A stretch of DNA of 64,000 bases, taken from Aliiglaciecola sp. M165. GTDB lineage: Bacteria > Pseudomonadota > Gammaproteobacteria > Enterobacterales > Alteromonadaceae. Shown piece by piece: positions 1-64,000 of this stretch (the stretch's first letter is position 1; each line of letters opens with the position of its first letter). The stretch lies in assembly GCF_007197995.1 (NCBI RefSeq), contig NZ_VKKH01000001.1, forward strand, positions 310,001 to 374,000. The letters are read 5' to 3'. The notes under the pieces were generated by a model, which saw nothing but the letters and a program-made list of their open reading frames with translations, was not told the origin of the DNA and did not search any database. The translations under genes were made by a program, and so were the position numbers.

Positions 1-27
1 ACAGCAATAAAAAGAGAGTCGTGCTTT

Positions 28-432
28 ATGTTAATGGAACAATTTAACGTCAGATTTTATGAAACCGATGGACTCGCACACGTCAGTAATACTGTCGTAG
101 TCGGTTGGTTTGAAACTGGCCGCGAACCTATTTTTCGGATGTTCACTCCTGAACTGGATTTACAAAACTGGCCATTGATTTTAGCCAGTTATAATGTCGA
201 TTTTTTGAGCCAAATTTATTACGGCAAAGCTGTAGAAATTCGCACCTATGTTAGCCGCATTGGTAATAGCTCTTTCGAAACCTTGCAGGAAGTATGGCAA
301 GACGGAATCAAGTGTGCCGCAGGTAAAACAACATTAGTGCGATTTGACTACACCCTTAATAAGGCAGTTCCCATTGATGACCATGTTAAAGAGCAACTGC
401 AAGAGCACATGTTAGACAGTGACAAGGCGTAA
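28..432 (+). CDS. Hotdog-fold acyl-CoA thioesterase (YbgC/FadM type)
   Basis: The 134-residue protein has the length and N-terminal signature of the 4-hydroxybenzoyl-CoA thioesterase-like hotdog family: FYETDGLAHVSNT followed by WFETGRE at about residues 11-33, where the family carries its catalytic Asp or Tyr loop and the start of the long helix. Such enzymes hydrolyse acyl-CoA thioesters in the cytosol. An AGAGAG stretch lies upstream of the ATG. Five bases separate it from the next gene, so the two are probably co-transcribed. The substrate cannot be told from sequence. Confidence 0.8.
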   Translation: MLMEQFNVRFYETDGLAHVSNTVVVGWFETGREPIFRMFTPELDLQNWPLILASYNVDFLSQIYYGKAVEIRTYVSRIGNSSFETLQEVWQDGIKCAAGKTTLVRFDYTLNKAVPIDDHVKEQLQEHMLDSDKA

Positions 433-437
433 ACACT

Positions 438-1133
438 ATGACAGATTTTATAGAAGTCATTGAAAATGCGATCCCGACCGAATTATGCCAACGCTTTATT
501 CAACGTTTTGAGAGCAGCCCTAACACCAGTGCAGGTCGCACTGGTGGCGGGGTAGACACCGACAAAAAACGTAGTCTGGATGTTTCTGTTGTACAAAATC
601 CTGAGTTTCAAACGGAATACCAAGCGTTGCTTCCTTTGTTATCGGGGCAATTGATACGCTATTTTGAGAAGTACTTTTTTGCCCTGATTGGCCCCATAGG
701 ATTGACAGTCGCAGATCCTAAAACCGGACAACCAGTAAAGTTGACTCAGGAAAACTTTGCGACCGTAGGCAAACCTAACCTACAAAATCTTGTGCAATAT
801 CTTTTTAGAATAGGCGATATTAACGCACAAAAATACGATGCCAATCACGGCGGTTACCCTTATTGGCATTCTGAAGTCTACCCCCAGGCGGGCCACAATG
901 ACGCTTTACATCGCATTTTGCTGTTTATGTATTACCTAAACGATGTTGAAGAGGGCGGCACGACAGATTTTTATTATCAAAATAAAAGCATACAGCCAAA
1001 AGCAGGCACCATGGTGATAGCCCCTGCCTACTTCACCCATACCCACAGAGGTTCTGTGCCGGTGTCTAATGATAAATACATTTTGACGTCGTGGGTTTTG
1101 TTTAACTCAGCTGATAAAATTTATACTGGCTAG
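438..1133 (+). CDS. 2OG-Fe(II) oxygenase, prolyl 4-hydroxylase-like
   Basis: This 231-residue protein carries a C-terminal double-stranded beta-helix typical of 2-oxoglutarate/Fe(II) dioxygenases. The visible iron-ligand set is WHSEV (about residues 143-147; HxE rather than the more common HxD) and a distal His in FTHTHRGSVPV, with a basic residue after it for 2-oxoglutarate. EEGGTTDFYY between them is the usual loop of P4Hc-family members. The substrate is unknown. The gene follows the thioesterase gene by 5 bp and has no recognisable terminator before the repeat region downstream. Confidence 0.75.
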   Translation: MTDFIEVIENAIPTELCQRFIQRFESSPNTSAGRTGGGVDTDKKRSLDVSVVQNPEFQTEYQALLPLLSGQLIRYFEKYFFALIGPIGLTVADPKTGQPVKLTQENFATVGKPNLQNLVQYLFRIGDINAQKYDANHGGYPYWHSEVYPQAGHNDALHRILLFMYYLNDVEEGGTTDFYYQNKSIQPKAGTMVIAPAYFTHTHRGSVPVSNDKYILTSWVLFNSADKIYTG

Positions 1134-1283
1134 ACGCCATCACTTGGCATCACAATAGACAGACTCTTGCTTATACGATTGCAACGTCAAGGTGTTTACA
1201 TCACTAAACGAAACACGTCATTATCCCGGCGCAGGCTAGTTTCTTTTAACATGATATTCTGTTTAATAGATTCCCGCCTAAGA

Positions 1284-1345
1284 GCTTCGCGGGCATGACC
1301 GTTAGGTTAGCGCTTCGCGGGAACGACGGTTAGGTTAGCTCTTCG
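1284..1345. repeat. Two 28-bp tandem repeat units in intergenic DNA
   Basis: Two consecutive 28-bp units (1284-1311 and 1312-1339), each beginning GCTTCGCGGG and ending GTTAGGTTAGC, differ at only a few positions. They are followed by a partial third start (TCTTCG). They fill part of the 254-bp gap between the dioxygenase and the convergent chemotaxis gene. No protein or RNA role is evident. Confidence 0.7.
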
Positions 1346-1387
1346 ATAACAACATTCAAAGATGAGAATTTACAAACAGCGTAAATT

Positions 1388-3007
1388 CTACACTTTAAAT
1401 TGTTTGGTTATCCCTTCTAAATGCTGAGCTAACTGTGCAAGTTCAGCACTGACTGACGCCAATTTGCGAGAGCTGGTTGAGGTCTCAGAAGTGCGATGGT
1501 GAATTTCATCAACATTAGATGAAATCATATCGGCCACTTTTTGTTGCTCACCTGTGGAAGACGCTATTTGATCATTCATCGCGGTGATTTTACTAATAGT
1601 TTCCGTTATAACGTCCAGGCTTGCACCGGCTTTGTTGGCAGTCTCTACACTTTCACCGGCCTGCTCAGTACCTTTGGCCATGACGCTTACAGCAGAGCGG
1701 GCTGCACCTTGCAGCTGTTCGATTGTCGATTGGATTTCTTCGGTAGATTGTTGGGTTCTTGACGCTAGGGTTCGCACTTCGTCAGCCACCACTGCAAACC
1801 CTCGCCCTTGCTCACCAGCACGAGCGGCTTCAATGGCTGCATTAAGCGCTAGTAAATTAGTTTGTTCGGCAATCCCCTTAATTACATCTAACACCACGCC
1901 CACTTGATTAGAGTCGGCTTCTAGCTTACGAATAACCTCGGCGGTTTCTTCAACATTTGCAGCGAGTTGTTGAATACTGTTAACCGTATGATTGACCACC
2001 ATTTGACCGTCACCGGCTGCCCCTGACGCATCACCTGCGGCCTTTGCCGCTTCTGCGGCACTGGTTGCTACAGCTGTGACGCTGGTCGTCATATTGTCTA
2101 CCGCTTCTTTGGCTTGAGTGGCAGCAGATTGCTGTACCTGAATTGTTTGATTGGTGTCATCAGTAAGCTGATTAAGATTCTGTGCTAGCTCGGATAAAGG
2201 CAGTGACGCATTAACAATGTCTTTGACAACACCTTGTAGTTTAGCCATAAACATATTGAACCAGTGCACCAAATCACCTACTTCATCTTCACAATGAGTG
2301 TCGATGCGCACCGTTAAATCGCCATCTTCCTGAGCAATATCTTTTAGCGATTGAACCACCTTCACAATACTATCTTTAATTCCTTTAACAATTGGAATAG
2401 CAGTGGCAAATAACAGAATAGTGGTGATCAAGCCCATAATGACACCGACCCAAATAACTCGACTTGCAGCTGCATTGGAATCAGCGATTGCCCCTTTAAA
2501 TGCCTCTAACCGTGCATTTTCAAATGCTGTTAAGGTGTTTTTGGCGTTGTCGTAATTGTTGTTCATTTGCGTGGACAGTTGCCCAAGTTTTGAAAAATCT
2601 GCAGTATTGTTGATCATGGATTCAGACACTCCATAGGCCAACTCAAAATAGGCATCAAAATTCTTCAGAATGTTGTTGGCTTCGCCGCTCAGCGAAGGTT
2701 CAATGGACTTAATTTGGCTGAGCAGGTTGCGTGTCTCGTCGGCAAATTCTTTGGCAGCCTCTAATCCCTCCTCATCCCCAGTGGTAATTGCACTGCTCAG
2801 CGTATCTTTCACTTTCTCCATATTCACCAAGGCACTACTTGATGCCCGAAGCGCAGGAAATTGCACGTCACTGGCATCATCGAGCAAAGAAACGTTATTC
2901 AGAGCCACCGTTGTGGTAATAATGAGATACAGTGCAAAGCCAGCTGTTCCAATGATGGGAATAAGGAACAATTTTTTGGCTATCGCCATTTTCGACAAAA
3001 AGTTCAT
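1388..3007 (-). CDS. Methyl-accepting chemotaxis protein
   Basis: The 539-residue transducer has an N-terminal membrane helix (about 10-32), a periplasmic four-helix-type sensor region (about 35-180), a second membrane segment (about 183-207), HAMP (about 208-260) and a cytoplasmic signalling domain. The hairpin tip [22 protein letters not shown], which contacts CheA/CheW, is at roughly residues 378-399, with [13 protein letters not shown] just after it. The ligand is not predictable. It is a single gene, convergent with the dioxygenase. Confidence 0.95.
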
Positions 3008-3143
3008 TTGATTACCTTGTCTCTTCGTTAAGTCAAAGTCCGTTGAATTTTATACAGTTTTAATCCTATCCGTAGGAGTATAGCTAAAATATTTTGATGT
3101 AAATGGGTTTCTGACAAATAGCTAAGTAGTTTTAATTAAACTG

Positions 3144-3614
3144 CTAACCGTCAAAAGGCAGGACTTCCAAGCCGTCCATGGAATAGCCAACGGTAGCAAT
3201 TTCGCCCGACCAACCTTGTGTGGTCAGTACACCAATTACCCAAACAGCATCGCTAAGATTTATTATCGGCACACCTTCAGAAAACTTCACATAAACGATT
3301 TGATTTGGCGGGGGAGGCGGTACATGGATACAGGCGCCAAAAAAGGGGACGAGCAAAAACTCAGTTGTGGTTCTTCCGTCACCTTCCAATGGCACCACAA
3401 AACCAGGTATTTTCACTTTTTGATTATTAAACGTATCCACTAAAGGAGCGTCTAAACTTTGTTGTGCCATAGGGTTGGAATGATCAGGAATGTAGGTCGG
3501 CTCAATATATCCTTTAGGCATCAAATCTTCCCAAAAAACCTCTTTTGGATCAGCAGCAAAACTAAGTCCACTGAAGAATATTAGGCACGATAAGAATAAC
3601 TTTGTGATTTTCAA
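3144..3614 (-). CDS. DUF3299 family exported protein
   Basis: The 156-residue protein starts with a cleavable signal peptide (KITKLFLSCLIFFSGLSFA, cut after about residue 20). The rest matches the DUF3299 pattern: VPLEGDG, FLLVPFFGACIHVPPPPPNQIVYV and a C-terminal YSMDGLEVLP. The protein is expected in the periplasm. Family members often sit beside ABC-type or lipoprotein export genes, but the function is not established. Here it lies 15 bp downstream of an MFS transporter gene and may share its transcript. Confidence 0.8.
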   Translation of the reverse strand: MKITKLFLSCLIFFSGLSFAADPKEVFWEDLMPKGYIEPTYIPDHSNPMAQQSLDAPLVDTFNNQKVKIPGFVVPLEGDGRTTTEFLLVPFFGACIHVPPPPPNQIVYVKFSEGVPIINLSDAVWVIGVLTTQGWSGEIATVGYSMDGLEVLPFDG

Positions 3615-3629
3615 AACAACCTCTTTATG

Positions 3630-4847
3630 TCAACGCGCAGACTTTAACACAGTTTTATCATTGGCCCATAGGAACGGATTTTTGCGTACTTCATTCCCCC
3701 AAGCTGGATTTTTTGGAATGTTTAAAGCGAGTAATAACGAACAAAACGCAAACCCCGCGCCGATAAAGAATACTAATTTGGGTGATGTCAGCCAAACAAT
3801 ACCAAGCAAAGCAGGAATAACCACGGCGGCAATATGATTGATAGTAAAACTTACCCCTGCAGTCGAAGCAATGTCTTTGTGATCGGCTATTTTTTGGAAA
3901 TAGGTTTTCATTCCGATCGCCATGGCAAAAAACAGGTGGTCGATAACATACAAACATGCCGCGATGTAAGGATCACTTACAAATGCATAGCTGATAAATA
4001 CGCCAATTAAACCAAGGTATTCAATGGTCAGTGCACGGCGCTCACCAACTTTTGCAATCCAGCTTCCTATCTTCGGTGCAAAAAGTAGGTTAAATACGTA
4101 GTTGATAATGAATAGCAAACTCACTTGACCAACGGTGTAGCCAAATTTTTCGACCATCATAAAAGCGGCAAACACCATGAATATTTGTCTTCGTGCACCA
4201 CTAAAAAACGTCAACGCATAGTAAAGCCAATAGCGCTTTCTCATTAACATATGTTTATGCTGAGTTGAGTGTTGTGGAAACTGCGGAAATATTCGCCAAA
4301 GACCAATGACAATGATCAGTCCCGCGCCACCAGCTAGCATATACATCCATTGATAGCTGACCCCACCCCACTCCATTAAGATCCAGATTGACCCGTAGGC
4401 AAGAAGGGACGCAAAACTTTTTACCGCCAGTTGTTGCCCCATAAAGTGTGCAGCTTTGTCCTTAGACAACCATTGCAAAGTAAGGGATTGATTTACTGTC
4501 TCAAAATAATGAAAACCAATCGACATAATGACGGTTGTGCAATACAAACCGATCTCAAACGGGAACCACCCCGTCAAGGCCACACCTACACAGGTTAGCG
4601 CCAAGGCCAAGAGTGCAAAGGTTTGCTCTTTTAACACCAATAAAACGAATACGGCAGTAAATGCCAAAAAACCAGGGACTTCTCTAAAGCTCTGCAATAA
4701 GCCAATTTCCGCACCGGTAAATTGAGCCTTTTCCACCACAAAATTATTAAGCAGCGCGACCCAAACAGAAAAAACGACAGGCATAACAAAAGCCATCGCC
4801 AACAATAAAAATTGTGGCTGTTGACGCAAAGCATTAAATTTATGCAT
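3630..4847 (-). CDS. MFS transporter
   Basis: The 405-residue protein is hydrophobic throughout with about 12 predicted membrane helices, the length and layout of the major facilitator superfamily. A soluble loop in the middle (around residues 185-205, FPQFPQHSTQHKHMLMRKRY) separates the two six-helix halves. The substrate is unknown. It is transcribed ahead of the DUF3299 gene with 15 bp between them. The ATG start is preceded by a purine-rich stretch. Confidence 0.8.
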   Translation of the reverse strand: MHKFNALRQQPQFLLLAMAFVMPVVFSVWVALLNNFVVEKAQFTGAEIGLLQSFREVPGFLAFTAVFVLLVLKEQTFALLALALTCVGVALTGWFPFEIGLYCTTVIMSIGFHYFETVNQSLTLQWLSKDKAAHFMGQQLAVKSFASLLAYGSIWILMEWGGVSYQWMYMLAGGAGLIIVIGLWRIFPQFPQHSTQHKHMLMRKRYWLYYALTFFSGARRQIFMVFAAFMMVEKFGYTVGQVSLLFIINYVFNLLFAPKIGSWIAKVGERRALTIEYLGLIGVFISYAFVSDPYIAACLYVIDHLFFAMAIGMKTYFQKIADHKDIASTAGVSFTINHIAAVVIPALLGIVWLTSPKLVFFIGAGFAFCSLLLALNIPKNPAWGNEVRKNPFLWANDKTVLKSAR

Positions 4848-5050
4848 GCCTATTCCCCACTTATCTTGCCAGGGAAAAACCCTTCAAAAAGACATAATAA
4901 CAAGGCGCGACAGAAAATCGTGAACTTCATTGGATATTTTTGTGACATTACTTCGCTAAGCTCGTTAATGTTGCTTCTCGGCAGTCAAGTAGAATATTTG
5001 GAGAAGCAATCTTGGTTTGCGTTGGTACAGTGCAAATCATGCCAATGCAA

Positions 5051-5081
5051 AAGGGGCTAACACAGTTAGCCCCTTTTTTTG
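5051..5081 (-). terminator. Probable bidirectional terminator after ppa
   Basis: An 8-bp perfect stem GGGGCTAA / TTAGCCCC with a short CACAG loop is followed by a run of seven T on the plus strand and four T on the minus strand. It lies 26 bp past the ppa stop codon and would end ppa transcription. The longer plus-strand T run points to a second, unannotated transcript arriving from the 4848-5050 side. Confidence 0.8.
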
Positions 5082-5106
5082 CGTCTTTATGATTAATGTA
5101 ACGCTT

Positions 5107-5655
5107 TTAAAATGCTGGTTTTTCGTCTGCTTCTTCGTAGCGTTTAACACTATCAACGATTTCGGCTCTAGCATCTTCGCTGCCGCTCCAGCCTTCAATT
5201 TTGACCCACTTGTTCGGTTCTAAATCTTTATAGTGGGCGAAGAAGTGCTCAATTTGCTTTTTAGTCAGCTCATCAATGTGATCGATTTCAGTTATGCCAC
5301 GATAAATAGTCGACAATTTGTCTGCTGGCACCGCAAGAACTTTTGCATCTTCACCTGATTCGTCAGTCATTTTCAACACGCCTACAGGACGGCAGCGAAT
5401 CACTGAACCAGCCATCAATGGAAAAGGCGTTAGAACAAGTACGTCAACTGGGTCACCATCTAAAGATAGTGTGTGGGGAACATAACCATAATTGGTTGGG
5501 TAATGCATGCAAGTTGCCATGAAACGGTCTACAAAAATCGCACCGGATTCTTTGTCTACTTCGTACTTAACTGGATCCGCATGGGCGGGTATTTCGATGA
5601 TGACGTTTACTTCATCTGGCAGATTTTTTCCTGCTGGAACTGCATTTAAGCTCAT
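5107..5655 (-). CDS. ppa: Soluble inorganic pyrophosphatase
   Basis: This 182-residue protein is a family I pyrophosphatase, which hydrolyses PPi to two phosphates in the cytosol with Mg2+. The signature DGDPVDVLV (about residues 66-74) supplies the metal-binding aspartates, and [20 protein letters not shown] near the N-terminus contains the active-site Glu and Lys. Its length fits the E. coli enzyme (176). It is transcribed away from hppA, so two pyrophosphatases of unrelated type share one intergenic region. Confidence 0.96.
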
Positions 5656-5993
5656 AGTGATACCTATAAAATATTTAATTAACGGGAATGAGCGAATTAT
5701 AGAGTCTTAGTGGCTAATATGAAATCGATACCTGGCAGATATTGGGCAGTTTTTGGCGATAACTGATTATTTAATCATCAAAAGCTTGAATTCCTCTATG
5801 GAAGCTCGCTATAGTGGCTTGCAGATGTAAAAAATATGTTAATAAAACAAAGGGGTACCGCTATTTCGCGAAGTTCTAGAGCGATAAAGCAGTACTCAAT
5901 AAAAACATCGCAAAGCGTGTCTTGGGTTGTTGTTAGCTAAAGCTACCTGAGAGTTGTCGCTCTTTGTGTCATAGCAACTCTTTTGGGAAAATT
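5656..5993. other. 338-bp divergent promoter region of ppa and hppA
   Basis: This gap must hold the promoters of both divergent pyrophosphatase genes. It is AT-rich upstream of ppa. No known riboswitch, tRNA or clear operator was recognised by eye. GGGAAA just before 5994 is the likely hppA ribosome binding site. Confidence 0.5.
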
Positions 5994-7991
5994 ATGACCG
6001 AACTATTCTATATACCACCTTTGCTTGGCGTTCTTGGCCTTGTCTTTGCGCTGATTATCTACGTTATTATTAAAAAATATCCCGTTTCCAATCCGAAAAT
6101 TGCCAAAATTGCCGACATGATCCATTTGGGCGCCATGGTCTTTATGCACCGTGAGTACAAAATGCTAATTATGTTTGCATTGGTTGTTGGCGTTGCTTTG
6201 TATTTCTCATTGGGATTTGACACGACACTTGCTTTTGCCGCCGGTGCAATATGTTCTGCTTTAGCTGGTTACATCGGCATGTTCACCGCAACAAAAGCGA
6301 ATGTGCGCACCACTCAAGCAGCACATGATCAAGGTGCACCACAAGCGCTTTCTGTAGCATTTTTGGGCGGCTCAATTATGGGGTTATGTGTCGCGTCTAT
6401 GGGTTTACTGGGATTAGGTAGCTTGTATTGGTTCTTCGGTGGAGACCCAGAAACCGCCCACGCTATACATGGTTTTGGGATGGGCGCATCAATTGTCGCA
6501 CTGTTTTCTCGTGTTGGTGGTGGCATCTTTACCAAATCTGCGGATGTAGGTGCCGACCTGGTTGGTAAGATAGAAGCGGGTATCCCAGAAGACGACCCTA
6601 GAAACCCAGGCGTAATTGCCGATAATGTGGGTGACAATGTTGGTGATGTGGCCGGAATGGGGTCAGACATATTTGAATCCTACTGTGGTTCTATGATTGC
6701 CACCATCGCCATCGCATCGACTATGGCTGTCAGTGTATTAGGCAGCAAAGAAGCCTTAATGTTCTTACCGCTGGCTTTAGCATCTACCGGACTGCTTTGT
6801 TCAGTGGCAGGCATACTGCTGGTCAGAATGATGTCTGCTTCTAAGCCCGAAGTGGCACTGCGAGCCGGAACCATGGGTGCCGCAGTTATTTTCATTGCCG
6901 CCGCATATTTTGTGATAGGTCAGCTCGGTGTAGACAACCACGTATGGTGGTCGGTCATTTCTGGTGCCGTTGGCGGTATTATTATTGGCTTAGTCACCGA
7001 ATACTACACAGCTGCCGCGCCCATTAGAAAAATCGCCAAGTCAGGCGAAACCGGCCCAGCAACAGTTATGATCACAGGCCTTTCTGTGGGAATGCAGTCT
7101 GTGGTCATTCCTGTACTCACCATCTGCGCCATTATTTATGTATCAACCACACTTTCTGGCTTGTACGGCGTCGGTATTGCCGCAGTGGGTATGTTGGCAA
7201 CGGTTGGTATCACTATGGCCATTGATGCTTATGGTCCGGTAGCCGACAATGCTGGCGGAATTGCAGAAATGGGTGGTTTGGGTGCAGAAACTCGTGAAAT
7301 CACCGACTCTCTTGATGAGTTAGGCAACACCACTGCTGCTATCGGTAAAGGCTTTGCAATTGGCGCTGCAGCCCTTGCCGCCTTAGCAATTATAGCGGCG
7401 TTTGTTGAAACCTTAACGCTGAAATTAGGCACATTTACATTGCACCTTGGCGACCCTATGGTCCTGATTGGATTATTCATTGGCGGTATTCTGCCGTTTT
7501 TAATTGCATCGATCACCATGACCGCGGTGGGTGACGCCGCATTTGAAATGATCAAAGAAATTCGTCGGCAATTTAAGGAAATTAAGGGGTTGATGGAAGG
7601 TGAAGCCGACCCAGATACTGGGCGCTGTGTTGATATTGCCACAACAGCCGCGTTGAAAAAGATGATCTTACCTGGTGCTATCGCTGTTGCCGTGCCGCCC
7701 ATTGTTGGATTTGGTTTAGGTGCACACGCTTTGGGTGGAATGTTAGGCGGTGCATTGCTTGGTTGTGTATTGTTGGCCTTGATGATGGCAAACTCAGGCG
7801 GCGCCTGGGATAACGCTAAGAAGTATGTTGAGAAAGGCAATTTGGGTGGCAAAGGGTCAGATACCCACGCCGCAGTCGTTGTTGGCGATACAGTTGGTGA
7901 CCCCTTTAAAGATACCTCGGGCCCATCCATGAATATTCTTATCAATGTCATGGCTATTGTTAGCTTAGTAATCGCACCACTTCTGAGTTAA
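5994..7991 (+). CDS. hppA: Membrane-bound ion-pumping pyrophosphatase
   Basis: This 665-residue, roughly 16-helix membrane protein couples PPi hydrolysis to H+ (or Na+) export across the inner membrane. The family motifs are all present: [35 protein letters not shown] and a C-terminal [15 protein letters not shown]. The [10 protein letters not shown] stretch has Ala where K+-independent enzymes have Lys, which marks the K+-dependent class. Whether it pumps H+ or Na+ is not decided here. The ATG at 5994, with GGGAAA upstream, is preferred over an in-frame start 30 bp earlier because the protein then begins directly with a membrane helix. Confidence 0.95.
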
Positions 7992-8042
7992 AAAGATGAA
8001 ATGAAAGTGAATAAGTAAGTATTCACTTTCACTCTTTAATCC

Positions 8043-8083
8043 AAAGCCAGAGTAAGATTTGGGATCTTGCTCTGGCTTTTTTT
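8043..8083 (+). terminator. Rho-independent terminator after hppA
   Basis: A perfect 16-bp stem (8043-8058 paired with 8064-8079) with a 5-base loop is followed by a T run to 8083, about 50 bp past the hppA stop. A second small inverted repeat (8007-8026, GTGAATA...TATTCAC) precedes it. Confidence 0.9.
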
Positions 8084-8189
8084 GTTGTGCTACAAAATTG
8101 AACATTTTTTAACAGGTTTTCAATCAACATTTTCCTATACTGTTAAAATGTATCTCTCTTTTGGAAAATCCGTGCCCGGCAAGTCGTAT

Positions 8190-8837
8190 ATGCTCAAAAA
8201 TCTGCTAACACTAGTGATATGTTGCAGCCTGCTTGGGTGCAGAATCGAAGTGAATGTGGGTCTTGGCGTATATGATGACGGCGACTTCCGGTTCATCAAT
8301 AATACAGATCTTACGATGACATTTTTTATCAAAAACACACTGCAAAGTGGCAATGTATTTGATAGTGACTATGAAATTGTAACGGTAAACCCACAACGCC
8401 TTAGTAACGATGTGCGCTATCGCTGGTTAAAAGAAAACGCCGTCAATCAAATTGCCAGTCAAGACACTAACTCCCGCATGATTGGGCAATCTCTCACCGC
8501 CAGCTTACGAGACAAAGAAGACTATTGGGTGGTCAGTTGGCTGCTCAATCAAAGCAACTACCGATTAAGCTTATTTTCTCGACGACAAAACGACACTGCG
8601 GGAGAGTTTCAAGTCAGAATATTTGCCAATCAAACACTACAAATTGATTTGAATGATCCCTCGACGGCATCTCTTGTTGCTGAAGCAGGGCTTGTCACAC
8701 CATTTTATTCAATTGCACAGTGCGACGATTTGACCGTAGGTGACATAGCTGTCGATCTTTGCCAAGCTGGAGAAATTGGACGTTCTTATTTAGTAATCGT
8801 TGATGCCAATGGCCAAGTTGTCATTGCTAGAGAATAA
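8190..8837 (+). CDS. Hypothetical lipoprotein
   Basis: The gene is not recognised beyond being a lipoprotein of about 215 residues. From the chosen ATG the protein begins MLKNLLTLVICCSLLGC, a short basic-hydrophobic signal ending in the lipobox LLGC, so the mature protein should be lipid-anchored at the Cys. In-frame starts exist further upstream (8067, 8148) but would bury the lipobox. The rest has no membrane segment. Two late cysteines (CDDLTVGDIAVDLC) may form a disulfide. It is a single gene between hppA and fbp. Confidence 0.6.
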   Translation: MLKNLLTLVICCSLLGCRIEVNVGLGVYDDGDFRFINNTDLTMTFFIKNTLQSGNVFDSDYEIVTVNPQRLSNDVRYRWLKENAVNQIASQDTNSRMIGQSLTASLRDKEDYWVVSWLLNQSNYRLSLFSRRQNDTAGEFQVRIFANQTLQIDLNDPSTASLVAEAGLVTPFYSIAQCDDLTVGDIAVDLCQAGEIGRSYLVIVDANGQVVIARE

Positions 8838-8856
8838 TTCAAGTTGGAGTATAAAA

Positions 8857-8885
8857 GCAGAGCCATGTGATTGACATGACTCTGC
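8857..8885. terminator. Bidirectional terminator between the lipoprotein gene and fbp
   Basis: GCAGAGCCATGT and ACATGACTCTGC form a 12-bp stem with one mismatch and a five-base loop between two convergent genes. T-rich sequence follows on both strands, so it can serve both transcripts. Confidence 0.75.
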
Positions 8886-8892
8886 CTTCTTA

Positions 8893-9864
8893 CTATTTCT
8901 CGTAGTAGGTAATACAGGTTTCAACTTCTTCTTTAGAACCCATTATAACGGGGATGCGCTGATGAATTTCTCGAGGCATAACTTCCAAAATGCGACCTTC
9001 ACCTGTGCTCGCCGCGCCACCAGCTTGCTCAATCAAAAACGACATCGGGTTTGCTTCGTACAATAAACGAAGTTTGCCAGGGATCTTCGGGTTACGCTTG
9101 TCAAAAGGATATGCAAATAAACCACCACGTGACAAAACACGATGAATGTCACCCACCATGGCGCCAACCCATCGCATATTAAAATTCTTTCCTCGTGGAC
9201 CTTCATCACCAAGCAGTAAGTCAGAAACGTATTTCTGCATGGGTTCTTCCCAGTGACGCTGATTCGAAGAATTAATCGCAAACTCTTTTGTTTGTTCTGG
9301 TACCTGGATGTTTGATTTGGTTAACAGGAAGCCGCCATGTGTTTTATCCAGCGTGTACAGATGAGTGCCTCTGCCGGTGCTCATGGCCAACATGGTTGAC
9401 GGGCCATAAAGCACGTAACCAGCAGCGACAATTTGCGTTCCAGGTTGCAAAAATGCAGACGGGTCGTCAGCTTGCATCCATTGTGGTGCATGGGTAATAG
9501 AGAATATTGTACCGATTAAACTATTGATGTCAGTGTTGGACGAACCATCAAGTGGATCAAAGCTAACTAAATACTTACCATCCGGATGACAAGCAACAAC
9601 ATCATCTTCCTCTTCAGAAGAAATGGCCTTAACATAGCCAGATTCCTTAAGAATATCTTTGAGAATTTGGTTTGATATGACGTCTAGTTTTTTTTGCGTT
9701 TCACCTTGAACGTTTTCACTCAATAATGAACCTAACACGCCCGCCAGGGCTCCTTGGCTAACACGGAAAGATATTTCCTTGCAACCCGCCAATAGTGTGC
9801 GGATTAACAATATAAGCTCCATCGGAGCGCCGTCTTCTTGCAACTGTGAATTGAGTCGTTTCAT
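8893..9864 (-). CDS. fbp: Class I fructose-1,6-bisphosphatase
   Basis: The 323-residue cytosolic enzyme removes the 1-phosphate of fructose 1,6-bisphosphate in gluconeogenesis. The metal and substrate motifs are visible: SSEEEDDVV (about 82-90), [24 protein letters not shown] (about 100-123) and the C-terminal active-site signature [20 protein letters not shown]. Length fits the family (332 in E. coli). It is a single gene, convergent with the upstream lipoprotein gene. Confidence 0.97.
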
Positions 9865-10063
9865 TCTAAAAAGAACCTATTTTTTATCGTGTGAGGGTAG
9901 CGTTATTCGCAGCGGTTTTTATTATCATTATGTCCGCAGCTTGGAATTGTACCTTTGTTGAACAAAAAACTCAGCTAAAACAAGCTTATGAATTCACAGA
10001 CGGGTTTTGTTGCGCGTAAATTGTCTGATACTCTTGGTTAAGTTTTATCTACATACATTGACT

Positions 10064-11419
10064 ATGCACATTCATATTCTTGGGATTTGCGGCACTTTCA
10101 TGGGTGGTATTGCCGCAATCGCCAAATCCATGGGCCATAAAGTGACCGGCTCAGATGCTAATGTTTACCCACCGATGAGCACTCAACTTGAATCCTTGGG
10201 GATTGCGCTAACCCAAGGGTTTGATCCCAGCCAACTTGCGCCCGAGCCGGATGTGGTGGTAATTGGCAATGCCATGTCGAGAGGCAACCCGTGCGTTGAA
10301 TATATTCTGTCTCGGAATTTAAATTACACTAGTGGTCCACAATGGCTTTCTGAAAACGTACTCAAGCAAAGGTGGGTATTGGCTGCGTCGGGCACACACG
10401 GGAAGACCTCAACATCCAGCATGATTGCGTGGATTTTGGAGTCAGCTGGGCTTCAGCCAGGTTTTTTAATTGGCGGCATCCCTGAGAACTTTGGTGTTTC
10501 AGCAAGACTCGGTGAATCACCGTTCTTTGTCATTGAAGCAGACGAATATGACAGTGCGTTTTTTGATAAACGCTCTAAATTTGTCCATTACCATCCTCGA
10601 ACCCTGGTTATCAACAATCTGGAATTTGATCATGCCGATATATTCGAAAACTTGGCAGCGATTCAAAAGCAATTCCACCATTTAATGCGCATCCTTCCAC
10701 AAAATGGCCTAGCGTTAGTACCCTCTCAAGATCAAAATGTCGCTCAGGTCATCGAACAAGGCTGTTGGAGTGAATTGCAGTCATTGGGAAACCAATGGCA
10801 AGCGAATATCAACCAAGCCGATGGCAGTGAGTTTGATGTGCTGTTTGAAAAACAGATTTTAGGCACTGTGAAGTGGAATTTAATTGGTTTGCATAATGTG
10901 CATAATGCAATGATGGCCATCGCTGCTTGCCGTCATGCTGGCGTGCAACCTGCGCTTGCTATCGAAGCCCTTGAAAGCTTTGTTAATGCTAAACGTCGCA
11001 TGGAAACCCGTGGAGTGATCCACGGTGTAACGGTTTATGATGACTTTGCTCATCATCCTACGGCGATAAAAACTACCCTTAGTGGTTTACGAGCTAAAGT
11101 TGGTAAGCAAAGAATACTCGCTGTATTAGAGCCGCGCTCTGCTACTATGAAGATGGGAGTGCATCAAAATACATTGGCGAACTCTTGGTCTGATGCGGAT
11201 CAAGTGCTGCTTTTCCAACCGCAAAATATTCGTTGGTCTTTGGATGAACTGATTGAGCATTCGCACGTACCAACCTCAGTGCATAGTGATGTGCAAGCTA
11301 TCATCGCGGAATTGCTGCAGCAAGTTCAGCCCGGCGATCACATCCTGATAATGAGCAATGGCGGCTTTGGTGGCATTCATTCTCTACTACTGGAGCAACT
11401 TAAACACCATGAGTTTTGA
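10064..11419 (+). CDS. mpl: Murein tripeptide ligase (UDP-MurNAc:tripeptide recycling)
   Basis: This is a 451-residue Mur-ligase-family protein that joins recycled L-Ala-gamma-D-Glu-meso-DAP to UDP-MurNAc. [15 protein letters not shown] at the N-terminus is the Mpl version of the nucleotide-binding loop, [13 protein letters not shown] (about residues 108-120) is the ATP P-loop, and [13 protein letters not shown] is the conserved C-terminal-domain motif. The ATG at 10064 gives the standard N-terminus. An in-frame start at 10007 adds 19 residues with no counterpart in the family. It overlaps ubiX by 11 bp. Confidence 0.95.
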
Positions 11420-12023
11420 CAAAAAAATCACCTTAGCGTTTACCGGTGCATCCGGGGCACCTTATGGGTTAAGGCTGCTTGAAACACTTGTAGCCGCGAA
11501 TTATCAGGTTTACCTACTTATTTCATCCGCTGCTAAAGTCGTGCTGGCAACTGAAGAAGATTTAAAAGTCCCCTCCAATCCAGCGGTTTGCGCTGATTTT
11601 TTTATTGAAAAATATCAGGCCAAAGCTGAGCAAATTAAGGTGTTCGGGAAAGATGAATGGTTTTCACCCGTTGCTTCAGGTTCAGCGGCGCCAAAAACAA
11701 TGGTGGTTTGCCCCTGCTCTACTGGCACCTTATCGGCCATTGCAACCGGCAAGAGTGATAACCTGATCGAACGTGGTGCCGATGTTGTGATTAAAGAGCG
11801 TGGGCAGCTCATCGTGGTACCAAGAGAAATGCCACTATCGACGATTCATTTGGAAAATATGCTCAAATTGTCTCAGTTAGGCGTTACCATCATGCCCGCA
11901 GCCCCTGGTTTTTATCACCAGCCCAAGCGTATTGAAGATCTGGTTGACTTTGTAGTGGCTAGAATTTTGGATCACTTGCAGATAGACCAAACTCTGATGC
12001 CTCGTTGGGGTTATCAGAAGTAA
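11409..12023 (+). CDS. ubiX: Flavin prenyltransferase
   Basis: The 204-residue protein makes the prenylated FMN cofactor used by the UbiD decarboxylase in ubiquinone synthesis. It begins [21 protein letters not shown], the FMN-binding loop of the UbiX/Pad1 family, and contains [25 protein letters not shown] and the typical [14 protein letters not shown]. The ATG at 11409 overlaps the end of mpl, which suggests translational coupling. The mpl-ubiX order is common in gammaproteobacteria. Confidence 0.95.
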
Positions 12024-12056
12024 TTGAATTATTCTAAATTTACAGAGAAGACAGTC

Positions 12057-12854
12057 ATGGATCACAAAAAACGTTTTTCCGCTTTCGTAAAACTATCAGC
12101 CGCGACCCTGTTGTTGGTAATTACCACCGACGTACTGGCTTGGGGACAAATCGGCCATCGGGTAACAGGGGAGCTAGCAGAGCAATATTTAACGACTGAG
12201 GCAAAAACTAAGATTGCACAATTGTACCCTGACATGTCACTGGCTGAGATCTCTACTCACGCCGATGAAATGCGCTCCAACCCTTCGGAGTTTTGGCAAA
12301 AAACCGCAAACCCTTGGCATTATGTGACGGTGCCAGAAGGCAATCTTTATGACGTAGAGCAACACGCGCCTGAGGTCGGCGATGCTTACACAGCGCTGAC
12401 ATCATTCACTGCGACATTAAAAAGTGATACTTCAAGCGATGCAGACAAACGATTAGCTTTGCATTTTATTGTGCATATTATTGGTGACCTGCACCAACCC
12501 TTTCACGCTGGAGACGGCACCGATAGGGGCGGCAACGACGTAAAACTCGAATTCTTTTGGGAGGATTCAAATTTACATCGCGTTTGGGACAGTGGCCTGA
12601 TTGACCGACAAAAGTTGTCTTATACCGAATGGACTAAATGGCTAGGACGCAAAATCACACCTGAAATGGCAGCCAAATGGCGCACCACAGACCCTAAAAT
12701 ATGGATCAAAGAAAGTATCGATTTTAGAACGGGTTTATACCCAGAAGGCGACAGAATTTCTTGGTCTTACCAATACGAAAGTCTACCTATTGTGAAAGCC
12801 CGGCTTCAAATGGCTGGTATTCGAATTGCTGCCTATCTTAACGAGCACTTATAG
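12057..12854 (+). CDS. Secreted S1/P1-type nuclease
   Basis: This 265-residue zinc-dependent nuclease acts on single-stranded nucleic acids outside the cytoplasm. The signal peptide ends at VLA, so the mature protein starts WGQIGHR: family enzymes use the N-terminal Trp and nearby His as zinc ligands. Further ligands are visible in EISTHADEMR, NPWHYV, LHFIVHIIGDLHQPFHAGD and GGNDV..NLHRVWDSGL. The ATG at 12057 gives the complete signal peptide. It may supply phosphate or nucleotides from extracellular DNA or RNA. Confidence 0.9.
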   Translation: MDHKKRFSAFVKLSAATLLLVITTDVLAWGQIGHRVTGELAEQYLTTEAKTKIAQLYPDMSLAEISTHADEMRSNPSEFWQKTANPWHYVTVPEGNLYDVEQHAPEVGDAYTALTSFTATLKSDTSSDADKRLALHFIVHIIGDLHQPFHAGDGTDRGGNDVKLEFFWEDSNLHRVWDSGLIDRQKLSYTEWTKWLGRKITPEMAAKWRTTDPKIWIKESIDFRTGLYPEGDRISWSYQYESLPIVKARLQMAGIRIAAYLNEHL

Positions 12855-12873
12855 TGACACTGGAACGAATTAT

Positions 12874-12896
12874 AAGGCCGTTCTTACGGCCTTTTT
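12874..12896. terminator. Terminator between the nuclease gene and rraA
   Basis: AAGGCCGT and ACGGCCTT form a perfect 8-bp hairpin with a TCTT loop followed by TTT, 20 bp after the nuclease stop and 20 bp after the rraA stop on the other strand. Confidence 0.75.
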
Positions 12897-12916
12897 CAAT
12901 TAAATTGGAAGTAACC

Positions 12917-13402
12917 TTATTCGATATCCAGGGGTTCAGGTGAAAGGATTACGCCAGTACTGTCTGCATAGATATGATCTTCGGGTAAAAACGTTACGCC
13001 GCCAAAATTTACCGCCACATCAATCTCTCCTACTTGCTCAAACCCTGCATTAACAGGGATAGACGCGACGGCGTGAATACCAATATCTAATTCTTCAAGT
13101 TGATCGATTTCACGAACACTGCCAAAACACACAATACCTTCCCAGTCGTTTTCTATGGCGATTTGCGCAGAGTTGACGTCAATCAGTGCACGGCGCGTAG
13201 AACCACCGCCGTCGATTAACAACACCTTACCTTTACCTGGCTGAGATAGCACTTTGTCGATTAAGCCTTTGTCTTCGTGACACTTAACCGTCGAAATTTC
13301 GCCGCCGTAAGACAAGCGACCACCATAATTCACAAAAATTGGGTCTACGACATCAACGCTGTCGGCAAATAAGTCGCACAGTTCAGAAGTGTTGTATTCC
13401 AT
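12917..13402 (-). CDS. rraA: Ribonuclease E activity regulator
   Basis: The 161-residue protein has exactly the E. coli RraA length. It belongs to the RraA/HMG-aldolase-like fold and binds the degradosome to inhibit RNase [41 protein letters not shown] and [22 protein letters not shown] are the recognisable blocks. The ATG at 13402 is chosen because the in-frame upstream extension of 62 residues has no family counterpart. Confidence 0.93.
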
Positions 13403-13668
13403 TAGTCGATCCGCACCATCAGTGTTTGTGTTAATGGTAGTGCTATGTATTGGCTTTGTAAAACGGCTAAGACAAAAGGATACAAAAACTAAGCAATTCC
13501 GATATTTCTTATCCAGAAATGGGGTTAATTTAAAAAAGCCAAGTGTTTGCAGCGCTCGACTGTCACAAATCTGCAATATTAATGTCATAAAGAGTTCAAT
13601 AATTCGTCAAACTGCTTTCATATTTCGGCTCTATTCTGCGCCCACGTGGTCAATAAGTAGGGAAAGTG

Positions 13669-14184
13669 ATGATGAACGCATTTGACCGAGCAGATAGCAA
13701 ACTGTTCTACACCTTATTTAATGCGACACAGAAAAGTGATTGCCGAATTATAAAGGTCATTTCTAAAAGTGGAGACGGATATCTATATCTTCTGCTTGGC
13801 TCACTGCTATGGGCATTTGAACCCAAATACGGGAAGGTATTTTTGTATACATCAATACTTGCATATGCATTGGAGCTGCCCGTTTACATTATCTTGAAAA
13901 AACTGTTCAAGCGTCAAAGGCCTTGTGATTTCTTTTACAATTTTCAGTCTCATATTACTCCTGCTGACAAATTTAGCCTTCCTTCAGGACACACGGCAGC
14001 AGCATTTCTCATGGCCTCTCTGCTAACCCATTTTTATCCATCTGCTGCGATTATCGTTTATCCATGGGCGTGTTTGATCGGGCTTTCAAGGGTCATGCTC
14101 GGTGTGCATTACCCCAGCGACATCGCCGCAGGTGCCGCTTTGGGGTTATTCATCTCAGCGATCAGCCTTTCAATACTAACTTAA
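13669..14184 (+). CDS. PAP2-family membrane phosphatase
   Basis: The 171-residue membrane protein contains the three phosphatase motifs of the PAP2 superfamily: KKLFKRQRPCD, PSGHTAAAF and SRVMLGVHYPSD. These supply the active-site Arg, His and His-Asp. Several membrane helices flank them, so it acts on a lipid phosphate or pyrophosphate at the inner membrane. It is followed by a glycosyltransferase gene 9 bp downstream, and the two probably form an operon for a glycolipid or envelope polymer (inference). Confidence 0.85.
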   Translation: MMNAFDRADSKLFYTLFNATQKSDCRIIKVISKSGDGYLYLLLGSLLWAFEPKYGKVFLYTSILAYALELPVYIILKKLFKRQRPCDFFYNFQSHITPADKFSLPSGHTAAAFLMASLLTHFYPSAAIIVYPWACLIGLSRVMLGVHYPSDIAAGAALGLFISAISLSILT

Positions 14185-14193
14185 GTGGCCATT

Positions 14194-15267
14194 ATGAAAA
14201 TACTTTACGGTGTGCAAGGTACAGGAAATGGCCATATAGCCAGAGCTCGTGTGATGGCTAAAGCATTATCTAAACGAAATGATATCGAGGTGGATTATGT
14301 ATTTAGCGGACGCGATCCTGGGGGCTATTTCGACATGGAAGTGTTCGGAAACTATCGTACATATCAAGGGTTAACCTTTATCACTCAAAACGGGGCAATT
14401 AATCGCTGGAAGACGCTTAGGCAGGCAAACATTAAACAACTCATCAAAGATATAATGGATCTTGACGTTGCGAAGTACGATGTATTGCTGAATGACTTTG
14501 AACCCATTACTGCTTGGGCTGCAAAGTTTAAGTTTCTGGCTTCTATATCAATAAGTCATCAAGCTGCATTTAAACACAATGTGCCCAAAAGCGGTGAGTC
14601 ACTATCAGACAAATTGCTTATGCGAACCTTCGCCCCATGTGAGATAAATCTGGGTGTGCACTGGTACCATTTTGGCTTTCCAATCATGCCACCATTTATA
14701 GTGGAATCTCTCAACGATGCAAAAATGGGCAGTAAAATCCTAGTTTACTTGCCGTTCGAAGATCTGAATGAAATAAAAGATATGCTCGATCAATTCGAGC
14801 ACACTCAATTTGAATGTTACCACCCAGACATTGATCAAGAACGCTTCACAAAAAATACGCACTGGCGAAAGCTCTCTAAAGCGAATTTTCGAAAATCCTT
14901 ATTCAATTGTGCTGGTGTGATTGCCAATGGTGGTTTTGAATTGTCGAGTGAGTGTCTTCAATTAGGCAAAAAAATATTGATCAAACCTTTAAAAAAGCAA
15001 TACGAACAGTCATCAAATTGCGTAACTCTTACTCGTATGGGCAGAGGAAGTTGCATGAATGAACTGGACGTGAATGTAGTACAACAGTGGTTGCCAAAGG
15101 AACCCCCTGAACCAATCCAATATCCAGACAACCCAGATGTCTTTATCGATTGGCTAATGAAAGAGGATTGGTTAGATACACAACCACTTTGCGACGAGTT
15201 ATGGCGAAAAACTAAATTTCCAACATCGGTACTGACATCATTGAACACCCATATTAGATCTGAATAA
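14194..15267 (+). CDS. MJ1255/VC2487-type glycosyltransferase
   Basis: This 357-residue protein has a GT-B-like start MKILYGVQGTGNGHIARARVMAKAL, the glycine-rich acceptor/donor loop of this uncharacterised glycosyltransferase family. NCAGVIANGGFELSSECLQLGKKILIKPL near residue 265 corresponds to the donor-sugar binding segment. The substrate is unknown. The ATG at 14194 is preferred over a GTG nine bases upstream. It is coupled to the PAP2 phosphatase gene. Confidence 0.8.
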   Translation: MKILYGVQGTGNGHIARARVMAKALSKRNDIEVDYVFSGRDPGGYFDMEVFGNYRTYQGLTFITQNGAINRWKTLRQANIKQLIKDIMDLDVAKYDVLLNDFEPITAWAAKFKFLASISISHQAAFKHNVPKSGESLSDKLLMRTFAPCEINLGVHWYHFGFPIMPPFIVESLNDAKMGSKILVYLPFEDLNEIKDMLDQFEHTQFECYHPDIDQERFTKNTHWRKLSKANFRKSLFNCAGVIANGGFELSSECLQLGKKILIKPLKKQYEQSSNCVTLTRMGRGSCMNELDVNVVQQWLPKEPPEPIQYPDNPDVFIDWLMKEDWLDTQPLCDELWRKTKFPTSVLTSLNTHIRSE

Positions 15268-15284
15268 GTATTATTTATTGTTGA

Positions 15285-16250
15285 TTAGTGTAGCGTGCTT
15301 TTGTCATCTTCAAACAATAGTTGGCTGATTCTTTCCAAACTTACTGACGGCGCGTATAACGGGTCTAACAATTCTGAATTTTCTAAATCAAGAATGGTTA
15401 AATCTTTAGAAAAAGCAATACTAAAGGCGTTTTTCGTTACTTTGTGAGTTTTTACAAAAGCATAGAAACTTCCATCTTGAACAGTTTTAGTGAAGGTCTC
15501 TGACAGTCTTTTTGAGAGTTTAGCGTCACCTTTGCGGACATAAAAATATGTTGGTAAATCGTATCTGAGCACCAGATGTTTGACGATTTCAAGCTCACCT
15601 GCACTGTAATGAGCCAGTTCGCTTTTCACTTCATGAATTGCAGTGGGTAAATAGTCGCATCGACCACGTTTTAACATTGCGTACATCGAATCTAAGGTAA
15701 CGGTTCCCAATACTTGCAAACCAGATGACTTTAAAATACGAGTATCCGGCCAATGAGAACCTTGGCAAGCTATCATATTCGATAATGTATGTTGGTCATT
15801 GATTCTCTCAAACTTAGACAAAGAGTCATTTAGAACGACTAGTGTACGTATGCCATTCAAACCTAAATCGACAGGTATATTTAGCGCATGAACTCCTTCA
15901 TTTCTGCCTTTTGCTGGCGAAGACCACAAAAGGTCAATTTTACATTCTGCAGATTGAAAATTGCCAGGCGTCCTCAAATACATGAACTGCCTTTCTTGAG
16001 TCAGGTAATTACGACAAACGTTAATTTCATAGTCACCAAATTCTTGTTTGGATTTGTGCAACAAAAAATTCAACACGCTCAGATAATAATTGTCTTCATT
16101 TTTTATTTGCGCTTCGGACTCCTCGATAACGACATGAATTTGGTGCACTTTGTCTTGAGCCCACGAAGTAGATAAAGTTGCGAGGGTAATTAAGAGGATA
16201 TAAATGGAATTCAGTTTTGATATCAAATACCTATCTCCTATTGTTGGCAA
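15285..16250 (-). CDS. Periplasmic solute-binding-like protein
   Basis: This 321-residue exported protein has a hydrophobic signal (IYILLITLATLSTSWAQ) and then resembles the SBP_bac_3 fold often found in orphan Alteromonadales proteins: a DLLWSSPAKGRNEG segment, a RCDYLPTAIHEVKSEL segment and a late LPTYFYVRKGDAKL. No transporter gene is adjacent, so the ligand and role are unknown. The exact start is uncertain. It is convergent with the glycosyltransferase gene, with a 17-bp gap. Confidence 0.55.
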   Translation of the reverse strand: MPTIGDRYLISKLNSIYILLITLATLSTSWAQDKVHQIHVVIEESEAQIKNEDNYYLSVLNFLLHKSKQEFGDYEINVCRNYLTQERQFMYLRTPGNFQSAECKIDLLWSSPAKGRNEGVHALNIPVDLGLNGIRTLVVLNDSLSKFERINDQHTLSNMIACQGSHWPDTRILKSSGLQVLGTVTLDSMYAMLKRGRCDYLPTAIHEVKSELAHYSAGELEIVKHLVLRYDLPTYFYVRKGDAKLSKRLSETFTKTVQDGSFYAFVKTHKVTKNAFSIAFSKDLTILDLENSELLDPLYAPSVSLERISQLLFEDDKSTLH

Positions 16251-16405
16251 CTTAAGGCTGAGTATAGTGTTAATGTTTACTATTTACGAACAAGCTTGCA
16301 TATAAAGACTTTATTGCCAACCAAACAGTGATTGCCCCATATAGTTAAAAGGGTTATTCCCTTAAAGCCTTGGTTAGGTCGTTTTCCCCTAAAGAAGTTA
16401 CACAA

Positions 16406-16660
16406 ATGAGGTTGTTTTTTCCGCCGTTGATGCGAAGATACAAGCAACTTCATTTTTGCGGTGCGTTTACTTTGAAAAACGTCAAATTCTTAATTCTAAT
16501 CAGTATGTTGGGCTCAATCGTAGCGCTTTGTGGGTGCGGAGTGAAAGGTGACCTGATTCATCCTAGTGAACAAAATCGATCCGAGCAACAAGATATACAA
16601 AACTCCAATTTGGATGAATCGAAAACCACAGAATCAAACTCAACACAGGAGACTCTGTAA
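16406..16660 (+). CDS. lptM: LptM-like small lipoprotein
   Basis: A short lipoprotein whose mature part starts CGVKGDLIHPSEQ, matching the LptM/YifL motif CGxKGxLxxP. LptM assists oxidative maturation of the LptD outer-membrane LPS translocon in E. coli. A hydrophobic signal (VKFLILISMLGSIVALCGC) precedes the Cys. The start is uncertain: an ATG at 16406 has AAGAAG upstream, but starts at 16370, 16430 or a TTG at 16472 are possible, and the last would give the shortest normal signal. Location directly before lysA-dapF supports the call. Confidence 0.75.
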   Translation: MRLFFPPLMRRYKQLHFCGAFTLKNVKFLILISMLGSIVALCGCGVKGDLIHPSEQNRSEQQDIQNSNLDESKTTESNSTQETL

Positions 16661-17911
16661 TTGGACTTTTTTCAATACAAAGACACTACACTTTACGCCG
16701 AAGATGTTCCTGTCGCCGAGATAGCCGCACAATTTGAAACCCCCTGCTATGTCTATTCCCGAGCGACTATCGAGCGCCATTGGCATGCTTTTAATAAAGC
16801 GGCCAAAGATCATCAACACTTGATATGTTATGCCGTGAAAGCAAACTCTAATCTTGGCGTCCTTTCCGTTATGGCAAAGTTAGGCTCTGGATTCGACATA
16901 GTTTCTGGTGGCGAATTGTCTCGTGTAATTGAAGCGGGTGGTGATACAAAAAAAGTGGTTTTCTCCGGGGTAGGCAAAACTGAAAAAGAAATCGAATTAG
17001 CCCTTAATCACGATATTTTATGCTTCAATGTCGAATCCGCCCCTGAGCTTGAACGCATAAACCGTGTTGCAAAGAGGCTGAATAAAAAAGCGCCCATTTC
17101 TATTCGTGTAAATCCTGACGTGGATGCCAAAACTCATCCTTATATTTCTACCGGCCTAAAAGCCAATAAATTCGGAATTCCGCGCGAAAATGCCATTGAG
17201 ATATATCAAATGGCTGCCAAACTTTCACATTTAGACATCAAAGGTATGGATTGCCATATAGGCTCTCAGCTTACCAATATTGAACCTTTTGTTGATGCGT
17301 TAGATCGACTGCTAATATTAATCGATGAATTAGCAGAAAAAGGCATTCAAATCTCTCATTTAGATGTAGGTGGAGGTTTAGGTGTTTCTTATAACGATGA
17401 GTCTCCCCCTCATCCAGACAAATATGTCGAAGCGCTGATGACCAGAATGGAAAGTCGCCCAGAATTGATGTTAATTTTCGAACCCGGTCGCGCAATTATG
17501 GCCAATGCTGGGATTTTGCTGACAAAAGTTGAAATTATCAAACAAGGTGAAGAAAAAAACTTCGCCATTGTTGATGCAGCTATGAATGACTTAATCCGTC
17601 CAGCATTATATTCGGCTTGGCAAAATATCATCCCAGCTGAAATATCAAATACTAAACCAACACAAGTTTATGACGTCGTTGGACCGATTTGCGAAACCGG
17701 AGACTTTTTAGGTAAAGATCGAGAATTGGCAATAGCTCCTGACGACCTGTTAGCAGTGAGAAGTGCCGGTGCGTATGCTTTTGTGATGTCTTCTAACTAC
17801 AACAGTCGCTGTCGACCTGCTGAAATTATTGTTGATAAATCTCAATGCATTTTAGTCCGTGAACGAGAAAAATTAAAAGACCTCTGGAAAGGTGAGCATA
17901 AAGTTACGTAA
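16661..17911 (+). CDS. lysA: Diaminopimelate decarboxylase
   Basis: The 416-residue PLP enzyme performs the last step of lysine synthesis, meso-DAP to L-lysine. CYAVKANSN has the PLP-binding Lys60. HIGSQL, LDVGGGLGVSYND and FEPGRAIM build the fold-III cofactor site, and GPICETGDFLGKDR carries the catalytic Cys of the dimer partner. It starts with TTG directly after the lptM stop, with CAGGAGA upstream as ribosome binding site. The lptM-lysA-dapF arrangement puts two DAP/lysine enzymes together. Confidence 0.96.
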   Translation: MDFFQYKDTTLYAEDVPVAEIAAQFETPCYVYSRATIERHWHAFNKAAKDHQHLICYAVKANSNLGVLSVMAKLGSGFDIVSGGELSRVIEAGGDTKKVVFSGVGKTEKEIELALNHDILCFNVESAPELERINRVAKRLNKKAPISIRVNPDVDAKTHPYISTGLKANKFGIPRENAIEIYQMAAKLSHLDIKGMDCHIGSQLTNIEPFVDALDRLLILIDELAEKGIQISHLDVGGGLGVSYNDESPPHPDKYVEALMTRMESRPELMLIFEPGRAIMANAGILLTKVEIIKQGEEKNFAIVDAAMNDLIRPALYSAWQNIIPAEISNTKPTQVYDVVGPICETGDFLGKDRELAIAPDDLLAVRSAGAYAFVMSSNYNSRCRPAEIIVDKSQCILVREREKLKDLWKGEHKVT

Positions 17912-17942
17912 TATAGCAGTAACAAAACTTTAAGCAGTCAAA

Positions 17943-18773
17943 ATGCAAATTCAATTTTCAAAAATGCATGGTCTGGGCAATGACTTTGTGGTCATTGATA
18001 ACGTGACCCAGAATGTATTTTTTTCAAAAGACAAAATTCAGCAACTTGCTGATAGAAATTTTGGTGTCGGCTTCGACCAACTGTTGATGGTCGAACCTCC
18101 TTATGACCCTGAACAGGATTTTCATTATCGAATATTTAACGCCGACGGCTCTGAAGTCACTCAATGTGGCAATGGTGCTCGCTGCTTTGCGAAATTCGTT
18201 AAGATTAAGGGGCTTACAAACCGCAATAAAGTTGTAGTGAGCACAAAATCAGGAAAAATGGTGCTCTATTTGGAAAAAGACGGGCAAGTCACTGTCAACA
18301 TGGGTCGCCCAATCTTCGAGCCAAGTAAAATTCCGCTTAAAGCCAACAAAGAAGAAGGCACCTACATTGTCAGATCAAACGATAACACCTTTATGGTCGG
18401 GTCTGTCTCCATGGGAAACCCCCATTGTGTTATGACGGTTGACGATGTCGCAACAGCAGACGTTGAAACCATTGGGCCGATACTCGAACGGCACGAACGA
18501 TTTCCTGAAGGTGTTAACGTCGGGTTCATGCAGATTGTCAATTCTGAGCATATAAAACTGCGCGTTTTTGAGCGTGGAGCTGGAGAAACTCTGGCCTGCG
18601 GAAGTGGTGCATGCGCGGCAGTGGCAATTGGCCAAATTCAAGGTAAACTAGGCAAAGAAGTAAAGGTGGATTTACCCGGTGGGTCATTAAAAATACGCTG
18701 GCAAGGTAGAGATAGCGTGCTAAAAATGACAGGGCCTGCCGAACATATTTTTGATGGAACTCTCATAGTATGA
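17943..18773 (+). CDS. dapF: Diaminopimelate epimerase
   Basis: The 276-residue enzyme interconverts LL- and meso-diaminopimelate for lysine and peptidoglycan. [13 protein letters not shown] opens the protein, and the two catalytic cysteines lie in [10 protein letters not shown] and [11 protein letters not shown]. It overlaps the next gene by 4 bp (ATGA), and 31 bp separate it from lysA. Length matches the E. coli enzyme (274). Confidence 0.97.
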
Positions 18774-19465
18774 GCGACACAGCACAACAACAGGTATCTA
18801 GGGACATGTTGACTGATTTTGAACAGGTAGCAGACGTCACTGCGCAAGACGTAAGAGACTACTTAATACAAAATCCTGACTTTTTTGTGGATTTTCCGGA
18901 GCTGGCAGAAAAACTGGCAATTCCGCATTTACATAAAGGCAGTGTTTCGTTAGTAGAATTGCAAAGTGAACAACTCCGCGACAAAAATAAGTTGTTGTCG
19001 CAAAAGCTTAATCAACTCATCACTATCGCCAAGCAGAACGAGGAAATTTATCGTATCTACGCTGACTTAAATCTGCAGTTACTCTCATGCCGATTTTTTA
19101 GCGAAGTAGAGGAGATCCTTGAAACCGTTATGCTTCAAAAACTGAAAATGTCTGCAGTGAAATTGAAGTCATTTACCGGTGCTCATGCGTTACCTGAAAT
19201 TCAACGAAAATTATTTATAGAAAAGCGCTTCAAACAGGAATGCTTTTTCTTTGGCCGCTTGAGCCAACATGAAAAGCAACTGTTGTTTTCACAAAGTAAT
19301 GTCGAATCTGTCGCCTTGATGTTACTTGGTGAAAAAGGGGAGCTAGGCATATTAGCAGTAGGAAGCCGTGACCCTGGTCACTTTAATCCTGACATGGACA
19401 CCTTGCTAATTACCCAGCTTCAGCAATTTTTGAACGTTCTTATTCCAAACTTGGCAGGTTATTAA
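18770..19465 (+). CDS. DUF484 family protein
   Basis: This 231-residue protein matches the DUF484 (YigA-like) family that lies between dapF and xerC in many gammaproteobacteria. The N-terminus [26 protein letters not shown] is the family hallmark. A coiled stretch around residues 70-90 is followed by a GAF-like domain. The function is unknown. Start and stop overlap or abut the neighbours (4-bp overlap with dapF, 2-bp gap to xerC), so translation is coupled within the operon. Confidence 0.9.
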
Positions 19466-19467
19466 CG

Positions 19468-20361
19468 GTGACTAAACCAGCCCTTGTGGATAGGCTGGAA
19501 GCATTTTTAGATGTGCTAAAATATGAGCGCAACCTGTCAGTAAAAACTCAGGAAAATTACCGCCGCCAAATCTTGGCAATCATGGACAATATCGACATCG
19601 AAGATTGGTCGGTTCTGTCTATCACCCATGTGCATAAAGTATTAAGTGAAGGACGCAAAAAAAACCTTTCTGCAAGGTCCATTGCATTGCGATTGTCGGC
19701 CTTACGTACCTTTTGTGATTATTTGGTCAGTCAGAACGTACTGCTTAGTAATCCTGCAAAAGCTGTTCAGTCCCCTAAATTAGGTAAGCCACTACCTAAA
19801 AACCTCAACGTTGATGAAATAAACCAGCTGCTAAATGTTGAGCCAGAATCGGTATTGGCAATCCGCGATCGTGCGATGATGGAGTTAACCTATGGTTGCG
19901 GGTTACGGCTGGCAGAATTAGCCGCATTGGATATACAAGATATCCAGACGGCGGGCCAAGTTAAAGTGCTAGGCAAAGGGAGTAAAGAACGAATTATCCC
20001 GGTTGGAAAAATGGCGCTTGCATGGATAAATAAATGGCTACAAGTGCGAAATCAGCTTGCACCTCCTGCCGAAGAAAATGCATTGTTTGTGAGCAAACAC
20101 AAAAGGCGTATTAGCCACCGGCAGATCGCTAAGCGTATGTCGTTGTGGGCAGGTAAACAAGCGTTAGCCCAAAAAGTAAACCCACACAAATTACGCCACT
20201 CTTATGCCACACATATGCTTGAATCTAGCGGTGATCTCCGCGCTGTGCAAGAACTGCTCGGCCATGCCAATTTGTCGACAACACAAGTCTATACCCATTT
20301 GGATTTTCAGCACCTGGCAAAGGTTTATGACACGGCACATCCGCGTGCACGAAAAAAGTAA
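19468..20361 (+). CDS. xerC: Tyrosine recombinase XerC
   Basis: This 297-residue site-specific recombinase acts with XerD at dif to resolve chromosome dimers. An N-terminal SAM-like DNA-binding domain (residues 1-90) is followed by the catalytic domain with R in TYGCGLRLAEL, HKLRHSYATHM, a later His in LLGHANLSTTQ, and Tyr in VYTH. It begins with GTG two bases after the DUF484 stop. Its position in the dapF-DUF484-xerC-yigB order identifies it as XerC rather than XerD. Confidence 0.95.
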   Translation: MTKPALVDRLEAFLDVLKYERNLSVKTQENYRRQILAIMDNIDIEDWSVLSITHVHKVLSEGRKKNLSARSIALRLSALRTFCDYLVSQNVLLSNPAKAVQSPKLGKPLPKNLNVDEINQLLNVEPESVLAIRDRAMMELTYGCGLRLAELAALDIQDIQTAGQVKVLGKGSKERIIPVGKMALAWINKWLQVRNQLAPPAEENALFVSKHKRRISHRQIAKRMSLWAGKQALAQKVNPHKLRHSYATHMLESSGDLRAVQELLGHANLSTTQVYTHLDFQHLAKVYDTAHPRARKK

Positions 20362-20446
20362 CACGTATTTTTTATGGAAGAATAAATCTTTGTCGAATTC
20401 TATTCGTATTTATATCATCAGAGCATTAAGGAATAGGTATTCTTAA

Positions 20447-21166
20447 ATGAAATTTTATCGTTCAATACATAAAATCCATGCGCTTAGTTTCGATTTGGAT
20501 GACACCCTCTACGATAATCTGCCAATGATGATCAGAGGCGAAAAGCGCCTCATCGAACACCTCAACACTCAATATCCACTCACTGAAAAAATAACCATCG
20601 AAGATTGGCGTCAGATTAAAAAGACATTACTGATGAGTAGACCAAAGTTGGCATCTGATATGGGCGAACTCAGACGATTGACACTTAAAGAAGGGCTTTC
20701 ACAAGTCGGTTATGCAGGTACTCAACTGGCTTCAGCAGTGAACGATGCCTTTGACTTTTTCTACTACATGCGTAGTGATTTTAAAGTGGATGAGAACATT
20801 CATTCTTTATTGAACAAACTGGCAAGTAAGGTTCCGCTAGTTGCCATAACAAATGGAAACGTTAATCTGGAACAAATCGATATTGCAAAATATTTTAGTC
20901 ATTGTCTCAAAGCCAATATCGAACAACCAATGAAACCTCATCCTATAATGTTTGAGCGGGCTTGTATTCGCTTAAACCTAAAGCCAGAAAGCATATTGCA
21001 CGTCGGGGATAACATGGAAAAAGACGTAATGGGAGCAATAAACGCAGGCATGAACGCAGCTTGGTTTGCCTGCAACCGAAGCATGCAAATAAACCATGAA
21101 AGAATAAGTGTTCTTCCACATGTTCATTTAGAAAAACTCGAAGAATTAGAGGATTTAATCCTCTAA
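20447..21166 (+). CDS. yigB: HAD-family phosphatase YigB
   Basis: The 239-residue haloacid-dehalogenase-like protein has motif I SFDLDDTLYDN, motif II VAITNGN and a C-terminal HVGDNMEKDVMGAINAGM. In E. coli YigB dephosphorylates 5-amino-6-ribitylamino-uracil 5'-phosphate in riboflavin synthesis. Gene order after xerC matches E. coli. Its last 12 bp overlap the convergent cysE stop. Confidence 0.88.
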   Translation: MKFYRSIHKIHALSFDLDDTLYDNLPMMIRGEKRLIEHLNTQYPLTEKITIEDWRQIKKTLLMSRPKLASDMGELRRLTLKEGLSQVGYAGTQLASAVNDAFDFFYYMRSDFKVDENIHSLLNKLASKVPLVAITNGNVNLEQIDIAKYFSHCLKANIEQPMKPHPIMFERACIRLNLKPESILHVGDNMEKDVMGAINAGMNAAWFACNRSMQINHERISVLPHVHLEKLEELEDLIL

Positions 21167-21937
21167 AACGTTTTGATTCATCGTCTCACAGGGATTGTCA
21201 CAACAAGGTATTCCAACAACTTTAGCGGGAACACCGACTACCGTCACATGTTCAGGTACGCTTTTTAACACCACGCTTCCTGCACCGACTTTTGAGCGTC
21301 TACCAATTTCGATGTTGCCAAGAATTTTCGCACCTGCACCAATCATCACCCCTTGTCTGACTTTTGGGTGTCTGTCACCAGACTCATTACCTGTACCGCC
21401 GAGTGTAACGGATTGTAAGATGGATACATGATCTTCAACAACGGCCGTTTCGCCTATCACAATCCCTGTCGCATGGTCGAACATGACACCCTGGCCAATT
21501 TTAGCACCTGGGTGAATATCGACACCAAAAACTTCAGAGTTACGGCTTTGCATAAACAGTGACAAAGGTTTTCTATCATGGTGCCATAAATAATGTGCAA
21601 TTCTATGTGTTTGGATAGCCTGGAACCCTTTGAAATTAAGCAAAACAGTCAAACTAGAATCGACAGCCGGGTCACGGTCTAGAACCGCTTGAATATCCTT
21701 GATAGCAGCCTCAACGATAGCTGGATTTAACAAATAGGCCTGATCAAAGACCTCTCTAACTGCCAACGCTGGCATCACTTCATCTTTGATTTTATTTGAA
21801 AGAATAAAACTCAGGGAGGTTTCAAAATTGTGATGTGCTAATACGCATGCGTGTATATAACTGGCCAACAAGGGTTCTTGTTTAGCTAACGCATTCGCTT
21901 CGCTTTTTAACTTTATCCAAAAATTATCGATTGGCAT
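21155..21937 (-). CDS. cysE: Serine O-acetyltransferase
   Basis: The 260-residue enzyme makes O-acetylserine, the precursor of cysteine. It has an N-terminal helical domain and a left-handed beta-helix of hexapeptide repeats (VFGVDIHPGAKIGQGVMFDHATGIVIGETAVV, then HPKVRQGVMIGAGAKILGNIEIG), with catalytic His and Asp in FDHATG and the preceding DIHPGA. The ATG at 21937 is preferred over a TTG six bases upstream. It is convergent with yigB. Confidence 0.96.
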   Translation of the reverse strand: MPIDNFWIKLKSEANALAKQEPLLASYIHACVLAHHNFETSLSFILSNKIKDEVMPALAVREVFDQAYLLNPAIVEAAIKDIQAVLDRDPAVDSSLTVLLNFKGFQAIQTHRIAHYLWHHDRKPLSLFMQSRNSEVFGVDIHPGAKIGQGVMFDHATGIVIGETAVVEDHVSILQSVTLGGTGNESGDRHPKVRQGVMIGAGAKILGNIEIGRRSKVGAGSVVLKSVPEHVTVVGVPAKVVGIPCCDNPCETMNQNVLED

Positions 21938-22060
21938 GAGCAAATCCAGATATTATTCCATTCTAGTAGACAGGAAGTAAGGCCGACTTCTTTCAATACA
22001 AGCGCTGATTAACAATAATAGTATTCTGTCATCATAGATCCGCTAGATTGAAATGTTTTT

Positions 22061-22076
22061 ATGTATAAAAACACAG
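22061..22076 (+). promoter_or_regulatory. Possible LexA box upstream of uvrD
   Basis: ATGTATAAAAACACAG resembles the SOS operator CTG-N10-CAG, with one core mismatch (A for C at the first base). It lies 50 bp before the uvrD start. E. coli uvrD is LexA-regulated. A perfect inverted repeat CAGTATA-N5-TATACTG (22074-22092) overlaps its end. Seen by eye only. Confidence 0.4.
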
Positions 22077-22125
22077 TATAACTGATATACTGACTGCATT
22101 ATAAATTGAACCCGCAAAGCGCTTT

Positions 22126-24294
22126 ATGGATGTATCTCTCCTGCTAGACCAACTCAATGACAAACAACGCGAAGCCGTTGCCGCCCCTGCTTCTGACATG
22201 CTGGTATTGGCGGGTGCGGGAAGCGGTAAAACACGCGTCTTAGTCCACCGCATGGCCTGGCTGATGGAAGTCGAAAAACTCGCCCCCTTCAGTATTCTGG
22301 CGGTGACATTTACCAACAAAGCTGCTAGAGAGATGCGTGGTCGCGTGGAACGCCTTATGGGCTCTGCGCTAAACAGCATGTGGATTGGCACTTTCCATGG
22401 ACTTGCTCACCGCTTATTGCGCACTCATTATAAAGAAGCAAAACTTCCTGAAAACTTTCAAATATTAGACTCAGACGATCAGTACAGATTAGTACGTAGA
22501 GTGATCAAATCGCTTAACCTAGATGAGAAGAACTGGCAACCTAAGTCTATCCAATGGTACATCAATGGCAATAAAGATGAAGGCTTGCGGCCCGAGCATA
22601 TTGATACGGAAGGTGATCCAACCAAGCAAACCATGAAAAACATCTATCAGGCATATCAACAAACCTGTGACCGATCTGGATTGGTGGATTTTGCCGAATT
22701 GTTACTCCGCGCTCACGAATTATGGGTCAACAATCCGTTAGTGTTACAGCATTATCAACGTCGTTTTCGAGCTATTTTGGTAGATGAATTTCAAGATACC
22801 AACAATATACAGTACGCCTGGTTGCGCCTTCTCAGCTGTGCAGAAAACAACATGATGATCGTCGGTGATGATGATCAATCTATCTACGGTTGGCGTGGTG
22901 CTAATGTTGAAAATATCCAGCATTTTCTGAGGGATTTTCCAACCGCAGAGACCATCAGGCTCGAACAAAACTATCGTTCAACTGGCACCATTCTTAAAGC
23001 CGCCAACGCCGTCATCGACAACAATCAAGGTCGTTTGGGTAAAAACCTATGGACTGACGACAGCGAAGGCGAGCAGATATCACTTTATGCCGGATTTAAC
23101 GAACTGGATGAAGCTAGATTCATTGTTTCCCGCATTAAGGAATGGTCAGACAAAGGCGATCCGCTAACCGATTGCGCTATTTTATATCGTAACAACGCCC
23201 AATCTCGAGTACTCGAAGAGGCACTTCTGCAGGAGTCTATCGCATATCGAATTTATGGTGGTTTGCGCTTCTTCGAACGCCAAGAGATTAAAGATGCCTT
23301 GGCATATTTAAGGATAATCAATCAGCCAATTGACGATGCAGCGTTTGAGCGGGTGATCAACACTCCAACACGAGGGCTTGGGGATAAAACCGTGGGCATC
23401 ATTCGCGAGAATGCCCGTCAAAGCGAATTGTCGATGTGGCAATCAACACAAACATTATTAGCCGAGAAACGATTGCCAGGTCGCGCTTCAACGGCACTTC
23501 AAGGTTTTGTAGAACTGATCTTAAAGATGCAAACCGATATCCGTGAAATACCCTTGGACAAACAGGCAGATCACGTGATCAAACATTCTGGGTTGTTTGC
23601 CATGTACCAAGCTGAGAAAGGCGAAAAAGCACAGGCACGTATTGAAAACCTGGAAGAGTTGGTGACTGCATGCAAACAGTTCGAGGTGCCTGAAGAAGCG
23701 GAGAATATGACCCCATTGTCTGCTTTTTTAGCGCACGCATCGTTAGAAGCAGGCGAATCTCAAGCTGACGAGCACCAAGATGCTGTGCAAATGATGACCA
23801 TCCACTCAGCTAAGGGTCTTGAATTTCCTCTGGTTTTCTTAGCCGGCGTAGAAGAGGGTATGTTCCCAAGCCAAATGAGCAATGAAGAACCTGGACGACT
23901 AGAAGAAGAACGTAGACTTTGTTATGTGGGTATGACCCGAGCCATGCAAAAACTCTTTATCACTTATGCAGAGAGTCGACGTTTATACGGCCAAGACAAA
24001 TATCACACGCCGTCGCGCTTTGTAAAAGAGATCCCATCAGAGTGTGTGGAAGAAGTGCGTTTGCGAACAACTATATCTCGCCCAGTACAAAACCGATTTC
24101 AACCTGCAACATCACATATGGCATTTGAATCTACCGGTTTTCAGTTAGGGCAGCGTGTAAGTCATGGGAAATTTCAGGAAGGAACCGTGTTGAATTATGA
24201 AGGCAGTGGTGAGCATGCTAGAGTAGAAGTGAATTTCGATAATTTTGGCACAAAATGGTTAATGTTGGCCTATGCTAAGTTAGAAAAAATCTAA
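22126..24294 (+). CDS. uvrD: DNA helicase II
   Basis: This 722-residue SF1A helicase acts in nucleotide excision and mismatch repair. Visible motifs: Q motif LNDKQREAVAAP, Walker A LAGAGSGKT (about 27-35), DEFQDTN (motif II), VGDDDQSIYGWRGA (III), EQNYRST (IV), MTIHSAKGLEFP (V) and EEERRLCYVGMTRA (VI). The C-terminal tail has the Tudor-like RNA-polymerase-binding segment (FQLGQRVSHGKFQEGTVLNYEG). Position after yigB matches E. coli. Confidence 0.97.
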   Translation: MDVSLLLDQLNDKQREAVAAPASDMLVLAGAGSGKTRVLVHRMAWLMEVEKLAPFSILAVTFTNKAAREMRGRVERLMGSALNSMWIGTFHGLAHRLLRTHYKEAKLPENFQILDSDDQYRLVRRVIKSLNLDEKNWQPKSIQWYINGNKDEGLRPEHIDTEGDPTKQTMKNIYQAYQQTCDRSGLVDFAELLLRAHELWVNNPLVLQHYQRRFRAILVDEFQDTNNIQYAWLRLLSCAENNMMIVGDDDQSIYGWRGANVENIQHFLRDFPTAETIRLEQNYRSTGTILKAANAVIDNNQGRLGKNLWTDDSEGEQISLYAGFNELDEARFIVSRIKEWSDKGDPLTDCAILYRNNAQSRVLEEALLQESIAYRIYGGLRFFERQEIKDALAYLRIINQPIDDAAFERVINTPTRGLGDKTVGIIRENARQSELSMWQSTQTLLAEKRLPGRASTALQGFVELILKMQTDIREIPLDKQADHVIKHSGLFAMYQAEKGEKAQARIENLEELVTACKQFEVPEEAENMTPLSAFLAHASLEAGESQADEHQDAVQMMTIHSAKGLEFPLVFLAGVEEGMFPSQMSNEEPGRLEEERRLCYVGMTRAMQKLFITYAESRRLYGQDKYHTPSRFVKEIPSECVEEVRLRTTISRPVQNRFQPATSHMAFESTGFQLGQRVSHGKFQEGTVLNYEGSGEHARVEVNFDNFGTKWLMLAYAKLEKI

Positions 24295-24341
24295 TTGTTG
24301 CAGTTTTCGGAGCATCCTATGCAGGGATTCTAAGGGCAAAA

Positions 24342-25580
24342 ATGAAGTTTAAAGTATTATTGATTGAAGACAGCGAAGCCAGTATGCGCGTGTTAAAGCG
24401 AGTGATTGGTAAAGCCAATTTAGATGTTGTTACTGCCAGATCGTTGGCTGAAGCGAAAGTCATTTTTAAAAATACTTCTCCAGAATCCTATTTGTGTGCG
24501 GTCATCGACTATACACTGCCCGACGCCCCCGATGGTGAGGCCATTGACTATGCCATTAATGCATTCATTCCAGCTGTAGTCATAACTGGACGAATTGACG
24601 AAGATGTAAGAGATCACATTCTGAGTAAAAACGTGGTCGATTACATTCCAAAACAAAACGCACAAATATTTGAATATTTAAGTCGATTGCTCTCGCGGTT
24701 AGAAAAAAACAAACAAATCGGCGTTCTGGTTGTTGATGATTCTCGGGTTAGTCGCTCTAAGATGACATCATTATTGACACGCCACAATTTCATTACACAT
24801 AGCGCTTCAGGTGCGAAAGAAGCGTTAGAGATTTTAAGCAACACCCCGCAAATTAAGCTTATGGTCACCGACCAGAATATGCCTGACATGAGCGGTATTG
24901 AACTTGTCGCTGAAGCGAGAAAACTCTATGGCAAAGACGAATTGAGCATTATTGGCGTTTCCTCAGATAGAAGCCCAGCTTTGCTTGCCAGATTCATTAA
25001 AAGTGGGGCAAATGACTACCTCACCAAACCCTATTGCCATGAAGAGTTTTTCTGTCGAATAGTACAAAATGTTGAACACATTGAGCAGATTGAGGCAATC
25101 AGACGCGCCGCCAATTCCGATTATCTGACAGGCCTACCGAACCGACGCCATTTTTTCAATCAGGTTTCGACAACTATGCGTAGAGGACTTGAGTGCATGT
25201 CGCTGGCGTTGATAGATCTTGACCACTTTAAATCAATCAACGACACCTACGGTCATGACTACGGTGATGTCGTGCTAAAAGAAGTCGCAAAAATTATTAC
25301 GCGCCATTTTTCCTCATTCCATGTCTCTCGATTTGGCGGCGAAGAGTTTTGTATTTTTCTGGGTAATGTTGAGCATCAACAGGCCCATCAACTCTTAGAA
25401 GCATTTCGACAAGATGTTGAGAACAAAGTGATTAGAAGTCGCAGTGTGAAGCACTCTTGCACACTAAGCATTGGTCTAACTAGCAACGCAGATAAGAAGA
25501 TTGAGACGATGTTAAGTGTTGCAGACGAGTATCTTTACAAAGCTAAAGCCAATGGCCGAAATCAAATCGTGGGCGATTGA
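24342..25580 (+). CDS. Diguanylate cyclase with two receiver domains
   Basis: The 412-residue protein has REC1 (residues 1-120; LLIEDSE, then VIDYTLPDAPDG with the phosphoacceptor Asp), REC2 (about 125-245; VLVVDDSRVSRSKM, VTDQNMPDMSG, K in DYLTKP) and a GGDEF domain (about 255-412) with the active signature FGGEEF and DLDHFKSINDTYGHDYGD. It should make cyclic-di-GMP under phosphorelay control. The cognate kinase is not nearby. An I-site (RxxD) is not evident directly before GGEEF. Confidence 0.93.
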   Translation: MKFKVLLIEDSEASMRVLKRVIGKANLDVVTARSLAEAKVIFKNTSPESYLCAVIDYTLPDAPDGEAIDYAINAFIPAVVITGRIDEDVRDHILSKNVVDYIPKQNAQIFEYLSRLLSRLEKNKQIGVLVVDDSRVSRSKMTSLLTRHNFITHSASGAKEALEILSNTPQIKLMVTDQNMPDMSGIELVAEARKLYGKDELSIIGVSSDRSPALLARFIKSGANDYLTKPYCHEEFFCRIVQNVEHIEQIEAIRRAANSDYLTGLPNRRHFFNQVSTTMRRGLECMSLALIDLDHFKSINDTYGHDYGDVVLKEVAKIITRHFSSFHVSRFGGEEFCIFLGNVEHQQAHQLLEAFRQDVENKVIRSRSVKHSCTLSIGLTSNADKKIETMLSVADEYLYKAKANGRNQIVGD

Positions 25581-25597
25581 GTGTCATCACTTAGGAG

Positions 25598-26503
25598 TTA
25601 ATTAGTATTTGCCAAGGCCATCTTTTGCTGTGAATAAGCGCGGTAAGAATCAGCACTAAATAGCAACAAAGCACACCAAACAAAACCAAATGTCATTAAC
25701 CTTGCTTCATGCAAGGGTTCACCATACAAGAACACCGCCAGTAAAAACATAATGCTTGGGCCGATGTATTGGAAAAACCCTAACGTTGAATAACGTATAC
25801 GCCTCGCTGCAGCGGTAAAGCATAAAAGTGGCGCAGTTGTGACAATTCCAGCCCCGATCAACAATAGATTTAGTGTCATCTCATTGTTGAATAAATTGCT
25901 TAATTCGCTGGTAAAAAACACCCAATAAACTAAAGCAAATGGCAACATCATCACTGTTTCAATTAACAGCCCTGGTAATGAGTCAACGGCAACTTGCTTT
26001 CTAAGCAACCCGTAAATACCAAAACTCACCGCTAAAATCAGTGCAATCCAAGGGACTTGGCCGTAAGAGAAAATTAACACGAGTACACCAAACACCGCTA
26101 AACCAACAGCGAGTTTCTGCATGCGTCTAAGCTTCTCAGCAAGAAAAATACGACCAAGAAATACGTTCAACAATGGATTGATGTAATATCCCAAGCTGGC
26201 ATCTAATAAATGGTCGTTGTTGATTGCCCAAATGAATAACAGCCAATTCGCAGCCAAAAGCAATCCGGACGCCAATAAAATCAGCAACACTCGACTATTT
26301 TTTAGTGCATCGATGACTTTGTTTTTTTGCCCCATTGTCCACACAAGTAAAACCAGAACGGCTACCGACCATACAATACGATGAACCAGGATTTCCGGAG
26401 CAGGCAGTTCCATAAGCAGCTTAAAATACATTGGGGCAAATCCCCACATGCCATAAGCAGCAAGTGCGAATAAAACGCCAGCTTTAATGGTTTTATCTTG
26501 CAT
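25598..26503 (-). CDS. rarD: EamA-family permease RarD
   Basis: The 301-residue membrane protein has ten predicted helices in two EamA repeats. The RarD hallmark GVLFALAAYGMWGFAPMYFKLL begins it, and PEILVHRIVWSV and RIRYSTLGFFQYIGPSIMFLLAV follow. In E. coli RarD is linked to chloramphenicol resistance in one report, and its natural substrate is uncertain. The synteny uvrD...rarD...yigI...recQ matches E. coli. Confidence 0.9.
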   Translation of the reverse strand: MQDKTIKAGVLFALAAYGMWGFAPMYFKLLMELPAPEILVHRIVWSVAVLVLLVWTMGQKNKVIDALKNSRVLLILLASGLLLAANWLLFIWAINNDHLLDASLGYYINPLLNVFLGRIFLAEKLRRMQKLAVGLAVFGVLVLIFSYGQVPWIALILAVSFGIYGLLRKQVAVDSLPGLLIETVMMLPFALVYWVFFTSELSNLFNNEMTLNLLLIGAGIVTTAPLLCFTAAARRIRYSTLGFFQYIGPSIMFLLAVFLYGEPLHEARLMTFGFVWCALLLFSADSYRAYSQQKMALANTN

Positions 26504-26583
26504 TGATTTCCAAAAACTTAAAATGTATCAATATAAACTGTTGCGTCGTTTTGGCGTGAATCGCTTACGCCATGCATTTGAAG

Positions 26584-27042
26584 TTAGTCAGAGGTATCTT
26601 CAGGCTCTAACCCAAATTTGTCTTTCATAATCATTGCATAAGCAGTATTGAACGCAGCTTCTTGAAACCCTTTTAGTCCCGTTTCGGAAAAAGGTACTGG
26701 TACAGGATTACGCTTAATAAGTGTTTTTATATGTGTTGCTGACAGCACGTCAACGTTCAATGTGTCAATCAATTGAATCGCGGCTTCTAATTTGAATCCT
26801 GCGGCACTTCCTGCAAATTTTCCTTTACTTGGGCGCTCGCGAATGACCACGCGTTGAATCTGATAGTCTTCCATTAGCTTTTTGAAGGCAAACTGAAATT
26901 TTCGAATTTCTTCAGTGGAATCTTGTTTTGGATACGTCAGCTTTCTAACCCGGCACTCAGGCAACATGAAGACTTCATTCTCAAAAGAGAGCAAACACAG
27001 ATTCGCTTCACTGCCCTTCAAATCAATGCCACAAATTTTCAT
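26584..27042 (-). CDS. DUF3010 family protein
   Basis: The 152-residue protein matches the DUF3010 pattern: KICGIDLKGSEANLCLL at the start, RVRKLTYPKQDSTEEIRKFQFAF, VVIRERPSKGKFAGSAAGFKLEAAIQL and a C-terminal FNTAYAMIMKD. The fold is suggestive of RNase H-like resolvases (GID, E and D acidic positions), but this is an inference. Function is unknown. A GTG six bases upstream is an alternative start. Confidence 0.8.
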   Translation of the reverse strand: MKICGIDLKGSEANLCLLSFENEVFMLPECRVRKLTYPKQDSTEEIRKFQFAFKKLMEDYQIQRVVIRERPSKGKFAGSAAGFKLEAAIQLIDTLNVDVLSATHIKTLIKRNPVPVPFSETGLKGFQEAAFNTAYAMIMKDKFGLEPEDTSD

Positions 27043-27117
27043 AACCACACTCCCATTTAATCGACGAGAGTATAACCCAATTGGATAAGGAACTTGAGGC
27101 TTTTAAATCGATCGCTG

Positions 27118-27714
27118 TTATTTTTCTACATAAAGCGACAAACCTACGAGTGTGGTTCTGGCTGCTGCCCATAATTTGTCATATTCGTTGATGGCTTTAC
27201 TCATTATATTTAACCCAATGAAAAGGTTAGTGACAGCAAGTGCTAAGTGCTCCACGTTAGCACTTTGGTCAATTTCTCCCTGCTCCTGAGCCCAAAACAA
27301 TAGCTCCTCAATTCGGCTATTACTTAAATCAAGTTGTGATTTTAGGTGACAGGTCAGCTCCCCTTCCTGACCACAGATTTCAGCGACACTGTTCATTGCC
27401 AAACACCCACGATGCATCGTGTCATTTGCACGCGCATGGCATAACTCATTGAGCGTTTGGGTCAAAAGCAAGAGTATCCGATCCCCCTTTTGCGCGCGTA
27501 TGAGTTTTTGTAAAGGTGTGTAATTTGAGTACACACTTAACACCTCTTTAAACAGTGCTTCGCGACTCACAAAGGTATGATAAAAACTTGAACGCGTAAT
27601 GCCCAACAATTCGGAAAGCGCTTTAACTGATGCAGCATGGTAGCCATCCTGCCAAATTTTAAACATCACTTTTTCTATCGCTGCATCACGCTCAAATGCT
27701 AATTTTCTCGCCAC
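27118..27714 (-). CDS. TetR/AcrR-family regulator
   Basis: The 198-residue repressor has a helix-turn-helix at about residues 25-50 (ASVKALSELLGITRSSFYHTFVSREALFKEVL) and a ligand domain with two conserved cysteines (MHRGCLAMNS and GQEGELTCHL). The GTG at 27714 is chosen over upstream in-frame starts because these would extend across the operator sites. It is divergent from the MAPEG gene, and two palindromes lie between them, so it very likely represses both. Confidence 0.85.
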   Translation of the reverse strand: MARKLAFERDAAIEKVMFKIWQDGYHAASVKALSELLGITRSSFYHTFVSREALFKEVLSVYSNYTPLQKLIRAQKGDRILLLLTQTLNELCHARANDTMHRGCLAMNSVAEICGQEGELTCHLKSQLDLSNSRIEELLFWAQEQGEIDQSANVEHLALAVTNLFIGLNIMSKAINEYDKLWAAARTTLVGLSLYVEK

Positions 27715-27735
27715 ATTTTTCTCACAATCAACTTT

Positions 27736-27753
27736 TTGTACACATGTGTACAA
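27736..27753. promoter_or_regulatory. TetR operator 1 (perfect palindrome)
   Basis: TTGTACACATGTGTACAA is a perfect 18-bp palindrome 22 bp upstream of the TetR start. The same half-site TTGTACA recurs in operator 2, 35 bp further on. Confidence 0.85.
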
Positions 27754-27770
27754 TTTTGTGCCATAGTTAA

Positions 27771-27788
27771 TTGTACACTTATGTACAA
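27771..27788. promoter_or_regulatory. TetR operator 2
   Basis: TTGTACACTTATGTACAA keeps both TTGTACA/TGTACAA half-sites with a non-palindromic centre, 35 bp before the MAPEG start. Paired with operator 1 it suggests one site for each divergent promoter. Confidence 0.8.
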
Positions 27789-27823
27789 ATATAGAAAAGC
27801 AACGATTTAGAGAGAGAAAAGCA

Positions 27824-28225
27824 ATGTCCACAGAACTATTAGTACTTTTTTACTTAGGCGTTATGACCTTTGTATTGGTGTTTATTCAAGGCATGCAGGT
27901 ACCACTCAATTTTGGTTTTAAGTGGGGCTTGGGCAATCGAGATGAACCCAGAGAGCCCACCGCATTTATGGGACGGATAGCCCGCACCATTGACAATCAA
28001 ATTCAGGCTCTGACTATGGCTGTTCCGGTACTCGCCGCATTGATTCTGTTCCCTGAAGCACAGAGTTCTACTACACAAACTGGTGCTTGGTTACTGTTAT
28101 TTGGGCGTTTAGGCTTTGCAGTGAGTTACTTAGTCGGCATTCCTTATTTGCGTTCACTAATCTGGGGAGTGGGGTTGTTTGGCTGGATGATGCTTAGTTA
28201 CGGATTTATTGTTGCGATGTTGTAA
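27824..28225 (+). CDS. MAPEG-family membrane protein
   Basis: This 133-residue, four-helix membrane protein belongs to the MAPEG family (membrane-associated eicosanoid/glutathione metabolism). GNRDEPREPTAFMGRIARTIDNQIQAL is the conserved glutathione-binding-type segment. Bacterial members may conjugate glutathione to lipophilic substrates. It is divergent from and probably repressed by the TetR gene. GAGAGAAAAG precedes the ATG. Confidence 0.88.
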   Translation: MSTELLVLFYLGVMTFVLVFIQGMQVPLNFGFKWGLGNRDEPREPTAFMGRIARTIDNQIQALTMAVPVLAALILFPEAQSSTTQTGAWLLLFGRLGFAVSYLVGIPYLRSLIWGVGLFGWMMLSYGFIVAML

Positions 28226-28390
28226 TTGTTATTTAATCGGTAACATGTGTTTGTTCTTTTGCAAGTCCAGATCAATACGAACAAAAATTAATTATTAACT
28301 TTAAGCGCCGGTTTAAGTATGCGGATTGGCGCTTATTTTTTAATCCAAAGCTGCTACACTGTCGTCTCGTTGGCCTTTTTATAGAAGTAG

Positions 28391-31111
28391 ATGACAATTA
28401 CAAAGCAGCGAAGAATTTTTTGGCGTAGCATCATTCTGGTTTTACCCATAGTCCTCTATTTTGTCTGCGAATATTTGGCCACCGTTGTACAACCTGATCG
28501 ATTTGAAACCCACAAATTTCAGCTCTCTCTTCCTTTATCAGAGGCCTTTCGACAGCAAAACCAGTTGCCGGAAGATCACAAAATAGAACGGATTGTTGTA
28601 GCTGGATTTTTCTCCGATTGGAACACAGATAACCCTGCCTATGATTTGTTTAAATCAGGTGACAGCCTCTGGACTAAATCCTTAGATTTGCCCGTTGGTC
28701 CAGTACAATACAAATATGTTCTCTACTACAAAAACCAACCTAGTCCTTATTGGGTAAACGACCCTAACAACCCGGGAACCATTAATGATTCCTTCGGCGG
28801 TTCCAACTCAGTTGTTAATATTCCTGACTATCAATCGATATTGGAAATCCTGCAGTTTTGCTTACTCATCATTTTTGGGTTTTCACTGACCTATTTCGTA
28901 TTGCAAAAATTCTTTCTTTGGTTGCTTTCTAGACGCATGCCACTGGCTAAAAAAATCGTTTCGAGCACCCTAATCGTAGTATTTTTATCAAATTCAATGT
29001 TGGTGGTTTATCAAATTATTGAGTATAGACAATTGGTCAAACAAAGCGTCGTCGATTCAGTACATACATTTCATTTAGGCCTGCAGCAATTTGAAATTGA
29101 CTTTTCAGATCTCAGATCACAACACGGAAAACTGGCGGCAGCTATGCCAACCATGCTTTGGGAAGCAAAAACTCGCGTCGAAAAAAACCAACTGTCAATA
29201 ATGCAAATAACACTCTCAGATGTGGCGATTCTGGATAAGGATTTCAAACTCGTGCATGTTCAAAACCGCCAGCAAAACGCACGTTTGCAAGAAAGAAGAA
29301 GAGATGAAAGTGGATTTAAAGAACTTGAAGATTATTACATGCAAGGCGTTTTTGGTCCCACAATAGTGAAGGCGAAAAATGCGCTGGCTGCAAATGTTTT
29401 AACAGGAAACCCAAGTGCTGAAATCGCTGCAATTGAAACTCGAGAAACCTCATTGGCTCGCCGAGCACTAGGATTTAGCAATGTTCTTGTACCCATAGAC
29501 ATAGAAGGTAGCGTAACCGGTTACTATGTTGCCAGCCTCCAAGTTAAATTATATGGCAACGAAATTCGCCGAATTATGGCAATTAACCTATTACTAATCG
29601 GTGTTGTGCTGATTTTATGCTACGCCTTGTTAAATTCTGTGGCAGAAATCTTTACCTACAACCTAAAGCGGCTTACGTCTTGGACAAAGCGCATCAACAA
29701 AGGTGATTTTGCAGATACAGTAAAAATAAACACTCAGGATGAAGCACAGGAATTGGCAGAAAACTTTGCCATTATGCAAGACTCCTTAAAATCAAGCTTT
29801 GAAAAAATCGAAGAACAAAATGCCCAGCTAAACAAAGCTGCCTACACCGATATTCAAACAGGATTACGTAATCAAAACAAACTGTTGCGCGATATGTGCG
29901 AGTATCGTTTTCATTCATTAATTGTGCTCGAAATTCTCGATTACGAAAAGCTTTTAGGCTTTTTAGGAGAGCAATTTGTTGCCGATTTAGTAGACGAGGT
30001 GGTTGAACGTCTAACTGAAGAAATTAATCAAGAACGAGGTGCCACTCTTTACCGACTCACGGCCAATCAATTTTGTACCCTCAGTGAAGACTCACATACA
30101 AACCACTTAAAGGGATTTACCAGCAAGTTGCTTGAGTGTATTAGTCGCGAACCACTAAAAATTGGCCAGATCACACTTAAAGTTGGACTTGTTGCTGGGA
30201 TATGTGGTGCTGAATTTGATATGGAACAACCAGCTTCCCAAGTTGATAAAGCGCAACAAGCAGTAAGTGCAGCAAAATCTCGAAGTGAGAAAATTCGTTT
30301 TTACAATCCATCAATGGAGCCACATAGAGATTTGGCGAAAAACATTGCACTCATTAACCGCCTTCGCGATGCCCTGCAGAGCAATCGTTTAGTACCTTTT
30401 TTCCAACCCATAGTTGAAACCAAGTCGATGCGTGTTTTCGCCTATGAAGGACTAGCAAGGGTATTTGAAACCGATCACAACATTATTCCTCCTAATGAGT
30501 TTTTGCCTGCAGCAAAGCATTGTGGCCTGTACCCTTCAATTAGCCAGACCATGCTGGAGCAATGCATTTTGATTTGTCGAGAGCAAGACGTCCGAATTAC
30601 GTTGAATTTGTCAGCAATGGATATTGAAAATTACCAATCGAAGCAATTTTTGAGTCAGTGGATGCAGGCTAACAAAGATATTCTCAGTCGCGTAACCTTT
30701 GAAATAACCGAGACCGATAAAATCGAAGACTACGCGCTAATGAAAGTATTCATCGACAAAATCAGTGAAATGGGTTGCAGCGTTGCTCTCGATGATTTTG
30801 GTGCCGGATACTCTAACTTCACCCACTTGCTCAGCTTAAATGTCGATTATATTAAAATTGATGGCAGTTTAATTAGGAACCTTGATGTCGACGAAAATGC
30901 AAGGCTCATCACAACTGCTATTGTTGAATGTGCTAAAGCACTCAATATTAAGACAGTCGCTGAGTATGTGCACTCGGAACAGATTTACGAGTTGGTTAAA
31001 CAATTAGGTGTGGACTATTGCCAGGGATATTATTTTGGCGCTCCTAGCCCTGAACTTAAACTTAGCCAAGAGCTAGTAACTGGCACCAATGCTAACGCAC
31101 AAGGTGAATAG
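28391..31111 (+). CDS. EAL-domain phosphodiesterase with periplasmic E-set domain and degenerate GGDEF
   Basis: The 906-residue protein has a membrane helix (about 12-27) and then a segment at about residues 65-140 (VVAGFFSDWNTDN, GPVQYKYVLYY, WVNDPNNPG) resembling the CBM48/AMPK glycogen-binding E-set fold. Further helices, a second periplasmic region and HAMP (about 425-480) follow. The GGDEF domain lacks the GGDEF signature (TANQFCTLSED in its place), so it should not make c-di-GMP. The EAL domain has EGLAR for EAL, FEITETD, DDFGAGYSNF and KIDGSLI, so hydrolysis is plausible. It may sense a periplasmic glycan and control c-di-GMP breakdown (inference). Confidence 0.8.
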   Translation: MTITKQRRIFWRSIILVLPIVLYFVCEYLATVVQPDRFETHKFQLSLPLSEAFRQQNQLPEDHKIERIVVAGFFSDWNTDNPAYDLFKSGDSLWTKSLDLPVGPVQYKYVLYYKNQPSPYWVNDPNNPGTINDSFGGSNSVVNIPDYQSILEILQFCLLIIFGFSLTYFVLQKFFLWLLSRRMPLAKKIVSSTLIVVFLSNSMLVVYQIIEYRQLVKQSVVDSVHTFHLGLQQFEIDFSDLRSQHGKLAAAMPTMLWEAKTRVEKNQLSIMQITLSDVAILDKDFKLVHVQNRQQNARLQERRRDESGFKELEDYYMQGVFGPTIVKAKNALAANVLTGNPSAEIAAIETRETSLARRALGFSNVLVPIDIEGSVTGYYVASLQVKLYGNEIRRIMAINLLLIGVVLILCYALLNSVAEIFTYNLKRLTSWTKRINKGDFADTVKINTQDEAQELAENFAIMQDSLKSSFEKIEEQNAQLNKAAYTDIQTGLRNQNKLLRDMCEYRFHSLIVLEILDYEKLLGFLGEQFVADLVDEVVERLTEEINQERGATLYRLTANQFCTLSEDSHTNHLKGFTSKLLECISREPLKIGQITLKVGLVAGICGAEFDMEQPASQVDKAQQAVSAAKSRSEKIRFYNPSMEPHRDLAKNIALINRLRDALQSNRLVPFFQPIVETKSMRVFAYEGLARVFETDHNIIPPNEFLPAAKHCGLYPSISQTMLEQCILICREQDVRITLNLSAMDIENYQSKQFLSQWMQANKDILSRVTFEITETDKIEDYALMKVFIDKISEMGCSVALDDFGAGYSNFTHLLSLNVDYIKIDGSLIRNLDVDENARLITTAIVECAKALNIKTVAEYVHSEQIYELVKQLGVDYCQGYYFGAPSPELKLSQELVTGTNANAQGE

Positions 31112-31817
31112 TTTTACCGCAGGCCTCTAACCTAGACACCCAGACTTGGCCGTTGTTTTGGTATTGGTCGGATAATTTTATCTCTTTTACAGATTTAGCC
31201 AGTGCCATCACTAAACTTTTATGACTTTTGTGCACATAGTGATAACTGGACGAACGTAACTCAGGAAAAAGTTTGACGTGAAACTCTGTATGTTTTGAGG
31301 AACAGACAACCTGAGTCGCAAACATCGTCTGTAATAATGCAGCATCTACCCATTTTTCATCTACCAATTTGGTGATATTACTAACTTGCGTTTCTTTTCG
31401 GCAATCCAGTTGATTCTTTTTACAATACTGTGATGCGCTTTCAAAACCGGCCTCAAGGGCAATTGCAGCCTCTTTCCCCATGCGGCAGCTTTGTTCAGAC
31501 AAACAAAATAAACCTGAATGAAATTCACCCAAAGATTCCGGCACCTGCATTAAATTTGGATATTGCTTGGCAACTACTGGAAAGCGGCTTGCTTCGGCGT
31601 CTAATACACCTTGACCAACGAGTTTCAAGCCTCGTGTTGATGGGTAATAAACGAATTTTGGCTGAATCCCCAATGGCTGGTACAACACCGTAAAAAATTG
31701 CTCAACCGATTTTTTTTGTTGTTCTGACTGCACTGACTCTAGCAAATTGATGGTGTAGTCCTTTGCACCAGCAAAATGAGAAATCACAATACAAATCGCG
31801 ACTATAAAAGTCCGCAA
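31092..31817 (-). CDS. Exported solute-binding-like protein
   Basis: The 241-residue protein has a signal peptide (RTFIVAICIVISHFAGA). It resembles short SBP_bac_3-type proteins of Alteromonadales (YPSTRGLKLVGQGVLDAEASRFPVVAKQYPNL). Four or more cysteines suggest disulfides. Its 3' end overlaps the end of the convergent EAL gene by 20 bp. It may be linked to the EAL protein's sensing by position only. Function unknown. Confidence 0.5.
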   Translation of the reverse strand: MRTFIVAICIVISHFAGAKDYTINLLESVQSEQQKKSVEQFFTVLYQPLGIQPKFVYYPSTRGLKLVGQGVLDAEASRFPVVAKQYPNLMQVPESLGEFHSGLFCLSEQSCRMGKEAAIALEAGFESASQYCKKNQLDCRKETQVSNITKLVDEKWVDAALLQTMFATQVVCSSKHTEFHVKLFPELRSSSYHYVHKSHKSLVMALAKSVKEIKLSDQYQNNGQVWVSRLEACGKTIHLVR

Positions 31818-31897
31818 GCTTGACTACCTCAAATTGTTGCTACCTGATCATAATGAACGTAAATTGAACAATTGAAAAGTACTAAGTTGGATAGCAT

Positions 31898-33217
31898 ATG
31901 GCGAAGAAGCCAGAATCAAATGAAGCAAATATTCCCAAAGGGCGTGTGTCTCGGTTTACACGGCTTGGCACTATGGCATCAAAAATTGCAGGAAATGTGG
32001 TTGCAAGTGGTGTGTCCGAATTAGCCAAAGGTAACCGTCCGAAATTAAAAGATTTATTGCTTACGCCCAAAAACGTGAAGCGTGTGGCAGACCAACTTGC
32101 ACAAATGCGCGGTGCCGCAATGAAAGTAGGACAGCTAATCTCGATGGATGCAAGTGACGTGTTACCAGAGGAATTGACTGAGTTGTTGTCACGATTACGC
32201 TCTGACGCAAAGGCCATGCCCCAGGAACAATTGATTGAGTTACTCAACAAACAATGGGGTGAACATTGGCAAAAGCGTTTTATTCAATTTCCAATGACTC
32301 CTATCGCTGCAGCATCAATTGGCCAAGTGCATAAAGTGATTACCCAAGATTTAAAAAGATTAGCAATTAAAATTCAATATCCCGGTATTAAGCAAAGCAT
32401 CAACAGTGATGTGGACAACGTGGCAGGCTTAATCAGGTTGTCAGGATTGTTGCCAAAAGACATCGACATCAAACCTTTGCTCAAAGAAGCAAAAGCACAA
32501 TTGCATGATGAAGCCAATTACACCTTGGAAGGCGAACGACTGAAACAATACGCCAAAGTCATTGAAGACGATGACGCCTTTATTATGCCTGAGCTTGATG
32601 AGGAGTTTAGTTCAGACGACGTATTAGCAATGACCTATTTAGACGGCGTGGCGATTGAGTCTTTTTATGACGCCGAACAGTCGACGAGAAATTTCATAAT
32701 AAGTCAGTTGCTTAGATTGTTTTTCAAAGAGTTGTTTGATTTTCAATTGGTACAAACGGATCCTAATTTTGCCAATTACCAATTCGAACCTGAACTGAAC
32801 TGCATTGTACTGCTGGATTTTGGCGCGACAAGAGACTTTAGCCAAGCTATGTCAAATGATTACCTAGCCCTAATGCGAAGTGCGGTAAATCAAGATAGAG
32901 ATGGCGTCGCCAATGCCGCTTTGTCTCTGCAACTGCTCAAGCCCAGTTTGCCATCGCAGGTTAAATCGACCATTTTTGAGATGTGTTACGAAGCGTGCGA
33001 ACCGCTCTACACCCAAGGTGAATACGATTTCGCCTCGACGGATCTTTTGCAACGGTTAAGAGAAAGAGGTTTGGAATTGGGGTTCGATAAGAGTTACGCT
33101 CACACTCCTCCCATTGATACAATCTTTTTGCATCGTAAACTCATGGGATTATTTATGCTTGCGATTAAGCTGCGCGCAAAAGTAGATGTCCGTGGTTTGT
33201 TTTTGCCTTATGCTTAA
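31898..33217 (+). CDS. ABC1/AarF-family atypical kinase (UbiB/ADCK-like)
   Basis: This 439-residue protein kinase-like protein carries the KxGQ motif of the family (AAMKVGQLISMDASDVLPEE), an alanine-rich loop in place of the P-loop (PIAAASIGQVHKV), the VAIK-type lysine in LAIKIQYPG, and a metal motif in LLDFGATRDF. Family members support quinone biosynthesis or lipid metabolism. It is not the canonical long UbiB with C-terminal membrane helices. It lies 30 bp before the mechanosensitive channel gene. Confidence 0.85.
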   Translation: MAKKPESNEANIPKGRVSRFTRLGTMASKIAGNVVASGVSELAKGNRPKLKDLLLTPKNVKRVADQLAQMRGAAMKVGQLISMDASDVLPEELTELLSRLRSDAKAMPQEQLIELLNKQWGEHWQKRFIQFPMTPIAAASIGQVHKVITQDLKRLAIKIQYPGIKQSINSDVDNVAGLIRLSGLLPKDIDIKPLLKEAKAQLHDEANYTLEGERLKQYAKVIEDDDAFIMPELDEEFSSDDVLAMTYLDGVAIESFYDAEQSTRNFIISQLLRLFFKELFDFQLVQTDPNFANYQFEPELNCIVLLDFGATRDFSQAMSNDYLALMRSAVNQDRDGVANAALSLQLLKPSLPSQVKSTIFEMCYEACEPLYTQGEYDFASTDLLQRLRERGLELGFDKSYAHTPPIDTIFLHRKLMGLFMLAIKLRAKVDVRGLFLPYA

Positions 33218-33247
33218 GTTTGTTTACCCTCTAATAAAGGCCTGTTT

Positions 33248-34279
33248 GTGACCATCGATATCGCTGAAGAATTCACCGCTTTTTTACCGCTGATTATTTC
33301 AACATTCTGCGTTGGTGTGGGGCTTTGGATGGCTCATCACATCATTATTGTAAGGTTTTCAGAAAACGGAAACGAAAAGTTATTCTCCCGTCAACTCATT
33401 ATGTTGGGACTGACCCTGGTTTCAGTATTAATCATAATTTTGTCTCTTCCCATCAGTGAAAGTTCACGCAATCAAGTTATTGCCCTGGTTGGATTGGTTA
33501 TTTCGGGTATTTTTGCGTTTTCTTCCAGTACTATTTTTGCCAATTTACTAGCAGGAATAATGCTACGCATTACCAAGCCCTTTCGCACTGGTGATTTTGT
33601 GAAAGTACAAGATAATTTTGGCCGAGTTGTTGAAAGAGGGCTGTTGGATACTGAAATACAAACCGAGGGACGTGATCTGGTGTCCATCCCTAACACTTAT
33701 CTGATTACTCACCCAGTTACCGTTACACGAACGTCCGGGACAATCGTTTCAACGACTTTATCCTTGGGTTACGACTTATCAAATAGCGATGTGGAAAAGG
33801 CGCTACTCGAAGCGGCTACCAATTGTGGTTTAGTAGATGCATTTGTGCAAATCATCGAACTTGGCGATTTTTCTGTGACCTATAAAATCAGTGGTAAATT
33901 AGAAGAAATAAAAAACCTGATCAGTGCGCGTAGCGCCTTAAACAAACAGGTTTTGGACGTATTACACAGTCAAAAAATTGAAATCATGTCACCCACTTTT
34001 GTCAATCAAAGGCGCCTTGCAGAGGATTTCAAAGTTATTCCCGCGAAAAAAGTGGTGAAAACCGAAAGTCATGCGATTGCAGTAGAAGATGTGGCCTTTG
34101 ATAAAGCCGAAGAAGCTGAAAAAAATGAACAATACAGATTAGAAATTACTTCTCAAATTGAACAAATGAAAGAGTCGCTGCGAGAGGCTGATGAAGACCA
34201 AAAAGTATCGATAAAATCTAAAATAGACGCTTTGGAAACACGACTCAAGCAGACAAAGTCTGAGGTTAAAGAAGGTTAA
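33248..34279 (+). CDS. MscS-family mechanosensitive channel
   Basis: The 343-residue protein has four N-terminal membrane helices. The third (around 85-115, GIFAFSSSTIFANLLAGIMLRI) is the pore helix, followed by the beta domain TKPFRTGDFVKVQDNFGRVVERGLLDTEIQTEGRDLVSIPN. A charged coiled coil closes the protein (about 285-343). It opens under membrane tension. It starts with GTG. The stop codon ends at 34279, and the transposon target duplication begins at the next base, so the gene is intact. Confidence 0.9.
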   Translation: MTIDIAEEFTAFLPLIISTFCVGVGLWMAHHIIIVRFSENGNEKLFSRQLIMLGLTLVSVLIIILSLPISESSRNQVIALVGLVISGIFAFSSSTIFANLLAGIMLRITKPFRTGDFVKVQDNFGRVVERGLLDTEIQTEGRDLVSIPNTYLITHPVTVTRTSGTIVSTTLSLGYDLSNSDVEKALLEAATNCGLVDAFVQIIELGDFSVTYKISGKLEEIKNLISARSALNKQVLDVLHSQKIEIMSPTFVNQRRLAEDFKVIPAKKVVKTESHAIAVEDVAFDKAEEAEKNEQYRLEITSQIEQMKESLREADEDQKVSIKSKIDALETRLKQTKSEVKEG

Positions 34280-34284
34280 GTGGG
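34280..34284. repeat. Target-site duplication, cas-side copy
   Basis: GTGGG lies directly before the first base of the transposon. The same five bases follow its last base at 60721-60725. A 5-bp duplication is the norm for Tn7-like elements. Confidence 0.93.
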
Positions 34285-34388
34285 TGTTGATCCAAGCATA
34301 CGTTGACACTATAGAAGTGATATAAATCAACTATTTAATTGTTCCACAAGGATACCTTGGCATAAATAATAACAAGCATACCTTGTCA
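34285..34388. repeat. Transposon end, cas side, with three TnsB-type sites
   Basis: Seventeen-base sites CCAAGCATACGTTGACA (34292-34308), ACAAGGATACCTTGGCA (34346-34362) and ACAAGCATACCTTGTCA (34372-34388) share the core AAG(C/G)ATAC(C/G)TTG. Spacing is uneven: the first two are 37 bp apart, the last two 9 bp. The order and spacing differ from the other end, as expected for Tn7-type asymmetric ends. Confidence 0.9.
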
Positions 34389-34449
34389 TCATTTATCAAA
34401 TTCGGGGACATGCAAATTTTACTTAGATAATTAATGTAAGAAACTTTCT

Positions 34450-34716
34450 TTCATCAACTGCCTTTTCGGCAGAAACTCCTGTTTCATTGTGAAGTTCGAT
34501 TCGTCAGACATTTTTAGCTGCCTATGCGGCGGAACACTCGTTGCGATTAATTTGTGTTGTACCATTGATATTTTTAGCTGCCTACGCGGCGGATCATCCT
34601 GGCAATCTGGTCTGTCAGTGGGCGTGCCATTGAAAGCTGCCTATCCGGCGGAAATTGTCCCGGGAATGAAAAAATTTCCGGTTGTGATTTATTTAGCTAC
34701 CTGTCCGGCAGAAATA
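34450..34716 (-). CRISPR. Short type I-F CRISPR array, five divergent repeats and four spacers
   Basis: Read on the minus strand, downstream of cas6: 28-nt repeats at 34689-34716, 34629-34656, 34570-34597, 34510-34537 and 34450-34477, with spacers of 32, 31, 32 and 32 nt. Each repeat has the I-F layout of 5-nt stem, 5-nt loop and stem followed by CTNNNNAN. No two repeats are identical. The second to fourth have CCGCC opposite GGCAG, putting a C-A mismatch in the Cas6 hairpin. The last has a perfect CTGCC/GGCAG stem but a diverged 3' handle (TTGATGAA). The final spacer matches yigI. Confidence 0.93.
34478..34509 (-). other. Homing spacer matching the 3' part of yigI
   Basis: This last spacer aligns without gaps to 60802-60771 (yigI coding sense), 23 of 32 bases identical. 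Mismatches are at spacer positions 3, 6, 7, 12, 16, 18, 24, 27 and 29. Positions 6, 12, 18 and 24 are bases that type I Cascade flips out and does not read. Positions 3, 16, 24 and 27 fall on third or synonymous codon positions. It lies between the two most dissimilar repeats of the array. Confidence 0.93.
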
Positions 34717-34742
34717 TACAACGCATAAATATGTCAAAATTA

Positions 34743-34771
34743 AGTATAGAAAGCATTGGTAAATCTGAAAA
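34743..34771 (-). promoter_or_regulatory. Possible promoter of the CRISPR array
   Basis: On the minus strand TTTTCA (34766-34771) and TATACT (34743-34748) are 17 bp apart, with the -10 element 27 bp before the first repeat. It would overlap the cas6 stop region and allow the array to be transcribed separately from the cas operon. Judged by eye. Confidence 0.4.
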
Positions 34772-34775
34772 GATC

Positions 34776-35381
34776 TTAATCTAGATTTTTAGGGACCGAT
34801 GCTTTCCGGCTTGATTTATTCGACAAACCATAAGAGGTATAATTCCCATAGGTAACGTTTTGCGCCATTTCTAATTGGATATTTAGACTGAAATTACGAT
34901 CACTACTCTTGCTGTTCATTGGTATTTTGTGGAAATGTGGGAATACTTTCTCACTACTAGAAAGATAAGCTGCATTGTAGTTCTCCCCACGCTGCTTAGC
35001 TCTTCTGGCGCATCTTCTCAGTTTGCGTCTTACACCTGCTGGCGTTAGTTCATCAACAGCTTGATTTCGAGAAAACATTATTTCTTCCGACCCATTCTCA
35101 GGAACAGGTTTTAATGCAGAGATTTCGAAATACTCTAAATCTTGCATTTGTTGATAGTAATGTTGGTCAATTAACAAGTCGATACAAGCACTATCTACCG
35201 ACACAAAGGCAATAGAGTTTCCAGGTGATTCATCAGACCAATCAGGAAAGGTCACACCAATTGAGTTCAATCGGTGTCGACAATTGACTCCATGGAGCAC
35301 TTTCAGACACTTGCCAATTAGAAAGTTATGATTGCTATCGGCCGGGATAAAAGTAATTTTTCGATAGTAGCGAGACGCCAT
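34776..35381 (-). CDS. cas6: Cas6f (Csy4-like) crRNA endonuclease
   Basis: The 201-residue protein cuts the precursor crRNA at the repeat hairpin and stays bound to its 3' stem. The N-terminus aligns with Csy4: YYRKITFIP, then KCLKVLHGVN with His30 at the catalytic His position, then SIGVTFPDWSD. An arginine-rich helix (GVRRKLRRCARRAKQRGENY, about residues 115-134) is the hairpin-groove binder. It starts directly after the cas7 stop (TAGATG) and is the last gene of the tniQ-cas8/5-cas7-cas6 operon. Confidence 0.93.
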   Translation of the reverse strand: MASRYYRKITFIPADSNHNFLIGKCLKVLHGVNCRHRLNSIGVTFPDWSDESPGNSIAFVSVDSACIDLLIDQHYYQQMQDLEYFEISALKPVPENGSEEIMFSRNQAVDELTPAGVRRKLRRCARRAKQRGENYNAAYLSSSEKVFPHFHKIPMNSKSSDRNFSLNIQLEMAQNVTYGNYTSYGLSNKSSRKASVPKNLD

Positions 35382-36413
35382 CTATTTGCTTCCTAAACTG
35401 AACAATCCACCCTTTACCAAATTCGCGGCAATAAAATGCGCATCGTTCAATTCCGATGATTTCATCTTTTTCTTGGATTTTAATCTGCTGTTCAATTGTT
35501 CGAGGCCACTTAGAAGGGTATAAAAATCTTTCTTGGATTCAGGATGCCGATAGACCGTTGCCCTATCTCTATCAACTGCAAAACTACCTACCCTCACTGG
35601 TATATCTGCCCCCTCAAACCAATCGTCAATGCTCGCTATCGCAGCCCCTATCTTATAAGCGCCAATAATCGCCGTGCGTTTTCCTTCCACTATCGTGTTT
35701 TGATATGTCCTGCTGCGTTCTAACTTGTTCGCTTGTTCAACAAACGCCTGACTGGGGTAAATTTCGCTAGCCAATGGTAATGATAATTCTGCCGTTACCT
35801 CTAAAAAAAGATACTTCTTGGGGTCTACTAAAGCATTTTCAAACTCGTTTACAAGCCCATCGAATTCAGTAATCTCATCAATCCAATTTGGTTCGAATCG
35901 TTTCCGGTTCACCCCTTTTATTGAACACTGTAATCCTCCTGAACTCTGTATTTTGATTGTTGTATCAAGCGTTCTTTGATTTCGCCACAGCCAGTTACCA
36001 CTCAGCACATTGTTCAGATATCGCTCTGCCAGATATCTGTATCCGCCCAATTTACGATACTCAGCAGCGAAATTAGTCAGTAAACTTCTAACACCGTCAT
36101 CATTACAGGCTCTCGGCTCAATTGAACTCGCATCTACGTTAAGAGAGAATTTACATAAGGTGTGCTTAGCATCTGCGGGTGCATAACAATAGTCAATTGT
36201 GTGAGGGTTTCCTTCAGCTAACTTTTTATTATCCACACCCTTTTTCAGACTCATATCATTAGCAAATGCTTCGCTAGGCCCACCTTTCTGCCCGAGAATT
36301 TTGACCGTGTTAATTTCTAATGGCTTTTGATTGCCCTGTTCATCTACTGAATAGAATACTGCAATACCAGGCGATATTGATCGTTGATAACTTAGTCTGT
36401 TTGGTAGCCTCAT
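35382..36413 (-). CDS. cas7: Cas7f (Csy3-like) Cascade backbone protein
   Basis: The 343-residue protein forms the helical backbone on the crRNA. It begins LPNRLSYQRSISPGIAVFYSVDE, as in I-F Cas7, and carries LRYL-type segments including GGYRYLAERYLNNVLSGNWLWRNQR and VFRHPESKKDFYTLLSGLEQL-like YRHPESKKDFYTLLSGLEQ. It lies 12 bp after cas8/5 and abuts cas6. Six copies are expected per complex. Confidence 0.93.
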   Translation of the reverse strand: MRLPNRLSYQRSISPGIAVFYSVDEQGNQKPLEINTVKILGQKGGPSEAFANDMSLKKGVDNKKLAEGNPHTIDYCYAPADAKHTLCKFSLNVDASSIEPRACNDDGVRSLLTNFAAEYRKLGGYRYLAERYLNNVLSGNWLWRNQRTLDTTIKIQSSGGLQCSIKGVNRKRFEPNWIDEITEFDGLVNEFENALVDPKKYLFLEVTAELSLPLASEIYPSQAFVEQANKLERSRTYQNTIVEGKRTAIIGAYKIGAAIASIDDWFEGADIPVRVGSFAVDRDRATVYRHPESKKDFYTLLSGLEQLNSRLKSKKKMKSSELNDAHFIAANLVKGGLFSLGSK

Positions 36414-36425
36414 ATTTAGTTATCT

Positions 36426-38360
36426 TCAAATTTTAGAACCCAAATATAAGCTAGTTGATGTTTCACTGTAGTGCCAAAAAAAGCGCTCTATATTTCCAAA
36501 TGAAGCAATACAATTCAATTGGACGCCTGCCAAAATAGGTTCAGCAAATGCATGGACTGGATCATCTGAAGCACTATTCTTTTTGAAAGGTGTTTCGAGA
36601 TAGTGATAACCAACACATGCGATATTGAGGTTGTACGAAACAGACGTTTTATCCAAGAAATCGATAAAATTAGTGGTACTCAAGGAATTAAAAGAAGGCG
36701 TTATCCATTTCCCATTCTTGACTGGGATCGCGTTTACCGCCGATTCGAAACTGTGATGGGTGTTTATTCCCTCTAGTTCAGAAAGTGGAATATGAACCGC
36801 ACCACCACATATTTTTTGCGGTAACGCTGCCAACACCTCTTCTCGTTGCAGTATCGCACTAGTTTTAATGACGAGACTCAGGGCGAAGTCACATTGTCTG
36901 GAATCAATTATTGCAGGTGATCTAAGCTGTTTTTTGGAGATTTGAACCTGCTCTTTGGTTAAGCCCCGTTTATGGAAACTATATTCATGCATGCAAATAG
37001 CAAATTGCTCAAACCCAGCAGATAAACCAAATCTACTATCGAGTTGCCTTTGGAGATTATGTATAAAGCCAAAAATGCCGATCATAGAAGGCAAGCCAAC
37101 CAAATAGGCACAGCTCTCTGCATTGGCATTAGAAACTCTAAGGCCAGGTAAAACAAGATGCGTATGTTTTTGCTGCGGTATTACTAACGGATAATCCTCC
37201 TTTTCGTTTTCAAGGATTATTTTGAATTCCTGTTCGACTATCTTGATGAAGGTCGGGTTGTAAGCGATATCATCTGTACTTTTTAAGCGAGACAGATCTG
37301 CATGGAAAAGTTGTGTGATTTGCTTTGACGGGAACTCGGATTCCAACAATTGTTCTAGAGACTTTCGATTGAAAGACATCCAACGTACCAGCATTGCTCC
37401 AAGTTTAGCCACTAACTCTTTATACCGCTTTTTCTTTTTATTCTCAGGCAAAAGCCAATCCCTACTTGAGGATAATGAGTGTAAAATAGCCAAGTTCTCT
37501 GCCGTCAGCCAGGAACTTTTTTGAGTATCTTTTGTGTGCTTACTATTGAGCCCTTTTGGCAAACTTTTTAGAACTTTGATTTTTCCTCCGACACAAGCCG
37601 GGAGTGAGCCAACACTGGAAGACCTAGGACAATACATGGTTTCCGACTGGCGAAAATTGGAAACAGACCAAGAGTGAATTGCAACCTGAACAATATGAGA
37701 GGGGACGGGCGTCAAACAAACATATCCATCTGAATGTTTCGGAAACCGAAGGTTTGTCAATTGATGACTAAGATATTCAGATTCAGTTTGATTTATTGGG
37801 ATTTGGGACAACTCGTTTCTTATCAGCTTAAGATCTTTTTTAAACATCCCCGATTCAATCAAAGATTTCGTAAATGAAATGTTCTCGCCTATGATAGCCT
37901 CACCTAGCGTTAGCAGCTCTCCTTGCCAAACAAAGTCAGCACATAGAAACGTCGCATAATTGATATCAGCGGAATTCTGAGACCAGCCCAAACGACTACT
38001 AATTAGTTTTGAAGAACTAAAGCAGCCTTTCGGTATAACACCGATTGGAGACAGGCGAATGGCCCCTTTTGCACGATAATCTGGATACTTCAGATTGTGA
38101 GTGTGTCTATATCTAAACGTTTTTATACAGCGTTGAATCCAATTCTTATCCCTTAGCTTTGCTCTTGCATCATTTGAATCAAAGACATTGTTTATTAGTG
38201 ACAGCTTCCAGGTTAAATTCGCTAAAACGACACACGCTAGTTTTTCATTTCCTGTGACATCTAAAGGAGGAGTAATAGGAGAAAGAGCCTTTTTCCATGC
38301 CACGTTTCGGTCTGTGTGATTTTCAATATTAAGTAACGACGTTATCTCGTTTGAAGCCAT
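36426..38360 (-). CDS. cas8: Cas8f-Cas5f fusion protein
   Basis: This protein of about 644 residues is the single large-subunit fusion seen in I-F3 transposon Cascades, in place of separate csy1 and csy2. It should read the PAM and hold the crRNA 5' handle. The N-terminal half carries the Cas8-like helical region, with the Cas5-like part after about residue 320 (LVLPGLRVSNANAESCAYLVGLPSMIGIFGFIHNLQ is Csy2-like). The ATG at 38360 lies two bases after the tniQ stop. A GTG nine bases upstream would overlap tniQ by 7 bp. Confidence 0.9.
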   Translation of the reverse strand: MASNEITSLLNIENHTDRNVAWKKALSPITPPLDVTGNEKLACVVLANLTWKLSLINNVFDSNDARAKLRDKNWIQRCIKTFRYRHTHNLKYPDYRAKGAIRLSPIGVIPKGCFSSSKLISSRLGWSQNSADINYATFLCADFVWQGELLTLGEAIIGENISFTKSLIESGMFKKDLKLIRNELSQIPINQTESEYLSHQLTNLRFPKHSDGYVCLTPVPSHIVQVAIHSWSVSNFRQSETMYCPRSSSVGSLPACVGGKIKVLKSLPKGLNSKHTKDTQKSSWLTAENLAILHSLSSSRDWLLPENKKKKRYKELVAKLGAMLVRWMSFNRKSLEQLLESEFPSKQITQLFHADLSRLKSTDDIAYNPTFIKIVEQEFKIILENEKEDYPLVIPQQKHTHLVLPGLRVSNANAESCAYLVGLPSMIGIFGFIHNLQRQLDSRFGLSAGFEQFAICMHEYSFHKRGLTKEQVQISKKQLRSPAIIDSRQCDFALSLVIKTSAILQREEVLAALPQKICGGAVHIPLSELEGINTHHSFESAVNAIPVKNGKWITPSFNSLSTTNFIDFLDKTSVSYNLNIACVGYHYLETPFKKNSASDDPVHAFAEPILAGVQLNCIASFGNIERFFWHYSETSTSLYLGSKI

Positions 38361-38362
38361 TG

Positions 38363-39559
38363 CTACCACCGTGAAATAAACACGTTACTGTGGGAGTTAT
38401 CCGTTTGAAATTTAGCTAACCATAGACAAAAAACATCTCCCAGGGACAACACTCTCCAATTTGCGTTTAAAACTGAGTTAGCCTTCATTCTGGATTTAGT
38501 TTGTAGTTCACCTTGGTCAACTAAAACAGCTATTTGCTCTACTGATGTACCCAAAATAATTGCTGCTTCTATACTGTTTAGCTTAAGGTCACTCAACAGA
38601 CATTCAGGTTCGAAAACATGTTCCTCTAGATAACGCACAATCTCCTTCAACACTATGTTTTCTGACAAATTGGTACTGGGTAGCCGAGAAGCTTGTATCA
38701 ATAAAAGCCCAAACACATCTTTAAAAGACAGCTGATTGAAGGGTTTAAGCGCATACTCCTTTGAATGCGCCAGTTTACAGTTTAAATAGCTACGCAAACT
38801 ATCTGGCCATTGTGCGAGAAACAGGTGAAGTTGTTCGGAATCAATGTCCTTCCCATCATTGAAAGTTTCCTGCCACCATAAACATATCCCCCATGAATGG
38901 CTTTGAATCACAGCAGGCAGCCCCTCTACTAGTCTCCCTGATAGCCAATGTGCGATTTCCCGCTGAGGAGCAGACGAGACAGTTGCCTCCAAATCAGCCA
39001 AATTACTGCCGCACTTTGCACACTGTGCAATCTCGTGGCTGCTTAAATAGTTAATTTCCTCGCCACAGTCACAGTGATTACGAAGCAACACAGAATGCTC
39101 CGGGCAAGCTTCAAATAGTGAAAAGTGCCAATGCTGCCTGATGTATACGTTCTCTTTGATGCACGCCGGACAAATCGGTATCCCTTTGGTTCTTAAGAAA
39201 CGAAATGGAATAGTGACTCCGTTATTGAATACAGATGTGCGTTTTCTAGAAAACAATTGCCCTCCTCGAAACAAGGCCAACGATAGAAGTGGCAAAGGTT
39301 CGTGATTGGTAAGCTGACTCACAAGGCGCAAAGCATCCAGTCTTTTTGCACTGGATACATTGGCATGGCATATATTGATTTTTGATAATTCGCTCGGTAA
39401 AGCGGAATCAATTCCCCGAGTTGATTCGTTAAGATGAGATCTCACGCCAGCCCAAAACGACTGAAATTTATTGTAACCATTGTGGATACTAAGCCTTAGC
39501 AGGTAACTCTCAAGGCTTTCATCTAAAAAAGGCTTTGTCCTGATGAGCAGCATACTCAT
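38363..39559 (-). CDS. tniQ: TniQ target-selection protein
   Basis: The 398-residue TniQ/TnsD-family protein joins the Cascade complex to TnsC. It begins IRTKPFLDESLESYLLRLS and has zinc-binding pairs at about C130/C133 (CPACIKENVYIRQHWHFSLFEACPEH), C152/H155, C163/C165 and C180/C183. The C-terminal part ends SLGDVFCLWLAKFQ. Its length suits the short TniQ of I-F3 elements rather than the longer TnsD. First gene of the cas operon. A second Met at residue 3 is an alternative start. Confidence 0.93.
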   Translation of the reverse strand: MSMLLIRTKPFLDESLESYLLRLSIHNGYNKFQSFWAGVRSHLNESTRGIDSALPSELSKINICHANVSSAKRLDALRLVSQLTNHEPLPLLSLALFRGGQLFSRKRTSVFNNGVTIPFRFLRTKGIPICPACIKENVYIRQHWHFSLFEACPEHSVLLRNHCDCGEEINYLSSHEIAQCAKCGSNLADLEATVSSAPQREIAHWLSGRLVEGLPAVIQSHSWGICLWWQETFNDGKDIDSEQLHLFLAQWPDSLRSYLNCKLAHSKEYALKPFNQLSFKDVFGLLLIQASRLPSTNLSENIVLKEIVRYLEEHVFEPECLLSDLKLNSIEAAIILGTSVEQIAVLVDQGELQTKSRMKANSVLNANWRVLSLGDVFCLWLAKFQTDNSHSNVFISRW

Positions 39560-39716
39560 AAACCATGAAAAAAGAGGTATAAAGTTTAGTTGGTATTTTT
39601 ATCCATCGCTATTGCCAGAAGATGAGCAAACATTTTTTGAAAGACTTATTCATTCAAAAAATTTGCAGGGTTGATTTCAATTGAAGCGAGATGAGCTGGA
39701 CGGTTGTATTTTTAGG

Positions 39717-39923
39717 CTAAGGTAATAGGTCTTTCGCGTTGCAATCGAGAACATCGGCAAGCTGATACAGCATCTCCAACGTAATATTGGCTTCCCCTCT
39801 TTCGATTCTGCCCATATAACTACGATCAAGTTTTGCGCGCAAAGCTAGCCCTTCTTGAGAGAAGCCTTTTTCTTTGCGAATTAAACGAATCTTACTACCG
39901 ACTTCCCGAGCAATGTTGCGCAT
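39717..39923 (-). CDS. Xre-family regulator
   Basis: The 68-residue protein is a single helix-turn-helix domain (KIRLIRKEKGFSQEGLALRAKLDRSYMGRIERGE) of the Cro/C1 type, as often found beside tniQ in I-F3 transposons, where Xre proteins are reported to control guide expression. It is 157 bp upstream of tniQ on the same strand and divergent from the helicase operon. Two inverted repeats in the 123-bp divergent gap are candidate operators. Confidence 0.85.
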   Translation of the reverse strand: MRNIAREVGSKIRLIRKEKGFSQEGLALRAKLDRSYMGRIERGEANITLEMLYQLADVLDCNAKDLLP

Positions 39924-39977
39924 ATCTGGTCTTCTTTCAAAAACCAGTAATATCCTTAGTTGCGGCTTAACTATCCA

Positions 39978-40015
39978 CGGATTATAATCCGCATTTCAAA
40001 TTATCCTTTTGGATA
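39978..40015. promoter_or_regulatory. Inverted repeats, possible Xre operators
   Basis: CGGATTATAATCCG (39978-39991) is a perfect 14-bp palindrome, and TATCCTTTTGGATA (40002-40015) is a 5-bp inverted repeat around TTTT. Both contain ATCC/GGAT half-sites and lie between the divergent xre and small-protein genes. Binding by Xre is an inference. Confidence 0.5.
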
Positions 40016-40046
40016 CCTAAATAACAAGAACAAATAAGGTCAATGC

Positions 40047-40565
40047 ATGCCAAGAGGTATATACACGCCAAATGACAAACTCATTTCTGTTCTCAAATCA
40101 CAAGGTAGAAATAAGTTCAGAGTAACAACGATTCGCGATCTCTTTTCTCAATCCAATTCAGATGGTCGTTCTGGTAACGAACTACGTAGATGGGTTAACG
40201 GACAATTCAGAACGTTACTAAAACATGGGTACATAAGAATCACGTCCTCGTCAGGAGTCAGAAAAGAATACAAGAACACAGCTTCGATATTGGGTACTCA
40301 ACAGCAAGCATCAATCGCAGGTCATTCCAATGAAGGTGAAGTAATGAGTCAAGAAGTACTTGGTGTACTGAAAACGCGTCTACGCGAATGTAAATTAGAA
40401 ATGATCACCTGTTCGGGCGAAACCAAAGAGTATGAAGAACTAAGTAGATTGTTTCCAGAAATGCGTGATGCGTTGCAGCGCAAATTCAATTCGGCAAAAG
40501 AGAAAAACATCGAATACATGGGAAGAATGAAAGCACTCGAATTATTGATCGCAGAGAGTTCCTGA
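40047..40565 (+). CDS. Small protein paired with helicase (possible defence component)
   Basis: The 172-residue protein is not recognised. Its first 70 residues look like a winged-helix fold (FRVTTIRDLFS, ELRRWVNGQFRTLLKHGYIRITSSSGVRKEY). A Ser/Gln-rich linker follows, and the C-terminal part (about 95-170) is predicted helical with charged heptads (SRLFPEMRDALQRKFNSAKEK), likely a coiled coil. Its TGA stop overlaps the helicase ATG by one base, so the two are translationally coupled and probably act together. It could also be a DNA-binding regulator of the operon. Confidence 0.7.
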   Translation: MPRGIYTPNDKLISVLKSQGRNKFRVTTIRDLFSQSNSDGRSGNELRRWVNGQFRTLLKHGYIRITSSSGVRKEYKNTASILGTQQQASIAGHSNEGEVMSQEVLGVLKTRLRECKLEMITCSGETKEYEELSRLFPEMRDALQRKFNSAKEKNIEYMGRMKALELLIAESS

Positions 40566-41953
40566 TGGCTCTGAGAAAATGGCAAGCTGAGTGCGCCAAT
40601 CGTGCTGTTGATAAATATCTCTCGGGGCAACAACATTTTTTCTGTTTAGCTACACCAGGAGCCGGAAAGACTTTGATGGCAGCTGATGTAGCTAAAAAAC
40701 TCTTTGCACAATCGAAAATAGACTTTGTAGTTTGTTTTTCGCCGTCAATTGCTACAGCAAAAGGTATGCAAGCAACGCTTGAAGCTACCATTGAGGCATC
40801 TTTAAACGGGCAACTAGGGGCGAAAGGAACGTGTGTGACTTACCAATCCCTAAATCACAAAGATAACGCGTTCTGGAATGTGTTCCGTCAATTCAGAATC
40901 TTTGCAATATTCGATGAAATCCACCACTGCGGCGGAAACGATATTAACGATGCAAATGTTTGGGCTCAGCATATCCTGGCCAATGTTCAGTCACATGCTA
41001 AATATACTATGGCGCTTTCGGGCACACCTTGGCGTTCAGACAAACGTCCAGTCACGTTGTCGAGCTATTGCGACCAAGACGGAAGTATTTATTGTGATTA
41101 CGAGTATGGACTCACAGAGGCGATCAGTGAAAACGTATGCCGAATACCTCATGTAACCGTCATAGACAATAACCAAATCAGTGTCACATCAAACGAACAA
41201 ACACCAGAGATCTACGGCAGTATAAAAGATGTGTTGCAACAAACATTAATCTCTTACCAGGCAATCGTAGAATCTGACCCGATCATCGAGTTCTGTTTAG
41301 AGCAAGCAAACAAAGAGCTCAGGAACGTTCGGAGCAAAAACCCAAAAGCAGCAGGGCTTGTTGTCGCATCAACCGTGGAACATGCAGAAAAAATCGCTCA
41401 AAAATTGAAATTAAAATATTCCAAGTCTGTCGAAGTGGTCACTTACAGGAATACTGAAAGTGACTCGATTATCAGTCGTTTTCAGAATACAAATACTGAG
41501 TGGCTGGTTTCCGTTGGAATGGTTAGCGAGGGAACAGATATTCCCAGGTTGCAGGTTTGTTGCCATTTAACCCGGATAAAAACAGAGCTCCACTTCAGGC
41601 AAATCCTTGGACGAATAATGCGTTTAACTCACACAGACAAAAGCAAACGAGCAAGTTTATTTGCGCCGGCGCAGCCCCAACTTATCGAGTTTGCAAGACG
41701 GCTACTCCAAGATATTCCCTCACAAGCGGCGTCAATAAAGATACAAACTGACCCAACTACAATCAATATTTCGGAAGTAGCCGCAGTTGAAGACATTACA
41801 CCGTCAGAAACCCCTCAAGTCACCAATGTCTCCACCTTAAGTCTGATTGACGATGAATCTTCTTACCAAGACTTACCTACATTGACAGAAACCTTCCTCA
41901 GTGGATTGGGTTTTGATGGACAATTTTCAAAACACTCTATAGTCAACAGCTGA
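40565..41953 (+). CDS. SF2 DEAH-type helicase (possible defence component)
   Basis: This 462-residue superfamily-2 helicase has Walker A ATPGAGKT (29-36), DEIHH (117-121), motif III-like SGTPWR (152-157), a second RecA domain with SVGMVSEGTDIPRLQ (V) and FRQILGRIMR (VI). There is no nuclease or methylase domain, and about 80 C-terminal residues of low complexity follow. Family members occur in restriction and other defence loci. Cargo of mobile Tn7-like elements is often defensive, so this and the upstream gene may be a two-gene defence unit (inference). Confidence 0.75.
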   Translation: MALRKWQAECANRAVDKYLSGQQHFFCLATPGAGKTLMAADVAKKLFAQSKIDFVVCFSPSIATAKGMQATLEATIEASLNGQLGAKGTCVTYQSLNHKDNAFWNVFRQFRIFAIFDEIHHCGGNDINDANVWAQHILANVQSHAKYTMALSGTPWRSDKRPVTLSSYCDQDGSIYCDYEYGLTEAISENVCRIPHVTVIDNNQISVTSNEQTPEIYGSIKDVLQQTLISYQAIVESDPIIEFCLEQANKELRNVRSKNPKAAGLVVASTVEHAEKIAQKLKLKYSKSVEVVTYRNTESDSIISRFQNTNTEWLVSVGMVSEGTDIPRLQVCCHLTRIKTELHFRQILGRIMRLTHTDKSKRASLFAPAQPQLIEFARRLLQDIPSQAASIKIQTDPTTINISEVAAVEDITPSETPQVTNVSTLSLIDDESSYQDLPTLTETFLSGLGFDGQFSKHSIVNS

Positions 41954-42165
41954 ATTTCGGATTTGGCAGCGTTTTCGCGCCAATTTATCTCGTTCGTTCC
42001 AGAAAAGCCTTGGTAATCAAAAACTGTACCTTTTTCACGACAGAGTATATGGTAAATAAATATGCCGCTGGTTAAGTCCTACTTTAGTCTCGAAGCAGAC
42101 ATAGTACTGAAGCAGCTTTCTGTCTCCGTTTGTTGATTGTAGTTCTAGTTTAAGAAGGTAATAGG

Positions 42166-43557
42166 ATGGCCGAGAAGGAAAGGAATAAAAGGAATTTAGT
42201 TTTTGTTAGCCATGCGACTCCAGAAGATAATCATTTTACGCTATGGCTCTCAACTCGTCTAAAGCTTATCGGATATGAAGTATGGTCTGATGTCACCAAA
42301 TTATTTGGGGGCGAAAAATGGTGGGAAGATATTGGCGATGCAATTCAAGACTCCACCTTTAAATTTGTAATTGTCATCACAAAAACATCGTTATCTAAAC
42401 CAGGCGTTCAACGTGAAGTTGAGTTAGCTTTAGCTGCTGAATTGCAGAACAAACTTCCAAATTTTATAATTCCTATAATTATTGACGACTCTGAGTTCGG
42501 CGGCCAGCCATATGGATTGTCAGATAGGAACATTATCCCATTCTCAAGAGGTTGGGGATTTGGCATAGAGCGCCTAGTTGAGCGTCTTGAGCGAGATCAA
42601 ACTCCAAAATTCAATAAAAAAATTAACCTCGGAAGTGTTCTCGCTGACATTAGAGAACCATCTACAACAGTAGAATTAGAAGAAGACGTAGCGACAAGTA
42701 ATAGCTTAGAAATTTCCGACATACCTGAAGAACTCAATTTTTTCCGTATACCTGGGGATGTAAACCTTTGGAAAAAACAGTTGTCAACATGCCCCTACGC
42801 CTGGTTTGAATGGAGTGGCATGCTGGGCACATTTGCTAATCGCGATGATCTTATGTCATTTTTACCTAGTCATGTCATACCTAGTGCATCCCCTAAATTA
42901 AATTTGCCTTCTGTTCTTAACAACGAGGTGCGTAACCATAAAGATTTCTTACGTGGAGAAATAATTAAAAAAGTAAATAATCTTGTGGTTGAAACTTGGA
43001 ATAATTCCCTGTTTGAAAAAGGACTACATAAGTACGAATTATCAAACGGCCGCATTTCTTGGTTTTTCCCCAAAAATGACAAGTTTGAGGGCTTGCTTCA
43101 ATTTCCTGACCAAGACGGGCAAATTAGACGCAAAAAAGTGTTAGGTTTCAGTCCCAAAAACAATGTGTATTGGCATTTTGCAATTGAAGCAAAAATTAAG
43201 TTTGGATTCTCTCCTAGAATAAGTTTAATACCGCATGTTGTCTTCACTGAAGATGGTCGCAACCCGCTCAAAGATAGCAATAAAATGCACGGATTGCGTC
43301 GCGGTTTTTGCAAGAATTGGTGGAACCCTCGATGGCGTGATTTGCTATTGCTATATGTACATTTATTGTCCGAGGGCAGTACTGAAATATTATTAGATGC
43401 TGGTAAGGACAAAATGATAACAGTAGCTAGTAGACCTACGGCCATAAAGATGAATTACAGACTTACTTCATCGACCCAGCCATCTGCAGAAATTGATGAA
43501 ATAGCAGATGTGGAAGTTGAATTGATGGACGAAAAGGAGGTCGAAGATGACGATTAA
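42166..43557 (+). CDS. TIR-APAZ protein of a SPARTA system
   Basis: The 463-residue protein has an N-terminal TIR domain (about 10-145: LVFVSHATPEDNHFTLWLSTRL, SDVTKLFGGEKWWEDIGDAI, VIVITKTSLSKPGVQREVELALA). E54 in EKWWED is at the place of the NADase glutamate. A C-terminal region of about 290 residues fits the APAZ domain that binds short Argonautes. In SPARTA systems guide-loaded complexes sense invader DNA and the TIR domain depletes NAD(P)+, aborting infection or plasmid spread. It overlaps the Argonaute gene by 11 bp, whose ribosome site AAGGAGG lies inside this gene. Confidence 0.9.
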   Translation: MAEKERNKRNLVFVSHATPEDNHFTLWLSTRLKLIGYEVWSDVTKLFGGEKWWEDIGDAIQDSTFKFVIVITKTSLSKPGVQREVELALAAELQNKLPNFIIPIIIDDSEFGGQPYGLSDRNIIPFSRGWGFGIERLVERLERDQTPKFNKKINLGSVLADIREPSTTVELEEDVATSNSLEISDIPEELNFFRIPGDVNLWKKQLSTCPYAWFEWSGMLGTFANRDDLMSFLPSHVIPSASPKLNLPSVLNNEVRNHKDFLRGEIIKKVNNLVVETWNNSLFEKGLHKYELSNGRISWFFPKNDKFEGLLQFPDQDGQIRRKKVLGFSPKNNVYWHFAIEAKIKFGFSPRISLIPHVVFTEDGRNPLKDSNKMHGLRRGFCKNWWNPRWRDLLLLYVHLLSEGSTEILLDAGKDKMITVASRPTAIKMNYRLTSSTQPSAEIDEIADVEVELMDEKEVEDDD

Positions 43558-45067
43558 TAAGGAAATTCAATTGCTAGATGAACCAGAGTTATTATTTGGT
43601 TATCAGCAACAAACAGCTTTTGCCAAGGATGGGTTACTTTGGTTCGGTCCTCTAAACAACGAAAATAGACCAACTTCAATACGAGTTGGCTTTGTTGGTA
43701 CGAAGAGTGGTTTGCAGTTGTATAAAAAGTGGGTAAACCAAATCAATTTGCCTATTGCAGCGTCATCAGACGTTGCACATCACATTCCTTTCCCAGGATT
43801 TGAAGCACTTTTTAGTGCAAAATGGCCAGAAAAGCCTGTGACTTCTATTTTAATATCGAACCAAGAGATTACCCAAGCCATTCGTATCAAAGATCGCCAC
43901 CAGGCTATCTATAATAGTGTTTCAATATTTGAAAGTGAGATACGTCGTCACATCAACGAAGAGGACGACGGCGTTGACCTTTGGTTTGTTGTAATCCCTG
44001 AAGAAGTCTTTAAATATGGGCGCCCTAAATCTCGAGTGCCAGGCTCGATAGCTGAATTATCGCCACAACTAATGAATGCAAGGTTAGCAAAAAAACTTTC
44101 TGCTCAGCCTTCATTGTTTGAAGAAGATAATGAAACGGCTGAACTGTACCGCTACGAATTGAATTTTCATAACCAGCTAAAAGCTAGGTTGTTGGACGCA
44201 AAAGTGGTTATACAGGTTGTCCGCGAAACCACCCTTATGCCTGAAGAGTTCATGGAAAATGGAAGGCAAACAAGGCAATTGCAAGACAAGGCATCAGTAG
44301 CATGGAACCTTTGCACTACCGCATTTTTCAAAGCATCTGGTCGCCCATGGAAGCTAGCAAATGTAAGGCCTGGTGTCTGTTACGTCGGCCTAGTGTTTAA
44401 GAAAGATGAAACGCATATAGATAGCCAAAATGCTTGTTGTGGTGCTCAAATGTTCCTCGACTCTGGCGACGGTGTTGTATTTAGGGGGGCCGTAGGGCCG
44501 TGGTATTCATCAGAAACGAAACAGTTTCATTTACCTTTCGAAAAAGCAAAAATAATTGCTGAGCAAATCGTTGCTGCATATAAAAGGGATCATGGATTCC
44601 CACCCAAGGAGCTGTTTATCCATGGCAAAACTAGAATTAATGAGGGTGAGTGGGAAGGATTTAAAGCTGGTGTACCAGAAAACACAAAAGTCATCTCTAT
44701 AAGAATAAGACACGAAAAGCAATTTAAATTGTATAGCCCAACTGACCATCCCTTGCTGAGGGGTGCATACTACATAGATAGTTACCGAAAAGCCTATTTG
44801 TACACTAAGGGTTTTGTTCCTCGACTTGGCACCTACCAGGGGCGAGAAGTACCCAATCCACTTGCAATCGAAATTTCATTTGGTGAAGCTGATATCAAAC
44901 AGGTTTTAAAGGATATTCTTGGGCTAACAAAGGTGAACTTCAATCGCTGTGACTTTGCTGATGGTGAGCCCGTTACACTGAGATTTGCAGATCAAGTCGG
45001 TGAAATATTAACAGCAACACCAACTGCACATGATCTTCCTCCTTTGCCCTTCAAGCATTACATATAG
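43547..45067 (+). CDS. Short prokaryotic Argonaute (MID-PIWI)
   Basis: The 506-residue protein is the size of short pAgos, lacking PAZ. The MID region has a 5'-guide pocket segment (RQLQDKASVAWNLCTTAFFKASGRPWKL), and the PIWI part reads CYVGLVFKKDE and LFIHGKTRINEGEW. The DEDX catalytic aspartates are not at these positions, so it should bind but not cut the target, as is usual for the short clade. With the upstream TIR-APAZ gene it forms a SPARTA pair. It lies 16 bp before an FTCD_C-like gene. Confidence 0.93.
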   Translation: MTINKEIQLLDEPELLFGYQQQTAFAKDGLLWFGPLNNENRPTSIRVGFVGTKSGLQLYKKWVNQINLPIAASSDVAHHIPFPGFEALFSAKWPEKPVTSILISNQEITQAIRIKDRHQAIYNSVSIFESEIRRHINEEDDGVDLWFVVIPEEVFKYGRPKSRVPGSIAELSPQLMNARLAKKLSAQPSLFEEDNETAELYRYELNFHNQLKARLLDAKVVIQVVRETTLMPEEFMENGRQTRQLQDKASVAWNLCTTAFFKASGRPWKLANVRPGVCYVGLVFKKDETHIDSQNACCGAQMFLDSGDGVVFRGAVGPWYSSETKQFHLPFEKAKIIAEQIVAAYKRDHGFPPKELFIHGKTRINEGEWEGFKAGVPENTKVISIRIRHEKQFKLYSPTDHPLLRGAYYIDSYRKAYLYTKGFVPRLGTYQGREVPNPLAIEISFGEADIKQVLKDILGLTKVNFNRCDFADGEPVTLRFADQVGEILTATPTAHDLPPLPFKHYI

Positions 45068-45083
45068 TCGGAATTGCAATAAT

Positions 45084-45845
45084 ATGGACAGTAATTTAGT
45101 AACGACAAGTAGACTATTAGATAAGTCCGTTAATAACCTACTAGATGACTTTGGGGCTGGAAGTTCAGCTCCCGGATCTGGTAGCGCAGCTGCACTAATG
45201 GGCATACTCTCGGGAAAGCTGATAATAACCGTTTGCAGTCTCAGTTTAAAAAAAGCAGAACAAGAGAAACTAGGAATTGATAATGGCTCTATTAAATCAA
45301 ACCAGCTTAAATTTATTCCTTTCGAAAATCAGCTTCGATTTATAATAGATGACATTAAGAACAACATAGAACCTCAACTGAAGTTTTTATTTGAAGAAGA
45401 CTCCAAAGAATTCGAGAAGGTTGTAGAACTAAGAAAACAACGAGTCCAGGCTGAGAATGATGGCAACAAAGCGTTGCAATCTAAATACAACAAAGAATCT
45501 CTCGATAAATTGCAACAAGTTACTGATTTTGTTTTCAAAATATCTGAGCAGTGTTTTAAACTTATTGAACATGGAAATTTCATTTTTGATAAGGCATACA
45601 CTGCCGTTAGGGGGGATTCTGGAGCAGCCATAAGTGCGGCCATCGCAGGAGTAACTTCTTCAATATTTATAATCAATTTAAACCTCGTCTCTCTTAACAG
45701 GAGAAAATGGTCTAAGGAAAAAAAGCAAGCCTGTGATGAAATGTACGAAATGCTGCAGAAAAAACAATTAGAAGCCTTCTCTAGAGTAGGAGCGTTAAGC
45801 TCTGAGGTTGTGGAAACAATGCAATTCGAAATAGGTGATATTTAA
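45084..45845 (+). CDS. Cyclodeaminase-like (FTCD_C fold) protein beside SPARTA
   Basis: The 253-residue protein resembles the cyclodeaminase/cyclohydrolase domain (FTCD_C): LLDDFGAGSSAPGSGSAAALMGILSGKL at the start, and KAYTAVRGDSGAAISAAIAGVTSSIFIINLN near residue 190, both family landmarks. The middle has an inserted charged helical stretch. Classic family members act on formimino-THF, but no folate or histidine gene is near. It begins 16 bp after the Argonaute gene on the same strand, so it belongs to that operon. A start 54 bp upstream is possible. Confidence 0.75.
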   Translation: MDSNLVTTSRLLDKSVNNLLDDFGAGSSAPGSGSAAALMGILSGKLIITVCSLSLKKAEQEKLGIDNGSIKSNQLKFIPFENQLRFIIDDIKNNIEPQLKFLFEEDSKEFEKVVELRKQRVQAENDGNKALQSKYNKESLDKLQQVTDFVFKISEQCFKLIEHGNFIFDKAYTAVRGDSGAAISAAIAGVTSSIFIINLNLVSLNRRKWSKEKKQACDEMYEMLQKKQLEAFSRVGALSSEVVETMQFEIGDI

Positions 45846-46190
45846 TAAAAAATAGTTTTGGTGAGTAATCAAGCACCCTCTTAGAATTTTTAGAATTAAG
45901 CCCATATTTCTCAAATACCAAGCAAATTTCGTTTTCTTTATCCAGCAAGGAATCAGAAGACTTAACTTTTAGTGCCGACGTAGTTAACTGTCTCGGCCAT
46001 ACCCTGGCCGCTCGCATTTCGCGAGATCCCCCACGTTGCAAGATCAGATTTGTAGCATATAACCTTCGAATTCACTCGACATTTCCGACATAAAGCAATC
46101 AAGAAAAATCATAGGTAGTTGATATGAATCAACGATCGAAATGGGCACTTTGCTTCAATGTGTATTCAACACTTTTCGGAACATTCACAG
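45846..46190. other. 345-bp gap between the defence and metal blocks
   Basis: No gene is supported here. Two small adjacent hairpins are seen: GGCCA/TGGCC (45995-46009) and CTCGC/GCGAG (46011-46025). They are not followed by T runs, so a terminator role is doubtful. The region may mark the join between two cargo modules. Confidence 0.45.
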
Positions 46191-46739
46191 ATGAAAACAG
46201 TACAAAAGTATCATGGCGCATCTATTGTTCTTCACTGGTTGATGTTTCTTTTACTGATAGCAGTGTATGGGTGTATTGAACTGCGAGAGTTATTTCCAAA
46301 AGGAAGCGAGCCAAGGGAGCTGTTGAAGACCTGGCATTTTATGTTGGGCCTCAGCGTTTTTAGTTTGGTTTGGCTAAGATTGCTCTTCAGATTTATCACT
46401 ACCCAACCAAAAATTGAACCGCCGCAGCCCGTCTGGCAAGCAAGGCTTGCGACGGCGATGCATGCCGCTCTTTACCTGATGATGGTGGGAATGCCCTTGG
46501 CAGGTTGGATCATACTCAGTGCAGAAGGTAAATCCATCCCATTTTTTGGCTTGGAATTGCCCGCTCTAGTAGCGGCTAATGAGGAATTGGCGGGCACGGT
46601 TGAAGACATCCACGAGACAATAGGTACTGCAGGCTATTACTTAATAGGTCTGCATACTATCGCTGCTTTATTTCACCACTATATCCAACGAGACAACGCT
46701 TTTCTGCGCATGCTACCTGGTGGCAAGCGGATTATTTAA
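46191..46739 (+). CDS. Cytochrome b561-type membrane protein
   Basis: This 182-residue, four-helix protein matches the prokaryotic cytochrome b561 (CybB-like) family. Histidines in the helices (QKYHGASIVLHWLM, LKTWHFMLGLS, AMHAALYLMM, IGLHTIAALFHHYIQRDN) are positioned to bind two hemes. It can pass electrons in the inner membrane. The ATG at 46191 removes an 11-residue extension with no family match. It opens the metal block. The link to metal resistance is only positional. Confidence 0.85.
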   Translation: MKTVQKYHGASIVLHWLMFLLLIAVYGCIELRELFPKGSEPRELLKTWHFMLGLSVFSLVWLRLLFRFITTQPKIEPPQPVWQARLATAMHAALYLMMVGMPLAGWIILSAEGKSIPFFGLELPALVAANEELAGTVEDIHETIGTAGYYLIGLHTIAALFHHYIQRDNAFLRMLPGGKRII

Positions 46740-46865
46740 CGCTTGAGTGAAAGTAAGGAATAATGGTTTATTGGTCAAAAAACAATGTCGTTTTCTATTT
46801 TACTTTATACTCCCTGTAATTCTCACCACCTCAATTTGAGGCTTTATAATGCCAGCGAGAGCGCC

Positions 46866-47084
46866 ATGCCAAATATCACCTTAGCATCAACCATTACTTG
46901 TCCTGAATGTGGCCACCAAAAGACTGAGGAGATGCCAACGGATGCGTGCCAATGGTTTTATGAATGTGATGGTTGTAAAACCGTCTTGAAACCACTCCAG
47001 GGTGACTGTTGTGTTTACTGTTCTTACGGCACGTTTAAATGCCCACCAATACAAGAGGGTTATGTATGCTGTTCTAGTAGTTAA
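46866..47084 (+). CDS. GDCCVxC domain protein, copy 1
   Basis: The 72-residue cysteine-rich protein has CPECGH near the start, a CDGCK pair, the name-giving GDCCVYCSYG and a terminal CC. These pairs probably bind metal. The ATG at 46866 gives a protein of the same length as the paralog at 55961. An in-frame start at 46785 would add 27 unmatched residues. Members are small proteins found in metal-resistance loci, sometimes as selenoproteins. Here Cys codons are ordinary. Confidence 0.85.
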   Translation: MPNITLASTITCPECGHQKTEEMPTDACQWFYECDGCKTVLKPLQGDCCVYCSYGTFKCPPIQEGYVCCSSS

Positions 47085-47184
47085 TGTGAGAAGTAATGAT
47101 TTGGCAAGCATAGCGATGCTCTGCCTGATATTTTTCATCAAGGAAGCGCATAGGTGTATCTCTGATTTTGCGCGCACCCAATAC

Positions 47185-47574
47185 TTAGCTAGTGAGCTCA
47201 CTTAATATACCGCACTCTTTTATGGTTTTATCTGTCCCGCAGGATTTTGACATTTTTTCGAGTGTCATCTTAAGCTGAGACAATTCACTTATTTTCTCAT
47301 TCACTTGAATTATATGTTCATCTATTAATGCATTTACGCTTGCACAACTTTGGTCAGGATTATTTTTATTTTGAAGCAGTGTCTCAATTTCCTTCATTGA
47401 AATATCCAATGAACGACATTGCTTAATAAAAGTGAGTTCTTCCAAGGCGACATTGTCGTAGGTGCGATAATTTGCCTCTGTACGACGTGGTTTTGCTAAA
47501 AGGCCCTTACGTTCGTAAAACCTTATAGTTTGAATACTACACCCTGTAACTTTCGCTAAATCACCGATTTTCAT
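47185..47574 (-). CDS. Cd(II)/Pb(II)-type MerR regulator (CadR-like)
   Basis: The 129-residue regulator has the MerR helix-turn-helix (MKIGDLAKVTGCSIQTIRFYERKGLL) and the metal site of the CadR/PbrR group: Cys in DQSCASVNALIDEH, then KSCGTDKTIKECGIL. The ATG at 47574 is chosen because the in-frame extension would cross the promoter. It is divergent from the efflux genes, and the promoter between them has a MerR-type 19-bp spacer. Confidence 0.9.
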   Translation of the reverse strand: MKIGDLAKVTGCSIQTIRFYERKGLLAKPRRTEANYRTYDNVALEELTFIKQCRSLDISMKEIETLLQNKNNPDQSCASVNALIDEHIIQVNEKISELSQLKMTLEKMSKSCGTDKTIKECGILSELTS

Positions 47575-47591
47575 AAACTTCAAATTCCAGC

Positions 47592-47622
47592 TTGACCCTA
47601 TTCTAAGTATAGACTTTATACT
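47592..47622 (+). promoter_or_regulatory. MerR-type promoter of the efflux operon
   Basis: TTGACC (47592-47597) and TATACT (47617-47622) are separated by 19 bp, which is longer than the 17-bp optimum and typical of promoters that MerR proteins activate by untwisting DNA. A partial dyad CTAT...ATAG lies in the spacer. It sits between the divergent CadR-like gene and the small membrane protein gene. Confidence 0.85.
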
Positions 47623-47676
47623 CAATTTAGCTCTTGGTAAATGAAATCGTCTTAGTTCAAACATGAGGAATTTAGA

Positions 47677-47874
47677 ATGAAAAAGTTTTCTATTTGGTTG
47701 GGTGTTTTAACCATACTGATCTCAATAATGCACGGATTTTTTTGGGACCAGAGCATTATACATAGCTTATTACTGCATCCTGTTGTGTTGCTTTTCGGAT
47801 TATCAATGATAGCAATCGGCGCAACTGAAACTGATACCGTCAGGTTTTGCCTGTTTAGAAAGAATAAGGCTTGA
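47677..47874 (+). CDS. Small two-helix membrane protein
   Basis: The 65-residue protein has two hydrophobic segments (about 5-22 and 31-49) and a basic tail (FCLFRKNKA). GAGGA lies upstream of the ATG. It is not recognised. It is the first gene after the MerR-type promoter and so probably co-induced with the transporters. Confidence 0.6.
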   Translation: MKKFSIWLGVLTILISIMHGFFWDQSIIHSLLLHPVVLLFGLSMIAIGATETDTVRFCLFRKNKA

Positions 47875-47932
47875 CCCTATACCTACCACAGGGTTTAGAG
47901 TGGTCTTCAATGAATAGTCGCGGGGTACATAA

Positions 47933-48544
47933 ATGAGCGGATGCGGATGTGAAGTTACTATTAAAGATGAAACGCAAAAACGCGTGCTGTATTGGCTTTT
48001 GGGTATCAACGCCACTATGTTCATCATTGAAATGAGTGTTGGGTTGGTCGCGGACTCTACCGCTCTGATTGCAGATTCGCTGGATATGTTAGCGGATGCT
48101 ATTGTTTATGGCATCGGGCTCTATGCTATCGGTAAATCTATTTTACACAAGGCAAATGCTGCTAAGGCAAGCGGCTACTTTCAGCTTATGCTCGGTATCC
48201 TTATCTTGATTGATATCCTCCGTCGAAGTATCTATGGAAGTGAGCCAGTATCTGCATTAATGATGGGAATGGGTGCGGTCGCACTCGTCGCCAATGTAAT
48301 CTGTCTTATTATCATTCGAAAACATAAAAATGACGAAGTTCATATGCGTGCCAGCTGGATATTTTCTGCCAATGACGTGATTGCCAACCTTGGTGTCATA
48401 TTAGCCGGTGCATTGGTGTTTGCTTTTGATACACGCTGGCCTGACCTAGCCATCGGTTTGATTGTGGCTTGTGTAGTGTTAAGAGGCGCGAAAATGATAC
48501 TCGCCGATGCTCACAATGAACTTAGAGCTGCGGAGGCTGCATGA
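47933..48544 (+). CDS. Cation diffusion facilitator-like transporter
   Basis: The 203-residue membrane protein matches the cation-efflux fold without the cytoplasmic C-terminal domain. SVGLVADSTALIADSLDMLAD carries the metal-site Asp residues of transmembrane helix 2, and SANDVIANLGVILAGALV is the matching helix-5 motif. The N-terminal CGCE may bind metal. Its ATGA overlaps the DUF3703 gene. It exports divalent cations, probably Zn or Cd. Confidence 0.88.
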   Translation: MSGCGCEVTIKDETQKRVLYWLLGINATMFIIEMSVGLVADSTALIADSLDMLADAIVYGIGLYAIGKSILHKANAAKASGYFQLMLGILILIDILRRSIYGSEPVSALMMGMGAVALVANVICLIIIRKHKNDEVHMRASWIFSANDVIANLGVILAGALVFAFDTRWPDLAIGLIVACVVLRGAKMILADAHNELRAAEAA

Positions 48545-48918
48545 TTATGCGCTTAACGTTTACAACACTGGCAAGGCCTTATATTGAAAACAAACTGAGC
48601 CAATCAGATCAAGCGCGTGCGAACAACGATGTTCAAGCTGAATTCAAATATTTGGAAGACGCACATGTAATTGGCCAACAATCCACGTTTTATCACACTC
48701 TGATTCATTGGCGGATGCTGCAATATGGACTCAGAAATAGACGCCCAAAAGAAGTTTTGGGGCAAATAATTCGTTTAGTGGGTGCGTTGACCAAAACAGC
48801 GATTGGACTGCTACCTATGGGCAATACGGGCGGAGCGAATGTCAGCGCCTTTAAACCCATGCCTTTGTCGGAAGAAAACAAATCGATATTGGAGCAGATA
48901 CGTCGTGCACAGTCATAA
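48541..48918 (+). CDS. DUF3703 family protein
   Basis: The 125-residue protein matches DUF3703, whose members usually lie beside CDF transporters. The AHVIGQ...FYHTLIHWRMLQYGL segment offers His ligands, and PMGNTGGANVSAFKPMPLSEE is the C-terminal hallmark. It is likely a soluble accessory or metal-binding protein. It overlaps the transporter upstream by 4 bp and the next CDF gene by 14 bp. Confidence 0.85.
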   Translation: MIMRLTFTTLARPYIENKLSQSDQARANNDVQAEFKYLEDAHVIGQQSTFYHTLIHWRMLQYGLRNRRPKEVLGQIIRLVGALTKTAIGLLPMGNTGGANVSAFKPMPLSEENKSILEQIRRAQS

Positions 48919-49813
48919 CCACAGCCACGCTCATTCCCACAATAGTGACGGTGCTTCCAAAAGAATTGGTTGGGCATTCTTTTTAAATGTGGTGTTTACC
49001 ATTATTGAGTTTATTGGTGGCTGGTTGACAAATAGTACAGCTATTATGGCTGATGCCGTGCATGATTTGGGGGATAGCTTGTCAATAGGCACGTCCTGGG
49101 GTTTGAATAAGCTAAGCGACAAAGAAGCGAGCAGTACCTTTTCTTATGGCTACAAGCGATTTTCACTGTTAGGCGCGTTAATAAACGGATTAGTTTTGAT
49201 AACAGGCTCGGTATGGATCCTGTTTGAAGCCATACCGCGTATAGCGGCTCCAGAGATGCCACAGGTGGAAGGCATGTTTTTGCTTGCGATATTTGGGATA
49301 ACAGTAAATGGGTTTGCAGCCTACAAACTCAGTGAAGGAAACTCCTTAAACGAACGCGTTTTGAACTGGCATTTGCTGGAAGATGTGCTTGGATGGGTAG
49401 CCGTACTTATTGTTTCCATCGTACTTATGTTCGTTGACTGGCCTATACTCGATCCCATCTTGTCTATCGGGTTTACCCTTTTTATTTTATTCAATGTGAC
49501 GCGAAACCTAAAAGAAACTTTAATGCTATTTTTGCAGGCAACGCCAGATAAGACACAGCTTGAAAGTATTCAGACACTTATCTTGAGGCATGAATATGTA
49601 GGTGACATTCATCATTTCCATACATGGTCTCTGGATGGTGAAAAGAACGTCATGACTGTGCACATTGTGCTAAATAGCGATATCAATTTGAGGCAAATTA
49701 GGCAATTAAAACAAGATCTCCAAGATTCCTTAGCGGCGTACGAATTTGAGCATACAACAATCGAAATCGAGTTTGTTGATGAGCTATGTCGTGACGAGGC
49801 AATGGCTTCGTAG
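48905..49813 (+). CDS. Cation diffusion facilitator (CzcD-like)
   Basis: The 302-residue protein is a full-length CDF exporter. A His-rich N-terminus (HSHNHSHAHSHN) precedes six helices with GWLTNSTAIMADAVHDLGD (helix 2) and WHLLEDVLGW (helix 5), and a C-terminal domain with HHFHTWSLDGEKN. The GTG at 48905, with GGAG upstream, is chosen because it includes the His-rich tract. It exports Zn, Cd or Co from the cytosol to the periplasm, where CzcCBA could pick them up. Confidence 0.9.
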   Translation: MHSHNHSHAHSHNSDGASKRIGWAFFLNVVFTIIEFIGGWLTNSTAIMADAVHDLGDSLSIGTSWGLNKLSDKEASSTFSYGYKRFSLLGALINGLVLITGSVWILFEAIPRIAAPEMPQVEGMFLLAIFGITVNGFAAYKLSEGNSLNERVLNWHLLEDVLGWVAVLIVSIVLMFVDWPILDPILSIGFTLFILFNVTRNLKETLMLFLQATPDKTQLESIQTLILRHEYVGDIHHFHTWSLDGEKNVMTVHIVLNSDINLRQIRQLKQDLQDSLAAYEFEHTTIEIEFVDELCRDEAMAS

Positions 49814-49835
49814 TAATATGGGACAACGAATGTGA

Positions 49836-50219
49836 GTGCAGAAATTGAATAATATTCGCTTGAAGCAAAAAACAATATACATATTATTGATGCTGATAAT
49901 TTTTCAGTCGTTTACGGCTGTAGCGAATTCTCAGGACTTCCATTCGATTGATGCTCAACATATGACCCAAGAGCATGAACACTCCCATGATGAGCACCTT
50001 AGTAAAACGCCAATTTCAATAGACATTTCTGAGCAATCGGATTATCACAATCCGGCTGACTGTCACCATTGTGGTCATTGCCACGGTACGCATGTGCAGG
50101 GGCTTAGTCACACTAGTCTTGGTACTATCACCCCATCAGCGCATGCCCATCGCTTCTACTACTTAAAAACAGTTGTTGATGCGCCGCAAAGTAAGTTGCT
50201 GCGTCCGCCAAAAGCCTAG
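49836..50219 (+). CDS. His-rich periplasmic protein (CzcI-like)
   Basis: The 127-residue protein has a hydrophobic signal (TIYILLMLIIFQSFTAVANS) and several metal-binding His and Cys clusters (HMTQEHEHSHDEHL, CHHCGHCHGTH). It sits before CzcC, the place of CzcI in Cupriavidus czc operons. It is probably a periplasmic metal-binding or regulatory protein. The start is a GTG and is uncertain. Confidence 0.65.
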   Translation: MQKLNNIRLKQKTIYILLMLIIFQSFTAVANSQDFHSIDAQHMTQEHEHSHDEHLSKTPISIDISEQSDYHNPADCHHCGHCHGTHVQGLSHTSLGTITPSAHAHRFYYLKTVVDAPQSKLLRPPKA

Positions 50220-50295
50220 TCCTTAACATCTAAAAATCTTCCACGCCGTACTTTTGTGCCGCGTGACACATTTATTTGATAAAAAAGGACATCAC

Positions 50296-51633
50296 ATGAA
50301 CTTGTCTTTATTAAAAGACGGATTTGTTTTGCCGCTGGCGCAAATTAAAACCGCCCTTTGTTTACTAGTCTTGATGCATTTTTCGGCTAATGGCGATGAG
50401 ATGAAAATCCAATCGCTTACGCTTGAAGATGCGATTAAGAGAACGGTTGGGAGTCACCCTCAACTTGAAATATTTCGATTTAAGTCAGAAGCACTCGATG
50501 GTGAGACCCAAACGGCTGAACTTAATCCCGGCTATTCCATAGGGATAGAATTAGAAAACATCCTTGGCACAGGTGAAGTATCGGGAGTAAAAGAAGCTGA
50601 AGTGACCTTGAGTTTATCCTCTGTTATTGAGCTTGGCGATAAACCACAAGCCCGCATAGCAGTATTTGATGCCCAGCGTTCACAACTAGCTGTTGAAAAA
50701 CGCGTTGCCACACTTGATGTTCTGGGCGAAGTAAATCGTCGGTACATTAACGTGCTCATGGAGCAAGCGTTACTTGCCTTGGCAGTAAAAGCAGAGGAAT
50801 TGGCACGCTACACCTACCAAGCCGTAGCAAAACGTGTAGATGCAGGCGCATCGCCTCAGCTTGAGAAAATGCGGGCAGAATCCGCACTGGCTAAAGCACG
50901 ACTCGATGTGATGTTAGCTAATAAGCGCCTCGAACAACGAAAGTCCAGTTTGGCCATTATGTGGGGAGATACGTCACCAAGTTTCGAAGAAGTTGAAGGT
51001 AACCTTTTCTCGTTTCCAGCCGCCACGTCATTGGCCTCACTGCTCAACATGCTATCAGCCAGCCCCAGTCTTCAGATCTATGCTGAAAAATCACGGGTAG
51101 GCGAGGCAAGACTTCGATTAGCACAAGCAAATAGCCAATATGACATAAGCTGGTCCGCCGGTGTTCGACGCATACAAGGCATTGACGAAACTGCATTTGC
51201 AGCGGGTGTAAGTGTGCCGCTTTTTCAAAGTCAGAGAAATTTGGGCCAATACAATGCCGAAAAGTCTCGTCTGGACGAGATAGAGCAGGCACGCCAAGCG
51301 CAACAACGAGAATTATTTCATCAATTGAATCAGTTAGTTTTCGCCCGCGAACGCGCTTCTTTGGAAGTACAAACCCTCTCTGAGAGTATTATACCTCCTT
51401 TGGAAAATGCGCTGGTGCAAGTTGAAAATGCCTACAACGAAGGGCGTTTTAGTTATCTTGAATGGACTGCAACGCGCAAAGAGTTGCTCGATAGGCAATA
51501 TGCTCTGATACAGGCAGCAAGTGCCATTCATCATCGCAATGTCGATATCGAGTCGCTAACCGGCCTTTCAATTCAAACATCTCTTGTGAACGCGGCGCCA
51601 AACGCAGCTTATCCACGCAACAAATTCGAGTAA
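50296..51633 (+). CDS. czcC: CzcC-type outer-membrane factor (TolC family)
   Basis: The 445-residue protein has an N-terminal export signal (ALCLLVLMHFSANG) and two TolC-like coiled-coil repeats (SHPQLEIFRFKSEALDGE... and ASPSLQIYAEKSRVGEARL...). It is the outer-membrane channel of a tripartite efflux pump. The ATG at 50296 has AAAGGA upstream. It lies 5 bp before czcB. Metal type is inferred from the pump and regulator. Confidence 0.85.
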   Translation: MNLSLLKDGFVLPLAQIKTALCLLVLMHFSANGDEMKIQSLTLEDAIKRTVGSHPQLEIFRFKSEALDGETQTAELNPGYSIGIELENILGTGEVSGVKEAEVTLSLSSVIELGDKPQARIAVFDAQRSQLAVEKRVATLDVLGEVNRRYINVLMEQALLALAVKAEELARYTYQAVAKRVDAGASPQLEKMRAESALAKARLDVMLANKRLEQRKSSLAIMWGDTSPSFEEVEGNLFSFPAATSLASLLNMLSASPSLQIYAEKSRVGEARLRLAQANSQYDISWSAGVRRIQGIDETAFAAGVSVPLFQSQRNLGQYNAEKSRLDEIEQARQAQQRELFHQLNQLVFARERASLEVQTLSESIIPPLENALVQVENAYNEGRFSYLEWTATRKELLDRQYALIQAASAIHHRNVDIESLTGLSIQTSLVNAAPNAAYPRNKFE

Positions 51634-51638
51634 AGTTT

Positions 51639-52571
51639 ATGAAACTATTATCACATTCAATCAAACAACTAAGTCAGATCCTACTTTGCAGTGTTGTCGC
51701 GACAATATTGGCGTTAAACCTAGCCAATGCTGGTGAAGAACACGGACACGATGACAAAGGCAATGAAGAGGTTGTGACGATGTCAGATGCAATGGCATTG
51801 GCAAATGGTATCGTCACGCAAGGCGTTCAGGAGGGAGTCCTCAACCAGACTACGCGCCTGTATGGTAAAATAACACCAGATCCTGCAGCGCTGAGCCATA
51901 TTCGCGCCCGATTCGACGGTGTGATTGGCAATGTATCTGTCAACATCGGAGATAGCGTAGAGAAAGGGGATGCCCTAGCAAGCGTGGAGTCCAACGAAAG
52001 CTTGAAGCGCTATGCGATTACGGCACCTTTTAACGGTTTGGTAATTGCACGCCATGCAAACGCTGGAGAGCTATCCAACGGACAGGTCTTGTTCTCTATC
52101 GCCAACTACCAACGCGTTTGGGCACAATTGGCATTGTTCCCCAGCCAAATTACCGCTGTTAGAGCAAAACAGACTGCTATTTTATCACATTCGACAGCGA
52201 AGCAAGACACAAGAATTAATCATATCACTGCGTCAGCTGAAGATATGGCACACTCTGTCGTTTACGTTAGCGTCGATAATTCAGACGGGAAATGGCCAGT
52301 TGGCACCCTTGTCAGTGCCGATGTCACGACGGCAAAGGTTGACGTATCACTGGCTGTACCTCTATCAGCCTTGCAGGAATATGAAGGTGAGACAGTCGTA
52401 TTTGTTAAAAAAGGCGATACGTTTTACCCAACACCAATCAAAACAGGTGAGGCGGACAACACCAACATTGAAGTGTTAAGTGGTCTTTCTTCCGGTGATC
52501 TGGTGGTCACACAAAACAGCTTTCTGCTCAAAGCTGATCTTGAAAAATCGGAGGCTGGACATGATCACTAA
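51639..52571 (+). CDS. czcB: CzcB-type periplasmic adaptor
   Basis: The 310-residue membrane-fusion protein begins with an export signal and a short His/Asp-rich stretch (GEEHGHDDKGNEE). A lipoyl-like barrel (IRARFDGVIGNVSVNIGDSVEKGDALASVESNES) and the half-motif APFNGLVIARHANAGE follow, then the C-terminal domain. It lacks the long hairpin of many adaptors and is shorter than typical CzcB (about 400-520). It ends with GHDH. Confidence 0.87.
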   Translation: MKLLSHSIKQLSQILLCSVVATILALNLANAGEEHGHDDKGNEEVVTMSDAMALANGIVTQGVQEGVLNQTTRLYGKITPDPAALSHIRARFDGVIGNVSVNIGDSVEKGDALASVESNESLKRYAITAPFNGLVIARHANAGELSNGQVLFSIANYQRVWAQLALFPSQITAVRAKQTAILSHSTAKQDTRINHITASAEDMAHSVVYVSVDNSDGKWPVGTLVSADVTTAKVDVSLAVPLSALQEYEGETVVFVKKGDTFYPTPIKTGEADNTNIEVLSGLSSGDLVVTQNSFLLKADLEKSEAGHDH

Positions 52572-52631
52572 GCTTCCTTTTACCACAATCACTCATGCCA
52601 AATTAACCCAAAGTATTCGAGAGGTAGGGTT

Positions 52632-55600
52632 ATGATAGCCGCCATCCTAAAGCTTTCAATTGAACGACGAGGGATCATGCTATTGATGGCGCTTTTCATC
52701 GTCTTTTTGGGGATGTGGAGCTACCAAAAACTCCCTATTGACGCTGTGCCGGACATAACCAATGTGCAAGTACAGATTAATACTCAAGCATCAGGTTACT
52801 CACCACTTGAAACTGAGCAGCGGATAACGTTTATCGTTGAGACTGCGCTCGCGGGTCTGCCTAAGCTGTCCTACACGCGGTCGCTGTCTCGTTATGGTTT
52901 ATCTCAGGTCACCGCTGTCTTTGAAGAGGGGACGGATCTTTTTTTCGCTAGAAATCTGATAAACGAGCGTTTGGGTGTCATAAAAAGCCAGCTCCCCGAT
53001 GAAGTAGAGCCTGAAATGGGGCCTATTGCTACCGGTTTAGGTGAAATCTACATGTATACGCTTCGGGCGCTCCCCAGCGCTATACAAAAAAACGGTAACC
53101 CTTATGACGCCATGGCACTGCGAGAGCTGCACGATTGGGTTGTCAAGCCTCAGTTAGCGTTGGTGAAGGGGATCACCGAAGTCAACGCAATTGGTGGGTA
53201 TAAAAAACAGTTCCATATCAACCCTGATCCGCAAAAGTTATTACATTTTAATCTCAGTATCGATCAGTTGTTAAGTGCGATTGAGCGTAACAATACCAAT
53301 AGGGGGGCAGGGTATGTAGAAAAGGATGGTCAGCAAATTCTTGTCCGCTCCCAAGGGCAACTTAATGGAATAAGCGATATTGAGAATGTAGTAGTAACGG
53401 CTGAAAATACTGTTCCCATCAAAATAAAAGACGTGGCAAATGTCGCTATTGGAAAAGAGTTACGTACCGGTGCCGCGACTCAGGAAGGTGTTGAAACAGT
53501 ATTAGGTACAGCAATGATGTTAGTAGGTGAAAATTCACGTGCTGTTGCCATTTCTGTCGATGAAAAACTTGATCAAATTCAGGATAGTTTACCCGACGGT
53601 GTCATTGTTGAAACTGTCTATGACCGAACCACGCTTGTCGATAAGGCGATTGCAACGGTGCAGAAAAATCTTGTTGAAGGGGCGCTTTTAGTCATTGTGG
53701 TCTTGTTCGTTTTGCTGGGGAATGTGAGAGCCGCATTGATCACCGCTGCAGTGATACCTTTAGCCATGCTAGCTACGATTACAGGGATGGTACAAACAGG
53801 AGTTTCTGCAAATTTAATGAGCCTTGGGGCATTGGATTTCGGTTTGATCGTCGATGGCGCCGTCATTATTGTTGAGAATTGTATAAGACGATTATCCGAT
53901 GCACAAAGGCGAAACGGCTCCGTATTGGAGTTAAAAGAACGCTTGAGTCTTGTGTTTGATGCCACGAATGAAGTGATACGGCCAAGCTTATTTGGTGTGT
54001 TAATCATTACAATTGTCTATATCCCCCTGTTCACACTGACTGGTGTCGAAGGAAAGATGTTCCACCCCATGGCGGCCACAGTCATCATGGCGCTGCTTGC
54101 AGCAATGGTGTTTTCATTTACTTTAGTACCGGCAGCTGTTGCCATGTTCATGAAAAGCAAAGTGAGTGAAAAAGAAAGCCCTGTTATTGTTGGCGCAAAA
54201 TCGCTTTATCGACCTGTGTTGCTTATGGCGCTGAAAATACGCTGGTCTGTTCTAGTGTTTGCAATGGGGTTGGTGGGTATTAGTGTGTGGTTAGGCGGAA
54301 AGCTAGGATCTGAATTCGTACCTCAGCTCAACGAGGGCGACATTGCGTTGCATGCGATGCGTATTCCAGGCACAGGTATTGAGCAGGCAGTCAATATGCA
54401 AAAGCTATTGGAGGAAACTGTCATGGAATACGGTGAGGTTAAGACAGTATTTGCTAAAACTGGCACGGCGGAAGTAGCAACCGATGCCATGCCACCAAAC
54501 GTAACCGATACGTTTGTGATACTCAAACCGCAAAATGAATGGCCAGATCCAAGTTTGTCAAAGCAAGACTTTGTGGAAAAGCTAGAGGAAAGACTGCGAA
54601 GCCTGCCAGGGAACAATTATGAGTTCACACAACCCATCCAAATGCGGTTCAATGAACTAATAAGTGGCGTACGCGCGGATTTGGGTATTAAGCTCTATGG
54701 TGATGATCTTGACACTTTGTATTCCTCGGCAGCAGACATTTTACAGGTTCTCAATGGTATCGAGGGAGCTGCCGACGCTCGGCTTGAGCAGGTTGATGCA
54801 GTCCCGATATTTACTGTCGATCCAAAACCCATTGAACTCGCTCGATATGGCCTCGATACATCAGACTTGCAATTATGGCTAAGCGCCGCCATTGGTGGTG
54901 AGCCGGCAGGCTTACTATATGATGGAGACAGGCGTTTTGAGATTGCTATTCGCTATAGCGATGACATTCGAAACGATTTGGATCGGCTTGGGGATATCCC
55001 CATAACAACACCAGATAATCGGTTTGTTCCGCTAAGCGAAGTCGCTATTTTGAAATATGTATCAGCCCCCAGTCAAATCAGCCGTGAAAATGGCAAGAGG
55101 CGAATTGTTATCACAGCGAATGTCCGAGACCGAGATTTAGGCTCCTTTGTCGATGAAGCACAAAAAGCAATTGGCAGACAGGTCGACTTACCTGATGGTT
55201 ACTGGCTGGAATACGGCGGTACCTTTGAACAACTGCAAAGTGCCAGTCAAAGGCTTTCTATTGTCGTTCCCGCAACATTGTTCGTTATCCTCACTCTATT
55301 AGTGATTGCGTTCGGCTCAATTAAAGATGCGCTTATCATATTTACTGGCGTGCCTTTAGCACTCACTGGTGGCGTGTTTTCGTTGTGGTTGAGAGACATG
55401 CCTCTTTCTATTTCCGCTGCCGTAGGTTTCATCGCGCTGTCGGGCATTGCTGTGCTAAACGGTTTAGTCATGCTGTCATTTATTAAGCAACGATTGGCTG
55501 AAACGGGAGACTTGCTTAACAGCATAATAGACGGTGCACTCACACGATTACGGCCGGTACTCATGACGGCATTGGTGGCGAGCTTAGGATTCATACCCAT

Positions 55601-55742
55601 GGCTTTAAACGTCGGTACTGGTGCTGAAGTGCAACGACCGCTGGCCACGGTTGTTATCGGCGGGATCATTTCGTCAACACTACTTACATTGATAGTACTT
55701 CCGGTGCTTTTTCAGTTAGTGCACAAAAGAGACTCTGAATAA
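52632..55742 (+). CDS. czcA: CzcA-type heavy-metal RND efflux pump
   Basis: The 1036-residue inner-membrane pump has 12 helices and two large periplasmic loops. DFGLIVDGAVIIVENC in helix 4 is the heavy-metal-RND version of the proton-relay motif, with two Asp and a Glu, as in divalent-cation (Co/Zn/Cd) pumps rather than CusA. YDRTTLVDKAI and the C-terminal GIAVLNGLVMLSFI segments are typical. It completes a CzcCBA tripartite exporter. Confidence 0.93.
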   Translation: MIAAILKLSIERRGIMLLMALFIVFLGMWSYQKLPIDAVPDITNVQVQINTQASGYSPLETEQRITFIVETALAGLPKLSYTRSLSRYGLSQVTAVFEEGTDLFFARNLINERLGVIKSQLPDEVEPEMGPIATGLGEIYMYTLRALPSAIQKNGNPYDAMALRELHDWVVKPQLALVKGITEVNAIGGYKKQFHINPDPQKLLHFNLSIDQLLSAIERNNTNRGAGYVEKDGQQILVRSQGQLNGISDIENVVVTAENTVPIKIKDVANVAIGKELRTGAATQEGVETVLGTAMMLVGENSRAVAISVDEKLDQIQDSLPDGVIVETVYDRTTLVDKAIATVQKNLVEGALLVIVVLFVLLGNVRAALITAAVIPLAMLATITGMVQTGVSANLMSLGALDFGLIVDGAVIIVENCIRRLSDAQRRNGSVLELKERLSLVFDATNEVIRPSLFGVLIITIVYIPLFTLTGVEGKMFHPMAATVIMALLAAMVFSFTLVPAAVAMFMKSKVSEKESPVIVGAKSLYRPVLLMALKIRWSVLVFAMGLVGISVWLGGKLGSEFVPQLNEGDIALHAMRIPGTGIEQAVNMQKLLEETVMEYGEVKTVFAKTGTAEVATDAMPPNVTDTFVILKPQNEWPDPSLSKQDFVEKLEERLRSLPGNNYEFTQPIQMRFNELISGVRADLGIKLYGDDLDTLYSSAADILQVLNGIEGAADARLEQVDAVPIFTVDPKPIELARYGLDTSDLQLWLSAAIGGEPAGLLYDGDRRFEIAIRYSDDIRNDLDRLGDIPITTPDNRFVPLSEVAILKYVSAPSQISRENGKRRIVITANVRDRDLGSFVDEAQKAIGRQVDLPDGYWLEYGGTFEQLQSASQRLSIVVPATLFVILTLLVIAFGSIKDALIIFTGVPLALTGGVFSLWLRDMPLSISAAVGFIALSGIAVLNGLVMLSFIKQRLAETGDLLNSIIDGALTRLRPVLMTALVASLGFIPMALNVGTGAEVQRPLATVVIGGIISSTLLTLIVLPVLFQLVHKRDSE

Positions 55743-55960
55743 AGGTAAGTGGGCTTTTCTTCGTAAAGGAAGCCCACTAATTTGATACCTTTATAGGAGA
55801 GTAATAAATCTCAAACTAAGTATTGAAGATTCATCCTGGAATGGACAGGTTTGAGCGAGCTGTCCTAATTAAACGATCGCCTTATTTATTTCAGTAAAAA
55901 GGTGCAAAAGCCGAAGTTCGATTTTCATAGAATCAATGTGCCAATAACAAACCTGAAAGT

Positions 55961-56179
55961 TTAAGGATTATTGCAACAACTATTCCCTTCTTGAATAGGT
56001 GGGCATTTAACTGTGCCATAGGAGCAATAAACGCAACAATCACCTTTCAGCGGTTTCAGCAACGTTTTACAACTCGCACATTCGTAGTACCATTGGCAAG
56101 CATTTGTTGGCATGGTCTCATTTTTACTAAACCCGCATTCAGGACATGTAACCTTTGACTGCAGTTCTATACCTTGCAT
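55961..56179 (-). CDS. GDCCVxC domain protein, copy 2
   Basis: The 72-residue paralog of the protein at 46866 shares CPECGF, ASCKTLLKPLKGDCCVYCSYGT, KCPPIQEG and the final CC. It overlaps the merC stop by 13 bp and so is expressed with it. Two related copies in one element, each in a separate metal unit, suggest a general metal-handling part. Confidence 0.87.
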   Translation of the reverse strand: MQGIELQSKVTCPECGFSKNETMPTNACQWYYECASCKTLLKPLKGDCCVYCSYGTVKCPPIQEGNSCCNNP

Positions 56180-56556
56180 ATAGGCTCCTCAACTGGTTTT
56201 ACAATATCCAAAACGGATATAACGACCATCAATATGATCCCAAAGTAAAATAAGTACGTGCTCCAGTCATATATCCACAACGGGTACAGAGTTAACAACA
56301 CGGCAATTGGGCCAATTACACCTAAAATACCTCTTATCAAATGTTTATGTTGATACCAATTATACAAATTGGCCACCAGTGCAAGTGAAGCAAACAGAGG
56401 CAATAAGGTGTTAATCGCTATTCCCTCAAAAGGCGAAAGGAAACCAAGCCCCAAAGCTGATGCTAGGGAGCCGAGAGCTGGAAAACATGCAGTGCAGCTA
56501 AGTGCCGCGAGCCAAACGCCACCAGAGCCTACTTTATCTAGAATTTTACTTATCAT
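56167..56556 (-). CDS. merC: MerC-family membrane protein
   Basis: The 129-residue, four-helix protein has LSCTACFPALGSLASALGLGFLSPFEG, whose CxxC in helix 1 is the mercury-binding site of MerC-type importers. The ATG at 56556 has GAGGTAG upstream. An in-frame start 39 bp earlier would fall inside the promoter. MerC brings Hg2+ into the cell for reduction, yet no merA reductase is in the transposon. Confidence 0.85.
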   Translation of the reverse strand: MISKILDKVGSGGVWLAALSCTACFPALGSLASALGLGFLSPFEGIAINTLLPLFASLALVANLYNWYQHKHLIRGILGVIGPIAVLLTLYPLWIYDWSTYLFYFGIILMVVISVLDIVKPVEEPICKV

Positions 56557-56577
56557 AGCTACCTCGTTTTTTAAGGT

Positions 56578-56609
56578 AGTATAAAGGCCGTACATAAGTA
56601 CGGAGTCAA
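56578..56609 (-). promoter_or_regulatory. MerR-type promoter of merC
   Basis: On the minus strand TTGACT (56604-56609) and TATACT (56578-56583) are 20 bp apart. The spacer carries a perfect dyad CCGTACTTATGTACGG (56588-56603). This is the long-spacer arrangement activated by MerR proteins. It lies just after the stop of the regulator gene, which runs in the same direction, not divergently. Confidence 0.92.
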
Positions 56610-56612
56610 TGG

Positions 56613-56990
56613 CTAATTAAGTGAATTTATAATTGGGCAGGAGTTGGGGTCTTGGTTGGCCTTGCAAGAATCTGTCATCTCTTTAATCACCCCTTCCAAT
56701 CGCTGTAAATCAGCAATTTTTTCTCGAATTAACCTGAGTTTCTGTAACCCCATGGATTCAACATCGGCGCAGTTACCGCTGAGGGACATAAGCGAGGCGA
56801 TTTCATGGAGCGTAAACCCCAATGCTTTAGCTTTTAATATAAACTTAAGCTGATTGGCAAGGATATTATTGTATAGCCGATAACCGTTTTCAGGTTTCAG
56901 TGGTTGCACAATAAGCCCTTTGCGCTCATAGAAACGGATTGTTTCAACACTAATATCCAATTCTTTAGCTAACTTGCCGATAGTTTTCAT
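56613..56990 (-). CDS. merR: MerR-family mercury-type regulator
   Basis: The 125-residue regulator has the MerR helix-turn-helix (TIGKLAKELDISVETIRFYERKGLI) and three metal cysteines in the Hg(II)-type arrangement (SGNCADVES, DSCKANQDPNSCPII). It is upstream of and in line with merC. The promoter between them has the MerR dyad and a 20-bp spacer. It should activate merC and the GDCCVxC gene on Hg(II), though the ligand is inferred. Confidence 0.88.
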   Translation of the reverse strand: MKTIGKLAKELDISVETIRFYERKGLIVQPLKPENGYRLYNNILANQLKFILKAKALGFTLHEIASLMSLSGNCADVESMGLQKLRLIREKIADLQRLEGVIKEMTDSCKANQDPNSCPIINSLN

Positions 56991-57105
56991 AAACAGACTC
57001 TTTCAATCAACAAGCAATATTGTACCATTGATTAACTGGACCGTGATCTCTTTAGACCGATAAAATGAGAGGAATGCAAACAGATGATAGCTAAGTAATA
57101 TATTA

Positions 57106-58113
57106 CTAACGGGTAGCGAAAATATCTCCTACTGTGAATTGACGACTCGATTTACCGACAAGGATTTCGCCCGGTTTGTTTTTGAAATCTTCCCAACCTA
57201 TATCCAAGTCCGGCTCGTCAATAGCGACGTCATTTATATGACTCACGTTAAAAGGGTTAACGGTATCCGAGTAATTTCCATTTATCTTATCAATGGCACT
57301 TTTAAAGTGTTCCGACGTAATACAATTGGCGGACATTAGGAGTGCATCCCGTGATGCTTGGTTAAGTAGCTCACGAAGTTTGCGCAGATTACCCTTTGAA
57401 TGAGAATAAAGTCTTAGTGCAACCTCCCTGGTTTGCAGACTACTACTGTCAGGGAATGGCAACGCCAAATCAAACACCTTCAGAAATTGCAGATACACTT
57501 TGCGTTCTGATTCTTCTTCAACTCTAAATGGTGGTAGCCTTCTTTTAAACAGCATCCGATCGTTTAACTGAGAGTTCACGTCAAGAATTACTGAACTGTA
57601 AGGCATTCCTACTAGCACAACAGGAATATTGGAATCAATAATAATGGTTTTTAGCCAGTCTGCTGCTCTATGTAAGACCTTGTTGTTTTTTCGCTCAATC
57701 AAATGTTGAAACTCATCAATAATTATTAGCTCAACACCACAACTCACCAGTAAACAAATCAGTTTAATTCTGAGTTCTTCAAGATCACTGCTTACACAAC
57801 TGAAGGGGTCTCCCAAATCAGTTAACATTTTCTGAGAAGCACGAACTGGTGTGGCGTTTTCAGGCAGACTTGTAAAAAAAACGGGGATTTTGGTTCTGTC
57901 AGCCAACTCCTTTCTTGGGTAGTTTTCCATATATTTTCGAATAAGTGTCGTTTTCCCTGAACCAGTGTTTCCCGTAATAAACATACACTGCGCTTCTCCA
58001 CCCAACTTTGAATCTTCTTTGCATTCATCGATTTCGCACATCAAGGATTCAAGGTAAGGGCCAGCAATAAACAGCTCTCTGACCAACTTTAATTTTTCGC
58101 CAAATTCAGACAT
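57106..58113 (-). CDS. tnsC: TnsC AAA+ ATPase
   Basis: This protein of about 335 residues is the AAA+ regulator linking target recognition to TnsAB. Near its N-terminus Walker A is GNTGSGKTT, and Walker B is ELIIIDEFQH about 80 residues later, followed by a sensor segment PVVLVGMPYS. The ATG at 58113 has GGAAG upstream. A GTG at 58122, overlapping the tnsB stop by 4 bp, is an equal candidate. Third gene of the tnsABC operon. Confidence 0.95.
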   Translation of the reverse strand: MSEFGEKLKLVRELFIAGPYLESLMCEIDECKEDSKLGGEAQCMFITGNTGSGKTTLIRKYMENYPRKELADRTKIPVFFTSLPENATPVRASQKMLTDLGDPFSCVSSDLEELRIKLICLLVSCGVELIIIDEFQHLIERKNNKVLHRAADWLKTIIIDSNIPVVLVGMPYSSVILDVNSQLNDRMLFKRRLPPFRVEEESERKVYLQFLKVFDLALPFPDSSSLQTREVALRLYSHSKGNLRKLRELLNQASRDALLMSANCITSEHFKSAIDKINGNYSDTVNPFNVSHINDVAIDEPDLDIGWEDFKNKPGEILVGKSSRQFTVGDIFATR

Positions 58114-58118
58114 CCTAA

Positions 58119-59969
58119 TCACTTCCTAACCTGACTAGATGTCCATTCGGAGATATCAACGTCTTCATCCCAACTTTCTTCTGAGAAAGGGATTTCTTTT
58201 TTTTCATTACGTTCAACGGTCTCGCTTGTATTTGGTGATGGCAGCTCCCGTCTGCGATCTGCTTCTAAATACCTCCCTGCTCGAACACGATTTGTCACAC
58301 TGATCTTTTTACGTTTTCCAGTTGCCATCTCTGCCATGCAACCTTCCACTATATCGATAATTTCCGAACGTGCCTGGACTACATCTTGGTGGTTGTAATT
58401 CGCCTTGATAAATTCTTTTGTATATTTACGATGAAGATTGTGCTGCCAAAGAGTGAGTCCGTTCGCATAATCAAAATCAACGGCAGGCACAAAAAAATAT
58501 TCTTTTTTGTCATTATCCAATACAACAATTCGACCCAAGTTATTAGGGTCTTGCTTGGCAATAACCCTATGGTCTCCATACCTTCCACGATAAGATGCCA
58601 GTCTGTCGCTATGATATCGAAGCTTGTCTTTGGTTATTCCTTCTTTACGTAGCTTAGGTTCAAACCTGCGCCCCAATTTAAAATCCAACTCATCTATCGA
58701 ACCATTGTACGTGGCTGGAGGGAAAGATTGTGCCGCAACTGACCAGGACAAATTCGGCATATTTGTCCAACGCGCATTGGGGTCCTGTTGATAGTCGTCA
58801 ATGATCCATTTATGTATTAGAAGGTTTATTTTAGAGAGCGAAATGACAGCATTTTTTTCAGGGTCATAGTCGTCCCGCTCGAAAATGTTGGGGAAAGTTT
58901 TCCCAGGGGGACTAGCTAATAAGCGAGAATTGACAGTTCCAAAGAAACGTTCCACAGAAGCTTTTAGGTAGGGCTTCTTAGTTGGGTTTTTGCCAACATG
59001 CATACCCAACTCTGCACACGCCACTTTAAAATCTTTGTCATCAAATTCTCGCCCATTATCTGTAACTAATAATTCGATTAGTCCCGAACATATCCATTCA
59101 TTATTTACCTGAGGATAATTCTCTTTGACATAGCTTTTAGGCAATATTGCATTTTTTAGGGCGTGGCTTACTGAAACAAAACTGGGTGGTTCAAACCCTA
59201 AATAAAAACCCACTACCGACAAGCTGAAAGAATCTATCAACATCGTTAACCACGGGCGTCCCATAGGTATGAAATAGATATCGTCAATAACGAACAAGTC
59301 CAGTCTTGTGTGGTCAACTTCGACCCTTTCCAGAATTCTTGTTGTCTTTATTTTTTGGCCAATTGCTCGAAATTCATTATTGGCAGCGGTTAGCCCTTTT
59401 CTCGCTTTTATTTCCTCAAAAGGCGTAATTTTTCCCACTCTCAAGCGTAACGCTTCTGACGAAATACATTGCAACTGTGTGTCATTGCCTTTGTTGTATC
59501 TCAAGACCAAAGTTTCCAGAAAACGATGGCCCTCTGCAAGATTTGGTCTCTCTGCAGACATAATTCTCCCTATTGCTTCTGCTATTAGCGGCTCTAAAAG
59601 AGGATCCGCTTTGAAGTTCGAGTTTCCTTTCGTTATTTGCGGTACGAGAGCTACGATATCAAAATCAGAAGCTTTAAACAGTGACCACCATCTTGCCAAC
59701 GTTCGCCAACTGGGGACATCATTGCCAAATTCCGTGACCAGATCAGGCAATAAGGGTGTGATAGTTTTTTCTGTGAAACTTCTGACTCCAGCTTTTAAAA
59801 GATATTTAATAAGATTTAGTCGATGTATTGCTTGATCACGTTGAATGGTAGTAAAAACAGAAAGCGCCCTAAAAGTTGCAGGCTCAGTTGGTTGCAACCC
59901 ATCTGGCATTGAACAATTTTCTTCGACAACTAGATCGAAGAGTCCTGAAAACGTGTCTTCGGAAGCCAT
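58119..59969 (-). CDS. tnsB: TnsB DDE transposase
   Basis: The 616-residue transposase cuts and joins the 3' ends. The N-terminal helix-turn-helix domains precede a retroviral-type integrase core with the DDE residues at about D219 (VEVDHTRLD), D304 (LLVTDNGREFD) and E340 (KASVERFFGTVN). A C-terminal basic region follows. The ATG at 59969 overlaps the tnsA stop by one base (TAATG). A TTG 15 bases upstream is less likely. It binds the repeats at both ends. Confidence 0.96.
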   Translation of the reverse strand: MASEDTFSGLFDLVVEENCSMPDGLQPTEPATFRALSVFTTIQRDQAIHRLNLIKYLLKAGVRSFTEKTITPLLPDLVTEFGNDVPSWRTLARWWSLFKASDFDIVALVPQITKGNSNFKADPLLEPLIAEAIGRIMSAERPNLAEGHRFLETLVLRYNKGNDTQLQCISSEALRLRVGKITPFEEIKARKGLTAANNEFRAIGQKIKTTRILERVEVDHTRLDLFVIDDIYFIPMGRPWLTMLIDSFSLSVVGFYLGFEPPSFVSVSHALKNAILPKSYVKENYPQVNNEWICSGLIELLVTDNGREFDDKDFKVACAELGMHVGKNPTKKPYLKASVERFFGTVNSRLLASPPGKTFPNIFERDDYDPEKNAVISLSKINLLIHKWIIDDYQQDPNARWTNMPNLSWSVAAQSFPPATYNGSIDELDFKLGRRFEPKLRKEGITKDKLRYHSDRLASYRGRYGDHRVIAKQDPNNLGRIVVLDNDKKEYFFVPAVDFDYANGLTLWQHNLHRKYTKEFIKANYNHQDVVQARSEIIDIVEGCMAEMATGKRKKISVTNRVRAGRYLEADRRRELPSPNTSETVERNEKKEIPFSEESWDEDVDISEWTSSQVRK

Positions 59970-60595
59970 TACTTTGAACACCAAATAATCGAATCGGTAC
60001 TGATAGGCATGTTCATGTCCAATTTCAGTAAATCCAGTGCAACCAGACTAAGGATATCCGGGAAAATTTCTCTGTAGTTCTGTCCCATCCTATGAATTAA
60101 ATCCAGAATACTAAGCCGCTCAACGCGGCCTAGAATAGTTATAGCTTGATACTGCTGGTCGCTGAGATCATTTTCAGCAGAATGATAGCGATGCAAAATC
60201 TTAAGGTTATCAAGTAAGGGGTACACCCTAATGTTATTTTCTGTAATTAATTCAAGCCTTCCTCCCAAGGCTTCTGCAGCCACCTGCTTGGCCTTGAATT
60301 CAGATTTGAATATTTCTGACAATGTTTTTTTATAGAGTTTAACTTCATAAAAAGTAGATGGGAGTGTTTCAAGACGAGCAAGATAATCAGGTGTATAACT
60401 GCGGATTTTTCCGTCTAGCTCGTATTCAAAGCCTATGGGTTGAGATTCAAATTCGAGAACTTTAGCGGAATATTCGAAGTGAAAACAGGCATCAAACTCT
60501 AACGTGGATTCAACTTCAATGAAGTCATCCATTTTAAAACTGGCAAAGCGATGAATATTGTTCACCGCAGATTTGGTAAGTTTACGTTTTTTCAT
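59969..60595 (-). CDS. tnsA: TnsA endonuclease
   Basis: The 208-residue protein cuts the 5' strands so that the element moves by cut-and-paste. The N-terminal catalytic domain has the restriction-endonuclease-like residues in FHFEYSAKVLEFESQ, YTPDYLAR and FYEVKLYKK (Glu, Asp and the Lys of the E-x-K). A C-terminal domain that contacts TnsC follows. It is the first gene inside the yigI-side end, 57 bp before the first TnsB-type site. Confidence 0.95.
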   Translation of the reverse strand: MKKRKLTKSAVNNIHRFASFKMDDFIEVESTLEFDACFHFEYSAKVLEFESQPIGFEYELDGKIRSYTPDYLARLETLPSTFYEVKLYKKTLSEIFKSEFKAKQVAAEALGGRLELITENNIRVYPLLDNLKILHRYHSAENDLSDQQYQAITILGRVERLSILDLIHRMGQNYREIFPDILSLVALDLLKLDMNMPISTDSIIWCSK

Positions 60596-60652
60596 GTCTA
60601 GCGCTTTATTATTGTTGTAAACTTACTTAAAAGTAGTCTATTTTTTGAACTA

Positions 60653-60720
60653 TGCCAAGGTATGCTTGTTGCTTATGTCAACGTATGCTTGGATTATGTC
60701 AAGGTATGCTTGGATCAACA
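60653..60720. repeat. Transposon end, tnsA side, with three TnsB-type sites
   Basis: Sites TGCCAAGGTATGCTTGT (60653-60669), TGTCAACGTATGCTTGG (60676-60692) and TGTCAAGGTATGCTTGG (60697-60713) are set 6 and 4 bp apart, then ATCAACA ends the element at 60720. The tight spacing contrasts with the other end and is typical of the Tn7 right end. Confidence 0.92.
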
Positions 60721-60725
60721 GTGGG
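60721..60725. repeat. Target-site duplication, yigI-side copy
   Basis: GTGGG follows the last transposon base and matches the copy at 34280-34284. It lies two bases beyond the yigI stop codon. Confidence 0.93.
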
Positions 60726-60727
60726 CA

Positions 60728-61240
60728 CTAACCAATCATGTATGTCGCCGTGCCGAAAGCGATATGAACTCCTTTCTCGTTGTGTAATTCCATTCTGCAA
60801 ACCGCGACTTTTTTACCTTTGCGGATCACTTCTGCTGTCGCAATAAATTCCGTCCCTTTACCAGGCCTGAGATAATCAACTCGCATATCGATGGTGCCGA
60901 CATTGGGAAGGGCTTTTTGAAATTCTGCAATGGAAATAGATTCGTAATCTTTAATTGCGTACAAAATGGCCATCAAACCACCCACAGTATCCAAGATCGC
61001 TGCCGTCACGCCACCATGTAAGATTTTATGGATAGGGTTGCCCATGAGTTTGTTGTGCCAAGGTAGACGTATTTCTACTTTGTCGTGGCTCAGTTGATTG
61101 ATTTCCAAGCCTAGTAGTTGATTAAAAGGCATGCGCTGGCTAAACAGCTGAGTAACATGTTCAGAAAGTGCAGCGGCACTGAGTCGAGTTTCGCTGTTGG
61201 TTTCTGTTGGTACAGTAGAATCCTGAATTTTTTGTGTCAT
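60728..61240 (-). CDS. yigI: YigI-like hotdog acyl-CoA thioesterase (CAST target gene)
   Basis: The 170-residue PaaI-type hotdog thioesterase has QRMPFNQLLGLEI, KILHGGVTAAILDTVGGLMA (the HGG loop and catalytic Asp) and the C-terminus LHNEKGVHIAFGTATYMIG, as in E. coli YigI. It should hydrolyse medium to long acyl-CoA. It lies just before recQ, near rarD, as in E. coli. The transposon starts 7 bp past its stop, so the protein is whole. Its region 60771-60802 matches the last CRISPR spacer. Confidence 0.92.
   Translation of the reverse strand: MTQKIQDSTVPTETNSETRLSAAALSEHVTQLFSQRMPFNQLLGLEINQLSHDKVEIRLPWHNKLMGNPIHKILHGGVTAAILDTVGGLMAILYAIKDYESISIAEFQKALPNVGTIDMRVDYLRPGKGTEFIATAEVIRKGKKVAVCRMELHNEKGVHIAFGTATYMIG
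60771..60802 (-). other. Protospacer of the homing guide within yigI
   Basis: These 32 bases of the yigI coding strand encode the segment VCRMELHNEKG near the C-terminus and match the spacer at 34478-34509. The two bases before it are CG (60804-60803), a relaxed form of the CC PAM of I-F systems. Fifty bases (60770-60721) separate it from the transposon end. Confidence 0.9.
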
Positions 61241-61353
61241 AGTGAATGTAATTTGCTAAAAGTTTCATCCCGGTAGGCTGCTAGCATATACCAGCTGAGT
61301 CTATTTAGGTAAAATAGCGGTCTGATTGTTTATTGTTTGTGCAAGGAGAATAC

Positions 61354-63171
61354 GTGTCATTGGCCCAAGCCAAATCTGTTGAAAATTCTGATCATGCACT
61401 CGATGCACTGCAACAGGTTTTTGGTTTCGATTCATTCAGAGACGGTCAAAAAGAAGTCATAGACACGATTGTCAGTGGTCGCGATGCGTTAGTGCTCATG
61501 CCAACAGGAGGCGGTAAGTCTCTGTGTTATCAGATCCCCGCGCTGATCATGCCTGGCATTACCGTGGTAGTGTCACCACTTATTTCATTGATGAAAGACC
61601 AGGTCGATGCGTTGACCGCGACAGGCGTGCCTGCAACCTTTATCAACTCCTCGATACCCAGAGAGCAACTATTGGGTATATATCGTAAGCTTCAAGATAG
61701 CCATTTTAAACTGTTATATGTTGCCCCAGAACGTCTGATGCAATTGGAGTTCATTGAACGTCTGCAAAGTTTGCAAGTGAATTTGATAGCTGTAGATGAA
61801 GCACACTGTGTGTCTCACTGGGGGCACGATTTTCGTCAGGATTATAGACACCTTGGCCAGTTAAAACATCATTTCCCTAATACACCTGTTGTTGGCTTGA
61901 CCGCAACTGCTGATGTCGCTACCCGCGCAGACATTACTCAGCAACTCAATTTACAAAACCCTTTTATATTTCGTAGCAGCTTTGACAGACCCAATATTCG
62001 TTATGATCTGCTAGCAAAATACAGACCAGTGGACCAGCTCGTTCATCATGTAAAAAGTCAGGATGGCAGTGGGATCGTGTACTGTAATAGCAGAGCAAAG
62101 GTCGACGAACTTAGCTATAAACTGGCCAAGCAAGGCATCAACAGTGCTGGGTATCATGCCGGCATGGAACCAGAGATCCGCGAAAAAATTCAGCGCGACT
62201 TCATCAAAGACAATATTGATGTCATCGTCGCTACGGTTGCATTTGGAATGGGCATAAACAAATCAAATGTGCGCTACGTTGTCCATTATGATTTGCCCAG
62301 AAGTATCGAATCTTATTATCAGGAGACGGGCCGTGCTGGCCGTGATGGCATGCCCGCTCATGCTTTATTGTTATACAGTGAGAAAGATGCTGCGCGTATC
62401 AAACAATGGATTGAAATGGGGGAAAACCCTCAACGACACGACATCGAGTTACAAAAATTTGCCGCAATGGAAGCCTTTGCCGATGCGCAAACCTGTCGAC
62501 GACAAGTGCTACTCAACTATTTTTCAGAATACAGTGGCGCCCATTGTGGAAACTGCGATATTTGTATTAATCCCCCAAAGCGGTTTGATGGCACCGTCGA
62601 TGCGCAAAAGGTTTTATCTTGCGTTTATCGCATTGGGCAAAGCGCTAGTTCTCAATATGTGATCGACGTATTACGTGGAAAAAATCATAAACGCATTGTC
62701 GAACAACAGCACGATTCGCTCTCTACACATGGCATTGGAAAACAACAATCAGACGCTTTTTGGCACAACATCATTAGTCAGCTCATTCATCAAGGGTTGT
62801 TACGAATTGATATCACCCAGCATGCTTGTTTGAAATTGACGGAAGCGGCTCGTGCGGTTTTGAAAGGTGAAATGCCATTGAGTTTGGCGGTGCCACGATT
62901 AACTATCGATAACAAAAGGCCGTCTAAAGAAGATAAACGCATATACGACAGAGCCTTGTTTGCCAAGCTCAAGCATTTGCGCAAAACGATTGCACAGCAA
63001 GACGAAGTACCACCCTTTGTGGTATTTAGTGACGCGAGCTTAGCAGATATGGCTGAGCAGCTACCGCAAAACGATTCCGAGTTTCTGCAAGTCAGTGGGG
63101 TTGGTAATACCAAACTTGAACGTTACGGTGAACGATTCCTTAGCGCTATCAGTGAACATTTAGCCAACTAG
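61354..63171 (+). CDS. recQ: ATP-dependent DNA helicase RecQ
   Basis: The 605-residue protein has the SF2 motifs LMPTGGGKSLCYQIP (I), VDEAHCVSHWGHDFRQDY (II and the aromatic-rich loop), LTATAD (III), and HYDLPRSIESYYQETGRAGRDG (VI). The RecQ-Ct zinc site (CRRQVLLNYF... CGNCDIC) and HRDC domain (PPFVVFSDASLADMAEQLP) follow. The GTG at 61354 with AAGGAG upstream is the start. It unwinds DNA in the RecF repair pathway. Confidence 0.96.
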   Translation: MSLAQAKSVENSDHALDALQQVFGFDSFRDGQKEVIDTIVSGRDALVLMPTGGGKSLCYQIPALIMPGITVVVSPLISLMKDQVDALTATGVPATFINSSIPREQLLGIYRKLQDSHFKLLYVAPERLMQLEFIERLQSLQVNLIAVDEAHCVSHWGHDFRQDYRHLGQLKHHFPNTPVVGLTATADVATRADITQQLNLQNPFIFRSSFDRPNIRYDLLAKYRPVDQLVHHVKSQDGSGIVYCNSRAKVDELSYKLAKQGINSAGYHAGMEPEIREKIQRDFIKDNIDVIVATVAFGMGINKSNVRYVVHYDLPRSIESYYQETGRAGRDGMPAHALLLYSEKDAARIKQWIEMGENPQRHDIELQKFAAMEAFADAQTCRRQVLLNYFSEYSGAHCGNCDICINPPKRFDGTVDAQKVLSCVYRIGQSASSQYVIDVLRGKNHKRIVEQQHDSLSTHGIGKQQSDAFWHNIISQLIHQGLLRIDITQHACLKLTEAARAVLKGEMPLSLAVPRLTIDNKRPSKEDKRIYDRALFAKLKHLRKTIAQQDEVPPFVVFSDASLADMAEQLPQNDSEFLQVSGVGNTKLERYGERFLSAISEHLAN

Positions 63172-63202
63172 TCTTTCGTTTTTCCCAGATTGAATGGGCG
63201 TG

Positions 63203-63865
63203 CTACGCGTAATCGTAGTCACCACCTTTGGCTAACGCGCGTTTGTAGCTGTCTAGTTGATGAATTCGTTGAACATATTCGGAAATCGCAGGTAATTGCG
63301 CACCTGCCCCTCTTGCAACTACAGCTTCTAACGGAAAACTCATCTGAAAATCTGCGCCACTTAGTTCATCACCGGCAAACCATTTATTGTTCTGTAGGTG
63401 TGTTTCGATAAACGACATGTTAGCTGCAGTAATGGGAGCGTAATAGCCTTCCATGACTTTGTCAGCAATTTTTTCAGCGAGCATTTTGACAAAAAACGGC
63501 TTAGCTTTTGTTTTCACTTTGTCAAAAACTAATTTAGCAACCATTGGCGGCATGAGTGAACCTTCGGCAAAGTGCAACCAGTAAGTATATTCACGCCTGG
63601 CTTGGCTGTGTTCTCCCGGCTTTAAGTGTTGTCCGTAGGTTTCAATTAAATACTCGATGATAGCTCCAGATTCAGCAACCGTTATATCGTTGTCGGTGAT
63701 CACCGGCGATTTTCCAAGTGGATGAATCAGCTTTAGCGTTTTTGGCGCCAGGTTGGTCGTTGCATCACGTTTGTAGGGCTTTATTTCATAGTCGACGCCA
63801 AGTTCTTCAAGTAGCCAAAGTATACGTTGCGAGCGCGAGTTGTTGAGATGATGAACGACAATCAT
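63203..63865 (-). CDS. Glutathione S-transferase
   Basis: The 220-residue protein has an N-terminal thioredoxin-fold GST domain (VVHHLNNSRSQRILWLLEELGVDYEIKPY; SPVITDNDITVAESGAIIEYL holds the glutathione Glu-Ser pair) and a C-terminal helical domain ending GADFQMSFPLEAVVARG. Ser rather than Tyr appears in the active-site position. The substrate is unknown. It is convergent with recQ. Confidence 0.9.
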   Translation of the reverse strand: MIVVHHLNNSRSQRILWLLEELGVDYEIKPYKRDATTNLAPKTLKLIHPLGKSPVITDNDITVAESGAIIEYLIETYGQHLKPGEHSQARREYTYWLHFAEGSLMPPMVAKLVFDKVKTKAKPFFVKMLAEKIADKVMEGYYAPITAANMSFIETHLQNNKWFAGDELSGADFQMSFPLEAVVARGAGAQLPAISEYVQRIHQLDSYKRALAKGGDYDYA

Positions 63866-63938
63866 TGGAGTCCCGTTTATTTAACTGTAATAAAAGAGGT
63901 TACGTAACGAATTGAATATTAGATTGGAATTAATTTGT

Positions 63939-63968
63939 AAGGTGCCCGATTATTTTGGGCACCTTTGA
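63939..63968. terminator. Hairpin terminator near the window end
   Basis: AAGGTGCCC and GGGCACCTT form a perfect 9-bp stem around an AT-rich loop, followed by TTT-like sequence on either strand. It lies upstream of the glutathione transferase start, so it serves a gene beyond the window or separates the two transcripts. Confidence 0.65.
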
Positions 63969-64000
63969 AAAAGATACGTGATTAACCGGCAGGATTTAGG

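Follow-up and report, generated by a model that had tools for sequence, protein, structure and literature searches.

What directs a transposon to the end of a thioesterase gene? In the genome of Aliiglaciecola sp. M165, an element of 26,436 bp adjoins yigI, and the last spacer of its CRISPR array resembles this gene. The question was examined in a 64,000-nucleotide stretch of DNA, here called the window.

The element and its relatives

The features of the locus are, in window positions:

34280–34284: target-site duplication, left copy, GTGGG
34285–60720: whole I-F3 CAST, 26,436 bp, with ends TGTTGATCCAAGC and GCTTGGATCAACA
34293–34388, plus strand: left-end TnsB-type repeats (34293, 34347, 34373), widely spaced, assigned to TnsB by analogy
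34450–34477, minus strand: terminal diverged CRISPR repeat, hairpin CTGCC-GAAAA-GGCAG
34478–34509, minus strand: array-distal spacer, putative guide for yigI (by match, chance control and codon analysis)
34510–34716, minus strand: remaining CRISPR array, four repeats and three further spacers
34776–35381, minus strand: cas6 (Csy4)
35382–36413, minus strand: cas7 (Csy3)
36426–38369, minus strand: cas8/cas5 fusion
38363–39559, minus strand: tniQ
39717–39923, minus strand: Xre-type regulator, C.AhdI-like
40047–56990: cargo, with helicase-like protein, TIR protein and short argonaute, FTCD_C, cytochrome b561, MerR regulator, cation efflux, RND efflux genes and merC/merR
57106–58122, minus strand: tnsC (TniB/AAA)
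58119–59984, minus strand: tnsB
59969–60595, minus strand: tnsA
60645–60712, minus strand: right-end TnsB-type repeats, closely packed (minus-strand starts 60712, 60691, 60668)
60721–60725: target-site duplication, right copy, GTGGG
60728–61240, minus strand: yigI, hotdog thioesterase, the attachment gene, open frame intact
60771–60802, minus strand: protospacer in yigI, codons V-C-R-M-E-L-H-N-E-K-G, PAM-side CG at 60804–60803

The element belongs to the standard type I-F3 CASTs and falls on the side of Tn6677 and VpCAST. Tn7-type tnsA, tnsB and tnsC accompany tniQ, and a cas8/5 fusion, cas7 and cas6 form a minimal I-F Cascade. The set is complete and is accompanied by the array and the Xre gene. 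The ends have TGT/ACA termini and a 5-bp target-site duplication. No cas1, cas2-3 or TnsD-like second TniQ was found among the 24 scanned of 31 element ORFs of at least 100 aa (the other seven overlap or are antisense), and the genome has one TniQ match at E ≤ 1e-20. The terminal repeat at the homing spacer is diverged from the other four repeats, as is typical of atypical homing guides. The three other spacers had no convincing target: searches against plasmids (spacers 1–3) and phages (spacer 2) yielded weak hits (E 0.7) or no hit at all.

By best scores rather than by a tree, the proteins are closest to those of Tn6677 and VpCAST. The C.AhdI-type Xre is presumably a marker of I-F3a. The apparent homing site is yigI and not guaC or yciA, the sites of I-F3a; passages of PMC11406308 word the site use of I-F3 subgroups as a tendency ('mostly') and not as a definition.

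Tn6677 (VchCAST, I-F3a, guaC site) and VpCAST (I-F3a, yciA site) have the same gene set, with TniQ and a fused Cas8/5, and likewise a C.AhdI-like Xre, ~50-bp spacing, a 5-bp duplication and a target-proximal right end. The best solved relative of the TnsB is that of Tn6677 ('IF3A Tn6677 TnsB', 431 bits). Tn6900 (AsCAST, I-F3b; rsmJ/ffs sites for I-F3b) has the same overall machinery but other att genes, and its scores (7u5d: TniQ 219, Cas8 178 bits) are lower than the ~255 and 293–336 bits for Tn6677/VpCAST. The PDB entries assigned for this comparison are 9vtp-9vtr and 7u5d. VpCAST homes to another thioesterase gene, yciA, whereas the guide of the window element targets yigI. In VpaI-7, a single yciA spacer occupies a separate atypical array (extract of PMC12150760), whereas the yigI guide lies directly at the array end. 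A diverged repeat at the homing guide is shared with Tn6900, as described in parts of PMC11406308.

The guide and its target

The array-distal spacer (34478–34509, crRNA on the minus strand) and the coding strand of yigI (60802–60771) are identical at 23 of 32 positions. The nine mismatches are at positions 3, 6, 7, 12, 16, 18, 24, 27 and 29; coordinates, count and list are exactly those of the sequence-only reading. Every sixth guide position is not read by type I Cascade. This concerns four mismatches (6, 12, 18, 24), as had been claimed, and leaves five at read positions (3, 7, 16, 27, 29). Several of these had been called synonymous, which holds in the yigI frame for all except 29 (K>T). 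Mismatches are over-represented at every sixth position (p 0.015), but codon third positions confound this result, which is not counted as separate proof.

The search for equally good matches covered the window and a further 400 kb of this genome, in all 926,698 positions on both strands and ~10% of the 4.6-Mb total. None exceeded 21/32, reached at two places in these 464 kb. When only the 27 read positions were counted, the yigI match scored 22 and no other place more than 18. By a binomial estimate at 0.27 per base, ~1.5 chance matches of 23/32 and 0.05 of 22/27 are expected in the whole genome, so that 23/32 identity by itself is not decisive. In the shuffling control that the sequence-only reading had proposed, one of 400,000 spacers reached 23/32 at the 16 permitted placements. 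At the level of sequence, the decisive evidence is identity at the right place and in the right orientation, rather than raw identity.

The protospacer 3′ end (60771) and the terminal transposon base (60720) are 50 bp apart in the expected orientation, in agreement with the earlier claim. With the right end proximal to the target, this lies within the I-F3 spacing of ~47–51 bp, as does the 51 bp in the congener G121 described below; an extract of PMC12452197 gives an insertion range of 47–51 bp past the protospacer. On the PAM side, the two bases directly 5′ (60804–60803) are CG, and CA in G121. Both agree with the relaxed 5′-CN preference of VpCAST stated in passages of PMC12774636. The target gene was identified as yigI by NF008675/PRK11688 (210.5 bits, cut-off 107). 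It adjoins recQ; the E. coli K-12 order is, for comparison, yigI-pldA-recQ. In each of the eight congeneric genomes examined, the yigI stop is 43 bp beyond the protospacer end, so that an insertion at ~50 bp clears the gene.

A second host

A closely related element is located likewise 3′ of yigI in G121, with proteins 92–99.6% identical to those of the window element. Its guide is a variant yigI spacer that matches its own yigI at 25 of 32 positions; positions 28–30 are among its mismatches, and of the four at read positions two are nonsynonymous. The duplication, TACCC on both sides, is different from the GTGGG of the window element. The claimed arrangement of guide, target and insertion thus recurs with another spacer variant, spacing and duplication. 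The element DNAs are 97.0% and 97.9% identical over the two largest blocks, and the host recQ DNA 70.1%. In CAST-less congeners, yigI continues past the stop without a transposon end at the site (six of six examined), and a TniQ match is absent from seven of the nine genomes of the genus, one of the seven being only 59% complete. The differences in duplication, spacing and guide variant, the contrast between element and recQ DNA and the CAST-less congeners point to separate RNA-guided insertions, as far as sequences tell.

Left-flank synteny across congeners is only partly shown: G144 and G183 have an MscS-like gene beyond yigI, to which the stretches fetched for G121 and the remaining four CAST-less congeners gave no hit. 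The 9-mer TGTTGATCC near yigI in G009 was dismissed, being ~1 kb past the protospacer.

Among the 32 distinct elements whose array could be recognised, only two had the yigI guide, and these belong to a single genus. The next closest Cas7 found (63%) belongs to the CAST of Paraglaciecola hydrolytica S66 (L020), whose last spacer has no yigI match and, within three read-position mismatches, found only itself in its own genome. Viral contigs held no relative of this Cas7. Plasmid records contained only distant TniQ relatives (nine records, ≤34% identity), and a search for TniQ at class level (E ≤ 1e-60) retrieved the window alone (1 of 369).

Probable homing to yigI and its alternatives

The element, on the I-F3a side, very probably uses a dedicated crRNA from its last spacer for homing to the yigI 3′ end. 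TniQ-Cascade with this crRNA would bind the conserved V-C-R-M-E-L-H-N-E codons. TnsC and TnsAB would then insert the element ~50 bp past the PAM-distal protospacer end with the right end nearest, 7–8 bp after the stop codon, which would leave yigI unbroken. The guide is phased to place every unread sixth base on a codon third position, so one guide could serve yigI of several species. Match, geometry, duplication, second host and CAST-less congeners are the observed basis; the protein steps, and the crRNA as their driver, would follow known I-F3 biochemistry.

Against homing speak the ~1.5 chance matches expected genome-wide, the presence of the yigI guide in only two elements of one genus and the incomplete left-flank synteny. 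So do the nine mismatches, five of them read, with 27 and 29 in the segment that licenses VpCAST. There, the PAM-distal segment is needed for licensing, and full mismatch of 25–29 abolished transposition (parts of PMC12774636). The guide may thus be a relic that once directed insertion here, drifted and no longer works on the yigI of its host. This is conceivable but doubtful. Besides the read mismatches, it is favoured by the better fit to other species: the window guide matches its own yigI and that of G121 at 23 positions and five of six CAST-less congeners at 24–25, and neither element's guide fits its own yigI best. Between the two elements, however, the spacer is identical at 28/32 positions and the left end at 114/165 (Fisher p 0.033), with differences at only 2 of the 27 read positions (binomial p 0.004 for the rate of the left end). 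The better conservation of the guide than of the adjoining left end suggests ongoing selection, perhaps for other hosts. The earlier claim that the guide explains the site is upheld by the geometry and the recurrence in G121. The insertion may have used a guide not quite identical to the present one, which fits its own yigI no better than others and has the PAM-distal mismatches 27 and 29.

Vertical inheritance of a single ancestral insertion at yigI by both species, without a second event in G121, is improbable. Genus, gene and side are the same, the spacing is near-equal and the G121 YigI is the second closest to that of the window among congeners (83.3%), but the duplications are different and intact, the spacings are 50 and 51 bp, element DNA is ~97% identical against 70% for recQ, and most of the genus has no TniQ match. 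The hosts were paired in none of 200 bootstrap trees; with one of seven inner branches well supported, the protein tree is too poorly resolved to prove independent insertions alone. Arrival by another route, untargeted or protein-guided, with a coincidental spacer match is most improbable: 23/32 is not rare genome-wide, but the shuffled spacers, the same arrangement in G121 and the mostly codon-synonymous mismatches speak against coincidence, and the lack of a second TniQ in the genome search and the scanned ORFs against protein guidance. Chance match, vertical inheritance and protein-guided insertion were rejected on this evidence.

Guide and left end

The left end (69%) and the guide (88%) are much less conserved between the window element and G121 than the core (~97%), which was unexpected. 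This suggests recombination inside the CRISPR array. Tentatively, homing guide and left end could be one exchangeable targeting module, swapped by recombination between CRISPR repeats while transposition and Cascade genes stay unchanged. If so, CASTs would renew or change their docking address in the CRISPR array.

yigI as a probable attachment site

According to passages of PMC12774636, 94% of I-F3 homing occurs at yciA, ffs, guaC and rsmJ, a concentration read there as a sign that the elements seldom acquire new guides for the chromosome. Shewanella I-F3 CASTs at rare sites (cobO and others) are also outside these four, with different att genes and with Xre regulators classed I-F3b (extract of PMC12452197). 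A literature search, with the tables of sites in Petassi et al. (2020) and in Klompe et al. (2022) outside its scope, did not find yigI as an I-F3 att site. The mechanism of the element is already known; the yigI att site is probably new.

yigI is an apparent additional natural safe site for I-F3 CASTs, used at least two times in different hosts. The logic of the site appears to be that a conserved coding motif lies close to the 3′ end, unread guide bases fall on codon third positions and insertion occurs just past the stop. The yigI guides offer a natural test of mismatch tolerance in homing guides, and yigI joins the candidate landing sites for programmable insertion.

The element and its guide

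A complete type I-F3 CRISPR-associated Tn7-like transposon (CAST) of 26,436 bp lies beside yigI, with the 5-bp duplication GTGGG on both flanks.

34285-60720, transposon
34478-34509, minus strand, array-distal spacer (guide)
60771-60802, minus strand, protospacer in yigI

From the yigI side, the gene order is tnsA, tnsB, tnsC, cargo, an Xre-type regulator, tniQ, a cas8/5 fusion, cas7, cas6 and the CRISPR array. The array has five repeats and four spacers and adjoins the left end. The ends carry six TnsB-type repeats, three widely spaced on the left and three closely packed on the right. The closely packed end points toward yigI, like the attachment (att) site-proximal ends described for many Tn7-like elements in passages of PMC11406308.

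The sequence-only reading had proposed that guide, target and resulting insertion are captured together, and both this observation and its interpretation proved right. The spacer and the yigI coding strand share exactly 23 of 32 bases, with mismatches at 3, 6, 7, 12, 16, 18, 24, 27 and 29. The PAM-distal end of the protospacer is 50 bp from the element, as had been read; its PAM side is CG. The proposed genome-wide comparison covered 926,698 positions (the window and a further 400 kb, together about 10% of the genome) and gave 21 as the next best match. At the 27 read positions, i.e., all except every sixth base, which type I Cascade leaves unread, yigI matches at 22 and these other positions at 18 or fewer. 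By a binomial estimate with 0.27 per base, a genome should hold 23/32 matches about 1.5 times and 22/27 matches 0.05 times; with 1.5 expected by chance, the placement of the match therefore counts. In the 16 permitted placements beside both ends, the suggested shuffling reached 23 with one of 400,000 shuffled spacers, and the remaining three spacers of the array reach at most 16.

Several mismatches had been read as synonymous. This holds for four of the five at read positions; the fifth is not synonymous in yigI. The guide translates as V-stop-R-I-E-L-H-N-E-T, the stop being created by an unread sixth position. The protospacer encodes V-C-R-M-E-L-H-N-E in 12 of 17 yigI genes compared, and the other five deviate by one or two residues. 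This codon structure adds support to the guide-yigI match.

In all eight genomes examined, 43 bp separate the protospacer end from the last base of the yigI stop codon, so insertion at 50-51 bp lands 7-8 bp past the stop. According to the window coordinates, the pre-insertion gap between the stop codons of an MscS-like gene (34279) and yigI (60728) would have been 7 bp. Both frames are unbroken by the element.

Class and cargo

The best solved relative of TnsB is Tn6677 TnsB (431 bits); the chains of the 6lnb group were all taken to be Tn6677, which the 6pig entry itself names. TniQ scored about 255 bits with Tn6677 and VpCAST versus 219 with 7u5d, and Cas8 336 with VpCAST and 293 with Tn6677 versus 178 with 7u5d. 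Because the best scores go to Tn6677 and VpCAST proteins, similarity places the element on the probable I-F3a side. 7u5d is the AsCAST complex; its identity and that of 9vtp-9vtr follow passages of PMC12774636. The Xre-type regulator has C.AhdI as its best solved relative.

At 42166-45067 the cargo encodes a TIR protein, for which Aga_TIR-PNTD1-PNTD2 is the best PADLOC model, paired with a short class I argonaute (pAgo_I), a SPARTA-like defence system. An FTCD_C-domain protein (45030-45845, E 3e-21) slightly overlaps the preceding argonaute gene. Metal-related genes follow at 46158-56990: MerR regulators, cation efflux, RND efflux and merC.

A second element at yigI

TniQ was searched in 395 family genomes, and 16 matched at E ≤ 1e-20, including the window's own. 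The sole close match was the congener G121 (92%; others at most 44%). Its element of 23,433 bp is likewise located 3' of yigI. Four positions (12, 18, 21 and 28) distinguish the last spacer of this element from that of the window, and the G121 spacer matches its own yigI at 25/32; the element is 51 bp from the protospacer, with TACCC duplicated on both sides. These differing intact duplications and spacings are the main argument for separate insertions. The two largest element blocks are 97.0% and 97.9% identical, versus 70.1% for recQ. The cargo block 46044-55787 is common to both (97.9%); merC and its merR are not, and the TIR-argonaute pair has no match in the G121 element. TniQ matches are absent from seven of nine genomes of the genus, one of them, G199, being 59% complete. 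No transposon end was found at the site in the six CAST-less congeners examined (excluding G199), where the yigI sequence continues past the stop.

The RecQ segment of G121 is the most distant among the congeners (72.3% versus 79.6-83.0%), also over a longer match (75.8% versus 76.8-79.8%). In YigI, by contrast, G121 ranks second in closeness to the window (83.3%), behind G058 (86.2%). In the protein tree of the genus, one of seven inner branches is well supported, and the two hosts paired in 0/200 bootstraps. An MscS-like gene has a match past yigI in G144 and G183; the stretches fetched for G121 and for the remaining four CAST-less congeners gave none. The closeness of YigI, the poorly resolved tree and the patchy MscS-like gene each weaken independence or continuity.

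Origin and spread of the guide

Between the window and G121, identity is 114/165 (69%) in the left end, 28/32 (88%) in the guide and 23/28 in the terminal repeat. This guide-plus-left-end piece (window 34285-34569, compared with L065/L026 of G121) is much more diverged than the neighbouring cas genes (about 97%), and the break lies inside the array. Across the cas genes (34646-36446), 16 of 18 100-bp bins are at 95-100%, the others at 78 and 90%; the right-end bin 60575-60675 is at 97% and tnsA at 82-96% per bin. The arrays share two leader-side spacers, the second with one base different; the middle spacers differ. In the simplest reading, recombination inside the array would have joined another guide-left-end piece to the same core.

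The window guide matches its own yigI and that of G121 at 23 bases, that of G058 at 24, and those of G183, G164, G144 and G093 at 25 each, with one and the same sequence in G164 and G144; among congeners, G009 alone is lower (21). The G121 guide matches its own yigI at 25, G164/G144 at 26, and G058, G183 and G093 at 27 each. Mismatches 27 and 29 (window) and 28-30 (G121) fall in a segment that VpCAST needs paired, as tested with 25-29 all mismatched together (passage of PMC12774636). Given the better fit to yigI of other species and the PAM-distal mismatches, the guide could be a generalist retained for other hosts, or could have drifted since landing.

Both guides were searched in 40 fetched cas-side loci (L020-L040, L086-L104). 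Only the G121 locus matched, with 32 bases to its own guide and 28 to the window's; the other loci reached at most 21 to either. The yigI guide thus occurs in two of 32 distinct elements with a recognisable array (30 others; L025 and L093 are the same element, counted once). A recognisable array was missing in five of 14 family loci (L028, L029, L030, L032, L037), at least in L030 and L037 because the contigs are short, and in three of 19 order loci (L086, L094, L104).

A related CAST occurs in Paraglaciecola hydrolytica S66 (L020, Cas7 63%); its last spacer, searched in its own genome with up to three mismatches at read positions, matched itself only. A last spacer starting roughly AGGYCNGGAAGWAA recurs in order CASTs L034, L035, L089, L091, L092 and L095-L100, and presumably serves all of them as the homing guide to some other site.

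yigI as an attachment site

Passages of the literature limit I-F3 crRNAs mostly to guaC, yciA, ffs and rsmJ (PMC11406308), with 94% of I-F3 homing assigned to these four (PMC12774636). Sites at yciA, IMPDH and SRP-RNA (PMC6360697) and further ones including cobO (PMC12452197) are described. A full-text search for yigI with Tn7-like transposons found no paper, and among the matches listed for yigI, none concerned transposon targeting there by title. In the literature covered, which does not include the site tables of Petassi 2020 and Klompe 2022, yigI is unnamed in the main text of PMC12452197, PMC8649781, PMC10293859, PMC6360697, PMC11406308, PMC12774636 and PMC12150760. The system is of a known kind and the attachment site appears to be new. 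Its recurrence in G121 makes yigI a solid attachment site.
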